Assembly: GCA_951799425.1 (NCBI GenBank)
Contig: OX637410.1
Coordinates: 6,200,001 to 6,264,000, forward strand
Length of the DNA stretch: 64,000 nt
Direction of reading: 5' to 3'
Source: Ilex aquifolium
Taxonomy: Eukaryota > Streptophyta > Magnoliopsida > Aquifoliales > Aquifoliaceae
Shown: positions 1 through 64,000 of the stretch, in pieces
Numbering within the stretch: the first letter of the stretch is position 1
How the letters are laid out: every line of letters begins with the position of its first letter
Position numbers and translations under genes: made by a program
The notes under the pieces: model-generated
What the model was told of the DNA's origin: nothing
Databases searched by the model: none
The model's input: only the letters and a program-made list of their open reading frames with translations

Positions 1-83
1 CCAAAACACTCCCATTTATTGACAAAAAAGGTGAAACAAAAGCACATTAGCACACCATACATGTCATTGTTATGTGCTAATCA
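1..83 (-). mobile_element. E0: right end of a minus-strand Athila-like LTR
   Basis: The stretch ends in GTGCTAATCA, the reverse complement of the TGATTAGCAC start shared by the other Athila-like LTRs (compare 5141, 22896 and 42717). Directly after it, the plus-strand integrase of E1 begins in mid-gene. So an LTR element, almost all of it left of the window, is inserted in E1. The target-site duplication would be GTGAC at 84-88, but the partner copy is outside. Confidence 0.75.
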
Positions 84-1052
84 GTGACCCAGAGGAACAT
101 GATGCACCTCTCCCTTGTACTTGTAATCGAGATATTTGACTGTTGGGGCATCGATTTTATGGGTCCCTTCCCCATGTATTTTGGCTACCTGTATATTTTA
201 CTGGCAGTGGACTATGTGTCCAAGTGGGTGGAGGCTATTCGAACCAAGACCAATGACCATCGGGTCGTGGTCAAGTTCTTAAAAGAGAACATCTTTTCGA
301 AGTTCGGGATGCCTCGTGCAATGATAATCGATGGTGGTTCTCATTTTGGTAATAGGCCATTTGCATCTTTAATGCATAAGTATGACATTACACACAAAGT
401 GTCCACCGCTTATCACCCACAAACCAATGGCCATGCCGAGTTTGCCAATAGGGAGATCAAGAACATCCTAGAGAAAATAGTGAACCCTAATAGGAAGGAT
501 TGGTCACTTAGGTTGACTGATGCCCTATGGGCTTACCGCACTACTTACAAGACCATTATAGGCATGTCACCCTATAGGCTAGTCTATGGCAAGGCTTGCC
601 ATTTTTCGGTTGAAATGGAGCACAAGGCTTATTGGGCCATCAAACCTTAAACTTCAACTTGAGAATGAACATAGAGAATAGGAAGTTGGAGATTAATGAT
701 TTAGAGGAGATCCGTAGAGATGCGTATGAGAGCTCGAGAATTTTGAAAGAAAGGGCTAAGATTTTTCATGACAAATTCATTTTAAGAAAGACATTTGAGC
801 CCGGACAAAAAAGTGCTCTTGTACAATTCTCGACTCTCTATCTTTTAAGGAAAACTCTGATCCCGTTGGGATGGCCCCTACCTTGTCAAGGTGACCTACC
901 CCATTGGAGACGTGGAAATCACCAACCCCGAGGATGGCAAGACATTCAAGGTCAATGGCCAAAGACTTAAGCCATTCTTCGAAGGTTTTGAAGGTCAAAG
1001 GGTGGAGGAAGAATTGGTGGATCTGGTTTACCCAGACCTTTTGGAGGATTAA
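84..1052 (+). pseudogene. pol: E1 integrase, 3' part of pol, frameshifted
   Basis: This is the integrase catalytic core and C-terminus of a Ty3/gypsy Athila-like element. The first frame (84-650) carries WGIDFMGPF (first Asp), IDGGSHF (second Asp) and the [10 protein letters not shown] segment with the Glu, so the D,D-35-E set is present. A 1-base loss near 645 moves reading to the frame that starts near 632. A longer A run near 810 (six A where E9 has five) shifts it again, and the C-terminal PDLLED plus stop is in a third frame at 1050-1052. The N-terminal zinc region was removed from view by the E0 insertion. The product cannot be functional. Confidence 0.9.
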
Positions 1053-3132
1053 CAGTTCATGTAGATTTTAGTGTACAATCGCTTTCTTTTATGATTTAAT
1101 TTTCAAGTCATGTTGTTTACTTACTTTCATCCTTGTGTAGTTTTCGCTCTGGTAATGTGCAGATTACGGTGTTTTTGTCAAAAGCTCCATACGAGGTGTT
1201 CTCTAGCCCTACTTATCTTTTAAAAGTCCTTCATTGCATATCATATTTTTTTTGTTGCATTGAGGACAATGCACGAATCAAGTTGGGTGGGTGAGGTGCA
1301 CCATTTGTATGATACACCAATTGTTTGTGAAAATTTTTGTTGATGATACCAATTTTTGGGGTGAAATTAACCTTTCACATGATCTACAGATTTTTGTTTA
1401 AGAATAGTTAAGAAATACGTTAAAAATTGGAATTTTTTTGTGAAAAATATCTGAATGTTGACCTATATTCCCCTATTTAGAGTGTTGTAGGTTTATGGAT
1501 AGTTTTGATATTTGCTTTGAATTCTGAATACATGAGCACATTATAGAGGTTTATCCTATCCTAATAGTATCACATACTTGTTTACTTTTGAACTCAACCA
1601 TAAGTGCACCATGAACTTGTAGTTTTGGCAATTTACGTATTGAGTTCACATTTTAGAGATTGATATGAATAGTGGAGATAAATAAGTATCCATGAGAGCT
1701 TTAGTGACAATCCTTATTGGAGGGAACTTATATTTACTCAAGGAACATATTTTCAAATTATAAATTTGTTCAATAACCTCATTATGCTTGTTTTGGTTAG
1801 ATGCATTTGGGTAGTTGATTGACTTTGTTTTCATAGGCACAATGCTCCCCTATGCCTATCTAGAAATGATCTTAGGCCATCTTTGATTTTTTTTTAGCCT
1901 TAGCCTTGTTCTTGTAAAATTATCCCTAGTGCCATGTTTGAACCTTGTTGAAAATTCGTTTTCATGCCACACATTTAACCAAGCCGGTGCAAAATGATAA
2001 AACTTTACCACACCTTGGTTGTTCTGAGAGTTGACTATGATTGAACATGAAAGAGAAGGAATAGTGATGTGGAAACCCAACAAAGGAATGGACAATTTGG
2101 AATTCAAATGTTGAATGAAAAAAGAATGAGAAATCCAAGAAGAGGGAGAGGAAAAGGGTGAAAGAAGAAAGAACGATCAAAGAAAAAGGAAAATGTTAAG
2201 GAAAAGAAGAAAAAGAAATAAGGAGTGAAGTGATGGTGTTAGACTGAAAATCCCATAAAAAGGGAGATCTTTTTGAAATAAAGGTCATTCACCCAGAACA
2301 ACCCTCTTTGTTATCTTATATCCTTCGTTTCACTTGCCTCAATATCACCCCAAGGCCTCATTTCAACCCTTGAAAGTCCTAAATAATCTAGAGAAAGCAT
2401 GGGGATAGCATACTTTTAAAGAAAAAGAAAGGTTGATTTTGCTATCTAATGCCCTAGCATTCCTTTCATGAGATTATGCCAAGGTTGTTTTATTCTTATG
2501 CATGTACTTCATTTTTGGATTATATGTGAGCATACTTTGTTTTGTGCATAAGATTCTATCTCACATATACACATGGAGAGCATGCCAGGATAACCATAGT
2601 GTGATTCATTGTTGAGAGACACCCTTGGTGAGAGTAGCATCCAAGCTGAATTTGGATAGCCGAGTGAATGTGAATTTCGTTTAGTAAATGTTTAAATTAC
2701 ATGTCTATTCCACACACACACGAGTTTAAAAATGAATGTGTAGGTACATACTCTAGAATAGCATTTAAAACCATGGTGATGCTCATGTGTGCTTAGTTCG
2801 GGCATTTGAACAATGTCGTCATGTAACCCTATGCTTGCGGGATGGGGGAATATTGCTCAACTTTTGATATTTGATAGATTTAGAAATGCCCTCGTCAATT
2901 GAATCTATGTTTTACATTTTGGGTATTCATTTTGGTAGTTAAACCTAGAAATCCATGTCTTGTATTTTGAAAGCATCAAATTTTTAAACCACATTGGGCA
3001 TGATCACTCAATTGTAGTTCATGTTTTTGGTAGAGAAGATGTCATATAGATAGGTTGTTAGAATGTCTAGGAGTTGTGATAAGTTGAATTGGAAGTGAGA
3101 TTTGGAGCACATGATTGTTTTTGCAAGAAAGG
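1053..3132 (+). other. E1 non-coding spacer between pol and env-like gene
   Basis: About 2.1 kb holds no convincing gene. It aligns by eye with spacers of E6 (20100-21530), E9 (51850-53700) and, reversed, E5 (39410-43080) and E2 (6149-6780). Shared landmarks include a GAGTTCACATTTTAG-type segment, TTATGCTTGTTTTGGTTAG and TTTCATGAGATTATGCCAA. It begins with the hairpin and internal polypurine tract listed separately. Conservation between diverged copies of a non-coding block this long suggests a role in the element's RNA, but no role can be read from it. Confidence 0.7.
1257..1296 (+). promoter_or_regulatory. E1 conserved hairpin plus internal polypurine tract
   Basis: GCATTG (1257-1262), loop AGGA and CAATGC (1267-1272) form a 6-bp stem. 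Eight bases later comes AAGTTGGGTGGGTGAGG, which resembles the 3' polypurine tract at 5128-5140. The same pair of signals occurs in E2, E5, E6, E7 and E9. A second priming site for plus-strand DNA is the natural reading, but it is inferred. Confidence 0.6.
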
Positions 3133-3231
3133 CAAAACCTTCCGGAAGGTTTGGTTATAAACCTTCTGGAAGGATTTTTCCAGTGTGCAAAACATTCCGG
3201 AAGGTTTGCTTCGACCTTCCGAAATTTTTTG
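3133..3231 (+). repeat. E1 internal palindrome array, CTTCCGGAAG type
   Basis: Three copies of AACCTTCCGGAAGGTT or close variants (CTTCTGGAAG, ATTCCGGAAG) and one half-decayed copy lie here. Order and spacers (GGTTATAAACC, CAGTGTGCAAAAC, TCGACCTTC, GCCCAGAA) match the array in E1's own LTR at 5380-5580. The array ends about 285 bp before the env-like start. Confidence 0.85.
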
Positions 3232-3516
3232 CCCAGAAGGCTAAAAAAGAGGGTTTTAAGTTCATTTTTTTCGGGAAACCCTTCACTTTCCCTCAAATCT
3301 TAATCTCCCAAACTCTCATCTCTCCCTCTAATCTTTTCCAAGCTTCAAAGATCTCTCACCCACCATCCAAATCTTCCATTCTCCATAGCTAGGGTTGATT
3401 ATTAACTGCATTTGACCGAAATTTCTTGGAGTTCTCCTTTAAAACCCTAGGTTTCTAATTTTCCCCCAATTCTCAAGTCCTCTTAAAGATTCTCCAAAAT
3501 CTCTGAATCCTTTTCT

Positions 3517-4806
3517 ATGGCTCGCATGGGTAGGATCTATGTGGATGCTTTTGAGCCTGTGGAGCAGTTCTTGTTGGTGTTTTTGACGTTTTTGGGTGTC
3601 GAGACACTGTTGGTTCTCATGGCTCACACCAAAACGCACGGGTCCAGATTCCCCACAACCCCGTAGGCACTAGTTCCCACAAGAGGAGCATGGAGGGCCC
3701 GGGTAGTGGACATTGGGAGGAAAGGAGGAAAAAATCAAGACATGATGCTCGTAGGCAAAGGATAGACGAGAAAAATGTCACGCGTGAGCGGTTTGTGGAT
3801 AAAATCACCCTTGGGCCAAATAACGAAGTGGTGAGGATTAGTGAGGGTCATGGATTGCGGATTTGGTTTGAGCCGGTTAGCGGCTATAACCTGGCTTTGT
3901 GTAGGGAGTTTTATAGGAAGTTGAAGGTTGTGGGCGAGGATGGCCGTATTCTTAGGACGAATGTGAGGGGGAAGACGTTTGACGTGACCCCGGATATGAT
4001 TGCTACCCTGTTGAATTACCAGAGGCCTCCCCCTAATACCCTGGTCTACCCATACAATGTCGAAGGGAGTAAAACACTTTATGAGTATGTATAGCTCACC
4101 TATGAGGACCCGACCATATTCAAAGGGACAACTCTAGTCAGGGGCCTCAAGCACTCCTACGGGGTCATGAACACTACATTACAATCTGAACCCTAGGATT
4201 TCTACATGTGTTTATGACTGGGAAGCAAATGGACGTGGCACTTTTGATCTGGGAGTTCATGAAGGAGTTCGCTCATGCTGCAAAGCCGAAGGTGAATCTC
4301 CCCTCTGGCAACCTCATCACTAGGATGTGCTCCTACTGCAAGGTCAAGGCCTGTGCATATGATACACTGCTCCCCCTGAGACTGGTGCAATTGGGAAATC
4401 GAGCAGTAGTAAAAGGGCAGCGAGGACTAGGGGTGAGCGAGCTAGTGCCTCGGGACCTGAGCCATCCTCAGCTGGGCCATTATCTTTTGGACCTTCTACT
4501 TCGGCCCCTGTCCGCACTGTGTCTTAGCTTTTGGACTCCCTAGAGACTACGATGCATGGACTGTCACTGATGGTGACTCGAATCTTCCAGTATACCTTTT
4601 CGGGCGAGCCTATCCCCGGTGGACCTCTGCCGCCTCCGGCCGGACCTTCTACCTCTGCTCCCATGACATCTATAATTGTTGAGACGGGAGGCTCCGGTGA
4701 TGATGACGATGACGAAGAGGAGGAGGGTGGTGATGAGAGTGAGTCTGGGAGCGATGATTGTGAAGCTGGAGAGGAGGAGGATGTTGTAGATGAGGATGAC
4801 GAGTAG
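3517..4806 (+). pseudogene. E1 env-like / plant transposon protein gene, broken
   Basis: This is the gene between pol and the 3' LTR that is typical of Athila elements, often annotated as putative plant transposon protein. Its family relation is clear from comparison with the intact copy in E9: FEPVSGYNLALCREFY and VRGKTFDVTPDMIATLL are shared. An upstream ATG at 3517 opens a leader with a hydrophobic run (FLLVFLTFLGVETLLVLM) that continues into MAHTKTHG. A stop near 3664, a stop at 4092 and several frameshifts break it. The last frame (4531-4806) ends in a strongly acidic tail. The function of this family is unknown; 'env-like' refers to position only. Confidence 0.8.
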
Positions 4807-5126
4807 TTGTGTCTTCATGTTACTGTTTTGTTTCTTTTGATTTTAGGTTGTACATAGTTATGGTTAGTTTTGTCGGCCTAGTAGAAGTTCCTCTAGGATG
4901 TTGGGCAGTTTTGTTTTTGAACTCTTACTCCTTGTACTGAACTTTTGTAAATGATTAATGAAAATTACCACAATTGTTTCATTTTATCTTGCCCAAGTCT
5001 ATCTATTTCTTTAATTGCATTGTGATTTTTGCAATTTGAATGTTTGATGTTTTACTTATTTGAATGGGTTGTTGTAGTTTTATACATTGTGTTTTGAAAT
5101 AAAGTTCGTTAGGGACTAGCAAAACT
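4807..5126 (+). other. E1 region between env-like gene and PPT
   Basis: A non-coding stretch with AT-rich sequence including TAATGAAAATTACCACAATT, which recurs in E4, E5 and E9 after their env-like genes. No gene is seen. It may hold 3' processing or packaging signals, but nothing specific can be read. Confidence 0.5.
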
Positions 5127-5140
5127 CAAGTTGGGGGGTG
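5127..5140 (+). promoter_or_regulatory. E1 3' polypurine tract
   Basis: CAAGTTGGGGGGTG directly precedes the LTR start TGATTAGCAC. This is the expected position for the plus-strand primer of an LTR retrotransposon. Confidence 0.8.
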
Positions 5141-6148
5141 TGATTAGCACAAAATATTGCACATTATGTATGCTTTTATACCTTTTTATACTTGCTTTCG
5201 TGGTGGAAATTGAAGGAAATGAAATTAAGCAAACAATTAATGATGTTGCTGTGTGATTGTAGGTAAAGTGTTGAAAATGGTTCGACCCCCATCGTAGTGC
5301 TCAAAGTCAATGGATATGAGGGGTGGCTTAAAGGGAGGTTTGGAAGAGAAAGAAATCAAGAAAAAGGCAAATCAAGAGAAAACCTTCTGGAAGGTTTGGT
5401 TATAAACCCTTCGGAAGGTTTGCACATTGGACTACCTATGCCCCTGCCAAAACCTTCCGAAAGGTTTTGCACACCAGAAGAAGACCTTCCGGAAGGTTTG
5501 ACACACTGGACAACCTTTTCCTCTGCCTCTGTCAAAACCTTTCGGAACGTTTTGCATCGACCTTTCAAAAGGTTTTGCCCAGAATTTCCAGACACTCGCA
5601 ACTCAAGCTATGCCACTTGGGAGTCCCACCTATGATTATCCCACTTATCCCCTGACATATTCTACATACATACATGCCTCCCTACACTTAAGGTTGGACT
5701 TTGGGGACCAATGCATTAATGTGGAAGAGAGAGAAGGTGGAAGCCAGGGAAGTTGCAGGCTAGGCTTGTCCTAGCCTATCCAAGCCGTCAACTCAGCCCC
5801 TATTGATGGGAGACCTGCACACACATGCTCTAGGAGCCTCATGGACGAAAATGAAGGGGCTCTACACCATTTATTCAGCTTCACACAAGCTTTTGAGGAA
5901 ATAGGCTGCCTAAGCTTAAGAGTAGTATAGAGAGAGAAGCTCTAGGAAGAAGATGAAGTTAGAGAGAGAAAGTTGGGTTTTCATTATTTCTTCACCATTT
6001 TCAGTGTTTTAAGTTTTAAATTACTTGTAATCTTTCCCCTTTGCACTTTAAACTCTTTCACTTAAGTTGTATGCAAGTTTAGCTAGTTGTTTTTAGCATT
6101 TCAATTTCAACATTTGGGTATTGCTTTCAATATTTGTATTTTGGTCAT
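5141..6148 (+). mobile_element. E1 3' LTR, truncated
   Basis: The LTR starts TGATTAGCACAAAATATTGC after the polypurine tract. It contains a CTTCCGGAAG palindrome array (about 5380-5580) and a CTCTCTC/AGAGAG-rich 5'-leader-like part. Near 6148 it breaks off into reverse-strand spacer of E2. Full LTRs of this group are about 1.65-1.95 kb, so roughly 0.6 kb and any neighbouring target-site duplication are missing. Confidence 0.8.
5380..5580 (+). repeat. E1 LTR palindrome array
   Basis: Six AACCTTCCGGAAGGTT-like palindromes are present, most carrying one or two transitions (CTTCTGG, CTTCCGAAAG, TTTCGGAACG). They are separated by 15-35-bp spacers that include ACACCAGAAG and ACACTGG. The array mirrors the internal array at 3133-3231. 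Confidence 0.85.
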
Positions 6149-6789
6149 GAAGGATATGCACTAAACCTCTCATGGGAACATAGTCATCTCCACTATGCAT
6201 GTCAAGCACTAAAATGTGAATCCAATCCGTAAATTGCCAACATTACACGTTCATGGTGCACTATGGTTGAGTTCAAAAGAAAACACATATGTGATACTCA
6301 AACATATGATAGACTTCTATAATGTGCTCATATATTCAAAGTTTAAAGTAAAGACTAATTATCATTAAACCCATAACACTCTGAATAGGGGAATACTATT
6401 CAACATTCAGATATTTTTCACAAAAAATTTCAAAATTTTCACATATTTTGCAACTATTCTACAAAAAAATAGGTCATATATATGAATGGTGAATTTCACC
6501 AAAAAATTGTATTATCAACAAAAAATTTGGTGTATCATACAAATGGTGCACCTCATCCCAAAACTTGAATTATGCATTGTCCTCAATGCAACAAAAAGAT
6601 ATGGAATGCAATGATGGACTTAAAAAAATAAGTAGGGTTAGAGAACACCTCGCAATGAGCTTTGGAAAAAACACCATAATCTGCACATTTGAACAAAGAA
6701 ACTACGGAAAGATGAAAGTAAGTAAACAAATTAACTTGGAAAGTAAATGATAAAAGAAAGCGACTGTACACTAAAATCTACTTGAACAT
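6149..6789 (-). other. E2 spacer remnant downstream of pol
   Basis: Reverse-strand non-coding spacer homologous to 1053-1700. It includes the hairpin GCATTG/CAATGC with loop TCCT on the plus strand (6574-6589) and a decayed internal polypurine tract (CATCCCAAAACTTGAA on the plus strand). The env-like gene, 3' polypurine tract and 3' LTR expected further left are absent, so the left end is a truncation. Confidence 0.7.
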
Positions 6790-9646
6790 TTATTCTTCCA
6801 CAAGGTCCGGGTAAACCGGATCCATCAACTCTTCCTCCACCATTTGAACCTCAAAACCCTCGAAGAATGACTTAAGTCTTTGGCCATTGACCTTGAATGA
6901 TTTGCCATCTTCGGGGTTTGTTCTTTCCACAAATCCGTTGGGGTAGGCCACCTTGACAAGATAGGGGCCATCCCAATGACATCGGAGTTTTGCTCAGAAA
7001 ATTGAGAGTCGAGAATTATACAAGAGCATTTTTTGTCCAGGCTCAAATGTCTTTCTCACAATGGATTTTTCATGAAAGATCTTTGCCCTTTATTTGGAAA
7101 TTTTTGAGCTCTCATATGCATCTTTACAGATTTCCTCTAATTCATTCAACTCCAACTTCCTATTATCTCTGGCTATCCTCAAATTGAAGTTCAAGGTTTT
7201 AATGCCCCAATATACTTTGTGCTCCATCTCTACCAGCAAATGAAAAGCCTTGCCATAGAATAGCCTATAGGGGGACATACCTAGGATAGTCTTGTAAGTT
7301 GTGTGGTAAGCCTACAAGGCATCAATCAACCTAAGTGACCAATCCTTCCAATTTGGGGTCACCATTTTCTCTAGTATGTTTTTTATCACCCTATTGGCCA
7401 ACTCGGCTTGGCCATTAGTCTTTGGGTGATAAGCGGTGGACACCTTATGTATTACGCAATATTTATGCGTTAAGGATGCAAATAGCTTATTACAGAAATG
7501 AGACCCACCGTCACTTTACATTGCACGAGGTACCCCAAACCTTGAAAAGATGTTTTCCTTTAAAAAATTGACCATAACTGGATGGTCATTGGTCTTGTTC
7601 GGGATGGCCTCTACCTACTTGGACACATAGTCCACTGCCAGTAGGATATAGAGGTAGTCAAAAGACATATGGAATGGACCCATGAAGATGCCCCAACAAT
7701 AGAATATTTCAATGACTAGCATAGGAGAAAGGGGCATCATATTACTACGGGTCACACTACCCAACCTTTGACACCTATCATATTCCTTACAAAATGAAAC
7801 ACAATCTTTAATTAAAGAAGGCCAATAAAAACTGGAATGCAAAACCTTAGCCGAAGTTTTCTTTAAAGAGAAGTGGCCACTGCATGCCTTAGAATGGCAT
7901 AATGAAAGGACATCTCACTGTTCATTTTCAGGTACACATCTCCTCATCACTTGATCTGGGCAATACTTGAACAGATACGGGTTGTTGAAGTAGAAGTACT
8001 TCACATCCACCATGAATCTTCGTTTGTCCTCCGGGCTCCAATGCGGTGGTATTTGTCTTGTGTCAATATAATTGCAAATGTCAGCGTACTACGGACAAAC
8101 ATAATGAATAGAAAACAAATGCTCATTGGGAAAACAGTCAGGGATAGGGATATGCTCTTTGGCATCTTGGACTACAAGTCGTGACAAATGGTCCGCCACC
8201 ACATTCTCGACTCCCTTTTTGTCTTTAATGATCAAATTGAATTCTTGAAGGAAGAGGATCCACCTAATGAGTCTCGGTTTTGCATCCTACTTAGACAAAA
8301 TATACTTCAAAGGAGAGTGATCAGTGTAGACTACAATAGGCGAACCAAAGATGTAAGACCTAAATTTGTCCAATGCCAACACTACAGCTAGGAACTCTTT
8401 TTCGGTGGTAGTGTAATTCATTTGTGCTTCATTTCGAGTCTTACTAGCGTAGTATATTACATAAGGCATTTTTTCTTCCCTTTGACAAAGCATTGTGCCG
8501 ACCACGTAATCACTCGCGTAGCACATAAGCTCAAATGGTAATTCCCACTTGGGTGGTCGCATGATTAGAGGTGAAGTGAGCATGCTTTTGAGTTTTTTAA
8601 AAGATGCCTCACAATCATCTGACCACACAAAGGGAACATCTTTTGCAAGAAAATTAGTCAAAGGTCTTGCAATGCACTAAAATCTTTTATGAATCTACGA
8701 TAAAAATCGGCATGGCCAAGAAACTACCTGATATCCTTGACGACCTTTGGAGTGGGGAGGTTGGAAATTGCTTCTACCTTGGATTCTTTTGCTTTGATCC
8801 CCTTAGCAGACACAATGTGCCCAAGCACTATCCCTTGTGTCATCATGAAGTGGCACTTCTCCCAATTTAGCTCCAAGTTCTTCTCTTCACATCTTTCTAG
8901 CACCCTCTCCAAATTCTCCAAGCAACCATTGACTGAATGAATCCCCAAACACTGAGAATTCATCCATGAACACCTCTACAATCTTCTCCACCATATCGCT
9001 AAAGATCCTCATCATGCATCTCTGAAAAGTTCTCGGAGTGTTGCACAACCCAAATGGCATGCGGCGGTAAGCAAAGGTACCAAAGGGGCATGTGATGGTG
9101 GTCTTCTCTTAATCATCCAATGTAATATCTATTTGATTGTAGTTGGAGTAGTCATCCAATATAGAGTATAATAGATGACCGGCTACCCTCTCCAACACTT
9201 GATCGAGGAACGACAAGGGAAAATGATCTTTTCTTGTGCATGAGTTGAGCTTCCGATAATCAATGCAAACCTTCCAACCGGTGACCAACATTGTTGGAAT
9301 CAACTCATTATCATCATTTGCTACCATAGTGACTCCCGACTTCTTTGGTACTACTTGCATGGGGCTAACCCACTTAGTATTGGCAATTGCAAATATAATG
9401 CCCACGTCAAGTAGTTTGAGCACTTCATCTCTCACCACATCCTGCATAATGGGATTTAGTCTCCTTTGTGGTTACCGGCACGGTTTTGCGTCTTCTTCCA
9501 AATAAATTCTATGAGTGCAAATGAGGGGGCTAATCCCCTTGATGTCGGTTATGATCCACCCGATGGCTCTCATATGCCTCCTCAATACTTGCAACAACTC
9601 CTCCTCTTGCCTTGGTTCCAAAGAAAAGCTTATCACCACCGGGAAT
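6790..9646 (-). pseudogene. pol: E2 pol pseudogene (RT, RNase H, integrase)
   Basis: Reading right to left it has the RT N-terminal flank, RT, RNase H (ASDYVVGTML, TEKEFLAVVLAL, VYTDHSPLKYIL), integrase zinc region (CKEYDRCQRLG), integrase core and the final YPDLVEE with stop at 6790-6792. It is broken by many frameshifts and stops. At the RT active site FMDD has become FMDE (near 8960), and RNase H CDAS has become CYAS. Its 5' part is cut at 9646 inside the FPVVIS segment by the E3 LTR. Confidence 0.9.
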
Positions 9647-9824
9647 TGATTAGTAGTTAAAATTAGCATCTTACTATGCTTTTATAAGACTAATTAGGCT
9701 TTGATAGAGTTTCAATGGTGACATTTTAGGAAAAAAGATTGTATAAGGTCCTAAAGTTAATAAACATCAAACTTTCACGCATCACCCACATGTTCTGGAC
9801 AAAAATTGGAGAAGTTTGAAGCAA

Positions 9825-10165
9825 GGCATCAACGTTCAAATGCCAATTCACGTTCGAACACTCATCTTGAAATAATTGAGGGCCCCTAGAAGAGTGCTAG
9901 GGTGATGACATATGGCGTGTTGTAGTTATTCCCACAAAAGAACAAGATCTACTTGAGTACCACGTTCGAACGCCAATGCACGTTCGAATGCCATCTTGAA
10001 TTATTTGAGGACTGTCAGAGTGATGAGACATGGGTTGTTGACTCCTATCTACTGTGGGTGACAAGAGCTACTTGAGTACCACGTTCAAACTCTAGTTAGC
10101 GTTTGAACGCCCATCACAAAAGACAGGAGTCAATGTTCAAACGCCATCCCACGTTCGAACGTTTT
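9825..10165 (+). repeat. E3 LTR palindrome array, paired GTTCGAAC type
   Basis: Four pairs of ACGTTCGAACG-like palindromes, several with TTCAAA or TTTGAA decay, lie in the promoter-proximal LTR. In each pair the starts of the two TTCGAA-like cores are 18 nt apart. Single sites are not kept as well as pairs. The last pair ends about 115 bp before the TATA box. Confidence 0.85.
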
Positions 10166-10277
10166 CCTTAAACAGAATGCAGAGTGGTTGATTTTCCATC
10201 CGGATCTTGGGGCATTCACTTGGGCTTTGAGCACCTAGAACTATTTTTTTACTCTTCTTTGCCCCCTCCTCCTTACC

Positions 10278-10285
10278 TATAAATA
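10278..10285 (+). promoter_or_regulatory. E3 LTR TATA box
   Basis: CCTATAAATAC sits at the same place relative to the palindrome array as in E7 (23484 and 35008). It is a good match to a plant TATA box and probably positions transcription start for the LTR. Confidence 0.65.
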
Positions 10286-11417
10286 CCTCATCTTTGGACT
10301 TGTAATATATAGGATATGTATAGACATAAATAGAGAGGGATAGAGGAAGATAGATCATCTTTTTGGCTGAGGAAGAAACCCTCCAAAAGTAACTAACTTT
10401 CTTCTACTTTCATTATTAGTTTCATTAGCTTCCATTATAAAAGCTTCTTTCTTCACTTAGAGAAGTGAAAACTCTTCCTTCTTTCTAGGTCTCTTGGAGC
10501 CTTGAAGGGTGGAAAGTGATTCACTCAATCTTCGTCGAAGATAGGCTTATTGTGTAGTGTAGTTTCTCTCGTAACTCCTCTACTTGGAGGGATGAGAATC
10601 ACTTACTTTTCTAGCTTGCTCAAAGCCATGAAGAGTGAGTAGTTTCTCATTCACTCTTTAGTAAGAGGTGATGGACATGTATAAATCATTCGGAAGTTAT
10701 TTTTGTGCATTTCATTTATGCTTAATGCTTTATCTTTTGATTGCTTATTGAATGATTGAATGCATCTAGCAAAGCAAAGGTACTTTGTACAACCATGAGT
10801 CCTTCCTAAGACAAGATGACTCTCGGCATAGGAGGATTCATTGGTTCATTGCAAGTACTCCAGCTAGATCTTCATGACTACATTTTAATCTTCACCATTA
10901 TTATGTTTCAAATAAGAATGGAATACTAACGTAGTGGTTGGATAACTTGTAGAATTACTTTCTTGTTTGTAGACGGGTTGAGTCTCGGAACGGACAATTC
11001 TTGTGAATGTCTACAAAGACATTGGAATCATGCTCTTAATTCTCACAATCCCTCTTTATCCTCCAATTAACTTGTTGTTGACACATGGGTTAATTGAGTT
11101 CTCAAGCACAAATATAACAACCGAATGATTGACTACATGTTCAGATCCTCGAGCTAAAGGGTGACTTTTACATTTGAGAGAATATTATATTTTGTCTAGA
11201 AAAATCCATTGGAGAGAATCTTATATTTTGTCCAGGAAATTCCATAAACATCATAATTTTAAATCTCAAGGGTTTCAATCACTTTGGTCTCTGTCACTAT
11301 TTACTCTGAAAAAACAACATTAGTTCCCTGTGGATTCAACCCCAAACTTAACCGTATTATAACTACAACTTGACCGCCTACACTTGGATGTACACATTTC
11401 GGATCAAGTCAAGTTTT

Positions 11418-11435
11418 TGGCGCCATTGCTGGGGA
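11418..11435 (+). promoter_or_regulatory. E3 primer binding site, tRNA-Asp type
   Basis: TGGCGCCATTGCTGGGGA is complementary to the 3' end of plant tRNA-Asp at 16 of 18 positions, as judged from E6 and E9, which have TGGCGCCGTTGCCGGGGA. The two differences are transitions. Confidence 0.8.
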
Positions 11436-11522
11436 ACCAAAAATGTGTTTTAAAATAAAAGGTGTAAAGACCTTCGTTTTTTGTATATATTTTTAATTTA
11501 TTGTATATAATTCTCATTTTAT

Positions 11523-13093
11523 GTCTGAGGACGATCCTCACTTTGAAATTTGCCAGAAGAATCTGTTGGGTCTATAAATCAGTATGGACTATCTTCCCCT
11601 CGATCAGTAGCAGACTCATTTGATAATAGCATGGCTAATAATGAGAGACAAAGAGAAGTTCCTGAGAGAGAGGGGGAAGTTCCTAACATTCGAACTCTAC
11701 ATGATTATTTGCATCCCACACGAAATAGTGTCCCCTCTTGTTTTGTGTTTCCTGCAAATGTGCCCCTCTTTAATGTAAAGGCGGGGGACAGTGCAACTAC
11801 TACCTCAATTTCATGGACTTGAATTAAAAAACCTATATCTGCATATTAAAGATTTTGAGGAGGTATGTGGAACATTCCAAGATAATTCTGAACTGGCCAA
11901 ATTGAATTTTTTTCCTTTATCTTTAAAGGACAAAGCTAAACAATGACTAAATTATTTGAAAGCCCATTTAATACCAAATTGCATGAATTACATAATGATT
12001 TTTTTTGAATTTTTTTTCCTCTACACCATACCAATGCACTCAAAAGACAAATCATGAATTTTTCGGTTAAGGAGGGAGAAACATTTTACCAATGTTGGGA
12101 GAAATTCAAGGATCTCCTCTAATCCTATCCACAGCATTTTTTAGAATTGGACTATGGTGGGATTTTTCTATGATTCTCTGCCCACTAGACTACATAAGTT
12201 TTTTGAAATGATGGCTCAGGGAGAGTTCATGGGAAAGAGTCTAGAGGAGGCATTCAATTTTTTTGACAGCAAATCTGATAGTTCTCATATGTGGGACTCA
12301 GTCTCTCCTACCACTGTTGAAGCCAAACCATCTACTTCCCAATGGGGTAAGTATGTCTTGAAAGAAGATGATGACCTGAGAGCGAAAATGACTACCTTGT
12401 CTCGAAAGCTTGAAGCTTTGGAGATGAAATAGGTAAATCAAGTTGATGTCGGCCCTCCCACAGAACAAGTGTGTGGGTTTTGTGCGTTCAAAGGACACCC
12501 TACTGGGGAGTGTCCTACCATTCCAACATTTAAAGAGGTATTGTTAGAACAAACAAATGCAATATGTTCTAACAAATGCAATATCAAACTTCAACAAGCC
12601 TTACTACAACCCGTATTCTGAAACATATAATCCAGGGTGGCAGAATCACTAAAACGTCAATTGGAGGAACACACAACCAACTCTTATGAATCCACAACAA
12701 AGTTCACAACCACCACCTCAAGGACCTCCATTACATCGACCATACCAACCACCACGCAAGAGAAGTCTTGAGGACACATTGAATCAGTTCATGCAAAGCC
12801 AAATGAACTACAAAAATCATTCCATTTAGGCTTTCAATGACTTCAAAACCCAGACAACTCAGTCCTTCGAGGATCTCAAAAGCCACATCCAAAAGTTGAC
12901 CCAATCAATGACCACACATGAGAAGAGCAAGTTTCATGCTGAACCAAAACAACCACATGGTCAATTTCATGTGGCAAATCCTTCAATCATGGAAACCCCA
13001 CAAGAACAAGCTCAAGGTGTCACTACACTGAGAAGTGGCAATGTGATTGACAAATCCATCAGAGACATGTTAATTCCAAAGCCAGAATTCTAA
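11523..13093 (+). pseudogene. gag: E3 gag pseudogene
   Basis: The frame likely starts MSEDDPHFEIC at 11523 and shifts soon after. It continues as the conserved Gag N-terminal part (VPNIRTLHDYLHP, SVPSCFVFPANVPLF), the Gag core (VGFFYDSLPTRL, MMAQGEFMGKS), a zinc knuckle C-x2-C-x4-H-x4-C (CGFCAFKGHPTGEC, near 12468) and a Pro/Gln-rich tail (FMQSQMNY). Stops and frameshifts are many. Compared with E7, about 0.3 kb between LIPKPE and KDLCT is missing at 13090. Confidence 0.85.
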
Positions 13094-14108
13094 AAGACTT
13101 GTGCACGATCAAAAGAAGCCAAAATGTTAAAAAAATAGCCTTCTTGATAGAACAAGCCAATGCCATACTCCAACACAAAACCCCTCCAAAATACAAGGAT
13201 ATAGGGTGTCCAATTGTGTCATGTGTCATTGGAAACTTCAGAATAGAACAAGCATTGCTGGATCTTAGAGCCAGTGTCAATTTGTTCCCTTTTGCTGTCT
13301 ACCAACAATTGGGTCTGGGTGAACTCAAACCCACTTGTGTCACACTCTAGTTGGGAGATAGGTTTGTCAAAGTTCCGAGGGGCATTGTGGAGGATGTCCT
13401 TGTTCAAGTGGACAACTTCGTCTTTCTTGTTGACTTCATTGTCTTAGATACTCAGCCGGCAACACATCGAGGGAATCAAATTGTCGTCATTCTTGGTCGA
13501 CATTTCCTAGCAACTTCAAATGCATTAATCAATTACAGGAACGAGGTCATGAAATTAAATTTTGGGAGTATGACTCTTGAGCTTAACATTTGTAATATTT
13601 CCAAACACCCAGGAGAAGAAAAGGAAGTGAGAGAAGTAAATTCCATTAAGTGTTTGGTACACGAACATTTGAACGATACATTTTGTGAAAGCTCTGTTGA
13701 ATCTTGTCTGTTGGAACCTATCACATATGGGTTAACAAATAATGATCAAAGTCTACAGAGTTGCCTCGCTCATGCTGTAGGGATATGGGAACCTAAATTC
13801 GAATAACTCTCACCAAGTAGTACAAAGCCACTCTCATCAAGTGTCAAACCATAAAAGCCTCAATTGAAACCTCACCCATCTGACTTAAAATATATATTTT
13901 TATGGGAGGACGAGTCATACCTAGTGGTAATTTCATCCAAGCTTGACGATCTGCAAGAGTCTAAGCTAATTGAAGTCCTTAGACACCATAAAAGCACCAT
14001 TGGGTGGACCATTGCTGATTTGAAAGGTATAATTCCATTAATCTACAATCATGCTATATACCTTGAGGGGGATTCAAAACCCTCTCGTCCAATGCAGCGA
14101 TGGTTGAA
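13094..14108 (+). pseudogene. pol: E3 protease and start of RT, broken
   Basis: The retropepsin-like region shows DLRASVNLF where intact relatives have DLGASVNLLP, so the active-site Gly is Arg. A stop follows CVTL (13348-13350). The second frame continues through VILGRHFLATSN (usually LGRPFLATSN). Then comes the RT N-terminal flank (VVISSKLDDLQES, STIGWTIADLKG, SKPSR). It ends abruptly at MQRWLN, where the E4 LTR begins. Confidence 0.85.
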
Positions 14109-15774
14109 TGCTTGGATTCGTTCACCCTAATATCCGAACACAAACCCTCGAATGTATATATGGCTTATGTGTGTAGGTGAGTACCACTCTCCCTCGGGTT
14201 CGATGCTAGAAATGGGGAAAACGTGTGTGTGAATGAAAATGTGTGTGTCCAAAAGTGCTCTCCAAGCGAAGAGAGACTTTCAAGTGTCGTGTTTTACTTG
14301 GAATGGGTATTCCAAGGTCGTCTCATCGGGAAGGAAGGTTGAATCTTAGTGAAGGTGATTTTTTAAAAATAGAAAAGTGTAAAATCTTGTGAGTTGGTGT
14401 TTTGATGAGTGGAGATTTTGCTTAAAATGTAATGAAAACAATGTTGGTTAATCCGATGGGATCATTCCAATGGGAATGTCAAATCAACTCAAAACATTAT
14501 TCCAATGGTGTCTCGGTGCTTGATTGATTCATAGGAAGTGAGGTACTAATGTGGAGGTGTAGGCTCAAGCATACACGTGACAAGTTTACTGTGTATCAAG
14601 AGCTCACAACCCCGTCTGCAGTCAACCTAGTCAAACCAAACAACTTACACTACGAGGAGGAATGAAAAATATTTGATTTAACATACCCAAGAGGAAAACT
14701 CCCTTGGATTAACCAACTAAAAACTTAGCTACCCATAATAAATGCAAAGACATACAATATATAAAGAGACATGGTGAAGAAATAAAGATTAAAACTTGTA
14801 TTAATGTAAAGAGAAGTTAAACTACAAAGATAATTGCATTTAATGTCCAACTAAAAACCTTGAAGTGAAAAACTCAAATGTAAACATGGTAGATTCCAAG
14901 ATACGTAACTAAACATGAAATACACATGAAATAACTAAGATTAAAGTGCAATAAATGAAGATTACAAGAGTATTACAGCTTACTACAAGTGAAATGGGTA
15001 AGAAAATAAAAAAATATCCAAACTTTCTCTCTCTAAACTATGTATTCTTCCTTGAGCTTCTCTCTCTACAATGATTCTCTAGCTAAATAATGGTGTAAGA
15101 ATGATGCATTTTTCGTCCATCAACCCCCTATGGCCTTTGAGAGCAGGCCTCTCATCAATGGGAAGTGATTTGATGCTTGGATAGGCTAGGACAAGCCTAC
15201 CAAGCAACTCACCATACCTCTCTCTCTCTCTCTCTCTTCCTTTTTCATGCTAAATCTTCCAAAGTCAGATTATAGGCATAGGTAGGCATGTATATATGTA
15301 GAATATGTTAGGGGATGTGTGGGAGAATCCTAAGTGGGACCCCCAAGTGTCAGAGCTTGAGTTGCAGGTTATGGCGTCTTCTCAACAAAACCTACCGGTA
15401 GGTCGATGAAAAACCTACTGGTAGGTTTTATTCCAGTGAGCAAAACCTTCTGGAAGGTTTCCAGTAGGTCCAACTCCAATGTGTAAAACCTACCGGTAGT
15501 TTTATGAGCAAACCTGCCGGTAGGTTTTTACTTGGTTTGCTCATTTCTTGATCTTTTCACCTTCCAAGCCACCCGTTAAACCTCCCATTCATCTCCATTG
15601 ACTTTGAGCACTATGATGGAGGCTTAACTCAAGTCATTTCCAACTCTTTACCTACAATCACACAACAACTTCATTAATTATTTGATTAATTGCATTTCCT
15701 CCCATTTTCACCACAAAAGCAAGTATAAAAGGGATACAAAGGCATGCATGATGTGCAATATTTTGTGCTAATCA
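14109..15774 (-). mobile_element. E4 3' LTR, minus strand
   Basis: On the plus strand it runs from TGCTTGG (reverse of an LTR end TCAAGCA) to GTGCTAATCA (reverse of the start TGATTAGCAC). Length is 1666 bp. It lies in E3 at a TTGAA candidate duplication (14104-14108) with the partner outside the window. The plus-strand sequence shows a CT dinucleotide run near 15220 and a palindrome array near its right end, so the array lies in the first 400 bp of the LTR in sense orientation. Confidence 0.8.
15385..15535 (-). repeat. E4 LTR palindrome array, mixed CTACCGGTAG and CTTCTGGAAG
   Basis: Five palindromes in one array: ACCTACCGGTAGGT, CCTACTGGTAGG, CCTTCTGGAAGG, CTACCGGTAG and CTGCCGGTAGG. Both arm types occur side by side with related spacers (ATTCCAGTGAGC, TTCCAGTAGG). 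This shows that the two palindrome types are variants of one repeat unit. Confidence 0.85.
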
Positions 15775-15792
15775 CACCCCCCCAACTTGAGT
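15775..15792 (-). promoter_or_regulatory. E4 3' polypurine tract
   Basis: The plus strand reads CACCCCCCCAACTTGAG; the sense strand is CTCAAGTTGGGGGGGTG, directly before the LTR start. Confidence 0.8.
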
Positions 15793-16099
15793 TTTGCTAG
15801 TCCCTAGCAAACTTTATTTTCACACCGCAAAGTGTAAAAATACAACAATCCATTTATGCACTTACATCGCCAAACAATCAAAATGCAACAATCACAATTC
15901 AATTAAAGAAATAGACTTGGGCAAGATAAAACGAAACAACTGTGGTACTTTTCATTAATTACTTCCAAAAGTTCAGTACAATGATTTAGAATTCAAAAAC
16001 AAAACGGCCCAAAATCCTAGAGACACTTCTACTAGGCCGATAATTCTAACCCTATATGTGCAACATCTATAACTAAAACAAAAAAAACACAACGACACC
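15793..16099 (-). other. E4 non-coding between env-like gene and PPT
   Basis: About 300 bp without a gene, homologous to 4807-5126 and 37381-37683 (shared ACTTCTACTAGGCCGA and GGGCAAGATA segments). Nothing else is recognised. Confidence 0.5.
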
Positions 16100-16605
16100 C
16101 TACTCGTCGTCCTCATCCACCTCCTTATCAGCACTCTCACCATCACTCTTCTCCTCCTCATCACCAGAATCATCGTCGCCATCGTCGTCGAAACCCTCCA
16201 CCTCGACAACTGTAGAAGTCATCAGGGCGGAGGTAGAGGGTCTAGCATACGAAGGTGGAGGTCCACCGGGAATCGGCTTGCCTGAGAAGGTGTGCTGGAA
16301 GATCCTAGTCATCATCAATGTCAGCCCATGCATCGAACCCTCTAAAGCATCTAAGCGCTGGGACACAGTACTGACCGAGGCAGAGGTGGAAGGCCCAGAA
16401 GTAGACGTCCCAACAGATGACATCTAAGGCATTGAGGCTCTAGCTCTCTCACCCCTACTCATCGTCTTCCACTTAATGCTACGTGCTTTCCCTATGGCTC
16501 CAAATTCAGGCAGTGTCAACACATCAGAGACATATGCCATGACCTTGCTGGAGTAGCATATCCTGCTGACTAGGTTGGCGAATGGGAGGTTCGCCTTCGG
16601 CTTTC
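16100..16605 (-). pseudogene. E4 env-like gene, 3' part only
   Basis: The minus strand encodes the C-terminal third of the env-like protein: KANLPFANLVSRIC, EFGAIGK, KTMSRGERARA, then SQRLDALEGSMHG, FSGKPIPGGP and an acidic Asp/Glu tail ending with a stop at 16100-16102. A stop follows RARASMP. At 16606 the E5 LTR end interrupts the gene, so its N-terminal two thirds must lie beyond E5, outside the window. Confidence 0.8.
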
Positions 16606-16754
16606 TACTTGACTTATTCGGTCAACCCTAATCTCCGATTATGATTCCGGTAATGTGTATGTGGCTTTTACGATTATGTGAGTGTCACTCTCCCTCAGAT
16701 ATCATGCAAGAAATGGGGTGAATGTGTATGTAGATGAAAATGTGTGCGTGTGTA
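16606..16754 (-). mobile_element. E5 3' LTR, piece 1 of 3
   Basis: It starts TACTTGACTTATTCGG, a mutated form of the TGCTTGA left edge of minus-strand LTRs, and runs to the E6 insertion. Pieces 16606-16754, 22434-22890 and 36303-37363 together make about 1.67 kb, the same as the E4 LTR. The order of segments matches E4 and E8, so this is one LTR split twice. Confidence 0.8.
16750..16754. repeat. E6 target-site duplication, left copy
   Basis: GTGTA here and GTGTA at 22429-22433 flank E6 exactly. Joining them restores a continuous E5 LTR sequence. Confidence 0.9.
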
Positions 16755-18693
16755 TGATGAGCACAAAATATTGTATATTTGAAGGCCTCATTACATGCAT
16801 TTTAACTCAACTTTTGCACCTAAGTACTTAGTGTTAGCCAATTTTATGAATAATGTTGAATTTTCAATGTTGCAAGTTTTTATAGTTTAAATGATTGATT
16901 TTAGGACCTTGCAACTATGATGGATGTGTGGTGAGGTCATGGACACATTACATGAAGATTTGGAGGCTTAAAAGTGAAGAAATCAAGGAGGTATTGGTGT
17001 TTGGGAACAAAAGCACCAGCAGCCACACCATATGGAAACAGAGCCTAGGTATTCCTCCATTTTTACCATGATCCATATCGACTCTGAAAAAGTTCAAAAC
17101 ACGAAATTTGTATATCTGGATGTCTTCTGTATTGTGTCAAAATTTCAGCTCAATCCAACAGTTGGATCAAAAGTTATGCCGATTCTACGAAAAGTGGTTC
17201 ATAGCAGAAAACAGTACCGGTACACAATACCGGTATGGTACCGTACCGGTACTGCATACTGGTACTTCGAACTCCAGAAGGTTTAGAGTACCGCTACACA
17301 GTACCGGTACGCTCCCAGAACAGCCCAGGAGCGCCTGCAATCATGCTCCACTTGTTTGGGGGTCCCACCTACACTTCTCCCACACCTAACCCGACATTTT
17401 ATCCCTACAACCATGCCTCCTACACCCTACTTGAAGACATTTGGAGGCAATGGCATTAATGAAGAGGGGATTGAAGGGGGCTGCCAGGGGAGTTGCAGGC
17501 TAACCTTCTCCTAGCCTGTCCAAGCTTCAACTTAGCCTCCTATTGATGGGAGGCCTGCACACAGGCTAGGGGGACCACCATGCACGAAATTTGAAGGCTC
17601 CTTCACCATATACTCAGCATTACACAAGTTCTTCAGGGTGGCTACCTAAGCTTAGATAGTTCCTAGGAAGAAGATGATGAATAGTAGAAAGCTTATGTTC
17701 TTGCATTTTCCTTTCTATTTTCGTTCCTGTAAGCTTTAATCTTCTTGTAACCTTTATTTCTTACATTGTAATCTCCTCTACTTCAAGTCTATTCCAAGTT
17801 TAGTTACATGTTTTAGATTTCACCATTGTTATTTAATTTTTCTTCATTTCAAGCTTTTAAATTGGGTATTTCATATTTGTCTTCTTAGTTTAAGTTTTCT
17901 TGTATTAGTTCAAGTTTCATGCTCCATTTCATTATGTCCATTTACATTATGCTTGTCTTTCCTTTATGCATGACTAGCTAGATTTTTAGTTGGCTAATTC
18001 AAGGGAGAATTCCTCTTGGGCCCTCCATTTCAACTTATTTTCTTTCCTCCCCGGTGTACGATGGTTCGGTTTGACTGGGTTGAGTGTAGACGTGGTGGTG
18101 AGTCCTTGATATCCCGTAGGCATTTGTCACAGGGTATGCTTGGATCCTCACCTCCATTTGGTTGTGAGGCTTTGATATTCCGTAGACTTGTCACGATTTA
18201 TGCTTAGATCCTCATTTCCATTTGTCCCGAGCTTCCCACGAATCAATCGTTCATCTATAAACCGTTGGAGGAAGGTTTTGAGTTGAGTTGGTATTCCCAT
18301 TGGAATGACCCTTTGGATTAGCCAACAATTGTTTCTTGCATTTCCATTCACAAACTTCACTCACAAAACAAAAACAAAAGATTTTTCACTTTCTTTACCT
18401 TTTGCAAAATCACCTTCACACAACTTGAACTTTCCTTCCCTGAGGAGACGACCTTGGAATACTTTTCCAAGTAAAACACCGACACACAAAAGACTCTTTG
18501 CGATTGGGGAGCACTTTTGTTCACACACCCGCATTTCATTTACATTTTCATTCATTCCATCCTCCAATCTGTTGTTGCCTAATCTCTTGCATCACCCCGA
18601 GGGAGAATGACACTCCCTTTCACACATAAGTCATATACACATGTCAAATGGTGCTGTTTAGGGGTTGGAAACAACAAAGTTTTTGATCAATCA
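16755..18693 (+). mobile_element. E6 5' LTR
   Basis: It runs from TGATGAGCACAAAATATTG to TTTTTGATCAATCA, 1939 bp, and is followed by a primer site. It holds a GTACCGGTAC palindrome array (17213-17313). Its last 780 bp are repeated almost unchanged at 21649-22428. Small reading frames on both strands inside it (for example 18305-18610) are not conserved genes. Confidence 0.9.
17213..17313 (+). repeat. E6 LTR palindrome array, GTACCGGTAC type
   Basis: Repeated GTACCGGTAC and half-decayed variants (AATACCGGTATGG, GTACCGTACCGGTACTG, GTACCGCTAC) are packed into 100 bp. E9 carries the same core, but the spacers differ. Confidence 0.85.
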
Positions 18694-18696
18694 TTT

Positions 18697-18714
18697 TGGC
18701 GCCGTTGCCGGGGA
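18697..18714 (+). promoter_or_regulatory. E6 primer binding site, tRNA-Asp
   Basis: TGGCGCCGTTGCCGGGGA is the exact complement of the 3' end of plant tRNA-Asp (GTC), including the CCA-derived TGG. It lies three bases after the LTR end. Confidence 0.9.
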
Positions 18715-18836
18715 AGGTTAAGCGTCGAGTTCAAAGGTGATTTTGGGACGACGTAGGTAAGTCTCGTGATTTTCATCATGGGCCAAGGTATGACGTCTAA
18801 CTTGTAAATATTTTCTTTTAGTTTGTGTTTTGTATT

Positions 18837-19730
18837 ATGTCTTATAATTTCTATGATAATGTATCAAATGCCCAAAATTTTCAGCATGTGTGTAAGATTT
18901 GTGATGAGTATGGACACATTACTAGTGAGTGCCCAAGAATGGCCTCTTATTTTGAAAACATTTGCGAAATTTGTGGTGAGTATGGACACCTCACTAATGA
19001 ATGCCCAAGAAATTATCTGGTTGAAGACTTTGCATGCGAAGGTTCAAATTCATTTTTGGCCTCCGAAAATTTTTACCCCAATCATTATGTTACACCGAGT
19101 TATCCGAGTTATGGTTGGGAGAATGAACCTCATGATTTTTCATCCAATCTCACACCACCAAATGAATTTTGCCATTATCCAACATATGAGGATTCAACTG
19201 AACAAGAATTGGAAAATACGTTTTACGAGTTTATGCAAAGCCAAATGGAATGGAATGCCCAAATAACCCAACAACTTGATACATTGACTAATGCTATAAT
19301 TGTTATGCATGAATAACAACATCTTGAGCATAGTCAATGTATTGAGGTTGATCATCCCAATGGAATGCATATTGATGTTGAATCTCCCACCACTCTTGAT
19401 TGTGAAAAATTTGATAAAGTTATTATCTCACAAGAGGCTAATGAGCCCAAGGTCATTTTTCCATCTAAGAGTGGTGTTGAGATTCACATTTCTCAACTTG
19501 GGGAGGGCATTGCAATGGAGTTAAGTGTAGAAAGTTTTCAAGATAAATTGTATACTCCATTGTTGGGATTGCATAAACTTGCCTACACTTCTATTTGGTT
19601 GAGATTTCTGACTTCTTATCCTTTGTATTGTTGGATAGATGGATTAGTAAGGGCATTTATACAACAAAAAAATGTTAAAACCAAAAAAATCAATGGGCGC
19701 AAGCTCATATCCGAATTGAAGCCGGATTGA
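18837..19730 (+). pseudogene. E6 Gag-derived zinc-knuckle protein, one in-frame stop
   Basis: This is the only coding region of E6. From the ATG at 18837 it has two CCHC zinc knuckles (CKICDEYGHITSEC and CEICGEYGHLTNEC, 23 residues apart). Then comes an acidic and Tyr/Pro-rich stretch and a segment FMQSQMEWNAQITQQLDTLTNAI that matches the C-terminal part of E9 Gag. One TAA at 19314 interrupts it, and the same frame goes on to 19730 with about 120 residues (for example VIFPSKSGVEIHISQLGEG) that I do not recognise. No protease, RT or integrase is present, so E6 depended on another element for movement. About 297 residues in total. Confidence 0.75.
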
Positions 19731-20110
19731 CATGAGCCTATTTTGTTTTCATGTACATAGTAGTTAGATTTCTTTTATTGTTATAGTTTTATTTTCATAA
19801 TTGTTGTAGTGTAGATTTTAGCATGAAGGTTGTTTACCTCTTCCTAATTTGGACTCATTTCACTTTGAGCATCATTGTATCAAATCTTATGGGGTATCAT
19901 GTTCTAGTCTAAGTTGGGGGGTGTAAACAAGCTTTTTGTGTTTTATTTTTTTCGTTAATGTACATATGTATATGAAAAAGAAAAAAAAAGGGTGTATCTC
20001 ATTTCCCATGTTACTTTCATTTTTCTCATTGCATGATTTCTTGTGCATTGAGGACAATGCATGGTTCAAGTTGGGGGGGTGAGGTGCACCATTTACATTT
20101 TCCACCACTT
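19731..20110 (+). promoter_or_regulatory. E6 two polypurine tracts and hairpin
   Basis: TCTAAGTTGGGGGGTG (19908-19923) is one polypurine tract. About 120 bp later the hairpin GCATTG-AGGA-CAATGC (20045-20060) precedes a second, TTCAAGTTGGGGGGGTGAGG (20065-20084). The autonomous elements have one such internal set; E6 has two tracts inside its body. Confidence 0.6.
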
Positions 20111-21530
20111 TTTGTATAGAATAATGGAAAATGTGAAAATTTTGAAAAATTTTAGTTCCAATATTGAACTATATTCCCCTATCCTAATGGTTATGGGATT
20201 TGTGATTACTTGATCTTCATTTTGAACTTTGAATACATGAACACATTATAGAAGTTTATCCTATTGCTAAGAGTATCACATACTTGTTTGCTTTTGAACT
20301 CAACCATAAGTGCACCATGAACTTGTAATTTTGGCAATTTACGGATTGAGTTCACATTTGAGTGCTTGACATGAATAGTGGGAGATGAGTAAGAACCCAT
20401 GTGAGCTTTAATGCCAATCCTTGTTTGGAGGGAACTTACATTTACTCAAGGAACAATTTTTCAAATTCCAAATTTGTTCAATAATCTCATTATGCTTGTT
20501 TTGGTTAGGTGCTTTTGGGTAGTTGATTGACTTTGTCTTGAAACGCAAAATGCTCCTCCTATGCTTATCTAGAGATGATCTTAGGCCATCTTTGAAATGC
20601 TTTGAGCCTTTGGCTTTTTCTTGTGAAAATATTATCCCTAGTGCCGTGATTGAGCCTTAATTGAACTCGTTTCTATGCCACACATTTGACCAAGCCAATG
20701 AAAATGATAAATATCTACCTTACCTTGGTTGTTCCTAGAGCGGGATATGATTTGATCGTAAAAGAAAAGTAAGTATGGTGTGGAAACTCAAACAAAAGGG
20801 ATAAATGATGTTGAAACTCAAAAGAGTTGAATGGAAAAAGAATGAAAATCCAAGAAAAGGAAGAAAAGGGGTGAAAGAAGAAAAGAAAGAGAAAAAGAAA
20901 AGGAAAATGTTAAGGAAAAGAAGAAAAAAGAAACAAAGAGTGTGGTGATGGTGTTAGCCTAGAAATCCCATAAAAGGGAGATCTTTTTGAAATAAAGGTC
21001 ATTCACTCGGAACAACCCTCTTTGTTATCCTATATCCTTCATTTTGCCTACCTCAATATCACCCCAAGCCCTTATTACAACCCGTGAAAGTCCTAAATGA
21101 TCTAGAGAAGCATGGGAGATGCATACTTTTAAAAGAACAAGAGAAGTTGATTTTGCTATCTAATGCCCTAGCATTCCTTTCATGAGATTATGCCAAGGTT
21201 GTTTCATTTTTATGCATGAACTTCATTTTTGGATTATATGTGAGCATACTTTGTTTTGTGCATAAGATGCTACCTCACATATACACATGGAGAGCATGTC
21301 AGGATAACCATAGTGTGATTCATTGTGAGAGACACCCTTGGTGAGTTTTGCATCGAAGCTTAATTTGGATAGCCAAAGTGAATGTGAACTACGTTGTGTA
21401 AATGTTTAAATTACATGTTCATTGCACTCACACACGAGTTTGAAAATGAATGTGTATGTGAATACTCTAGAATAGCATTTAAGGCTATGATGTGTTTCAT
21501 GTGTTTTTAGTTCGGGTGTTTCGGAGCAAG
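20111..21530 (+). other. E6 non-coding spacer
   Basis: It is homologous to the E1 and E9 spacers and has no gene. It shares landmarks such as TGAACACATTATAGAAGTTTATCC and the AAAGGGAGATCTTTTTGAAATAAAGGTCATTCACTC-type segment. Its presence in an element that has lost pol and the env-like gene suggests that it matters in cis. Confidence 0.65.
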
Positions 21531-21648
21531 TTATTTTTGACATCCCATTGCTAGTTAAGATAAGAGAATATATTTTAAATACTGGATATTAGGAAAAGAA
21601 GTTTGTAGGTACCTTCACTGGAAACCTTCACGAGACAAAACTCGTCCA
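21531..21648 (+). other. E6 chimeric junction, E7-like 3' fragment
   Basis: A short segment (GAAGTTTGTAGGTACCTTCACTGGAAACC, then ACGAG-ACAAAA-CTCGT) matches E7 at about 34230-34280, not the Athila elements with the E6 spacer. It joins the spacer directly to the middle of an LTR. The 3' polypurine tract and the first 1.16 kb of the 3' LTR are absent. Confidence 0.6.
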
Positions 21649-22428
21649 TTTCATTCTCCATTTCATTATGTCCATTTACATTATGCTTGTCTTTCCTTTA
21701 TGCATGACTAGCTAGATTTTTAGTTGGCTAATTCAAGGGAGAATTCCTCTTGGGCCCTCCATTTCAACTTATTTTCTTTCCTCCCCGGTGTACGATGGTT
21801 CGGTTTGACTGGGTTGAGTGTGGACATGGTGGTGAGTCCTTGATATCCCGTAGGCATTTGTCACGGGGTATGCTTGGATCCTCACCTCCATTTGGTTGTG
21901 AGGCTTTGATATTCCGTAGACTTGTCACGATTTATGCTTAGATCCTCATTTCCATTTGTCCCGAGCTTCCCACGAATCAATCGTTCATCTATAAACCCTT
22001 GGCGGAAGGTTTTGAGTTGAGTTGGTATTCCCATTGGAATGACCTTTTGGATTAGCCAACAATTATTTTCTTGCATTTCCATTCACAAACTTCACTCACA
22101 AAACACAAACAAAAGATTTTTCACTTTCTTTACCTTTTGCAAAATCACCTTCACACAACTTGAACTTTTCTTCCCTGAGGAGACGACCTTGGAATACTTT
22201 TCCAAGTAAAACACCGACACACAAAAAACTCTTTGCGATTGGGGAGCATTTTTGTTCACACACCCGCATTTCATTTACATTTTCATTCATTCCATCCTCC
22301 AATCCGTTGTTGCCTAATCTCTTGCATCACCCCGAGGGAGAGTGACACTCCCTTTCGCACATAAGCCATATACACATGTCAAATGGTGATGTTTAGGGGT
22401 TGGAAACAACAAATTTTTTGATCAATCA
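21649..22428 (+). mobile_element. E6 3' LTR, 3' 780 bp only
   Basis: Nearly identical to 17915-18693 and ending ATCAATCA before the GTGTA duplication. The palindrome array and LTR start are missing from this copy. Confidence 0.9.
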
Positions 22429-22433
22429 GTGTA

Positions 22434-22890
22434 CAAATGTGCTCCCCAAGCGTAGAGAGACTTTTGAGTGTCGTGTTTTACTTTGAATGGGTATTCCAAA
22501 GTCATCTCCTCAGGGAAGGAAGGTGAATTGTGTGAAGGTGATTTGGTAAAATGAAAAGTATAAAAATCTTGTGAATTGGTGGTTTGGTGAGTGAAGATTG
22601 GTTGTAGAAATGCAATAAAAAAAAGGTTGGCTAATGCGAAGAGGTCATTCCAATGGGAATGCAAAATCGACTCAATTCATTCAACCGATGGTGCCTAGGA
22701 GCTTGATTGATTAGTATGAAGTGAGGGACTAATGCGGAATGTAGGCTCAAGCATACCCCATAACAAGTCTACGGTGTATCAAGAGCTCAGAACCACATCT
22801 GCACTCAACCTAGTCAAACCAAGCACTTTACACTACGAGGTAGAATGTAGAAAAGTTGATTTAGCATACCCAAGAGGAAGTTCCCTTTTG
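22434..22890 (-). mobile_element. E5 3' LTR, piece 2 of 3
   Basis: It continues 16754 in minus orientation (GCTCCCCAAGCG, GTCGTGTTTTACTT, GGTATTCCAAAGTC) in the order seen in E4 14265-14340 and E8 41025-41090. It ends at the E7 target-site duplication. Confidence 0.8.
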
Positions 22891-22895
22891 ATTTG
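22891..22895. repeat. E7 target-site duplication, left copy
   Basis: ATTTG here and ATTAG at 36298-36302. Related LTRs read GATTAGCCAAC at this point (for example near 41475), so ATTAG is the original and the left copy has one change. Confidence 0.75.
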
Positions 22896-24286
22896 TGATT
22901 AGCACTTAAAATTAGCATATTACTATGCCATTTTAAGACTAATTGTACTTTGATGGAGTTTAAGTGATGTCATTTCAGGCCCTAAACTGAACAAGGACCC
23001 AAGAACAACAAGTAGCACACTTGGATGCAACACCAGCACATTAAAGCCAAAATTGGAGAAGCTTGGAGCACAGCCAGAACGTTCAAATGCCAACTCACGT
23101 TCGAACGTCCACATTACACTGTAGCAGACTCAACTGCTAAGAGAAAGCATGTTGTAGTTAGGAAAGAAGACTAAAGCTCTAAATCACTTGAGTATCACGT
23201 TCGAACGCCAACTCACGTTCGAACGCCCACTTGAGTTGATTGAAGACCAGACTACTGAATACAGTTGGAACTGAACTTCACAGAAGACCAACAGACCACT
23301 CGAGTGAAAGGGTCAGAACACATCTGGCGTTCGAACGCCCTTAGTGCAAAAACAGAAACAACGTTCGAACGCCAACTCCCGTTCAAACGTTCTCCACAGA
23401 CTGGCAGCAGAGTGGTTGGCTTTTCACTTGGACTTGGGCGGCAAACACTATTCCTTCACCTCCTCTTGTCTCCTCCTCTTGCCTATAAATACTCCCCTTG
23501 TTGGAGAGCTAAGGGAGCCAAGTAGAATAGTTGATGGAGGCTTAGACTCCCACTCACATTGTAGATTTAGCTTATTTTCCTTGTATGAAGTCTTTATCTT
23601 AGAGATTAGTTTGGCTTTAGTCCAACATCTCTTGCTTGTTATAAAAGTAGTTTTATGCTTATGTTTATGCTTATGCTTTCATTTTACATGCATATAAGAG
23701 AGATAGTTCATCTTTTGGTTGAGGAAGCAACCCTCCAATTCTTGGTTGAGGAAGCCATCCTCCAAATGTGACTAGCTTTCTTCTACTTTTATTGTTCATG
23801 CATTTCACTTCCATTGCTTGAGCTTCTTTCTTTCTTAGAAGAGTGAAACTCTTCCACTTTTCTAGAGCTTTACCAAAGCCGTGAAGGGTGGAACGTGATT
23901 CACCCATTCTTTGTTAAAGATTGGCTCCATGTTTGTTGTTACTTTATCTTTTAAGTTCTCTACTTGGAGGGATGAGCATCACTCACTTTTATAGCTTTAC
24001 CCAAGCCATGAAGAGTGAGTAGTTTCTCATTCACTCTTTAGTAAGAGGAGAAGGGCATGTATAAGTTATCCGGGAATGATATTTGTGCATTGTTTTTATG
24101 CTTAACGTTTATTTCTTCTTGCTATTGGATGGTTGATTGCATCTAGCAAAGCTAAGGTACTTTGTATAACTGTGGGCTCTTTCTATGACACGGATGACTC
24201 TTGCATAGAAAGACTCATCAGTTCAAGGCAAGTACCCCGGCTAGATCCTCATGACTACCCTTCAATCCTCCCCCTTATTGTGCTTC
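22896..24286 (+). mobile_element. E7 5' LTR, 3' end deleted
   Basis: It starts TGATTAGCACTTAAAATTAGC and is nearly identical to the 3' LTR (34420-36297) up to TTGTGCTTC at 24286. There it jumps straight into gag. The last 500 bp of the LTR, the primer binding site and the leader are gone. The array is at 23079-23395 and the TATA box at 23484-23491. Confidence 0.9.
23079..23395 (+). repeat. E7 5' LTR palindrome array, paired GTTCGAAC type
   Basis: Three pairs of the form ACGTTCGAACGCCA-N4-CACGTTCGAACG plus one single palindrome (GGCGTTCGAACGCC). Core-to-core register within each pair is 18 nt. Some copies are decayed to TTCAAA. Confidence 0.9.
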
Positions 24287-25993
24287 CAAAATTTGCCGGC
24301 AGAATCGTGTGAGTCCGTGAATCAGCCTGAACCAAATTCACCTAGATCAGTAGCAGACTCTTTTGAGGGTAGTATGACAAATAACGAAAGAAATGGAGAA
24401 GTCCCTATGAGAGAGGAGGAGGTCCCTAACATCCGAACTTTGCGGGATTACTTAAATCTCATAAGAAACAGTGTCCCCTCTTGTTTTATTTTTCCTGAAA
24501 ATGCTCCCCTCTTTACTGTAAAGCCGGGGACAGTGCAGTTATTACCCGTGTTTCATGGATTGGATGCAGAAAATCCATATCTGCATATAAAAGATTTTGA
24601 GGAAGTGTGTGAAACATTTCAAGACAATTCTGAATTGGCCAAGATGAAACTGTTTTATTTCTCCTTGAGGGATAGAGCCAAACAATGGTTAAATTCTTTA
24701 AAAGCTTTTTCAATACCCAACTGGCAAGCATTACAAAATGAATTTTTTAGAAAGTTTTTTCCTCTACACCGCACAAATGCACTAAAATGGCAAATCATGA
24801 ATTTTGCGGTTAAAGAAGGAGAATTTTTTTATCAAAGTTGGGAGAGATTCAAAGATCTGCTCCAATCCTGCCCACATCATGCTTTTGAAAATTAGACTTT
24901 GGTAGGATTTTTCTATGACTCCTTACCCTCTAGACTACGTCAGTTTATCGAAATGATGGCCCAAGGAGAATTCATGGGAAAAAGTCCGAAGGAGGCATTC
25001 AATTTTTTCGACACCATATCTGACAGTTCTCAGATGTGGGACTCAGCCTCCCCTACCACTGTAGAAGCCAGACCATCTACTTCCCAAGGAGGAAAATATG
25101 TCTTGAGAGAGGATGATGACTTGAGAGCAAAAATGTCCACATTGTCTCGAAAGCTTGAAGCTTTATAGATGAAGAAAGTCCATCAAGTTGATGTTAGCCC
25201 TTCCACCGAGCAAGTGTGTGGAATCTGTGCGCTAACAGGACACCCTACTGGGGAGTGTCCCACCATCCCAGCATTCAAATAAGTCTTGTTGGAAAAAACA
25301 CATGCAGTTTTCAACTTCAACAAGCCCTAGTCCAACCCATATTCTGAAACATACAATCCAGGGTGGCGAAACCACCCTAACTTCAGTTGGAAGAACACAT
25401 AACCAATACCCATGAACCAACAACAAGGGCCATACCCACCACCTCAAGGACCTCCTGCATATCAACCATATCAACCACCACAAAAGAGGAACCTTGAGGA
25501 CACACTGAATCAGTTCATGCAAAGCCAAATGAATTATAACAATAATTCCACACAAGCTCTCACTGATTTCAAAACCCAGACCACTCAATCTTTTGAGGAT
25601 TTTAAAAGCCACATCCAAAAGTTGACTCAATCCATGGTCATACACGAAAAGAGCAAGTTTCCTGCCCAACCAAAGCAACCACAAGACCAATTCCATGTAG
25701 GGAACCCTTCAACAACAGGAAACACCCAAGACCAAGCCCAAGTTGTCACCACACTAAGAAGTGGCAAGGTGATTGACAAGACAATCAGAGACATACTCAT
25801 TCCCAAACCAAGACCTGAGTCAAGCCCAGCCAATCCATCATCTGAACCTGAACCAATTGAGACTGAACTTGAGAAAGACCTTGAGCCTGTGATTGAACAA
25901 GAGCCAGAACCTTCTGAGAAAAGGGAACCTTCGTATCCCATTCCGGCTCCGTTTCCTCATCGACTCAAAACCAAACAGAAAGTGAAAAATTAG
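24287..25993 (+). pseudogene. gag: E7 gag pseudogene, in-frame stops only
   Basis: One frame runs from the LTR junction through the whole gene. It has the Gag core (VPNIRTLRDYLN, SVPSCFIFPENAPLF, WLNSLKAFSIPNWQALQ, FYQSWERFKDLLQSCPH, VGFFYDSLPSRLRQF), a zinc knuckle CGICALTGHPTGEC near 25215, a Pro/Gln-rich part, NQFMQSQMNYNNN and a Glu/Pro-rich linker. It has six or so in-frame stops, several of them at expected Trp or Gln codons (24893, 25991), fitting C-to-T decay. The gag start is lost in the LTR-gag deletion. Confidence 0.9.
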
Positions 25994-27735
25994 CCTGAAA
26001 TTTATGAGCTTTTTAAGCAAGTAAATATCAACATCCCACTTCTGGATGCAATCAAACAAGTTCCGTCTTATGCCAAGTTTCTAAAAGACTTGTGCACAGT
26101 CAAGAGAAGCCAGAATGTCCAAAAGAGAGCTTTCCTAACGGAACAAGCTAATGCTCTTCTTCAACATAAAACCCTTCCAAAATACAAAGACCCAGGGTGT
26201 CCGACTGTCTCATGTATCATTGGGAACTTCAGGATTGAACAAGCTTTGTTAGACCTTGGAGCCAGTGTTAATTTGCTACCCTACTATGTCTATCAGCAGT
26301 TGGGTTTGGGTGAACTTAAACCCACTTGTGTCACACTCCAGTTGGCCGACAGATCTGTCAAAACCCCCAGAGGGATTGTTGAAGATGTGCTTGTCCAAGT
26401 AGATAGTTTTGTCTTCCCTGTTGACTTCATTGTTCTGGATAGTCAACTAGCAATAAATTCGGAGAACCAAATTCCCATCATTCTTGGTCGGCCATTCCTA
26501 GCAACTTCCAATGCCTTAATCAATTGCAGGAATGGAGTCATGAAATTAACTTTTGGGAATATGACTCTCGAACTGAACATTTTCAATATTGCTAAACATC
26601 CAGAAGAAGAAAAGGAAGAAAGAGAAGTAAACTCCATATAATCTTTGATACAGGAACATCTGGATTATACATTCTGTGAGGATCCTACTGAATCATCTCT
26701 GTTAGAACTCATTTCATCAGAAACAATAGATGATGACCCAAATCCACCAAGTGGCCCTACTCATACTGTTGAGACATGGGCACCCAAATTCGAAGAAATT
26801 TCACCAAGTGGCACAAAGCCAGTCTCATCAAGTGTTAGCCCACCAAAGCCTGAATTGAAACCTCTCCCATCTGACCTCAAATATGCATTTTTAGGGGAGA
26901 ATGAGTCATACCCAGTGGTAATTTCATCTAAACTCACAGACTTACAAGAGTCTAAACTGATTGAAGTTCTTCGAAGTCATAAAAGCACCATTGGATGGAC
27001 CATCGCTGACTTGAAAGGTATAAGCCCGTTAATCTGCAATCATGCCATATACCTTGAAGAGGATTCAAAACCCTCTCGTCAAATGCAGCGACGACTAAAC
27101 CCTCACATGAAGGAAGTTGTGAGAATTGAGGTACTCAAACTCTTAGATACAGGGATAATCTTACCTATCTCAGATAGTAAATGGGTTAGTCCAACCCAAG
27201 TTGTGCCAAAACAATCTGGGGTCACAGTGGTAAAAAATGATGGAAATGAACTAGTACCAACTCGAGTCGTCACAGGATGGCGAATGTGCATTGATTATCG
27301 TAAACTCAATTTGGTCACTAGAAAAGATCATTTTCCTCTCCCATTTCTTGACCAATTCCTAGAGAGGATTACAGGCCATGCATTTTACTATTTTTTAGAT
27401 GGGTATTCAGGGTATAACCAAATTGAGATAGTCCTAGATGATCAGGAGAAACAACCTTCACATGCCCCTTTGACACCTTTGCATTCAAAAGGATGCCATT
27501 TGGACTTCGTAACGCTCCTGCAACATTCCAAAGATGTATGCTAAGCTTGTTCAGTGATATGGTTGAAAAATGTTTGGAAGTATTCATGGATGACTTCTCT
27601 GTCTATGGTGATTCATTCGATTTGTGTTTAACCAATCTGGAGAAAGTACTGATCAGATGTAAGGAAGCCGACCTAGTGCTCAATTGGGAAAAATGTCATT
27701 TTATGGTAACATAGGGCATTGTCATTGGTCACATT
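25994..27735 (+). pseudogene. pol: E7 protease and RT, broken
   Basis: It follows gag in the same frame. The retropepsin motif DLGASVNLLP is intact, as is ILGRPFLATSN. A stop at 26639 splits protease from the RT flank. RT shows STIGWTIADLKGISPL, WVSPTQVVPKQSG and CIDYRKLN. A 1-base loss near 27455 changes frame. The new frame (27493-27714) carries MPFGLRNAPATFQRCM and the intact active site FMDDFSVYGD. A TAG at 27712 ends it. RT cannot be made whole, although its catalytic residues survive. Confidence 0.9.
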
Positions 27736-29826
27736 GTGTCGTCTGAAGGCATGAAAGTTGACAAGGCAAAAATATATCTGATTAGAAATTTGCCTGCCCT
27801 TAAGACTGTAAAAGATGTTCGATCATTCTTAGGACATGCCGGTTTCTACAGGAGATTCATAAAAGATTTCAGTACCATAGCAAAACTCATGTGTCACCTC
27901 CTAAGTCAGGATGTAATCTTTGATTGGAATAAAGCATGCCAAAAAGCCTTTGACAAGCTAAAAGACATGTTAATTTCTGCACCAATAATGCAACCCCCTG
28001 ACTGGAATCTTCCCTTTGAACTAATGTGTGATGCAAGTGATTTTGCTGTAGGTGCTGTATTGGGACAAAGAAAAGATAAGAAACCCCATGTGATTTACTA
28101 TGCAAGCAAAACTTTGAATGATGCTCAAATGAATTATTCGACAACTGAGAAAGAATTGCTTGCTGTAGTTTTTGCACTGAAAAAATTCCGTTCTTATCTT
28201 GTTGGTTCTTCTGTTACTGTATTCACTGACCATGCAGCCCTAAAATTTTTGCTCACAAAGAAGGACGCCAAACCAAGACTCTTGAGATGGATACTTTTGC
28301 TCCAAGAGTTTGATCTTGTCATCAAGGACAAGAAAGGTGTCGAGAATGTGGTGGCAGATCATCTGTCCAGACTAACCTATGAATTTCATGAGGATGGACT
28401 GCCAATCAATGAGAAATTCCCCGATGAACAACTGTTCATGATTGATAGGACACCATGGTTTACAGACATTGCTAACTTTCTTGCTACTGGTACACTCCCT
28501 CCATCCTTTACCATGTTGGACAAAAATAAATTTCTGAGGGAGGTTCGTAACTTCTTTTGGGAGGATCCTTACGTATTCAAGTACTGTAAAGATGAAATCA
28601 TAAGACGTTGCATCCCTGCTCATGAAAGTAGCCAGGTAATAACATTTTGTCATTCTGAAGCATGCGGTGGCCACTTTTCATCAAGAAAAACAGCTGCAAA
28701 AATATTGCAGTGTGGATTTTACTGGCCCACACTTTTCAAAGATGTCCATGCCTTTTTTTTAACTTGTGATAGGTGTCAAAGGTTGGGAAACATTTCTAAA
28801 ATAAATATGATGCCCTTAAGCCCCATTCTGGTAATTGAAATTTTTGACTGTTGGGGCATCGATTTTATGGGACCATTTCCCCCTTCCTTTGGCTATCTGT
28901 ACATTTTAGTGGTTGTAGACTATGTATCCAAATGGGTTGAAGCAATTCCATGCCGAAACAATGATCACAAAAGAATGATCAAAATTTTGAAAGAAAATAT
29001 TTTGTCCCGGTTTGGAATTCCAAAATCAATCATAAGCGATGGGGGTGCTCATTTTTGCAATCGTCCTTTCTGGAATTTAATGAAAAAATACTTGATTTTT
29101 CATAAAATTGCAACCCCTTATCACCCACAGACCAGTGGACAAGCTGAGTTAGCTAATCAGGAGATCAAATTAATTTTGGAAAAAACGGTGAATCCAGATC
29201 GCAAAGATTGGTCGTTAAGACTAACTGATGCGCTCTGGGCATACCGTACTGCTTTTAAAACAATTTTAGGCATGTCTCCTTATCGATTAGTCTATGGAAA
29301 GCCATGTCACTTGCCTGTGGAATTGGAACATAGGGCATATTGGGCCATTAAAGCAATGAATTTTGACTTGGACAAGGCTGGGCTAGCAAGGAAACTTCAG
29401 ATAAATGAATTTGAGGAATTGAGAAATAAAGCATATGAAAATGCTAAGATTGCTAAAACCAGGATGAAAATTCTTCATGACAAACACATTGTGCGGAAAT
29501 CTTTTGAGCCGTCTCAAAAAGTCTTGCTATTTAATTCAAGACTCCGCCTCTTTCCTGGTAAGTTGAAATCAAGATGGACTGGGCCTTACATTGTCAAAAA
29601 GGTGTTTGAACATGGAGCAGTTGAAGTGAAAAATCCAGCAAACGGTAATAGTTTTACTGTTAATGGTCAGCGGTTAAAACCATTTTTGGAGGATTTTGTT
29701 AAAAATGTGGAAACCATTCTTTTAATGGAACCAGAGTACTCCACCGAAATTCGCGCCTGCCGACACTCCAGTGGATCGGGTCAGGAAAAATCTACTCCAA
29801 TCCGACCCACTGGGGCGCCTTTATAA
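27736..29826 (+). CDS. pol: E7 RNase H-integrase open frame, 696 aa
   Basis: This is the longest open frame in the window and encodes the end of RT, RNase H and the whole integrase. RNase H residues are visible: Asp99 (CDASDFAVG), Glu140 (TEKELLAV), Asp165 (VFTDH) and Asp208 (VADHLSRL). The integrase zinc region is His306, His313, Cys344, Cys347. The core has Asp376 (GIDFMG), Asp435 (ISDGG) and Glu471 (GQAELAN), exactly 35 residues between the last two. A C-terminal domain follows ([16 protein letters not shown]). It is part of a polyprotein whose upstream part is broken, so the ATG at 27736 is only a frame boundary. Confidence 0.9.
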
Positions 29827-30183
29827 GGCACCCACTTTTCTCCCAGCCGCCGCAGTTGGCCCCCCCCATTTATTCTTCTTCTTCTTTTTCTTTTCTTCTT
29901 TTTCCTTCTGTTCGTCTTTGAGTTCTCTGTTATCCGAGAAACCACCCATGACCACACACTCCACAAACATGATATTTTGCTTCATGTTTTGCATTTTAAT
30001 CTTATATTTGCTCATGGGTGTTCTTCTTTTATTCGCACTCACACATAAGGATTTTCAGCCTACCCGAAATCCAGATTTGTGCACAGATGAGTAATTTTTG
30101 TGTTTTTATTTGTAGGTCTCAGCGGGTGAACAGATCTCTACCATTCAACTTCGTCTCCACAATCCATGAACCGGTAAATTCGC
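29827..30183 (+). other. E7 post-pol leader
   Basis: A short non-coding region opens with CCTTTATAAGGCACCC, which could serve as a TATA box, then a pyrimidine-rich run (CTTCTTCTTTTTCTTTTC). No gene is supported. Confidence 0.4.
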
Positions 30184-30220
30184 AACATTGGGGACAATGT
30201 TCAGTTTAGGTTGGGGGGTA
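30184..30220 (+). promoter_or_regulatory. E7 conserved hairpin plus internal polypurine tract
   Basis: AACATTG (30184-30190), loop GGGA and CAATGTT (30195-30201) form a 7-bp stem. The tract TTTAGGTTGGGGGGTATG follows. Compared with GCATTG/CAATGC in other elements both arms differ by matching bases, so pairing is kept. Confidence 0.65.
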
Positions 30221-30406
30221 TGATCAGTTCATCAGTTCATTAGTTCATATTTTCTTAAATTTTTAAAATTTTTTATATTGTCGTTGTTGATCATGTTTGA
30301 ACATTGATTGTATAAATTGGGGATTATGCTTATGAATCAGCTTCAATCGTCTTTGTGACTGGCAGACGTTAAAGAACCAGATAGTGAGTCTTAAAACTTA
30401 GCAATC

Positions 30407-30673
30407 ATGGATGTAAAACTTTTTTGGTTTAGCCTAGGAGTTCTACGTACTTTTCCATCTGATGTACATACTATGATCATGAGAAAAGCAAGATTAGTAA
30501 GGAAGGCTGAAATCCAAGAAAAACAAGTGAAACCCCTCTGTGGCAGAAGCAGCTTTGCCAAACGCCGTCGTGCCAAAAGGCTTGGTGCCTGTAAACAGTG
30601 TGGCAGAGTCTTTCATGAAAAAAGGTACAACCATGTTCTGAACCAATTTTCGGTCGCGCACTTGATCGATTAG
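30407..30673 (+). CDS. E7 small open frame, 88 aa, unknown
   Basis: A frame in the region between pol and the env-like gene encodes a very basic segment (SFAKRRRAKRLGACKQCG) with a CxxC pair and a later His (GRVFHEKRYNH). That resembles half of a zinc finger. I do not recognise a family, and no homologous frame is visible in the other elements of this window. It may be chance or a captured fragment. Confidence 0.3.
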   Translation: MDVKLFWFSLGVLRTFPSDVHTMIMRKARLVRKAEIQEKQVKPLCGRSSFAKRRRAKRLGACKQCGRVFHEKRYNHVLNQFSVAHLID

Positions 30674-31082
30674 ACTGGATAGTGAATGGGCTGAGTAAGG
30701 ATTACCCTGATACGCCATGCTATTCCGGTACTTTGCTTAACCGGTTTGTGAGAGAGGAAGTTGGGAGAGTTACTGGTTGTCCATTCTACACAAACACAGA
30801 GGGAGACTCGGATTAGATAATTTTCTGTAGGAAATGTGTACTTTTGTTGGGGGAGTGAAAGCCAAAGGTCTGAATTTATTGTAAAAAGTGTAAAAATCTT
30901 TTTGTATAAATTCTTTTGACTGAAATGAAAATATGGGCCGAGTAAGGAATGCCCCAGAATACCAACCTGAAGCGTGGGTAGGAGGTTATCCTGAGACGAC
31001 ATAGGTTTTTGATTTAAAATTATGTGTTTAGCCCTCTTTGATTGTGTATAGTGTAGTGGATAAAATTTTTAATTTTTTGGTT

Positions 31083-31270
31083 CAACGTTCGAACGCCAGG
31101 TGACGTTCGAACGTCAGCTGCTTACAGTACTTTGGCCTCTGACAGAAACTCAAAAGTACTGAGAGCTCACCATGTTCGAACGCCAAACCACGTTCGAACG
31201 ATTTGTTTAAATCCTTCTAGACTCATTCGGACGTTACCAACGTTCGAACGTTACGACTCAGGCTATAAAA
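31083..31270 (+). promoter_or_regulatory. E7 internal palindrome array and TATA box before env-like gene
   Basis: Two pairs of ACGTTCGAACG palindromes (cores at 31088/31106 and 31175/31193, each 18 nt apart) and a further single copy at about 31240-31250 are followed at once by GGCTATAAAAGCC (TATA at 31264-31270). This repeats the arrangement of the E7 LTR promoter (array, then TATA) and lies 217 bp upstream of the env-like ATG. It is a strong candidate for an internal promoter. Confidence 0.75.
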
Positions 31271-31480
31271 GCCTGGTTCATCTTCTTCATTTCAAAACCC
31301 TCCAAAACCTCTGAAAACCCGAAAAACCCTTGGAGACTCTTCACTTCCTAGACCCCAAAACCCCAACCATTCTCCATTTTCACCAAAAATCAACCCTCCC
31401 AATACATTTGCCACTTCAAGAAGATCCAATTTCACAAAGAAATCAAAGATTTCAAAACCCTCCAACTCAAAAACCGAAAA

Positions 31481-32590
31481 ATGCCAAGAGTCAAGCTTCC
31501 TGCCAAGAGGAACCCAAACACCCAAGAGCCTAATTTTGTCGAAGAAGTGGTGGAGGTGAGAGAAGGAATGCCACCACTCACAAGGAGATACGACAAGAAT
31601 CGATTCCCCACAGCTCTGAAAGCTGACAGGTATGAAAATTTCTACAAAAACAAAGCCATTGTTTGTGAAAGAGATGTGATTTTGGCTGATTTTGCGGAGT
31701 TGGGGATCTTTGTGGAGATGGAGAGGAGGGGGTGGTTGTTTTATTTGAGGAACGGTGGTGAGGCCGTAGTCGACTTGGTGCGGGAGTTTTACTCCAACGC
31801 CAAGATCATCGACGGGGAAATTCGAACCTATGTAAGGGGAGTCCATGTGGACATTGATAAAAATTATATTTGGGGGGTAAGGCAAGAGGTGCCTCGGGTT
31901 CCAAATCCCGCTTATCCCCCAAGGAAGAATGTGGCGATGGATGAAGTGGGGAAGGAACTGACTGGAGTACCCAATTTTTCGTGGACTGGGAAGAAATTTT
32001 TTAGACAAGGGGAGCTAAGTGACAAATACAAAATGTTAAACTTGATTGCGGTGTCAAATTTTGCTCCAATAGGAAGAAAAAATAAAGTTTTACCTGACAT
32101 GGCCCGATTGTTGTATGCGATTGGAAAAGGGCAAAACATTGATCTCCCTTCCCTAATTTTGACAGAAATGAAAAAAGGGTGTGATGTGAAGAGGAATTCG
32201 CTTCCCTTCGGCACCCTAGTGACAGAACTGTGCAAAGACCATGGGGTGAGGGTGAAGCCAGAAATGGAAATTCAAAAGCCGATGGGGCCACTGAACAAGG
32301 CTTCCTTTCGGAGGAGCCAAAGTCATAGTGGCGGCCCGGCAGTCAGACAGGAGATACCACCCACCCAGGGAGTAGACGAGGTACAAGAGGAGCTTGATGA
32401 GATGGAGGAGAGAGAGATGGAGGAAGAGATAGACCAGCCACAGGAGGCAGGCCCTAGCACTAGCACCAGCTCCCGATGTTCTTTACGAGACATCATGCTT
32501 AGCATTGAAGCTAAGCACGATGAGATCCTTAGGCTTATGAGAGGTGGACATGGAGGACCTAGTGGAGATGGTGCACAAGGAGGAGAGTGA
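31481..32590 (+). CDS. E7 env-like / plant transposon protein, intact 369 aa
   Basis: An uninterrupted frame from ATG to TGA. It is a distant member of the same family as the E9 gene: a basic N-terminus (MPRVKLPAKRNPN), a central domain with VDLVREFYSNAK, IRTYVRGVHVDID and FSWTGKKFF, a C-terminal part with KVLPDMARLLYAIGKG and LPFGTLVTELCKDHG, then an acidic region (DEMEEREMEEEIDQPQ) and a short helical end (LSIEAKHDEILRLM). No hydrophobic leader is seen, unlike E1, E5 and E9. The biochemical role of the family is not known. The gene is intact while gag and RT are not, which is notable. Confidence 0.85.
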   Translation: MPRVKLPAKRNPNTQEPNFVEEVVEVREGMPPLTRRYDKNRFPTALKADRYENFYKNKAIVCERDVILADFAELGIFVEMERRGWLFYLRNGGEAVVDLVREFYSNAKIIDGEIRTYVRGVHVDIDKNYIWGVRQEVPRVPNPAYPPRKNVAMDEVGKELTGVPNFSWTGKKFFRQGELSDKYKMLNLIAVSNFAPIGRKNKVLPDMARLLYAIGKGQNIDLPSLILTEMKKGCDVKRNSLPFGTLVTELCKDHGVRVKPEMEIQKPMGPLNKASFRRSQSHSGGPAVRQEIPPTQGVDEVQEELDEMEEREMEEEIDQPQEAGPSTSTSSRCSLRDIMLSIEAKHDEILRLMRGGHGGPSGDGAQGGE

Positions 32591-34403
32591 GAGAGAGGGA
32601 TCCCTGTTCTTGTTCTTGTTTTTATGTTTGTTTAAAGTGCTTCTTTTTATGAATTTCTTCTTTGATAGTTGTAAGTTTTTTTTTTTGTGTGATTGTGGAT
32701 GAATTGAATCATTAAAGTTGATGTTAAGCAATGATATCTTGAGATATGAATGGTTCAACTCCTCACTTTTATTTGTTTTAAATGGATTTGTAGATTTAGC
32801 ATAAAATTAAAATGTGATGGAACAAATGGGGATGTTAAGAATGCATGCTAGAGTAAATATGCACATGATCGGTTTGACACCTCAATTTATCGACCGAGAC
32901 TTAAAACCACATTTCTTGAAAAAAATTGGTATTCTCTCTATACTTAAATTGTCATATGTGCATCGATATTTGTTATTTTAAAGGTACAGGAAGATCTGAC
33001 TCGAAAATGGAATTGATATATAACCAATACCCCCTGGAAAACCCGACATACACAGTGGAGATAACAAAGAACACCAGAGTGAGTTTCAAACTTAACGATG
33101 CTTTCGAGAGACAATCAATGTTTACTCAAGTAAATTCTTTTCACTCTCAATTTTTGAATGATCTCATTAACCTTGCTTTGGTTGAAGCACTTAAAAGTGA
33201 TCTATTGACATACCCCACAAAGAACCATCGCATACGACACATACATTTGCACATGCTTGAGAAATGATCTTAGGACATCTTTGATATAATATTGAGCCTT
33301 AGACCTTTCTTTGACAAAATTTATCCCTTGTTAGCCATGTTTGAGCCATCAATGTATGAATTTTTCTTTGATAAACCTATATGATTACCAATCCACAGGA
33401 AAACATACTTGACATACCTTGGCTATCTAATTTTCTTACATCCTCTTTGTAATATGATACAGAAAAAGAAGCATTCGAGATTATCATCCAAGAAGAGTTG
33501 ATTAGAACAATTGAAACAAAACAGAGGCAGAAAGGCAAGACAATGCCAAGAAAGAAGAAAAATGAGAAAAAAATGAAAGAAAGACATAATCTCGGGGCAA
33601 AAATATTAAAAAAGCTAGAAAGAGGTGTGCTACACTACATAAATAGAGGATAGCTCTTGAACACTTTTGACGTCATTTCGTTAGCCACTGACCTCTGGCC
33701 TCATTACAACCTATGAAAAGCCCTAATTGATCTCAAGCCTGTTGCATGCATATGTTGTCAATCAAAACTGGGTATGGTAAATGGTATTACTGTCTTTTGC
33801 GTCAATGTCCTTTCATGAGATTATGCCAAACATGATTTATTGCTTCCTTAAACTAGTGCTCCCTTTCTAATTGCACATGTGATCTTTTGATTGGCCATCT
33901 TCTGATCACATGATCTGTGAGAAACAAGTCACTATAATTAGAGTGAACTTTTGCTGAGGGTATACTATGTGAGGTTTGTGAAATCAAAACTATCCATGGA
34001 AGGTGGTGAAAAGGAGTATTTGTTATATAACAATTCCTGTTGCTTGAATGATCATTCCTACTGCATTGAGAATTTCAAATACCAATGTAACAAATTATAA
34101 TTTTTGCATAGAATGAATACCTGTGAAATAAGGACGTGTGAGATATAAGTCAAAATTGAGAATCTGGTGTCCCAACGACCATGATGCTAATTTACTTTAA
34201 TCAGCACTCTCCTATGCACATCTGTTCGACTGAAGTTTGTGGGTAGCTTCCCTGGAAACCCTCACGAGACAACACTCGTCCGCTAGGGTAAACCTAGTGG
34301 TTCAACGGCTTGTTGCATAAGCTAAATGCAACCGGATGACCTACGAAAATGGCATTATGAGTAGATTTTTCTTTTTTTTTTATATTACTAGAGACTAGCA
34401 ATA
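32591..34403 (+). other. E7 spacer, downstream of env-like gene
   Basis: About 1.8 kb non-coding. It is related to the pol-env spacer of the other elements (GAAATGATCTTAGGACATCTTTGAT, CCTTTCATGAGATTATGCCAA, CCTCATTACAACCTATGAAAAG), but here it lies after the env-like gene. Near its end is a small hairpin ACGAG-ACAACA-CTCGT (34264-34279) that also occurs in E6 (21630-21645) with a changed loop. A 113-residue frame at 32926-33267 is not supported by any other copy. Confidence 0.65.
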
Positions 34404-34419
34404 TTTAGGTTGGGGAGTG
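34404..34419 (+). promoter_or_regulatory. E7 3' polypurine tract
   Basis: TTTAGGTTGGGGAGTG directly precedes the 3' LTR start TGATTAGCAC. Confidence 0.8.
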
Positions 34420-34599
34420 TGATTAGCACTTAAAATTAGCATATTACTATGCCATTTTAAGACTAATTGTACTTTGATGGAGTTTAAGTGATGTCATTTC
34501 AGGCCTTAAACTGAACAAGGACCCAAGAACAACAAGTACCACACATGGATGCAACACCAGCACATTAGAGCCAAAATTGGAGAAGCTTGGAGCACAGCC

Positions 34600-34915
34600 A
34601 GAACGTTCGAACGCCAACTCACGTTCGAACGTCCACATTACACTATAGCAGACTCAACTGCTAAGAGAAGGCGTGTTGCAGTTAGGAAAGAAGACTGAAG
34701 CTCTGAAGCACTTGAGTATCACGTTCGAACGCCAACTCACGTTCGAACGTCCACTTGAGTTGATTGAAGACCAGACTAATGCATAAAGTTGGAACTGAAC
34801 TTCACAGAAGACCAACAGACCACTCGAGTGAAAGGGTCAGAACACATCTGGCGTTCGAACGCCCTTAGTGCAAAAACAGAAACAACGTTCGAACGCCAAC
34901 TCACGTTCGAACGTT
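34600..34915 (+). repeat. E7 3' LTR palindrome array
   Basis: Three intact pairs of ACGTTCGAACG palindromes at an 18-nt register and one single GGCGTTCGAACGCC. The members are better preserved than in the 5' LTR. The array ends 93 bp upstream of the TATA box. Confidence 0.9.
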
Positions 34916-35007
34916 CTCCACAGACTGGCAGCAGAGTGGTTGGCTTTTCACTTGGACTTGGGCGGCAAACACTATTCCTTCACCTCCTCTTGTCTCCTCC
35001 TCTTGCC

Positions 35008-35015
35008 TATAAATA
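35008..35015 (+). promoter_or_regulatory. E7 3' LTR TATA box
   Basis: CCTATAAATACTCC, identical in the 5' LTR (23484-23491) and close to that of E3 (10278-10285). Confidence 0.65.
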
Positions 35016-36302
35016 CTCCCCTTGTTGGAGAGCTAAGGGAGCAAAGTAGAATAGTTGATGGAGGCTTAGACTCCCACTCACATTGTAGATTTAGCTTATT
35101 TTCCTTGTATGAAGTCTTTATCTTAGAGATTAGTTTGGCTTTAGTCCAACATCTATTGCTTGTTATAAAAGTAGTTTTATGCTTATGCTTTCATTTTACA
35201 TGCATAGAAGAGAGATAGTTCATCTTTTAGTTGAGGAAGCAACCCTCCAATTCTTGGTTGAGGAAGCCACCCTCCAAATGTGACTAGCTTTCTTCTACTT
35301 TTATTGTTCATGCATTTCACTTCCATTGCTTGAGCTTCTTTTTTTCTTAGAAGAGTGAAACTCTTCCACTTTTCTAGAGCTTTACCAAAGCCGTGAAGGG
35401 TGGAACGTGATTCACCAATTCTTTGTTAAAGATTGGCTCCGTATTTGTTGTTACTTTATCTTTTAAGTTCTCTACTTGGAGGGATGAGCATCACTCACTT
35501 TTCTAGCTTTACCCAAGCCATGAAGAGTGAGTAGTTTCTCATTCACTCTTTAGTAAGAAGAGAAGGGCATGTGTAAGTTATCCAGGAATCATATTTGTGC
35601 GTTGTTTTTATGCTTAACGTTTATTTCTTCTTGTTATTGGATGATTGATTGCATCTAGCAAAGCTAAGGTACTTTGTATAACTGTGGGCTCTTTCTATGA
35701 CACGGATGACTCTTGCATAGAAAGACTCATCAGTTCAAGGCAAGTACCCCGGCTAGATCCTCATGACTACCCTTCAATCCTCCCCCTTATTGTGCTTCAC
35801 TTAAAGAATGGAATATTAATATCATGATTGGATGTCTTGTAGAAACACTTGCTTGTTTGTAGACAGGTTAAGTCTCGGCACAGGCAATTCTTGTAAACTT
35901 CTAGAAAGACATCGGAATCATGTTCTTAATTCTCACAATCCATCTTTATCTTCCGATTAACTTGATGTTGACACGGGAGTTAATTGAGTTATCAAGCACA
36001 ATTATAACAAACCGGATAACTACATGTCCAGATCCTTGCACTAAAGAGTGACTATTTTTAATTAGCACTTATCTCCTGTTTTGTTAAGAAAATCCTCTTG
36101 GAAAGAATCTTATATTATGTCCAGGAAAACTCATATCTCACAGCAAATCTCAAGGGTTACAATCAATAGGTCTCTACCACTGCTTACCTCAGAAATATCA
36201 ACAAAAGTTCCCTGTGGATTCGACTCCGGACTCAAACCGGATTATTACTACAGCTTGACCGCCTGCACTTGAGTGTACACATTTCAGATCAAGAACAATT
36301 AG

Positions 36303-37363
36303 CCAACATAAAGCTTAGCTACTCATGGTTGAAGTAAAAGCATTCATGATTTAAAGAGACGTGTAGAAGAAATGGAAATGAAAATGAGTTGAGAATGAAA
36401 CTTAGAACGTATATTAAAGCTAGGAAGAATTAAACTACAAAGAGAAATTCATTTCATACAAAAATGGAGAAGTTGTAGAGCATACCCAGCAGAAAATGTA
36501 AGAGTGCAAGAACAACAGATTAAACTCGATTACACTTGAAATAAGGGAGATTACAATGCAAGAAACAAAGATTAAAAGGGTCTTACAGCTTGTTACCAGT
36601 GAAATGGGTGAAGAAATTACAAAAATCTAAGCTTTCTCTCTCTAAAACTATGTCTTCTACCTTGGGAGCTTCTCTCTCTAAAAGTGCTAAACTATGGTGT
36701 GTAGTTGGTAAAAGCTCTTGTGATTTTCGTCCATGAGAGGTATATGGTCTATGTGCTACAGAGTTTCTATCATTGGAAGAGGTTTGGACACCTGCACAAG
36801 CAAGGTGCAGGCATGCCTGCACTCCCCCTTGTCCTTGACCAACTTCTCTCTTTCTCTCTCTTCTTCCTCCATGCCAAATTCAGACTCTTGTGTAATAATT
36901 TCATGTTTGCAGGTAGAACATTTCATGGTAGGTGGGGGAGAATTGTAGGTGGGCCCCCCCAAGTAGTTGGAATCTGAGTTACAAGGTTCAAACGTTTTTC
37001 AGTAAAACCTACCGGTAGGTTGATGGCCAAACCTATCGGTAGGTTTTACTCCGGTAGCCAAAACCTTTCGGAAGGTTTGAGGTAGAACCAAGTCCAGTAG
37101 GTTTTCTAACAATTACTAGTAGGTTTTTACTTGTTTTGCTCAATTCTTGTTATTTTCACCTTCCAAGCCATCGGCAAGCCTCCCCTTCATCTCCATTGAC
37201 TTTAAGCACTACGATGGGGGTTTAACTCACGCCATTTCCAACTCTTCGCATGCAAACACAACAAAACCTTATTAATTGTTAGAAATATTGCAATTCCTCC
37301 CATTTTCATCTCAAAATCAAGTATAAAAAGGGGTATATGATGTTCAATATTTTGTACTAATCA
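36303..37363 (-). mobile_element. E5 3' LTR, piece 3 of 3
   Basis: It resumes with CCAACATAAAGCTTAGCTACTCATG, which in E8 (41480-41510) directly follows the GGATTAG where E7 inserted. It runs to GTACTAATCA, the reversed LTR start. The array at 37000-37130 lies near that start. Confidence 0.85.
37000..37130 (-). repeat. E5 LTR palindrome array, CTACCGGTAG type with one CTTTCGGAAG
   Basis: Order on the plus strand: CCTACCGGTAGG, CCTATCGGTAGG, CCTTTCGGAAGG, then decayed half sites. The order matches the internal E5 array at 39299-39405. Confidence 0.85.
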
Positions 37364-37380
37364 CACCCCCAACTTGAGTT
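37364..37380 (-). promoter_or_regulatory. E5 3' polypurine tract
   Basis: The sense strand reads CTCAAGTTGGGGGTG next to the LTR start. Confidence 0.75.
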
Positions 37381-37683
37381 TCGCTAGTCCCTAGCAAACT
37401 TTAGTTTCAAACCACAAAGTAATAACTACAACAATCCATCTACACAAGTAAATCACCAAACATTCAAAATGCAAAAATTACAATGCAATTAAAGAAATGA
37501 ATTTGGGCAAGATAGAACAAACAAGTATGGTACTTTCCGTTAATCACTTTCAAAAGTTTAGTACAAGAGGTTAGAGTTCAAAACAAAACGGCCCAAAATC
37601 CTATAGACACTTCTACTAGGCCGACAAAACTAACCCTACTGTGTACAATCTGAAACCAAAAGAAACAACACAACTAAAACATC
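37381..37683 (-). other. E5 non-coding between env-like gene and PPT
   Basis: About 300 bp, homologous to 15793-16099. No gene seen. Confidence 0.5.
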
Positions 37684-39015
37684 CTACTCATCATCCTCAT
37701 CCCCATCATCATCCTCTCCAGCTTCATCATCTCCAGCATCATCATCCCCACTCTCATACTCACTCCCCTCCTCCTCCTCGTCATCATCAGAATCCCCCAC
37801 CTTAACAACAGTGGAAGCTGAGGGGATGGAGGTGGAAGGTACAATAGCTGGAGGCGGGGGGTTCACCAGGGAACAGCTCACCCGAAAAAGTATGCTGGAA
37901 GAGCCTGGCCATCATCATCGAAATCCCTACACTGTCTCCTCCAAAACGTCCAGGCGTTTTGACACTGTGCGCACAAGGGCAGAAGTAGATGGCCCAGGAG
38001 CAGACAGCATAAAAGATGGTCCTGCAATTGATAACTCGGGTCTCGGGGCTCTGCCTCGCTCACCCCTACTCATGGCCATCCTCTTGCTGCTGCTCGACTT
38101 CCCAATGGCATCGGTCTCAGGGGGATTCATCACGTCAGAGATATATCCCTTGACTTTGCAGTGGTCGCACATTCGGGTGACAAGATTTCCAAATGGGAGA
38201 TTCGTCTTCGGCTTCCTAGCCTGAGCAAATTCCTCATAAACTCCCATATCAAAAAGGCTACGTCCATAGCCTTCCCATTCATAACCACATACAGGAGGGC
38301 GAGCTTTTCCACATTCGGGCTCTTCTCAGCTCCCCTGGGGATCAAGTTATAATGTAACACCTAATTCATCATCCCATAGAAGTGCTTGAGGCCCCTGACT
38401 TGGATTGTCCACCTGAATTGGGTCGGGTCCTCGTACATCGACCTCGCATACTTCGAGATGGTCTTTACCCCAGGGATGTTGTCTGGATACACCAGAACAT
38501 TGGGGGGAGGCCTCTCATACTTCATCAGGGTAACAATCAAGTCTAGAGTCACATCGAAGGTCCTCCCCCTCACATTCGTCCTTAAAACACAGCTATCCTC
38601 ACCAACTACCTTCAATTTTTGATAAAATTCTCTACACAACGCCAAGTTGAACCCGCTCACTGGCTCGAACCATATCCCTATCCTATGGCCCTCAATGATC
38701 CTCACTACTTCCTTATTCGGGCCAAGGGAGAGCCTATCCACATATCACTCACAAGTCACATTCTTCTCTTCGATGCTTTGGTAGCGAGCATCGTTCCTGA
38801 CTTTCTTTCTTCTCTCCCCCCTATCACCACTCGGAAACCTCCCCGCTCCTCTTGCGGACACTAGTACCTGCGGGTTGTGGGGAACCCGGTCTCGTGCGCT
38901 TGGTGCCGGCCATGTTGATCAATAGTGCCCCGATGCAAAAAAATGGTCAAAGCCACATCAAAAGCCACTTGATGGGCTCAAAAGTGTCAAGGGAAGCCTT
39001 TCCTACACGGGCCAT
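37684..39015 (-). pseudogene. E5 env-like gene, broken
   Basis: The minus strand carries the full length of the family in pieces. The N-terminal leader starts with an ATG at 39013-39015 (MARVGKASLDTFEPIKWLLMWL, then a stop, then FFCIGALLINMAGTKRT). The core (38361-38741) has EPVSGFNLALCREFYQ, VRGRTFDVTLDLIVTL and GLKHFYGMMN. The later core is at 37927-38247. The acidic tail ends at 37684. Frameshifts and stops separate them. The hydrophobic leader lines up with those of E1 and E9. Confidence 0.8.
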
Positions 39016-39298
39016 GGCAAGAGATTTCTAGGATTTGAAGAAACCCTAAAAGTAATTGGAAAATGAGGGAAAAATTTGGAAACCTAGGGTTTATGCAAAT
39101 GTCCACTAAATTAGACAAAATCCTCTCAACATCAAGCCCTAGAAAAGTGAAATGTAGTATTCTATGATTTGAGTGAGGTGTTTTGAAGTTTGGGAGAGGT
39201 TAGAGGGAGAGAAAAGAGCTTAGGAGTTCTTAAGTTTGGAAGACAATGAACAGTCCCCCGAAAAATCTGAATTAAAACCCTTATTTTTGGCATTATGG

Positions 39299-39405
39299 GC
39301 AAAACCTACCGGTAGGTCAATGAAAATCTATCGGTAGGTTTTGTGCATTGGAAGGAAACCTACCGGAAGGTTTTGAACCAAAACTACCGGTAGGTTTTGT
39401 CTTTT
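39299..39405 (-). repeat. E5 internal palindrome array
   Basis: CCTACCGGTAGG, CTATCGGTAGG, CCTACCGGAAGG (arms mixed) and CTACCGGTAGG. It is located 284 bp upstream of the env-like start in sense direction and repeats the order of the E5 LTR array. Confidence 0.85.
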
Positions 39406-40860
39406 TACACAAAACCCTTGGGCTTCCCAATTCCACTTTATTTCAATCCCTACATATTCTAACACCCTATTCATGACCTCTACTCTTCCAAAAACATGAG
39501 CTACACTTGTGAACCACAATTGAGCGAACATGCCCCAAGTCATTACCGAAATGGCAATATGATTTGAAATTTCAATGCTTTCAACACACAAGGCATGTAT
39601 TTCTACATTTAACTACCAAAATGAATACCCAAAATGTAAAACACATATTCAAACGACAAGGGCATTCCTAATTCCTACAAATATCAAAAGTTTGAGCAAT
39701 ATTCCCCCATCCCGCAAGCATAGGGCTACATAACACATCGTTCAAATACCCGAACCAAGCACATATGAGCATCACCATGGCTTTAAATGCTAGTCTAGAG
39801 TATGCACCTACACATTCATTTTCAAACTCGTGTTTGTGTGAAATGGACATGTAATTTAAGCATTTACACAACGGAATTCACATTCACTTTGGCTATCCAA
39901 ATTAAGCTTCGATGCAAACTCACCAATGGTGTCTCTCAATAATGAGTCACACTATGGTTATCTTGACATGCTCTCCGTGTGTATATGTGAGATAGAATCT
40001 TGTGCAAAAAATGAAGTATGCTCACATATAATCCAAAATTGAAGTACATGCATGAAAATGAATCAACCTTGGCATAATCTCATGAAAGGAATGATAGGGC
40101 ATTAGATAGCAAAATCAACTTCTCTTTTTCTATAAAGGTATGCATCCCTCATGCTTCTCTAGATCATTTAGGACTTTCACGGGTTGTAATGAGGCCTTGA
40201 GGTGATATTGAGGTAAGTGAAATGAAGGATAGAGGACAACAAAGAGGGTTGTTCCGAGTGAATGACTTGTATTTCAAAACATCTCCCTTTTCATGGGACT
40301 TTCTGTCTAACACCATCACCACACTATTTGCTTCTTTTTCTTAACATTTTCATTTTCTTTTTTCATTCTTTTCTTCTTTTCACCCCTTTTTTCTCATTTT
40401 CTTGGATTTTCTTTCTTTTCCGTTCAACTCTTTGAATTCAAATTCATTCATCCCTTTGGTTGAGTTTCCACACCACAATTCCTTCTCTTTTATGATCACT
40501 CATATTCAGCTCTTAGGAACAACCAAGGTGTGGTAGATTTTTATCATTTTGCATTGGTTTGATCAAATGTGTGGCATGGAACCGAATTTATAATTAAGGC
40601 TCAATCACGACACTAAGGATAAACTTTTCACAAGAAAAAGGCTAAGGCTCAAAGTAAATCAAGGATGGCCTAAGATCATTTCTAGATACACATGAGAGGG
40701 CATATTGCATTTCAAGACAAAGTCAATCAACTACCCAAATGCATCTAACCAAAACAAGTATAGTGAGATTATTGAATAAATTTGAAATTTGAAAAATTGT
40801 TCATTGAGTAAATGTAAGTTCCCTCTAACAAGGATGGGCACTAAAGCTCTCATGGGTCCT
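39406..40860 (-). other. E5 spacer, first part
   Basis: Reverse-strand copy of the Athila spacer (compare 1500-3000), without genes. It is interrupted at 40861 by E8 and resumes at 42718. GTCCT at 40856-40860 is the left target-site copy. Confidence 0.7.
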
Positions 40861-42717
40861 TGCTTGATGGTTTCTATTGTATTCCCTATTGTCACACAAG
40901 AACCCTCGATGTGTATATGGTGTATATGTGTGGGTGAGTGTCACTCTCACTCAGGTTCAAATGCAAGAAATGGAAAATGGAATGATGTGGTGTGAAATGA
41001 ATGAAATGTGAACAAAAATGCTTCCCAAGCGCAATAAGACTTTTGCCTGTCGTGTTTTACTTGGAATTGTATTTCAAGGTCGTCTCCTCAGGGAATGAGC
41101 TGAATCGTGTTGAAGGTGATTTTGGTGTAAAAGAGAAAAGTGTAAAAATCTTTTGTTGTTGAAGTTTGGTTTGTGATTTGTATTTTGATAAAATTGAAAT
41201 GGGAAACAAGTGTTGGCTAATCCAAAAGGTTCACCCCAATGGGAATGCCAAGTCAACTCGAAACCTTCTTCCAATGGTACATAGATGAACGATTGATTCG
41301 TGGGACGCAAGGGACGGGATGGAAGTGAGGATCCAAGCATAACCCGTGACAAGTCTACAGGATATCAAAGACTCACAACCGTGTCCACACTCAACCTAGT
41401 CAAACCGAACCATCGTACACCGAGGGGAGGAAAGAAGATGAGTTGAAATGGCATACCCAAGAGGAGGTCTCCCTTGGATTAGCCAACTTAAAGACTTAGC
41501 TACTCATGCTTAAAGGAAAGACAATAATGTAATGGAAATACATTGTAGAGCGATGAAGATTTTAGCTAAGTTAATACAAGAAAACAAAAACTAAAAGAGA
41601 GTCCATTGAATACCCATTTTAACACTAAGAAATGAAGAACAATGAGTGCATTAATGGTGAAAGCTTGAATGAGAGACTAAAATTCAAGGCTACTTGCAAT
41701 AAATGACATTAAATACTTCAAAACAAAGCTTAAAGATTCTTACAAGAGATTACAAGACAATGAATGGAAGGAAATGCAAGAAAATTATCTTCTCTCTCTG
41801 GCACTATTTATCTTCTACCTTGCACTCTCTCTCTATATTCAATGTAAAACTAACTAATAATGAATAATGATGGTGGAGTTTGCCAAAAACGTCCATGTAG
41901 CCCTCCCCAATGTTGTGTGATGTGATTCTCATCATAGGGGCTGAAAGGGATGGGATGGTGCAGGCTAGGACAAGCCTAGTCTTTCTCTCTTGCCATGCCT
42001 CTTCTCTCTCCTCCTCATTAATGCAAAAGCCATCCAAGTCCAAGTAGAGGTGAGGGGAGGCTCCTAGACGTGCAGGGGATGTCAGGGGATCTGTTGGAGA
42101 AGTGTAAGTGGGACCCCCAAATGGCAGAGCTTGAGTTGTAGGCTGTCTAGGCAATCTGGGCAAAACCTTCTGGAAGGTCGACAAAAACCTTCTGGAAGGT
42201 CGACAGAAACCTTCCGGAAGGTTTGTGCATGAACAGTTAAATGAAGCAGCTGACAGGCAAAACCTTCCGGAAGGTTCATTCCAGTAGACAAAACCTTCCG
42301 GAAGGTTTCACTCCAGTAGGCAAAACCTTCCAGAAGGTGTCACTCCAGTAGGCAAAACATTCTGGAAGGTTTCACTCCAGTAGGCAAAACCTTCCGGAAG
42401 GTTTTGACAGTGAAAAAGAAATCCAAGGCAAAACCTTCCGAAAGGTTTTCACCCAAACCTTCCGGAAGGTTTTCAACCAATTTGCATTTCCTTGATCTCT
42501 TCACCCTCCAAACCTTCCTTTAAGCTACCCCTTCATCTTCATTGACTTCAACCACTTCAATGGGGGCTTAACTCAAGCTATTTACATCATTTTTCCTGCA
42601 TTTACACAAAACTTCATTAAAACAAAGTTTAAACGAATTTCTCTCCAATTTCATGACAAAAACAAGTATAAAACGGCATATTAGCATCCAAAATATGTCA
42701 TGTTTTTGTGCTAATCA
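40861..42717 (-). mobile_element. E8: solo LTR with exact target-site duplication
   Basis: A single LTR, 1857 bp, from TGCTTGATGG to TGTGCTAATCA on the plus strand (minus-oriented element). It is bounded by GTCCT (40856-40860) and GTCCT (42718-42722). The E5 spacer rejoins exactly across it. No internal sequence remains, which is the product of recombination between two LTRs. Confidence 0.92.
42155..42475 (-). repeat. E8 LTR palindrome array, CTTCCGGAAG tandem units
   Basis: About ten AACCTTCCGGAAGGTT palindromes or close variants. In the middle, units of about 33 bp (GGCAAAACCTTCCGGAAGG then TTTCACTCCAGTA) repeat in tandem four to five times. It is the largest array in the window. Decayed members change at the central CpG (CTTCTGGAAG, CTTCCAGAAG). 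Confidence 0.9.
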
Positions 42718-43332
42718 GTCCTTACACATCTCCACTATTCATGTCAAGCATTAAAATATGAATCCAATCCATAAATTGCCAAAATTACACATTCAAGGTG
42801 CATTTAAGGTTGAGTTCAAAAGCAAATACATATGTGATACTCAAGCGTATGATGAACTTCTATAATGTGCTCATGTATTCAAGGTTCAACGCGAAGATCA
42901 ACATATCAACAAACCCATAACACTCTAAATAAGGTAATAGAGATCAACATTCAGATATTTTTCACAAAAAAAATTTCAAATTTTCCACATAATTTGCAAC
43001 TATTGTAAACAAAAATCTGTAGGATATGTCAAAGGTGATTTTCACCACAAAAATTGGTGGCTCATGCAAATGGTGCACCTCACCCCCCCCCCCCCAACTT
43101 GATTCATGCATTGTCCTCAATGCAACAAAAAATATATGATATGTAATAAAGGACTTGTAAAAAGATGAGTAGGGTTAGAGAACACCTCGCACTTGAGCTT
43201 TGACAAAAACACCAATATCTGCACTAAGAAGGAAAACACTATGCAAAGATAAAGTAAGTAACAAATGATCTTGCAATTAAAAAGGATAAAAGAAAGCAAC
43301 TTTACACTAAAGCTACTTTGAAAACTTATTCG
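42718..43332 (-). other. E5 spacer, second part, with hairpin and internal PPT
   Basis: The spacer continues to the end of pol. The hairpin is at 43108-43123. Beside it the plus strand has a run of 13 C, so the sense internal polypurine tract contains G13, the longest such tract here. Confidence 0.65.
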
Positions 43333-44167
43333 TCACAAAAGGTCCGGATAAATTGGATCCACCAATCCTCCTCCACCCTTTGACCTTCAAAACCCCTGAA
43401 AAATGGCTTAAGTCTTTGGCTGTTGACCTTGATTGTCTTTCCATCCTCGGGGTTGGTGATTTTCCAACGGGATCAGAGTTTCCCTTAAAACATAGAGAGA
43501 CGAGAGTTGTACAAGAGCACTTTTTGTCCGGGCTCAAATGTCTTTCTTAAAATGGATTTGTCATGAAAAATCTTAGCCCTTTATTTTGAAATTTTGAGCT
43601 CTCATACGCATCTCTTCGAATATCTTCTAATTCATTTATCTCCAATTTCCTATTCTCTCCGGCCATTCTTAAGTTGAAGTTCAAGGTTTTGATGGCCCAA
43701 TAAGCTTTGTGCTCCATTTCAACCGGCGAATGGCAAGCCTTGCCATAGACTAGTCTATAGGGTGACATACCTAGAATAGTCTTGTAAGCAGTGTGGTAAG
43801 CCCATAGGGCATCGGTCAACCTAAGTGACCAATCCTTCCTATTAGGGTTCACCGTTTTCTCTAGGATGTTCTTGATCTCCCTATTAGCCAACTCGGCTTG
43901 GCCATTTCTCTGTGGGTGATGTGTGGCGGACACCTTGTGTGTGACGCCATACTTATGCATTAAAGATGCAAATGACCTATTACATAAATGAGAACCACAA
44001 TCACTTATCATAGCACAAGCCATCCCAAACCTCGAAAAAATGTTTTCTTTGAGAAACTTGACTATGACCCGGGGATCATTGGTCTTGGTTGGGATAGCCT
44101 CCACCCATTTGGACATGTAGTCCACTACCAGTAATATGTATAGATAGCCAAAAGACATGGGGTAGGG
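43333..44167 (-). pseudogene. pol: E5 integrase, C-terminal part
   Basis: The minus strand reads [34 protein letters not shown] (Asp kept, Gly changed), [12 protein letters not shown] (Glu kept) and on to the C-terminus, with a TGA at 43333-43335. A long frame covers 43547-44158; the last part is frameshifted. The gene is cut by E9 between GIDFMG and FPMSFGY, and the other half is at 57413-57728. TAGGG at 44163-44167 is the left target-site copy. Confidence 0.9.
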
Positions 44168-45818
44168 TGATTAGCACAAAACTTTGTATATTTTGATGTG
44201 CTAATCATCTCTTTTTAATTGTTGTTGGATATTTAAATGATGGGAGTTAGGTTAATTGAACTTTTAACGATGATATTTGGTGTTTGCGGTTAAATGGTGC
44301 TAAATGAGACCTCTTAAGGCCTTCCCCAATCATGTGAGGCAAATGAAGATGAAAAGACAACTTGTGGACAGCTCAGTGGAGGAGGAAATCAGAAAATCAA
44401 GAATCCAGCCAAACCGTACCGCTACGCGTACCGGTACGCTAAGGCTACTGGAGTAAACCATACAGGTACGCTCAAGCCACTGGAGTTCGCCGTACAGGTA
44501 CGCCTTGCCTGATCAACCCAACTGCTCTGCAACTCATGATTGCTGATTTGAGGGACCCACGAACAGACATCCCCAGCTCCCCTGACGCACCTACAATGCT
44601 AGTTACCCCTTTCTACACCTATGATTACAAGTTGGAGTCTTGGTGATAAATGAGGAGAGAGAAGAGAAGAAGAGCTAGGTGTGCAGACAAACTCTGCAAC
44701 CCTTCTGTCCAGCCCAGTACTACTGCACCCCTACTGATGGATGTCATTTTCTGGAGACTAGGGGACCTCCCCATGGACGGTTTTGGGGAGCCAAGTCCAG
44801 CAAGACCAAGGGGATTCAACATTGGAAGGAGTAGGCAGAAATATATAGATATAGAGAGAGAAAGTCTGGAGAATATGATGAATAGTGTTCTAGAGAGATA
44901 AATTTTAGATTTTTGCATTTTCTTCACTGCATTGTCTTGTAATCTGTTGTAAGAACATTTCAAGCTTCATTTTAATACCATGAATGTTGTTTTCCTTCAA
45001 GTTCATTGTTAGTTTAATGCTCTCTTAACTTCTCACCATTAATGTAACAAGGGTTCATCATTTTCTTAGCTGTAAATGGGTCTTAAATGCATCCTTCTCT
45101 AATTTCTGTCTACTTGCATTTTAGGTATTCAAGAACTTCCTCTCTCGCAATGCATTTTTCTTACATAGTCAACTTCATTACAAGCATGAGTAGTTAAATC
45201 CTTTAGTTGGTAAAACCAAGGGGAACCTCCTCTTTCCGGAGATCAATGGTTCGGTTTGACTGGGTTGTGGGTGGATAAATTGGTGAGTCTTTGATATTCC
45301 GTTGGCCTAGTCACGGTTTATGCTGAGATACTCACCCTTAGTATCCCCAACTTCCCATGAATCAATCGTTCATTCATGCTCTATCGTAGGAGGGATTCGA
45401 GTTGAGATGGCATTCCTATTGGAGTAACCTCTTGGCTTTACCAACATTTGTTTCTCACTGCATTTTCATCAACACACACTCACCAAACAAATATTCAACC
45501 ACAAAGATTTTACACTTTATTTTACTTGAAATCACCTTCCCTTTGGTTTACTTCCTTCCCCGTGGAAACGACCTTGAAATACCACCAAGTAAAACATGAC
45601 CCGCAAAAGTCTCCTTGCACTTGGGGAGCACTTTTGTACACATACACATAATTTTGTGCATCCATATTTCACATTTCCACCATTCCCATTTTCCTTTCCT
45701 CTTGCCCTTTCTTTTGACATTATCCCAAGGGAGAGTGACACTCCCCTTATTCATACATTACACATTTTGAGGGATAAATTTTAGAGGTTAGGAAACAACA
45801 AGGTTTTTTGGTCAAGTA
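44168..45818 (+). mobile_element. E9 5' LTR
   Basis: 1651 bp, from TGATTAGCACAAAACTTTG to GGTCAAGTA, four bases before the primer site. It is nearly identical to 55713-57407. It lacks about 36 bp near 45235 present in the other copy and has a different palindrome array. Confidence 0.92.
44415..44506 (+). repeat. E9 5' LTR palindrome array, GTACCGGTAC type
   Basis: Units of the form CCGTACCGGTACGC with spacers GGCTACTGGAGTAAACC and AAGCCACTGGAGTTCGCC. Variants are GTACCGCTAC and TACAGGTAC. The spacer motif CTACTGGAGT is also the E8 spacer read in sense orientation. Confidence 0.88.
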
Positions 45819-45822
45819 TTTT

Positions 45823-45840
45823 TGGCGCCGTTGCCGGGGA
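45823..45840 (+). promoter_or_regulatory. E9 primer binding site, tRNA-Asp
   Basis: TGGCGCCGTTGCCGGGGA, the exact complement of the 3' end of plant tRNA-Asp, four bases after the LTR. Confidence 0.92.
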
Positions 45841-45975
45841 AGGCAAGTGTCAAACCAAGAAGGTGATTTCCGGACGACGGAGGTAAGTCCCGTGATCTTC
45901 ATCACGGGCTTAGGTACGTTGTCTTGTGTATATATTCTTGTTTGTGTATATTTTTATTTGTAGATAGTTTGTTGC

Positions 45976-47870
45976 ATGTGGGGAAGGGACGAACAAAACC
46001 GATTAGTTAGACAACCCTTAGGCCCCAACATGAACATCAACCAAGACCCAACCGAGGATGCGGGTGATAATTTTGAGAATGTCGGTGCAAATCCAAACGT
46101 TTAAGGGGGTAGGGGTTGCAACCACCTAGAATGCCCAACCCACGAGTGCAATTTCCTCCTCCTATGAATGAGGGGAATAATATTCCAATGGATCCTCCGG
46201 CAAGGTCTATGAGGGATTTCCTCCAACCAACTCGTAGCACCACACCCTCATGCATCTTCCTCCCAGTCCAAGCTCAGCTTTTCCAAGTTAATCCGGGGAT
46301 GTTGCAACTACTTCCTACATTCCATGGGATTGAGAACGAAAACCCGTACCGGCACATAAAAGGGTTTGAGGATATAGTTGCAACATTCAATGCTAACTAT
46401 GCTATGGAGGACATAGCTCGATTGAAATTGTTCCCTTTCTCCCTTAGTGATAAGGCCAAATCATGGTTCGATGGCATGCGACCTCGATCCATTAACTCCT
46501 GGGTTCAAATGGTTTCGGTATTTTTGAATAATTTTTTTTCGGTTCATAGAACCACTGCTTTGAAAAAGGAAATTCAAAATTTTTCTGAGAAGCCCAATGA
46601 GCAATTTTATCAACGCTGGGATCGTTACAAAGAGTTGTTGCAATCCATACTACATCATGGCTTTGAATCGTGGCAATTGGTAAGTTTCTTCTACGAAGGA
46701 ATTACACCAACCCATAGACAATTCATTGACATGATGTGCAATGGCGAGTTCTTGAACAAAGACCCTGATGAAGCCCTAGACTACTTTAGTACATTGGCTC
46801 AAAATGCACAATCTTGGGACGTTAGGGATCCTAACGATGTACCTAGGACATCTCCAGGTAGTAGTCAGCCACAAAGGGGGGGGGGGATCTATGATTTGAG
46901 AGACCGGAAGACTTACTTTCACAAATTGCCAAATTATCGAGGAAAGTTGATAGTCTTGAGGTTAATAGGAGGCATGAGGTTTCACATATGTCAAAGACCG
47001 AGGGGGTTTGTTCAATTTGTGAGAGTGTCGAGCATCCCATATCGGAGTGCCCGAGCATTCCGACACTTAAGGAAGCATACCATGAACAAGTCCATGCCTT
47101 CAATCAACCGAGGCACTCATTTTCTCCAAATGCTAACACTTACAATCCAGGGTGGAGTAATCACCCTAATTTTAGTTGGAGAAATGACAACCCCGTCCCT
47201 CATGGATCAAACACATACACATCTCTTGTGCCAGCTAAGCAAGGTCAACACCACAAGCAATACCAAGGTCAAGGGCAAGCATCTAGCACCCAATACCCCC
47301 GGTCCAATCCGCAAGGGTATTCATCCAATCCACCCTCACAGAATTTCTCCCAAAGTTCGCCTCCCCAAAACTTCTCCGAACAAGGTCCATCAAATCCTCC
47401 CACCTACCAACCTCCCCATAAGAGGAACTTGGAGGATGTGCTCTATAACTTCATTCAAAGCCAAACCATCTTCAATAACAACATTTCGACCCAACTCACA
47501 AAGATCACCAATGCCATAGGGTTATCACAACAAGAGAAGGGGAAATTCCCCGCTCAACCCCAAGAGAACCCTAAGGGGCAACATGTCATTGAGTCATCCG
47601 ACCCCATCAAAGAGAGTTGCGAGCAACTCAAAGCTATCACCACCCTCCGTAGTGGCAAACAAATTGACAAAACCATTTTGCCAAGGGTCTCACCCAAAGC
47701 TTCATTGCCAATAGAAGAAGATAAGGAGAGTGAGACCAAAGAGGGTGAGTTGAGTAAAGAGAAAGAGGGGGAGGGTGATGAGAAAGAAAAAGTGGCCGAT
47801 GATTCCTTCTTTGTTCCTCCTATGTCTGCCCCTTTCCCACATCGTTTGAAGCCACCAGTTAAGGTGGCAA
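45976..47870 (+). pseudogene. gag: E9 gag, two frameshifts
   Basis: The likely start is the ATG at 45976 (MWGRDEQNRLVRQPLGPN). A frameshift near 46107 leads to the main frame with SMRDFLQPTRSTTPSC, FHGIENENPYRHIKGFED, KAKSWFDGMRP and EQFYQRWDRYKELLQS. After an 11-G run near 46880 a 1-base loss shifts to the pol frame, which carries the zinc knuckle CSICESVEHPISEC (near 47010), a Pro/Ser/Gln-rich part, FIQSQTIFNNN and a Glu/Lys-rich linker. Gag and pol are one continuous frame in the parent. Length and domain order fit Athila-type Gag. Confidence 0.9.
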
Positions 47871-49765
47871 ATTATACTGATATTTTGGAAATGTTTAAGC
47901 AGCTGAAGATCAACATCCCGCTCCTCGATGCCATCAATAAAATACCGTCTTGTGCCAAAATTTTGAAGGATCTATGCACGGTGAAGAGGAGATTGAATGT
48001 CCGGAATAAAGCATTCTTAACCGAACAAGTCAGCTCAATTTTGAGGACCAATACTCCTCCCAAATTCAAAGATCCCGGCTGTCCAACAATTGCCATCACC
48101 ATACGGAATTTCCAGGTGGATCAAGCATTGCTTGACTTAGGAGCGAGCGTCAATCTCCTTCCCAACTCCGTGTATCAACAACTTAAGCTTGAGGAGTTGA
48201 AGCCCACCTCCATTACGCTTCAATTAGCGGATCGTAGCATCCGTACACCGAGGGGAGTAGTGGAAGATGTCTTGGTTCAAGTTGACAAATTTTATTTTCC
48301 CGTCGATTTTATTGTGCTACATACACACCCTGTTGCTAACCTTAGTTCCCAGATTCTCGTTATACTTGGACGAACTTTCCTTGCTACGTCTAATGCTGTT
48401 ATAAATTACAGGAACGGTCTAATGAAGTTGGCGTTTGGGAACATGACAATAGAGCTCAATGTGTTCAACCTAGCGAAGCAACCGGGTGATGATGAGGAAA
48501 TAAGCGAGGTCAATAGAATCGACACCTTGGTTGAGGAGCACATGGACTTGAGGTTCAAGGATGAAGGAGTTGTGAATCTTAAGGAGTTAGAGGAACGAGA
48601 GGAGGTTGGAGAATTGAAAGGGATGGGAACTTGGATCCCTAAATTTGAGGAGTTACCCAAACAAGGAAAGAGAATTTTCCCGTCAAATGAACAAAAGCCG
48701 AACCTGGAATTGAAACCATTACCCTCACATTTGAAGTACGCCTACCTTGGCGGTGGAGAAACATTCCCGGTGGTCATTAGCTCTACGCTGAATAAGGAAC
48801 AAGAAAAAGAGCTTTTGGAGGTATTAAGAAAACACAAAGGAGCAATTGGGTGGACCATTGCGAATATCAAAGGCATAAGCCCTCTCATTTGCACCCACCG
48901 CATATACCTAGAGGAGGACTCCAAACCTTCTCGACAACCACAACGACGGCTAAACCCCATCATGAAGGAGGTGGTAAGGGATGAGGTTTTGAAGCTACTT
49001 GATGTGGGGGTCATTTTTCCAATTGCCGACAGTAAGTGGGTCAACCCCACACAAGTAGTGCCAAAGAAATCCGGAGTCACGGTGGTGGAAAATGATGAGA
49101 ATGAGCTAATACCTACAAGAGTGATCACCGGATAAAGGGTATGCATTGATTATCGGAAGTTGAACTCATGCACTAGAAAAAATCATTTCCCGATGCCATT
49201 TCTTGATCAAGTTTTGGAAAGAGTAGTTGGGCACCTATTCTATTATTTTCTAGATGGGTACTCTGGCTATAATCAAATAGAGATCGCATTGGAGGATCAA
49301 AAGAAGACTATTTTCACCTGCCCTTATGGTACTTTCGCCTACCGCCGCATGCCGTTTGGTCTATGCAATGCTCCAGGGACCTTTCAGCGATGCATGATGG
49401 GCATCTTCAGTGATATGGTGGAAAAGATCGTGGAGGTCTTCATGAATGACTTTTCAGTGTTTGGAGATTCGTTTGACGGATGCTTGACAAATTTGGAGAA
49501 AGTCCTAACTAGATGTGAGGAAAAGAATCTGGTGTTGAATTGGGAAAAGTGTCACTTTATGGTGACAAAAGGAATTGTGCTGGGCCACATAGTCTCGGAA
49601 AGGGGTATTGAAGTCGACAGATCCAAGGTGGAGGCCATCTCCAACCTCCCCACGCCGAGGGCCATTAAGGGAATCCGGTTGTTTTTAGGCCATACAGGTT
49701 TTTATCGCAGGTTTATAAAAAATATTCAGTGCATTGGCCCGACCCTTGACCAACCTACTGTCTAA
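47871..49765 (+). pseudogene. pol: E9 protease and RT, broken, RT active site changed
   Basis: Protease motif DLGASVNLLP is intact (near 48140), and LGRTFLATSN follows. RT flank and fingers read GAIGWTIANIKGISPL and WVNPTQVVPKKSG. A TAA at 49133 replaces the Trp codon before RVCIDYRKLN. RT then continues with GYSGYNQIEIALED and MPFGLCNAPGTFQRC. The active site is FMNDFSVFGD: the first catalytic Asp of FMDD is Asn (G-to-A). A frameshift near 49725 ends the frame. RT is dead by two independent lesions. Confidence 0.92.
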
Positions 49766-51608
49766 GGAGGTTTTCTTGGAGTGGTCGGATGACTATGAGG
49801 CATCTTTTAAAAAACGTAAGAGCATGCCAGTCACGCCTCCTATCATGCGTCCACCCAGATGGGATCTACCTTTCGAGCTCATGTGCGACGTGAGTGATTA
49901 CGCGGTCGGCGCAGTGCTCAGTCAAAGGGAGAAAAACAGGCTGTATGTAATACACTATGCTAGCAAAACACTCAATGATGCTCAGATGAACTATACTACC
50001 ACCGAGAAAGAGTTGCTAGCAGTAGTGTTTGCTTTAGATAAATTTCGCTCATATATCATTGGTTCGCCTATTGTTGTCTTTACTGACCATTCTGCTTTGA
50101 AGTATTTGTTATCTAAGTAGGATGCGAAACCAAGGCTCATTAGATGGATACTCCTCCTACAAGAATTTGACTTGACGATCAAGGACAAGAAAGGAGTTGA
50201 GAACGTGGTGGCGGATCATTTATCACGGCTTGTGGTGCAGGAGACTGATGAGCACATTCCGATCCCTGACGAACATTTACTTTCAATTCATTCAGTATGT
50301 CCTTGGTATGCTGATATATGTAATTACCTTGTAACAGGACAGATCCCGCCGGAATGGAGTCCAGAGGATAGAAGACGATTCATGGCATATGTTAATTATT
50401 TCTACTTCGACAACCCGTATTTGTTCAAATATTGCCCTGACCAGGTCATGAGGAGATGTGTACCCGAAAACGAACAGCGGGATGTCTTAGCATTTTGCCA
50501 TTCACAAGCTTGCGGTGGACATTTTTCAGCAAAGAAGACTTCCGCTAAAATTCTTTAATCAGGCTTCTACTGGCCATCTCTTATCAAAGATTGTGTTTCA
50601 TTCTGTAAGGCATGCGACAGATGCCAATGATTGGGTAGTGTGACCCGTCGAAGTATGATGCCCCTCTCTCCCATGCTTGTCATAGAAATATTCGACTGTT
50701 GGGGCATCGATTTCATGGGTTCGTTCCCTATGTCATTCGGTTATCTGTATATCCTTCTGGCAGTGGACTATGTGTCCAAGTGGGTGGAGGCCATCCCGAC
50801 CAAGACTAATGACCACCGGGTCGTAGTCAAGTTCCTCAGAGAGAATATCTTTTCAAGGTTTGGGGTACCTCGAGCTATGATCAGTGATGGTGGATCCCAC
50901 TTCTGTAATAGGCCATTTGCATCTCTAATGTTCAAATATGGGGTCACTCACAAAGTATCCACCGCTTATCACCCACAAACAAATGGCCAAGCCGAGCTAG
51001 CCAATAGGGAGATCAAGACCATCCTAGAAAAAACTGTTAACCCGAGTAGGAAGGATTGGTCCGACAGATTGACGGATGCCCTATGGGCATACCGCGCTGC
51101 CTATAAGACTGTTTTAGGCATGTCTCCCTACCGACTTGTCTATGGAAAGGCTTGCCACCTGCCAGTCGAAATGGAACACAAAGCTTATTGGGCCATCAAA
51201 ACCCTAAATTTTAATTTGAGAATGGCCGGTGAACATAGGAAGTTAGAGCTGAATGAGTTGGAAGAGATTCAACGAGATGCGTACGAGAGCTCAAAAATTT
51301 CAAAGGAACAGGCTAAAATTTTTCATGATAATTCCATCATACGAAAATCATTTGAGCCCGGGCAAAAAGTGCTCTTATACAATTCTCGCCTCTCAAATTT
51401 TCAAGGAAAACTCCGATCCCACTGGGATGGCCCCTATCTTGTCAATGTGGCCTACCCCAACGGAGCTGTTGAGGTGACGAACCCCGAGAATGGCCAAACA
51501 TTCAAGGTCAATGGCCAAAGACTTAAGCCATTCTTCGAGGGGTCGGAAGGGCAAGAAGTTGAAGAGGAGTTGACGGATCCCGAGTATCCGGATTTGGTGG
51601 AGGAGTAG
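49734..51608 (+). pseudogene. pol: E9 RNase H and integrase, three stops
   Basis: RNase H shows [24 protein letters not shown] and VFTDHSALKYLL, then a TAG at 50118. The frame goes on through VADHLSRL and the integrase zinc region (CHSQACGGHF, CKACDRC), with a TAA at 50556 and a TGA at 50628. From 50631 a clean frame of 325 residues holds the integrase core ([27 protein letters not shown]) and C-terminus, ending PDLVEE with TAG at 51606. All three stops are single-codon changes without frameshift. Confidence 0.92.
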
Positions 51609-53704
51609 CTTGTATTTATGGTTGTTAGTGTACAGTTGCTTTTATTTACTTATGTCATTTTTATTCTATGTTACTTACTTTCTTTGGTTGTATAGTATTG
51701 ATCTTCTGAGTTTCAGATATTGGTGTTTTTGTTGAAGCTCAATTGTGAGGTGTACTCTAACCCTATCTATCTTTTTACTGTCCTTCAGTGCATACCATAT
51801 CTTTTTGTTGCATTGGGGACAATGCATGAATCTAGTTGGGGGGTGAGGTACATGCTACACCAATGGTTGTGAAATTTTTTTTTGTGGATAACACCAAACA
51901 CAAATTTTTGGGGTGAAAAATTCACCCTTCACACTTGCATTAGTGAAAAATATGTGAAATTTTTGAAAATTTTTGATGAAAAATATCTGATTGTTGACCT
52001 GTATTCCTTCATGAAGAGTGTGTGAGTTGGATGACATGTTGATCTTTGTTGTGAACTTTGTGCACATGAGCATTCTATGGAAGTTGATCATATGCATAAG
52101 TATCACATATGTATTGATTTTTGAATTCAACTGTATGTGATTTTTGATGGTGAAATTTCGACAATTTACGGATTGGATTCATGTTTTAAGCTTGACATAA
52201 GTAGTAGAGATGAATAAGGACCCATGAGAGCTTTAGTGCCAAATCCTTTTGGAGGGAACTTACAATTACTCAAAGAACAATTTTTCAATGTCAAATTTGT
52301 TCAATAGTCTCATTATGCTTGTTTTGGTTAGTTGCATTTGGGTAGTAGACTGATTTTGTCTTGAACGTATAATGCCATCCCATGCGGACCTGGAAGTGAT
52401 CTTAGGCCATCATTGAAAATTTTGAGCCTTTGCCCTTTTTTCTTGTGAAAATTTATCCCTAGTGCCGTGATTGAGCCTTATTTGTAAAATTGTTTCTATG
52501 CCACACATTTGACCAAACCAATGAAAATGATTAATATATACCTCACCTTGGTTGTTCCTAGAGCTGGATATGATTTGATCATAAAGGAGAAGGAAGTATG
52601 GTGTGGAAATTCAAACAAAAAGGGATGAATGATGTTGAAATTCAAAGAGTTGAATGAGAAAAAAAAAAAAAAAGAATGAAAATCCAAGAAAAGGAGAAAA
52701 AGGGGTGAAAGAAGAAAAAGAAAGAGAAAATGAAAAGGAAAATGTTAAAGAAAAGAAACAAAGATTGTGGTGATGGTGTTAACCTAGAAATCCCATAAAA
52801 GGGGGATTTTTTTGAAATAAAGGTCATACACTCGGAACAACTCTCTTCGTTATCCTATATCCTTCATTTCATTTACCTAGACATCACCCCAAGGCCCCAT
52901 TATAACCCTTAAAGTCCCAAGTGATCTAGAGAAGCATGGGAGGTGCATAATTTCAAAGGAAATGATGAGTCATGTCTTACTACCTAATGCCCTAACATTC
53001 TGTTCATGAGACTATGCCAAGGTCGCTTCATTTTCATATATGAACTTCATTTTTGGATTACATGTGAGCACACTTTGTTTTGAACACAAGATTCTATATC
53101 ACATGTACACATGGAGTGCATACCAGGATAACTTGAGTGCATTTCATTGTTTAAGAGTGACCCTTGGTGAGTTTTGCATCGAAACTGAATTTGCCTGGCT
53201 ATTTGAATGTGAATTCCATTGTGTAAGTGCTCAAATTGGTTGTTAAACTTCACACACACTCGAGTTGAAAATAAATTTGTAGGTGCATACTTTAGACTAG
53301 TATCTAAGACTATGGTGTGGCTCATGTATACTTAGTTCAATCATTTGAAAAATCTGTCAAATAGCTCCATGCTTGCAAGAATGAGGGAATATGGCTCAAG
53401 TTTTTGATATTTGAAAAGAATTAGGAATGTCTTTGTTATTCATTATATGACTAGCATTTTGGGTGTTCATTTTGATGGTTAAGAATAGAAATCCATTCCT
53501 TGTACGTTGAATGCTTTAAAAGTTTAAATCACTTTGCAATTTCAGTAATAATTTGGGCATGATGGTTCGGATTGTGGTTCATAAGTGGAGTACATTTTGG
53601 GGTAGAGTAGAGGTCATGAAAATAGCGTTAGAATGTATAGGGGAGTTCCTAAAATGAAAAGGAGTAGTGAAGGGCTGCTTAGCAGGAATTTTCAGGGAGT
53701 CAGC
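51609..53704 (+). other. E9 spacer with hairpin and internal PPT
   Basis: 2.1 kb non-coding, homologous to 1053-3132. The hairpin GCATTG-GGGA-CAATGC is at 51810-51825, followed by TCTAGTTGGGGGGTGAGG (51831-51848). Small frames on the minus strand (for example 53047-53325) are not conserved as proteins in the other copies. Confidence 0.7.
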
Positions 53705-53815
53705 CAAACCGTACCGGTACGCATACCGGTACGCTAAGGCTACTGGAGCTAACCGTACCGGTACGCTTATGCCACTGGAGTTAGCCGTACCAGTACGCGT
53801 ACCGGTACGCTTTTC
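53705..53815 (+). repeat. E9 internal palindrome array
   Basis: CCGTACCGGTACGC units with spacers GGCTACTGGAGCTAACC and ATGCCACTGGAGTTAGCC, in the same order as the E9 LTR array and opened by the same AGCCAAACC. It ends about 266 bp before the env-like ATG. Confidence 0.9.
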
Positions 53816-54080
53816 CTGGGAAGCCAAGGTTTAGGGCTTTTAATCGATTTGTTTTAAAACATCTTTCATTTCCCTCCTCAAATACAGCCCCCTTTCACTC
53901 CCCTCGCTCACCCAAAATCAACCCTTAAGCTTCCAATCACACCAAGCTCCCTTTAATCTCTCAAATCCTCTCCCTTGTTCTTTGATTGAGTGGAAATCAA
54001 CCTTGTGGAAACCATAATTGCCGAAATTCCCCAAACCTTCTTCTCTCTCCAATTCTCAAAACTTTTTTCAAATCTTTCAA

Positions 54081-55415
54081 ATGGCTTGCTCTCTAGGGTG
54101 TTTCCAAGTGACCATGGACCCAATTGAGAGTCTCCTCTTCGCCCTTTATACTTTTCTGATGATGGGGGCACTGTTGCTATGCATGGCCCGCACCAAGACA
54201 ACGGGACACAAATCCCCTCCACCCGAAGGCTCAAGTGGTCGTAAAAGAAGTGGAGAGGGGTCGAGTGGGGATAGGAATGAACCGAGAAAGAAAGCAAAAA
54301 ATGAGGCTAGGAATCGACTGATCCAGGAGAAAGGGGTTACTTGTGAAAGGTACCTAGACTCCATCTCTCTCACCCCTAGGAACGAGGCCATAAAAATCAT
54401 TGACGCACATGGTATGAAGTTCTGGTTTGAGCCGGTTGAGGGGTACAACCTGTCGATGTGTAGGGAATTTTACCAGATGCTCTGGGTGTCTGAGGTGGAT
54501 GGTGTGGAAATCCTAAAAACCAACGTCCGTGGCAAGGTGTTTGTGGTGACCCCGGATGTCATTGCCACACTCTTGGGAGGGTACGAGAGGCCACCGGAGT
54601 CTACGCTTGTCTATCCCCATAACATCACCAGATCCAAGAAAATTTCTGAATTGGTTGAGTTGATGTATGAAGGGCCTGGGGATTTCAAAGGGACAGTGCA
54701 AAGTAGGAGACTCAAGCCCACTTATGGATTGCTGAACAAGTTCCTCCACTGCAATCTTATGCCAAGGGGTGCTGAAAAGAAGCCAAACATTGAGAAGCTG
54801 ACCCTCTTGGATGCGGTCGTTTCTGGGAAGGCCGTTGACTTTGCCCTTCTTATTTGGCAGGAAATGAAAAATTTCGCTGAATTGCAGAAGCCCATGATTA
54901 AACTGTCATTCGGGGACTTGGTAACCCGGATGTGCATGCAATTCATGGTAAAGGGCTATGCATTCGACAAGATTACCCCGCCTGAGTTTGGAGCCATTGG
55001 TAGGACCAGTAAAAAGAAAAGGAAAACAATGAGTCGAGGAAAGCGAGCCAAGAACATGGCTGCTGGTTATGAGGCCCCCGGGGCATCTTCATCTGCTGGG
55101 CCATCCGTTGCAGCACCTCCCCGTTCAATCCCTCAGCGCCTCGATGCACTAGAGACTATAGTGCATGGGATCGAGGCTACTGTGCTAGGAATGGAGGCTA
55201 TGATGCAAGAGCTGTTTTTACATACCTTCCCTGGGAGACCCATCCCAAAAGTGCCCACTATACCAGCTCCGGCCACTGCTTCTGCCCCCTCTACCCCTAC
55301 AGCAGTCGAGGAGGAGGATGAGGATGATGATGAAGAAACTGAAGAATCGGGGGAGGGTGAGGAGTATAATGAAGGTGAAGAGTCCGAGGAGGATGATGGC
55401 TCTGGTGATGATTAG
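54081..55415 (+). CDS. E9 env-like / plant transposon protein, intact 444 aa
   Basis: The best-preserved copy of this family here. The first ATG (54081) opens MACSLGCFQVTMDPIES, then a hydrophobic stretch (LLFALYTFLMMGALLLCM, about residues 18-35) that could be a signal anchor, then a basic region (MARTKTTGHK, KKAKNEARN). The central domain (about 90-320) has WFEPVEGYNLSMCREFYQ, NVRGKVFVVTPDVIATLL, YPHNITRSKKISE, HCNLMPRGAEKKPNIEKL and LSFGDLVTRMC. A Ser/Pro-rich part, a heptad-like segment (RLDALETIVHGIEATVLGME) and a strongly acidic tail follow. Homologous in core to the genes of E1, E4 and E5. Function unknown. Confidence 0.88.
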   Translation: MACSLGCFQVTMDPIESLLFALYTFLMMGALLLCMARTKTTGHKSPPPEGSSGRKRSGEGSSGDRNEPRKKAKNEARNRLIQEKGVTCERYLDSISLTPRNEAIKIIDAHGMKFWFEPVEGYNLSMCREFYQMLWVSEVDGVEILKTNVRGKVFVVTPDVIATLLGGYERPPESTLVYPHNITRSKKISELVELMYEGPGDFKGTVQSRRLKPTYGLLNKFLHCNLMPRGAEKKPNIEKLTLLDAVVSGKAVDFALLIWQEMKNFAELQKPMIKLSFGDLVTRMCMQFMVKGYAFDKITPPEFGAIGRTSKKKRKTMSRGKRAKNMAAGYEAPGASSSAGPSVAAPPRSIPQRLDALETIVHGIEATVLGMEAMMQELFLHTFPGRPIPKVPTIPAPATASAPSTPTAVEEEDEDDDEETEESGEGEEYNEGEESEEDDGSGDD

Positions 55416-55697
55416 GATGATATGTAGTAGTTTACAGTTTGTATCTTTTCTTTTAAGGTTGAATTTGATGGAATGGAGTCGTAGGCTATTTTGTCTCTTT
55501 TGTTGTCCTACGTTTTGTACTCCAAGTTCAGAACACATTAATGAAAATACCACAATTTCGGATTCAATCTTGTCTATGTTATTTTGAAATTGCATTATGA
55601 TTTATGCTTTTTAATTGATTGAATGAATGGATTGGGTGTGCATTAGACTTATTGTGTTGTGATTGAAAATAATCTTTTGCTAAGGGACTAGCAAAAT
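55416..55697 (+). other. E9 non-coding between env-like gene and PPT
   Basis: No gene. It shares TTAATGAAAATACCACAATT with E1 and E4/E5, and the segment AGGGACTAGCAAAA just before the tract. Confidence 0.5.
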
Positions 55698-55712
55698 CTA
55701 AGTTGGGGAGTG
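55698..55712 (+). promoter_or_regulatory. E9 3' polypurine tract
   Basis: CTAAGTTGGGGAGTG directly before the 3' LTR. Confidence 0.8.
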
Positions 55713-57407
55713 TGATAAGCACAAAACTTTGTATATTTTGATGTGCTAATCATCTCTTTTTAATTGTTGTTGGAGATTTAAATGATGGGAGTTAGGTTAA
55801 TTGAACTTTTAATGATGATATTTGGTGTTTGCAGTTAAATGGTGCTAAATGAGACTTCTTAAGGCCTTCCCCAATCATGTGAGGCAAATGAAGATGAAAA
55901 GACAGCTTGTGGATAGCTCAGTGGAGGAGGAAATCAGAAAATCAAGAATCCAGCCAAACCGTACCGGTACGCTAAGGCTACTGGAGTAAACCGTACTGGT
56001 ACGCGTACCGGTACACTCAAGCCACTGGAGTTCGCCGTACCGGTACGCGTATCGGTACACCTTGCCTGATTAACCCAACTGCTCTGCAACTCATGATTGC
56101 TAATTTGAGGGACCCACCAATAGACATCCCCTACTCCCCTAACGCACCTACAATGCTAGTTACCCCTTTCTACACCTATGATTACAAGTTGGAGTCTTGG
56201 TGATAAATGAGGAGAGAGAAGAGAAGAAGAGCTGGGTGTGCAGACAAACTATGCAACCCTTCTGTCCAGCCCAGTACTACTGCACCCCTACTGATGGAGG
56301 TCATTTTCTGGAGACTAGGGGACCTCCCCATGGACGGTTTTGGGGAGCCAAGTCCAGCAAGACCAGGGGGATTCAGCATTGGAAGGAGTAGGCAGAAATA
56401 GATAGATATAGAGAGAGAAAGTCTGGAGAAGATGATGAATAGTGTTCTAGAGAGATAAATTTCAGATTTTTGCATTTTCTTCACTGCATTGTCTTGTAAT
56501 CTGTTGTAAGAACATTTCAAGCTTCATTTTAATACCATGAATGTTGTTTTCCTTCAAGTTCATTGTTAGTTTAATGCTCTCTTAACTTCTCATCATTAAT
56601 GCAACAAGGTTCATCATTTTCTTAGCTGTAAATGGGTGTTAAATGCATCCTTCTCTAATTTCTGTCTACTTGCATTTTAGTTATTCAAGAACTTCCTCTC
56701 TTGCAATGCATTTTTCTTACATAGTCAACTTCATTACAAGCATGAGTAACTAAATCCTTTAGTTGGTAAAACCAAGGGGAACCTCATCTTGGGTATGCCA
56801 TGTCAACTCATTCTCCTCCCTTTCCGGAGATCAATGGTTCAGTTTGACTGGGTTGTGGGTGGATAAATTGGTGAGTCTTTGATATTCCATAGGCCTAGTC
56901 ACAGTTTATGCTTAGATACTCACCCTTAGTATCCCCAACTTCCCATGAATCAATCATTCATTCATGCTTTATCGTATGAGGGATTCGAGTTGAGATGGCA
57001 TTCCTATTGGAGTAACCTCTTGGCTTTACCAACATTTGTTTCTCACTGCATTTTCATCAACACACACTCACCAAATAAATCTTCAACCACAAAGATTTTA
57101 CACTTTCTTTTACTTAAAATCACCTTCCCTTTGGTTTACTTCCTTCCCCGTGGAAACGACCTTGGAATACCACCAAGTAAAACACGACCCGCAAAAGTCT
57201 CCTTGCACTTGGGGAGCACTTTTGTACACATACACATAATTTTGTGCATCCATATTTCACATTTCCACCATTCCCATTTTCCTTTCCTCTTGCCCTTTCT
57301 TTTGACACTATCCCAAGGGAGAGTAACACTCCCCTTATTCATACATTACACATTTTGAGGGATAAATTTTAGAGGTTAGGAAACAACAAGGTTTTTTTGG
57401 TCAAGCA
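55713..57407 (+). mobile_element. E9 3' LTR
   Basis: 1695 bp, from TGATAAGCACAAAACTTTG to GGTCAAGCA, then AAGTG (57408-57412). It is nearly identical to the 5' LTR outside the array and one 36-bp indel, so insertion is fairly recent. The array (about 55958-56062) has more intact GTACCGGTAC units than the 5' copy. Confidence 0.92.
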
Positions 57408-57412
57408 AAGTG

Positions 57413-57728
57413 ACCCATAAAGTCGATGCCCCAACAGTCAAATATCTCAATAACAAGTACAGGGGAGAGTGGCATCATGTTCCTTCGGGTCACACTACCC
57501 AATATTTGGCACCTATCGCATTCCTTACAAAATGAAACATAGTCTTTGATTAAAGAGGGCTAATAAAAACCTGATTGTAAAACCTTTGCTGAGGTCTTCT
57601 TTAAAGAGAAGTGGTCACCGCAAGCTTCTGAATGGCAAAATGCAAGGACTTCTCGTTGTTCATTTATGGTATGCATCTCCTCATCACTTGATCTGGGAAA
57701 TACTTGAACAAGTATGGGTTGTCGAAAT
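57413..57728 (-). pseudogene. pol: E5 integrase, N-terminal part
   Basis: The minus strand reads FDNPYLFKYFPDQVMRRCIP, CHSEACGDHFSLKKT (the zinc region) and [11 protein letters not shown], then meets E9. It continues the gene at 43333-44167. Stops and frameshifts are present. At 57729 the E10 LTR interrupts it before FDNPY; GAAAT (57724-57728) is the candidate duplication. Confidence 0.85.
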
Positions 57729-58234
57729 TGTAACACCCCGTATTTTTCTTTTATAGATATGTATATAGATATATATAGTAAATAATTGTTGTAAAAAAAA
57801 AAAACATGGATATGAGTAGTGACGATAGGAATAAAAACTAGAGATGCGAATTGATTGGGAAGTTAAGCTTCGAAGATGTTTAAACTTGGAAAGGGTGAAT
57901 AAACAAGTTTCTAAAGGTTTTTAGGTCAAAATAAGGTTTCCATTGAGTCCGGAAGGTCGAAAAACCTTGGGAGAGGTAATATGAAGTGTATTATAAGTTA
58001 GGAAGTATTTTGGAGTTAAAACACATTTTAGAGAAAATTTGGGTATAAAGGATTTTGGACACTGTCTACTATTTCGATCATAACGTTTTATGCTTAATTC
58101 CAAATGACCTGAAATTTTTACAGTAGATAGTAGACATCTAGGGCTACAAAAGTGTGTCTCATGAAAATTTTCCAATTCGACCTCTAAATGGGTCAAAAAT
58201 GCATTGGAAGTGGAAGTAGAAAATCTGGGTAGTG

Positions 58235-58360
58235 ACTACCGGTAGCCAAAATCAGCTACCGGTAGCCAAACATTAGCCAACCGGTAGCCGATGGTCCAGT
58301 AAAAATCAGCTACCGGTAGTCGAGGGTCCCGTGTGTCCGAGCTATCGGTAGCCACTGTAA
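58235..58360 (+). repeat. E10 5' LTR palindrome array, GCTACCGGTAGC type
   Basis: Copies of GCTACCGGTAGCC, some cut to CCAACCGGTAGCC or changed to GCTATCGGTAGCC, separated by AAAATCA or longer spacers. The 3' LTR has two extra units. Confidence 0.9.
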
Positions 58361-58404
58361 AAATCCGAATTTTTCTGTTCGCGAACCCTCGATTTTTCCT
58401 CCAC

Positions 58405-58412
58405 TATAAATA
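58405..58412 (+). promoter_or_regulatory. E10 LTR TATA box
   Basis: CCACTATAAATAAATT, about 50 bp downstream of the palindrome array. The same is found in the 3' LTR at 63549-63556. Confidence 0.65.
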
Positions 58413-59489
58413 AATTTTTTCACCTCCTTAGCCTTCCTTACACCACTCCAAACCCTAGAAAACATAAGAGAGGAAGAGAGAAATAGAGAAATACAAGATC
58501 AAGAGAAAACAAGGGATTGAAGGGTTGATTCAAGATCAAAGCCCTAATTTTTCCAAGAACATTAAGGTAGGGGTTTCCTCTCACTCTCTTACATTGAGGC
58601 TAGGGTATTTATGTATGTATGCTTTGGCTATCAATGGTATATATATGCTAGGAAATCATCTTCTCTTGGGCTTTTTGACAAAGATTTTATGTTTTACACA
58701 AAGTAGGGTTGTATACCCATGAAATCCCTCTCTTGTTTGAAAAACCCTAGTTTTCAAGAGTGATGGGTTTTCCTTTTTGAACTCTTCCTTTATTCTTGAT
58801 TTAAAAACTTTAGTGTTTCATATTGAACAACAAAATGGTATTTATGATGATCTCTTGTATTTTCCTTCATTGTTCTATGGAAATTGCCTCATGTTGGATG
58901 TGTGGAATTTTATGAAAACTTGCTTGAGAAATTGGGGATTTATGGTATTGTTGGTAATGTGAGATGTTTGTTGATATGTTATCTCTTGCGTAGTTGTACG
59001 ATACTACCATGGTTTACTATTGACCGGGTGTCATGTAGTGGGTAGACGGCTTTGTATGCCACGCGGGTATGAACTTTTCCTACCACATGGTGTGGGTAGA
59101 CGTCTTTGTACGCCGTGTGGGTACGAACATTTCCTAGCACTAATGATAACGGTGTAGTAACGTGGGTTGTGTCGGACATACAGTGTGGGTATCGTGCATT
59201 GTACCAAAAATGGTTTCGACAAGAGTTTCGGGAAGTATGGGATTCCGCGAGAACTTGTTGGAAACGGTTTATGGTAGAATGGATTATCAATGGTATATTT
59301 TGTTTATTTATTCATTTCAATTACTGTTGCTATCTAAACTTGAGATCTGATAAATGTCCTCATTTTACTTCAAATGTTATATATGTTATTTGTGAAATGA
59401 GACCGACCGTTTTATATACTTTGCTAAACCTTGTTTGGGTTTGGGAGGATTTTGCTACAGGGCTTCGTGCTCACCCCCTACCGTTGAAT

Positions 59490-59595
59490 ATTTTTTTTTT
59501 CAGATTTTGTGCCAGAGGATGAGCTCGGTGCTCATGAGCCGGGCCATGGAGAGGCTTCACTAGAGGGATACTTGGATCCCGAGTGGGACATCTAG
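59490..59595 (+). other. E10 LTR: splice-acceptor-like site and 30-codon open frame
   Basis: A run of T followed by CAG (59490-59503) looks like a 3' splice site. The following bases read in one frame DFVPEDELGAHEPGHGEASL, then EGYLDPEWDI and TAG (about 59504-59595). A donor-like AAGGTAGGGG lies near 58566, downstream of the TATA box. A spliced LTR leader is possible but unproven. Confidence 0.35.
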
Positions 59596-59862
59596 AGATG
59601 TCGCTTACTTTTGCTCTAGACTAGGATATTCATTGTAAACCTTGTAAAGTCTAGTTTTCTTTTGTTATTTCCGCTGTGCTACATTAGTTGATTTTTGAAA
59701 TGTAAAGGCCAAAATGGGTCTATTCTTTTGGGATAATGATGTAAATTTTATGGATGATGAATGGAGAATTTTCTTATTGATGAAATTACATTAGTGCTCT
59801 CATGTTATGAATGGTCTTAAAATGTAATGCCGTCCAGGGTGTATTTTGGGGTGTTACAGATT

Positions 59863-59879
59863 TGGTATCAGAGCCTAGG
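59863..59879 (+). promoter_or_regulatory. E10 primer binding site, initiator Met tRNA
   Basis: TGGTATCAGAGCCTAGG, four bases after the LTR, matches the complement of the 3' end of plant initiator tRNA-Met as used by many chromoviruses and copia elements. Confidence 0.85.
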
Positions 59880-60047
59880 CTTTAGGTCTTACATGGGAGC
59901 TGTAGGTTATGGATTACCACAAGTAAAGTAAGACTAGGTTGAAGAAACTTTAAGCTTGAATTGGTTTGAGGTTATATGTGTATGAAATAGGTGTGATTTG
60001 TTGTTTAGTTAAGTTAGGGATTTATTTATTTATTTATATTTTTACTC

Positions 60048-60827
60048 GAATTCGATGAGTTGTCTCGCTACGCAATCGAGTTTGTGGCCACGGATGCAAA
60101 GAGGGTTAAACACTTTGAACAAGGTTTGAGGCGCTCCATCCGCGAGAAGCTGGTTGCACTCCGAATTCAAGAATACAAGGATCTAGTGGAGTGGACGAAC
60201 TTGCTGGACAAAGACACAGAGGAGATCAAACGAAGAAAAATTTTCGCTGAAGGTGGTCCCTTGAGAGCCGGTAGCAGCAATGAAGTCACACAAAAGGCAA
60301 CTCCGTACCGCCGACCTGACCAAGCTTCGGGGCCAAGGAATCAAGCCATTCGAGGAGCTGGGGTTACTCAGAATAGAGTAGACACTGACCCGCGCCAATG
60401 CTTTGCATGCGGAGAGTATGGGCACTTCAAACATAGATGCCCCTCGTTTCCGCCAAGGACCAAACAAGCAACCGAGCAGGTACCAGCAAACAAGCCACCT
60501 CTACAAAGGCCAGCACAGCAGATACCTCAGATAGCTCGAGGAGCGGGAGGCGTACCAGAGAGAGTAGGCACGGATGCACGCTGATGCTTCGCTTGTGGAG
60601 GTGTTGGGCACTTCAAAGATAATTGTTCATTGCTTTCCACCAAGACCAACCAAGCAACTAGGCGAGTGAATGCAAACAGGCCACCGCTACGACAGCCACT
60701 ACCACCACAGAGACCGTTACAAGCTCAAGCCCCCAGCGGCGCCAATCAAGGAAGGGTTTTTGCTTTGACTCAACCAGAGGAAGATGCCTCCAACGCCGTT
60801 GTGGAAGGTATTGCTCGTCTCTAGAAT
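60048..60827 (+). pseudogene. gag: E10 gag fragment with duplicated zinc-knuckle module
   Basis: It begins inside the Gag core (FDELSRYAIEFVATDAKRVK, FEQGLRRSIREKLVAL), so the N-terminal half is deleted. A zinc knuckle CFACGEYGHFKHRC is followed 62 residues later by CFACGGVGHFKDNC. Each is embedded in a similar segment (RGAG, RVDTDPRQ or RVGTDAR, TKQAT or TNQAT, PANKPPL or NANRPPL), so a 186-bp unit is tandemly duplicated. A TGA at 60582 interrupts the second copy. No protease, RT or RNase H follows. Confidence 0.85.
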
Positions 60828-61020
60828 ATTTGGGCCCGAATTATATTGGATTCCTATGCGAATTATTATTTTCTACGTACTGTGTATGCTATGGAATTGG
60901 GATTGGGTTTCAAGGAAGTCGAACTTACAGAATATGTTAATTTGCCTACGGGACAACAAGGGGAGACCAGTAGGATTTATTTATAAGTAATCTTTGATTT
61001 TAAATTTATGTTTAATTACT
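60828..61020 (+). other. E10 decayed linker
   Basis: A short region whose translation keeps traces of the protease start (ARIILDS-like, then LPTGQQG-like), out of frame. It marks where most of pol has been lost. Confidence 0.4.
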
Positions 61021-62160
61021 AGGAAATCATCATGTCTTGCCATTCTGGATAATACTACCTTGTCCCAAACTATACTATGGTGGGGTAAACCCTAGATCTT
61101 TTCTTATGCCTTCAAACCCTAGTTTACAAAGGAGATGTGTTTTTCTATTGATTTCTCCTTTGTTCTTGAGTTCCACCCTTGATATTTGTTGGTTATTGAT
61201 TTCAATACCTGATTGTTCCTTATTTTTAATTCTAAGATTGATATTCGTTGTTATGGATTTCAAGAAGTGATTGTTCCTTTATTCTTGATTTCCAACCTTA
61301 ATATTCATTTGTCCTTGATATCTAAATTTGATATGCACTTGGTAGTGACTATAACCCTTGGGATTCAATTATTCTCAATATTCAATACTTGATATTCTTT
61401 ATTCTTGGTTCCAAGACTTGAGTGTTCTTTTGGTCTTGATTTCTAAGCTTCATAATCCTTTGTTCTTGATTTCACACCTTGATAGTCGTGTGTTATTGAT
61501 TTCCATAAATGATTGTTCCGTTAAATCTTAATTTCTCCTTTGTTCATGACTTTCAAGCTTGATACGCTTTTATTCTTGATTTCCAAGCTTAATATTCATT
61601 TGCTCTTAATAGCCAAATTTGATATTCATTTGATTGATTCTAATTATTGTAATTCATGTATTCTTGATATTCAATACTTGATATTCATTGGTTCTTGATT
61701 TCAAGACTTGACATTCAATTGCTCTTGATTTCAATACTTGATTTCTCCTTGTCCTTGAGTTCAAAACTTGATACTCTTTAGTTCTTGCTTACAAAGCTTG
61801 ATATGCATCTGTTATTGACTCCAAGACTCGATTGTTACTTTGTTCTTGATTTCAAGCTTTGATTGTTTCTTATTTTGATTCCAAAGCTTGATATGGGTTT
61901 GTTATGGAATTCGAGACTTAATTGTTCCTTTATTTTGGATTCCAAAAACTTGAGATTCGTTTGTTATTAATTTCAAACCTTACTTGTTCTTTTGTTCTTG
62001 ATTTCCAAGCTTGATAGCCATTTATTCTTGGTTACAAAGCTTGATTATTTATTTGTTCCTTAATTCAAAATTCTAAAGATTGGTATTGACCAATAAAATG
62101 GTATTTCCGATGATATTATGTTAATTTTTCTTAAATTATTCCGTTGGAAAAATGTATATG
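61021..62160 (+). repeat. E10 internal LTR-derived segment with expanded 29-30-bp tandem repeat
   Basis: The left edge (TAGGAAATCATC, CCCTAGTTTACAA) resembles LTR 58649-58760. The right edge (CAATAAAATGGTATTTCCGATGAT) resembles LTR 58825-58855. Between them, about 950 bp is a diverged tandem array of a unit like TTGTTCTTGATTTCCAAGC-TTGATATTCA, some 30 copies. The LTR has a single counterpart, TTTATTCTTGATTTAAAAAC near 58790. So a piece of LTR has entered the body of the element and one motif in it has expanded. Confidence 0.7.
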
Positions 62161-62263
62161 AATTTGGAAGCTAAGAGGGGAGGACAAGTCTGGTTAGGGT
62201 TCAACTGTAACCTTTGGTGGATTGTAATGTATATCAGAGTGCGCAGCGAACTAACGGAGTAAG

Positions 62264-62800
62264 GACTACAATGGGGAAACTACGGAAAAGATTCAACTCA
62301 TCCGGGAGAGGCTACTCACGGCGCGAAGTAGACAGAAGAGCTACGCGGACCACAGACGAAGATCCTTGGAATTAAAAGTGGGAGATTACATGTTTTCCAA
62401 GGTGTCACACAAGAAGGGCGTGTTTCGATTCGGCAAGAAGGAGAAGTTAGCGCCAAAATATACCGGACCGTTTGAAGTGATCAAAGCAGTAGGCAATGCG
62501 GCGTATCAACTTCGACTACTAGCCCAGATATCCAGAGTACCCGACGTGTTCCACGTGTCGATGTTGAGAAAGTGTCAATCGGATGCAACGCCGGTCGTAA
62601 ACTTTGAAGATATTGAAATTCAAGAGGGAGCAACCTATGAAGAACAACCGTTGAAGATTCTCGATGCCAAAGAGAAGGTACTCCGTAACAAAGTCATCCG
62701 ACTAGTGAAGGTTTTGTGGCAACACCATGGAGTGGAAGAAGCTACTTGGGAACCGGAGCTTGAAATGCGAGAGAAGTACCCGTACATCTTCGCTACTTGA
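62264..62800 (+). pseudogene. pol: E10 integrase C-terminus with chromodomain-like end
   Basis: The frame reads TEKIQLIRERLLTARSRQKS, the G-P-Y/F region (KVGDYMFSKVS, GKKEKLAPKYTGPFEVI), VFHVSMLRKC, then a chromodomain-like C-terminus (ILDAKEKVLRNKVIRLVKVL, EEATWEPELEMREKYP) with stop at 62798-62800. This places E10 among Tekay/Del-type chromoviruses. The frame is open, but its catalytic core upstream is missing. Confidence 0.85.
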
Positions 62801-62825
62801 GGTAAGTTTCGAGGACGAAACTTTC

Positions 62826-62841
62826 TTTAAGGGGGGTGGAT
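62826..62841 (+). promoter_or_regulatory. E10 3' polypurine tract
   Basis: TTTAAGGGGGGTGGAT directly before the LTR start TGTAACATCCCG. Confidence 0.85.
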
Positions 62842-64000
62842 TGTAACATCCCGTATTTTTCTTTTATAGATATGTATATAGATATATATAGTAAGTAATT
62901 GTTGTAAAAAAAAAAAACATGGATATGAGTAGTGACGATAGGAATAAAAACTAGAGATGCGAATTGATTGGGAAGTTAAGCTTCGAAGATGTTTAAACTT
63001 GGAAAGGGTGAATAGACAAGTTTCTAAAGGTTTTTAGGTCAAAATAAGGTTTCCATTGAGTCCGGAAGGTCGAAAAACCTTGGGAGAGGTAATATGAAGT
63101 GTATTATAAGTTAGGAAGTATTTTGGAGTTAAAACACATTTTAGAGAAAATTTGGGTATAAAGGATTTTGGACACTGTCTACTATTTCGATCATAACTTT
63201 TTATGCTTAATTCCAAATGACCTGAAATTGTTGCAGTAGATAGTACACATCTAGGGCTCCAAAAGTGTATCTCATGAAAATTTTCCAATTCGACCTCTAA
63301 ATGGGTCAAAAATGCATTGGAAGTGGAAGTAGAAAATCTGGGTAGTGACTACCGGTAGCCAAAATCAGCTACCGGTAGCCAAAAATTAGCCAACCGGTAG
63401 CCGATGGTCCAGTAAAAATCAGCTACCGGTAGCCAACCGGTAGTCGAGGGTCCCGTGTGTCTGAGCTACCGGTAGCCAAAATCAGCTACCGGTAGCCACT
63501 GTAAAAATCTGAATTTTTCTGTTCGCGAACCCTCGATTTTTCCTCCACTATAAATAAATTTTGTCACCTCCTTAGCCTTCCTTACACCACTCCAAACACT
63601 AGAAAACATAAGAGAGGAAGAGAGAAAGAGAGAAACACAAGATCAAGAGAAAACAAGGGATTGAAGGGTTGATTCAAGATCAAAGCCCTAATTTTTCCAA
63701 GAACATTAAGGTAGGGGTTTCCTCTCACTCTCTTACATTGAGGCTAGGGTATTTATGTATGTATGCTTTGGCTATCAATGGTATATATATGCTAGGAAAT
63801 CATCTTCTCTTGGGCTTTTTGACAAAGATTTTATGTTTTACACAAAGTAGGGTTGTATACCCATGAAATCCCTCTCTTGTTTGAAAAACCCTAGTTTTCA
63901 AGAGTGATGGGTTTTCCTTTTTGAACTCTTCCTTTATTCTTGATTTAAAAACTTTAGTGTTTCATATTGAACAACAAAATGGTATTTATGATGATCTCTT
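62842..64000 (+). mobile_element. E10 3' LTR, runs out of the window
   Basis: Nearly identical to 57729 onwards. The palindrome array (63343-63500) has two more units; up to the TATA box it is 31 bp longer than the 5' copy, and the two extra units account for all 31. The rest of the LTR and its target duplication are outside. Confidence 0.92.

Follow-up and report, generated by a model that had tools for sequence, protein, structure and literature searches.

Family-specific palindromes common to the LTR and a likely second promoter suggest one sequence-reading regulator in Ty3-type retrotransposons of Ilex aquifolium

The role of the env-like gene in plant retrotransposons is described as highly controversial and experimentally unproven, and its expression as also unsettled, in the parts of the Sirevirus study used here (PMC2829016). 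The same parts describe a layout of palindromic motifs in the Sirevirus LTR and upstream of the env-like gene, propose an internal promoter, and report four ENV-less Sireviruses that are without the internal copies (PMC2829016). For the Arabidopsis element Athila6A, an internal promoter of the ENV ORF is named in the excerpt of PMC4977677 considered here. For Athila elements, no recurrence of the LTR palindrome array ahead of env was described in the titles and abstract openings of the open-licence PMC matches listed, which does not prove its absence, and a report of an array before env was not found in the excerpts of PMC11963269, PMC6911290 and PMC1142308.

The window analysed here is a stretch of 64,000 nt of Ilex aquifolium (GCA_951799425.1, contig OX637410.1, positions 6,200,001-6,264,000, forward strand). 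In two of its elements, E7 and E9, a pair of LTRs encloses gag, protease, RT, RNase H and integrase in that order (the protease match is weak), and an extra sense ORF with a PF20167 domain lies between pol and the 3' LTR (31481-32590 and 54018-55415, respectively). E7 and E9 are thus Ty3-type LTR retrotransposons with an extra 3' ORF, resembling Athila/Calypso; the name Athila is our assumption from the gene order. The original prediction had placed an internal palindrome array before the env-like gene of E1, E5, E7 and E9, and all four were found where it had put them. Its distances from array to env-like ATG agree within a few bases (in E7 the last palindrome lies 229 bp away vs 231 claimed). 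The arrays and the features around them are as follows.

3133..3231, + strand: E1 internal palindrome array, class A, half-site GGAAGG (palindromes 3138-3229, CCTTCCGGAAGG)
3241..3516, + strand: E1 putative core promoter with CT-rich leader, reaching the env-like ATG (3517; 239 nt scanned, ATG-free)
3517..4602, + strand: E1 env-like gene, broken, with matches in three frames
5378..5585, + strand: E1 3' LTR palindrome array, class A (LTR start ~5140)
23080..23391, + strand: E7 5' LTR palindrome array, class E, half-site GAACGT
23483..23490, + strand: E7 5' LTR TATA box, 92 bp past the array
31083..31253, + strand: E7 internal palindrome array, class E (palindromes 31085-31251, ACGTTCGAACGT)
31263..31270, + strand: E7 internal TATA box, 12 bp past the array
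31290..31480, + strand: E7 leader, ATG-free
31481..32590, + strand: E7 env-like ORF, 369 aa, PF20167, with no hydrophobic segment at the threshold used
34595..34925, + strand: E7 3' LTR palindrome array, class E (TATA box 93 bp downstream)
36990..37130, - strand: E5 3' LTR palindrome array, mostly class B plus one class A-like palindrome
37918..38985, - strand: E5 env-like gene, broken, with matches in two frames
39299..39405, - strand: E5 internal palindrome array, class B, half-site GGTAGG (CCTACCGGTAGG)
44415..44502, + strand: E9 5' LTR palindrome array, class C, half-site GGTACG
53705..53815, + strand: E9 internal palindrome array, class C (palindromes 53710-53809, CGTACCGGTACG), spacers common with its own LTR
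53821..54080, + strand: E9 conserved TATA-like block and leader (199 nt scanned, ATG-free)
54081..55415, + strand: E9 env-like ORF, 444 aa, PF20167 (ORF 54018-55415), with hydrophobic N-terminus, basic clusters and acidic tail
55960..56059, + strand: E9 3' LTR palindrome array, class C

The window contains 83 palindrome sites compared to 4.8 expected in shuffles (five palindromes, up to 2 mismatches). An array finder that accepted motifs containing CG, or arrays with two or more perfect palindromes, returned 16 entries, with the E7 3' LTR array counted as two and the E3 LTR array missed. Each of the 16 falls either within an LTR (or LTR-like stretch) or immediately ahead of an env-like gene. 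To extend the observation beyond the window, 40 further loci of the genome were chosen by env-like protein match, with array information not used. They represent 40 of at least 94 places besides the window's own, comprising the top 20 and a further 20 selected by eye for divergence and for a match beginning near the N-terminus. An internal array was present upstream of the env-like gene in 37/40, with a median of 269 bp (IQR 268-272) from the last palindrome to the ATG; these locus statistics ignore kinship within lineages, of which there are about eight. Two palindromes were reached in 1/800 shuffles, and of 80 control tiles inside the gene and beyond, the six positives were all an LTR array in the last tile. 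No internal array was found in L044, L059 and L079 of the 40 loci: L044 keeps one palindrome, and the upstream sequence of the other two, judged by eye, appears unrelated. Class A loci from a search with an array as query were kept apart from this sample, since an internal array found in that way is not independent evidence.

Both arrays could be read in 36 further loci and in the four window elements; L044, L059 and L079 (internal array) and q_L081 (truncated LTR) fall outside this count for want of an array. The commonest half-site was identical at the two sites in 36/40 (32/36 further loci and 4/4 window elements). Reading the four mismatches explained them as two nested insertions (L033, LTR split by an insertion; m_L073, nested E7-type LTR), one near-tie (o_L077, the two half-sites identical but changed in order) and one tie (t_L087). 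In a set of 42 pairs, which includes class A loci selected by array, 36 half-sites matched compared to 18.3 by random pairing, and 36 was reached in 0/20000. The exceptions are truncated or nested in L014, L015, L025 and L027 (less certain for L014 and L027), and ties with GGTACA in L039 and L047. Tandem spacing (12 or 13 bp) was identical in all 22 of the 40 loci that have exactly one spacing at both sites. Similarity between internal and LTR sequence ends at the array edges (z of 13-66 for the arrays and at most 2.03 for the flanks).

The expectation that internal and LTR arrays agree within an element holds for palindrome class, by lineage, and was not significant at the level of the single element. 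The arrays are of the same type in E1, E5, E7 and E9, as predicted. The same order and spacers are seen well in E9, in part in E1 and E5, and not in E7, where only the motif and an 18-bp pair spacing are shared. Spacers are similar between the two sites in lineages A and C, the 13-bp C groups and the B lineage of locus s; such similarity was not found in E5, three class F loci and E7, and the internal arrays of E1 and E5 are closer to each other than to their own LTRs. In the comparison of internal and LTR arrays that had been proposed as a check, own pairs were not significantly closer than random within-family pairs in class C (n=19, 1307/5000 permutations) or, at the borderline, in class A (n=11, 294/5000 permutations). 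Per-element gene conversion between the two arrays did not reach significance on this test. Shared descent of the arrays accounts for part of the match in some lineages.

Features expected of a promoter follow the internal array. In the E7 family, sampled as 10 of at least 110 other copies (plus strand only, spread in identity), TATAAAA is present past the internal array in 10/10 copies, at 12 bp in nine, and a different TATA box lies 87-100 bp downstream of the LTR array in all nine copies readable there. A TATA box downstream of arrays is also present in the E10 LTRs; CTATAAA was not found within 120 bp of either array in E1, E5 and E9. A block past the internal array is conserved across 12 loci of six groups. 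The leaders of 40 loci are nearly free of ATG (5 compared to 50 expected, with the leader start chosen after the 12-locus block alignment had been viewed), and ATG density increases upstream of about -220. The ATG-poor leader could also be compatible with a position behind a splice acceptor. Together, the internal array, its fixed distance, the half-site match, the E7-family TATA boxes and the ATG-poor leader make a second promoter before the env-like gene very likely. The predicted second promoter thus has sequence support in the array, the TATA box or TATA-like block, the ATG-poor leader and an ATG in many copies, whereas the simple form, in which the LTR module was borrowed by copying, fits lineages with similar spacers but not E5, the class F loci or E7, nor the likeness of the E1 and E5 internal arrays.

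From these patterns we consider it probable that an RNA polymerase II promoter dedicated to the env-like gene lies within the element, carrying an array of the same kind as the LTR, and that one factor exerts joint control. The env-like protein that it would express looks constrained at the sequence level, with dN/dS of 0.22-0.30 in six more distant pairs and 0.39-0.75 in four closer pairs of five uninterrupted frames. The internal promoter would consist of the palindrome array, a TATA box or similar block and an ATG-poor leader of ~180-255 nt, in that order, ahead of the env-like gene. Because the internal array is of the same kind as that of the LTR promoter, one sequence-specific, probably dimeric, DNA-binding factor could activate the genomic RNA and the env-like mRNA jointly. 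Between lineages the palindromes differ symmetrically, in both halves and at both sites, as expected if the preference of this factor had changed. Transcription start, factor binding and joint control are what we infer; the family-specific palindromes common to the LTR and the likely second promoter suggest one sequence-reading regulator over both.

The env-like protein itself may be that factor, a nuclear dimeric transactivator or anti-silencer recognising the palindromes of its lineage both in the LTR and ahead of its own gene, with positive feedback as the result, much as in the logic of foamy virus Tas or Arabidopsis VANC; we propose this tentatively, as the less probable of two sources. 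A single genome contains five half-sites, which change in a coherent way within related arrays, internal arrays in the window occur solely before the env-like gene, and in the excerpt of PMC5735166 considered here VANC provides a precedent of motifs co-evolving with a binder encoded by the element. Basic clusters and acid-rich tails are present in the E9 protein, P0001, P0006, P0007 and P0009, but at that threshold P0002-P0005 and the E7 protein lack a basic cluster, and the acidic tail of E7 is weaker (13 acidic and 6 basic residues in the last 60). Hydropathy, used here to look for the signal or membrane-spanning segments of an envelope, differs between the proteins and counts in part against a nuclear factor, with an N-terminal hydrophobic segment in E9 and P0008 (none in E7) and a further hydrophobic window inside the domain in E9, P0001, P0006 and P0007. 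No DNA-binding domain was recognised by Pfam, PDB profile search or Foldseek: PF20167 was the only Pfam match above cut-off, the PDB-sequence profile matches (E 0.63 and 0.87) are not credible, and the two AlphaFold2 models are poor (pLDDT 39 and 52), the latter giving no Foldseek match at E of 0.001 or less. Protein searches gave at least nine relatives among the matches listed, and a scan of viral contigs for relatives of the E9 protein gave four pattern matches, none confirmed. The wider proposal, that the product of the Ty3 'env-like' gene is a nuclear activator or anti-silencer and not an envelope, that it reads palindromes and regulates itself, and that its specificity shifts by lineage with its LTR and internal sites to form private circuits, is one we regard as doubtful; on this view the Sireviruses would have arrived at such a design independently.

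Host transcription factors are the more plausible readers, though we stop short of calling them probable; lineages would have adapted to different factors, with the internal copy under the same host control. The class A core is similar to a heat-shock element and the class B half-site to an R2R3-MYB AC element; class C includes an SBP-type CGTAC. LTR palindromes are also present in E10, a chromovirus-like element without an env-like match, so an env-like gene is not needed for arrays to occur, which favours host factors over the env-like protein. However, the palindrome classes grade into each other through one or two mirrored base substitutions between arrays that are otherwise alike, and a drifting binder fits this better than jumps between unrelated factor families. 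Expression of the env-like gene by splicing of LTR-started RNA, with the nearby array not a promoter, is highly improbable: splice acceptors are predicted in Athila and BAGY2 (in the parts of PMC2829016 used here), but splicing leaves unexplained why arrays are present, why a TATA box follows at a constant spacing and why the classes match. A mere copy of the LTR array, brought into the interior by template switching or gene conversion and free of regulatory meaning, would account for the lineages with similar spacers; it is very unlikely given the dissimilar spacers of E7, the lack of significant element-level homogenisation (class A borderline) and the fixed position before the ATG in 37/40 loci. 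Equally slight is the chance that the arrays serve chiefly as signals for boundaries, methylation or packaging and not as activator sites. Sirevirus arrays have been linked to predicted CpG islands (same parts of PMC2829016), but the arrays here have a TATA box next downstream, in the LTR and internally in the E7 family, and also in the LTRs of E10.

Judged against the literature matches listed, the dual-array layout in Ty3-type elements, with its coordinated palindrome changes, is new here. Since lineage-specific palindromes are matched at both promoters, the role of the env-like gene becomes directly testable by asking whether a lineage's env-like protein binds that lineage's palindrome. Either answer would be useful, since the identity of a host factor would show under which conditions elements of this size become active. 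As in the Sireviruses, an identical palindrome occurs in the LTR and upstream of the env-like gene. The Sireviruses are Ty1/copia elements, whereas E7 and E9 have RT and RNase H before integrase, as Ty3-type elements do. A CGG-CCG signature is reported for 12/13 Sirevirus motifs (in the parts of PMC2829016 used here), whereas one class here has a TTCGAA core; the PF20167 gene, matched tandem spacing, internal TATA box and ATG-poor leader further set the present elements apart. Athila6A, an Athila element, likewise has an internal promoter serving its ENV ORF; the excerpt of PMC4977677 mentions no array common with the LTR, and the palindromes it mentions belong to another locus. Foamy viruses, which are vertebrate retroviruses, likewise have an LTR and an internal promoter under one regulator, Tas, reported in the source excerpts to act on both, whereas the regulator here is proposed. 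VANDAL elements are DNA transposons. Their VANC system is similar in its repeated short noncoding motifs that differ between related families, but its binder was demonstrated by ChIP-seq and EMSA and the motif quoted in the excerpt of PMC5735166 is not palindromic, in contrast to the arrays here. That Ty3-type and Ty1/copia elements share this layout suggests that joint control evolved more than once.

The original prediction placed a palindrome array upstream of the env-like gene in four window elements (E1, E5, E7 and E9), and all four arrays were found where it put them. A scan of the window for its five palindromes gave 83 sites with at most two mismatches, compared to 4.8 per shuffled window. 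All 16 entries returned by the array finder under its filter lie in an LTR, in an LTR-like stretch or directly upstream of an env-like gene. The window elements are of the Ty3 type, in the order gag, protease, RT, RNase H, integrase and then a PF20167 ORF; from gene order, we take them to be Athila-like. The features are:

3138-3229: E1 internal array, class A (half-site GGAAGG); we take its core, TTCCGGAA, to resemble a heat-shock element
39299-39405: E5 internal array, class B (GGTAGG); its half-site ACCTACC presumably resembles the R2R3-MYB AC element
53710-53809: E9 internal array, class C (GGTACG), which contains CGTAC, presumably the SBP core
40861-42727: LTR-like stretch inside E5 with ten class A sites on the minus strand, probably a nested solo LTR
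57727-64000: E10, a chromovirus-like element (SH3_Tf2-1, zinc knuckle, chromodomain below cut-off)
61148-62070: repeated stretch in E10, self-matching at several offsets

E10 carries GCTACCGGTAGC palindrome arrays in both LTRs, 52 bp upstream of the TATA box, and neither a palindrome array nor an env-like match was found in its interior. This shows that LTR arrays can occur without the env-like gene, and the pattern fits a tie between the internal array and that gene.

The position of the internal array was examined genome-wide by an array-blind search of the 800 Mb assembly with the E9 env-like protein. The best-scoring 95 places included the window's own, and 40 loci were fetched out of the 94 others. 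At least two palindromes were present within 480 bp upstream of the env-like ATG in 37 of the 40, compared to 1/800 shuffled upstream sequences. Control tiles of 480 bp, taken from the ATG onward at 20 loci, were positive in 6/80 cases; each of these positives falls in the last tile and is the LTR array itself. The distance from the end of the last internal palindrome to the ATG was tightly distributed (median 269 bp, IQR 268-272, range 213-312).

Both arrays were readable in 40 of 44 loci (36 fetched and four from the window), and the commonest half-site was identical at the two sites in 36 of these (32 fetched, four window). The half-sites met were GGAAGG, GGTAGG, GGTACG, GGTATG and GAACGT (class E, E7). 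The exceptions were L033, with an insertion in its LTR; m_L073, with a nested E7-type LTR at the LTR site; o_L077, with the same two half-sites in altered frequency order; and t_L087, where the same two are tied. Tandem spacing, scorable in 22 of the 40 loci and not in the remaining 18, was 12 bp in both arrays of 16 loci and 13 bp in both arrays of the other six, with none mixed. An earlier set of 42 pairs, which takes in class A loci selected by array, gave 36 half-site matches against 18.3 by random pairing (36 reached in 0/20000). Since the loci are mutually related, the independent cases amount to about eight lineages.

Within the window, internal arrays were strongly similar to their own LTR arrays (z 13 to 66), and no similarity was found between the flanks (z at most 2.03). 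The predicted identity of order and spacers held for E9, whose spacers are common with its LTR, only partially for E1 and E5, and not for E7, where motif and 18-bp pair spacing alone are common. For E1 and E5, the two internal arrays are closer to one another than either is to the LTR array of its own element, and their palindromes (TTCCGGAA and TACCGGTA) differ at 7/8 half-sites in an alignment read by eye; one class A-like half or palindrome is retained in the E5 arrays. Upstream of the array, E9 is similar to E1 (z 10.7) and E5 (z 38.9), but the arrays themselves scarcely are (z -0.3 and 3.3), suggesting that the array was exchanged in place in that lineage.

The agreement claimed within each element is supported at the level of the lineage; at the level of the element it did not reach significance. 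Internal arrays were not significantly closer to their own LTR than to sister LTRs in class C (n=19; 1307 of 5000 permutations) or, at the borderline, in class A (n=11; 294 of 5000). With palindromes masked, internal spacers best matched own-lineage LTRs in A, C, two 13-bp C groups and the class B locus s; no such best match was found for E5, three class F loci and E7. Because spacers match in some lineages only, arrays seem to have been exchanged occasionally between the LTR and internal sites as lineages formed. Palindromes are concordant at both sites even where spacers are discordant. In L041 (2706-2894, plus orientation) the LTR array was apparently enlarged by internal duplication, so array length is dynamic.

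Promoter-like sequence follows the internal arrays. In the E7 family (10 copies fetched out of 110 other scored places), TATAAAA lies downstream of the internal array in 10/10, at 12 bp from the last palindrome in nine and 25 bp in L093. The LTR array was readable in nine of the ten, with CCTATAAATAC 87-100 bp downstream in 9/9. These different TATA boxes indicate that the two core promoters differ though the arrays agree. The ten leaders ahead of the env-like ATG hold one ATG altogether (L093). In the window, CTATAAA occurs within 120 bp after 5/16 arrays, three of E7 and two of E10, compared to 0.25 by circular shift (five reached in 24/20000); none follows the E1, E5 and E9 types within that distance. 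These types have a TTTTAA block, with small variants, and CTTCATTTCC about 26 bp on, kept over 12 loci of classes A, B, C and F. From this block to the ATG, a start chosen after inspecting the alignment, only 5 ATGs occur over all 40 loci, where base composition would predict about 50; ATG density is higher upstream of about -220. Such a stretch would look like a capped leader beginning near the conserved block. Alternatively, a splice acceptor may lie near the putative leader start. Collectively, judged from sequence, the array, the TATA or TATA-like block and the ATG-poor leader make it very likely that a second promoter, sharing the lineage-specific array of the LTR, precedes the env-like gene as predicted.

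Because bases change in mirrored fashion at both sites, the arrays are probably read by a dimer that would have shifted in its preference. Candidates are a host factor and the env-like protein itself. No fold or DNA-binding domain was assignable to the latter, and in E7 neither a hydrophobic segment nor a basic cluster was found at the thresholds applied. The E9 protein opens with a hydrophobic segment, after which comes another in-frame Met; it also has basic clusters, a tail that is strongly acidic, and an extra hydrophobic window within the domain. Its two starts may give membrane and soluble forms. In this N-terminal part (54081-54185) the second start reads MARTK; the relative P0008 shows both the hydrophobic N-terminus and this start, while P0001 begins MVRTK. 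We take MARTK to resemble the histone H3 tail. Among five uninterrupted E9-family frames, the six pairs that are further apart gave dN/dS of 0.22-0.30 and the four closer pairs 0.39-0.75, which fits purifying selection followed by decay after insertion. About 62 of 111 E7-like env-like genes (E7's own is 31481-32590) are uninterrupted by hand count among the best-scoring candidates in the genome, so the E7 family was probably active fairly recently.

Foamy viruses offer a precedent for a single activator of LTR and internal promoter, and VANC (PMC5735166) one for the co-evolution of motifs with a binder that the TE encodes. A promoter for the ENV ORF is mentioned for Athila6A (PMC4977677). The closest layout is that of Sireviruses, for which Bousios et al. 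(2010, PMC2829016) describe palindromes in LTRs and upstream of ENV, an interior without them in ENV-less elements, and a proposed internal promoter. E1, E5, E7 and E9 likewise carry palindromes at both places, but here the layout occurs in Ty3-type elements, which looks new. Also apparently new are several palindrome classes, each matched at both sites, within one genome, the agreement of the two sites in tandem spacing, and an internal TATA that is conserved and followed by an ATG-poor leader.
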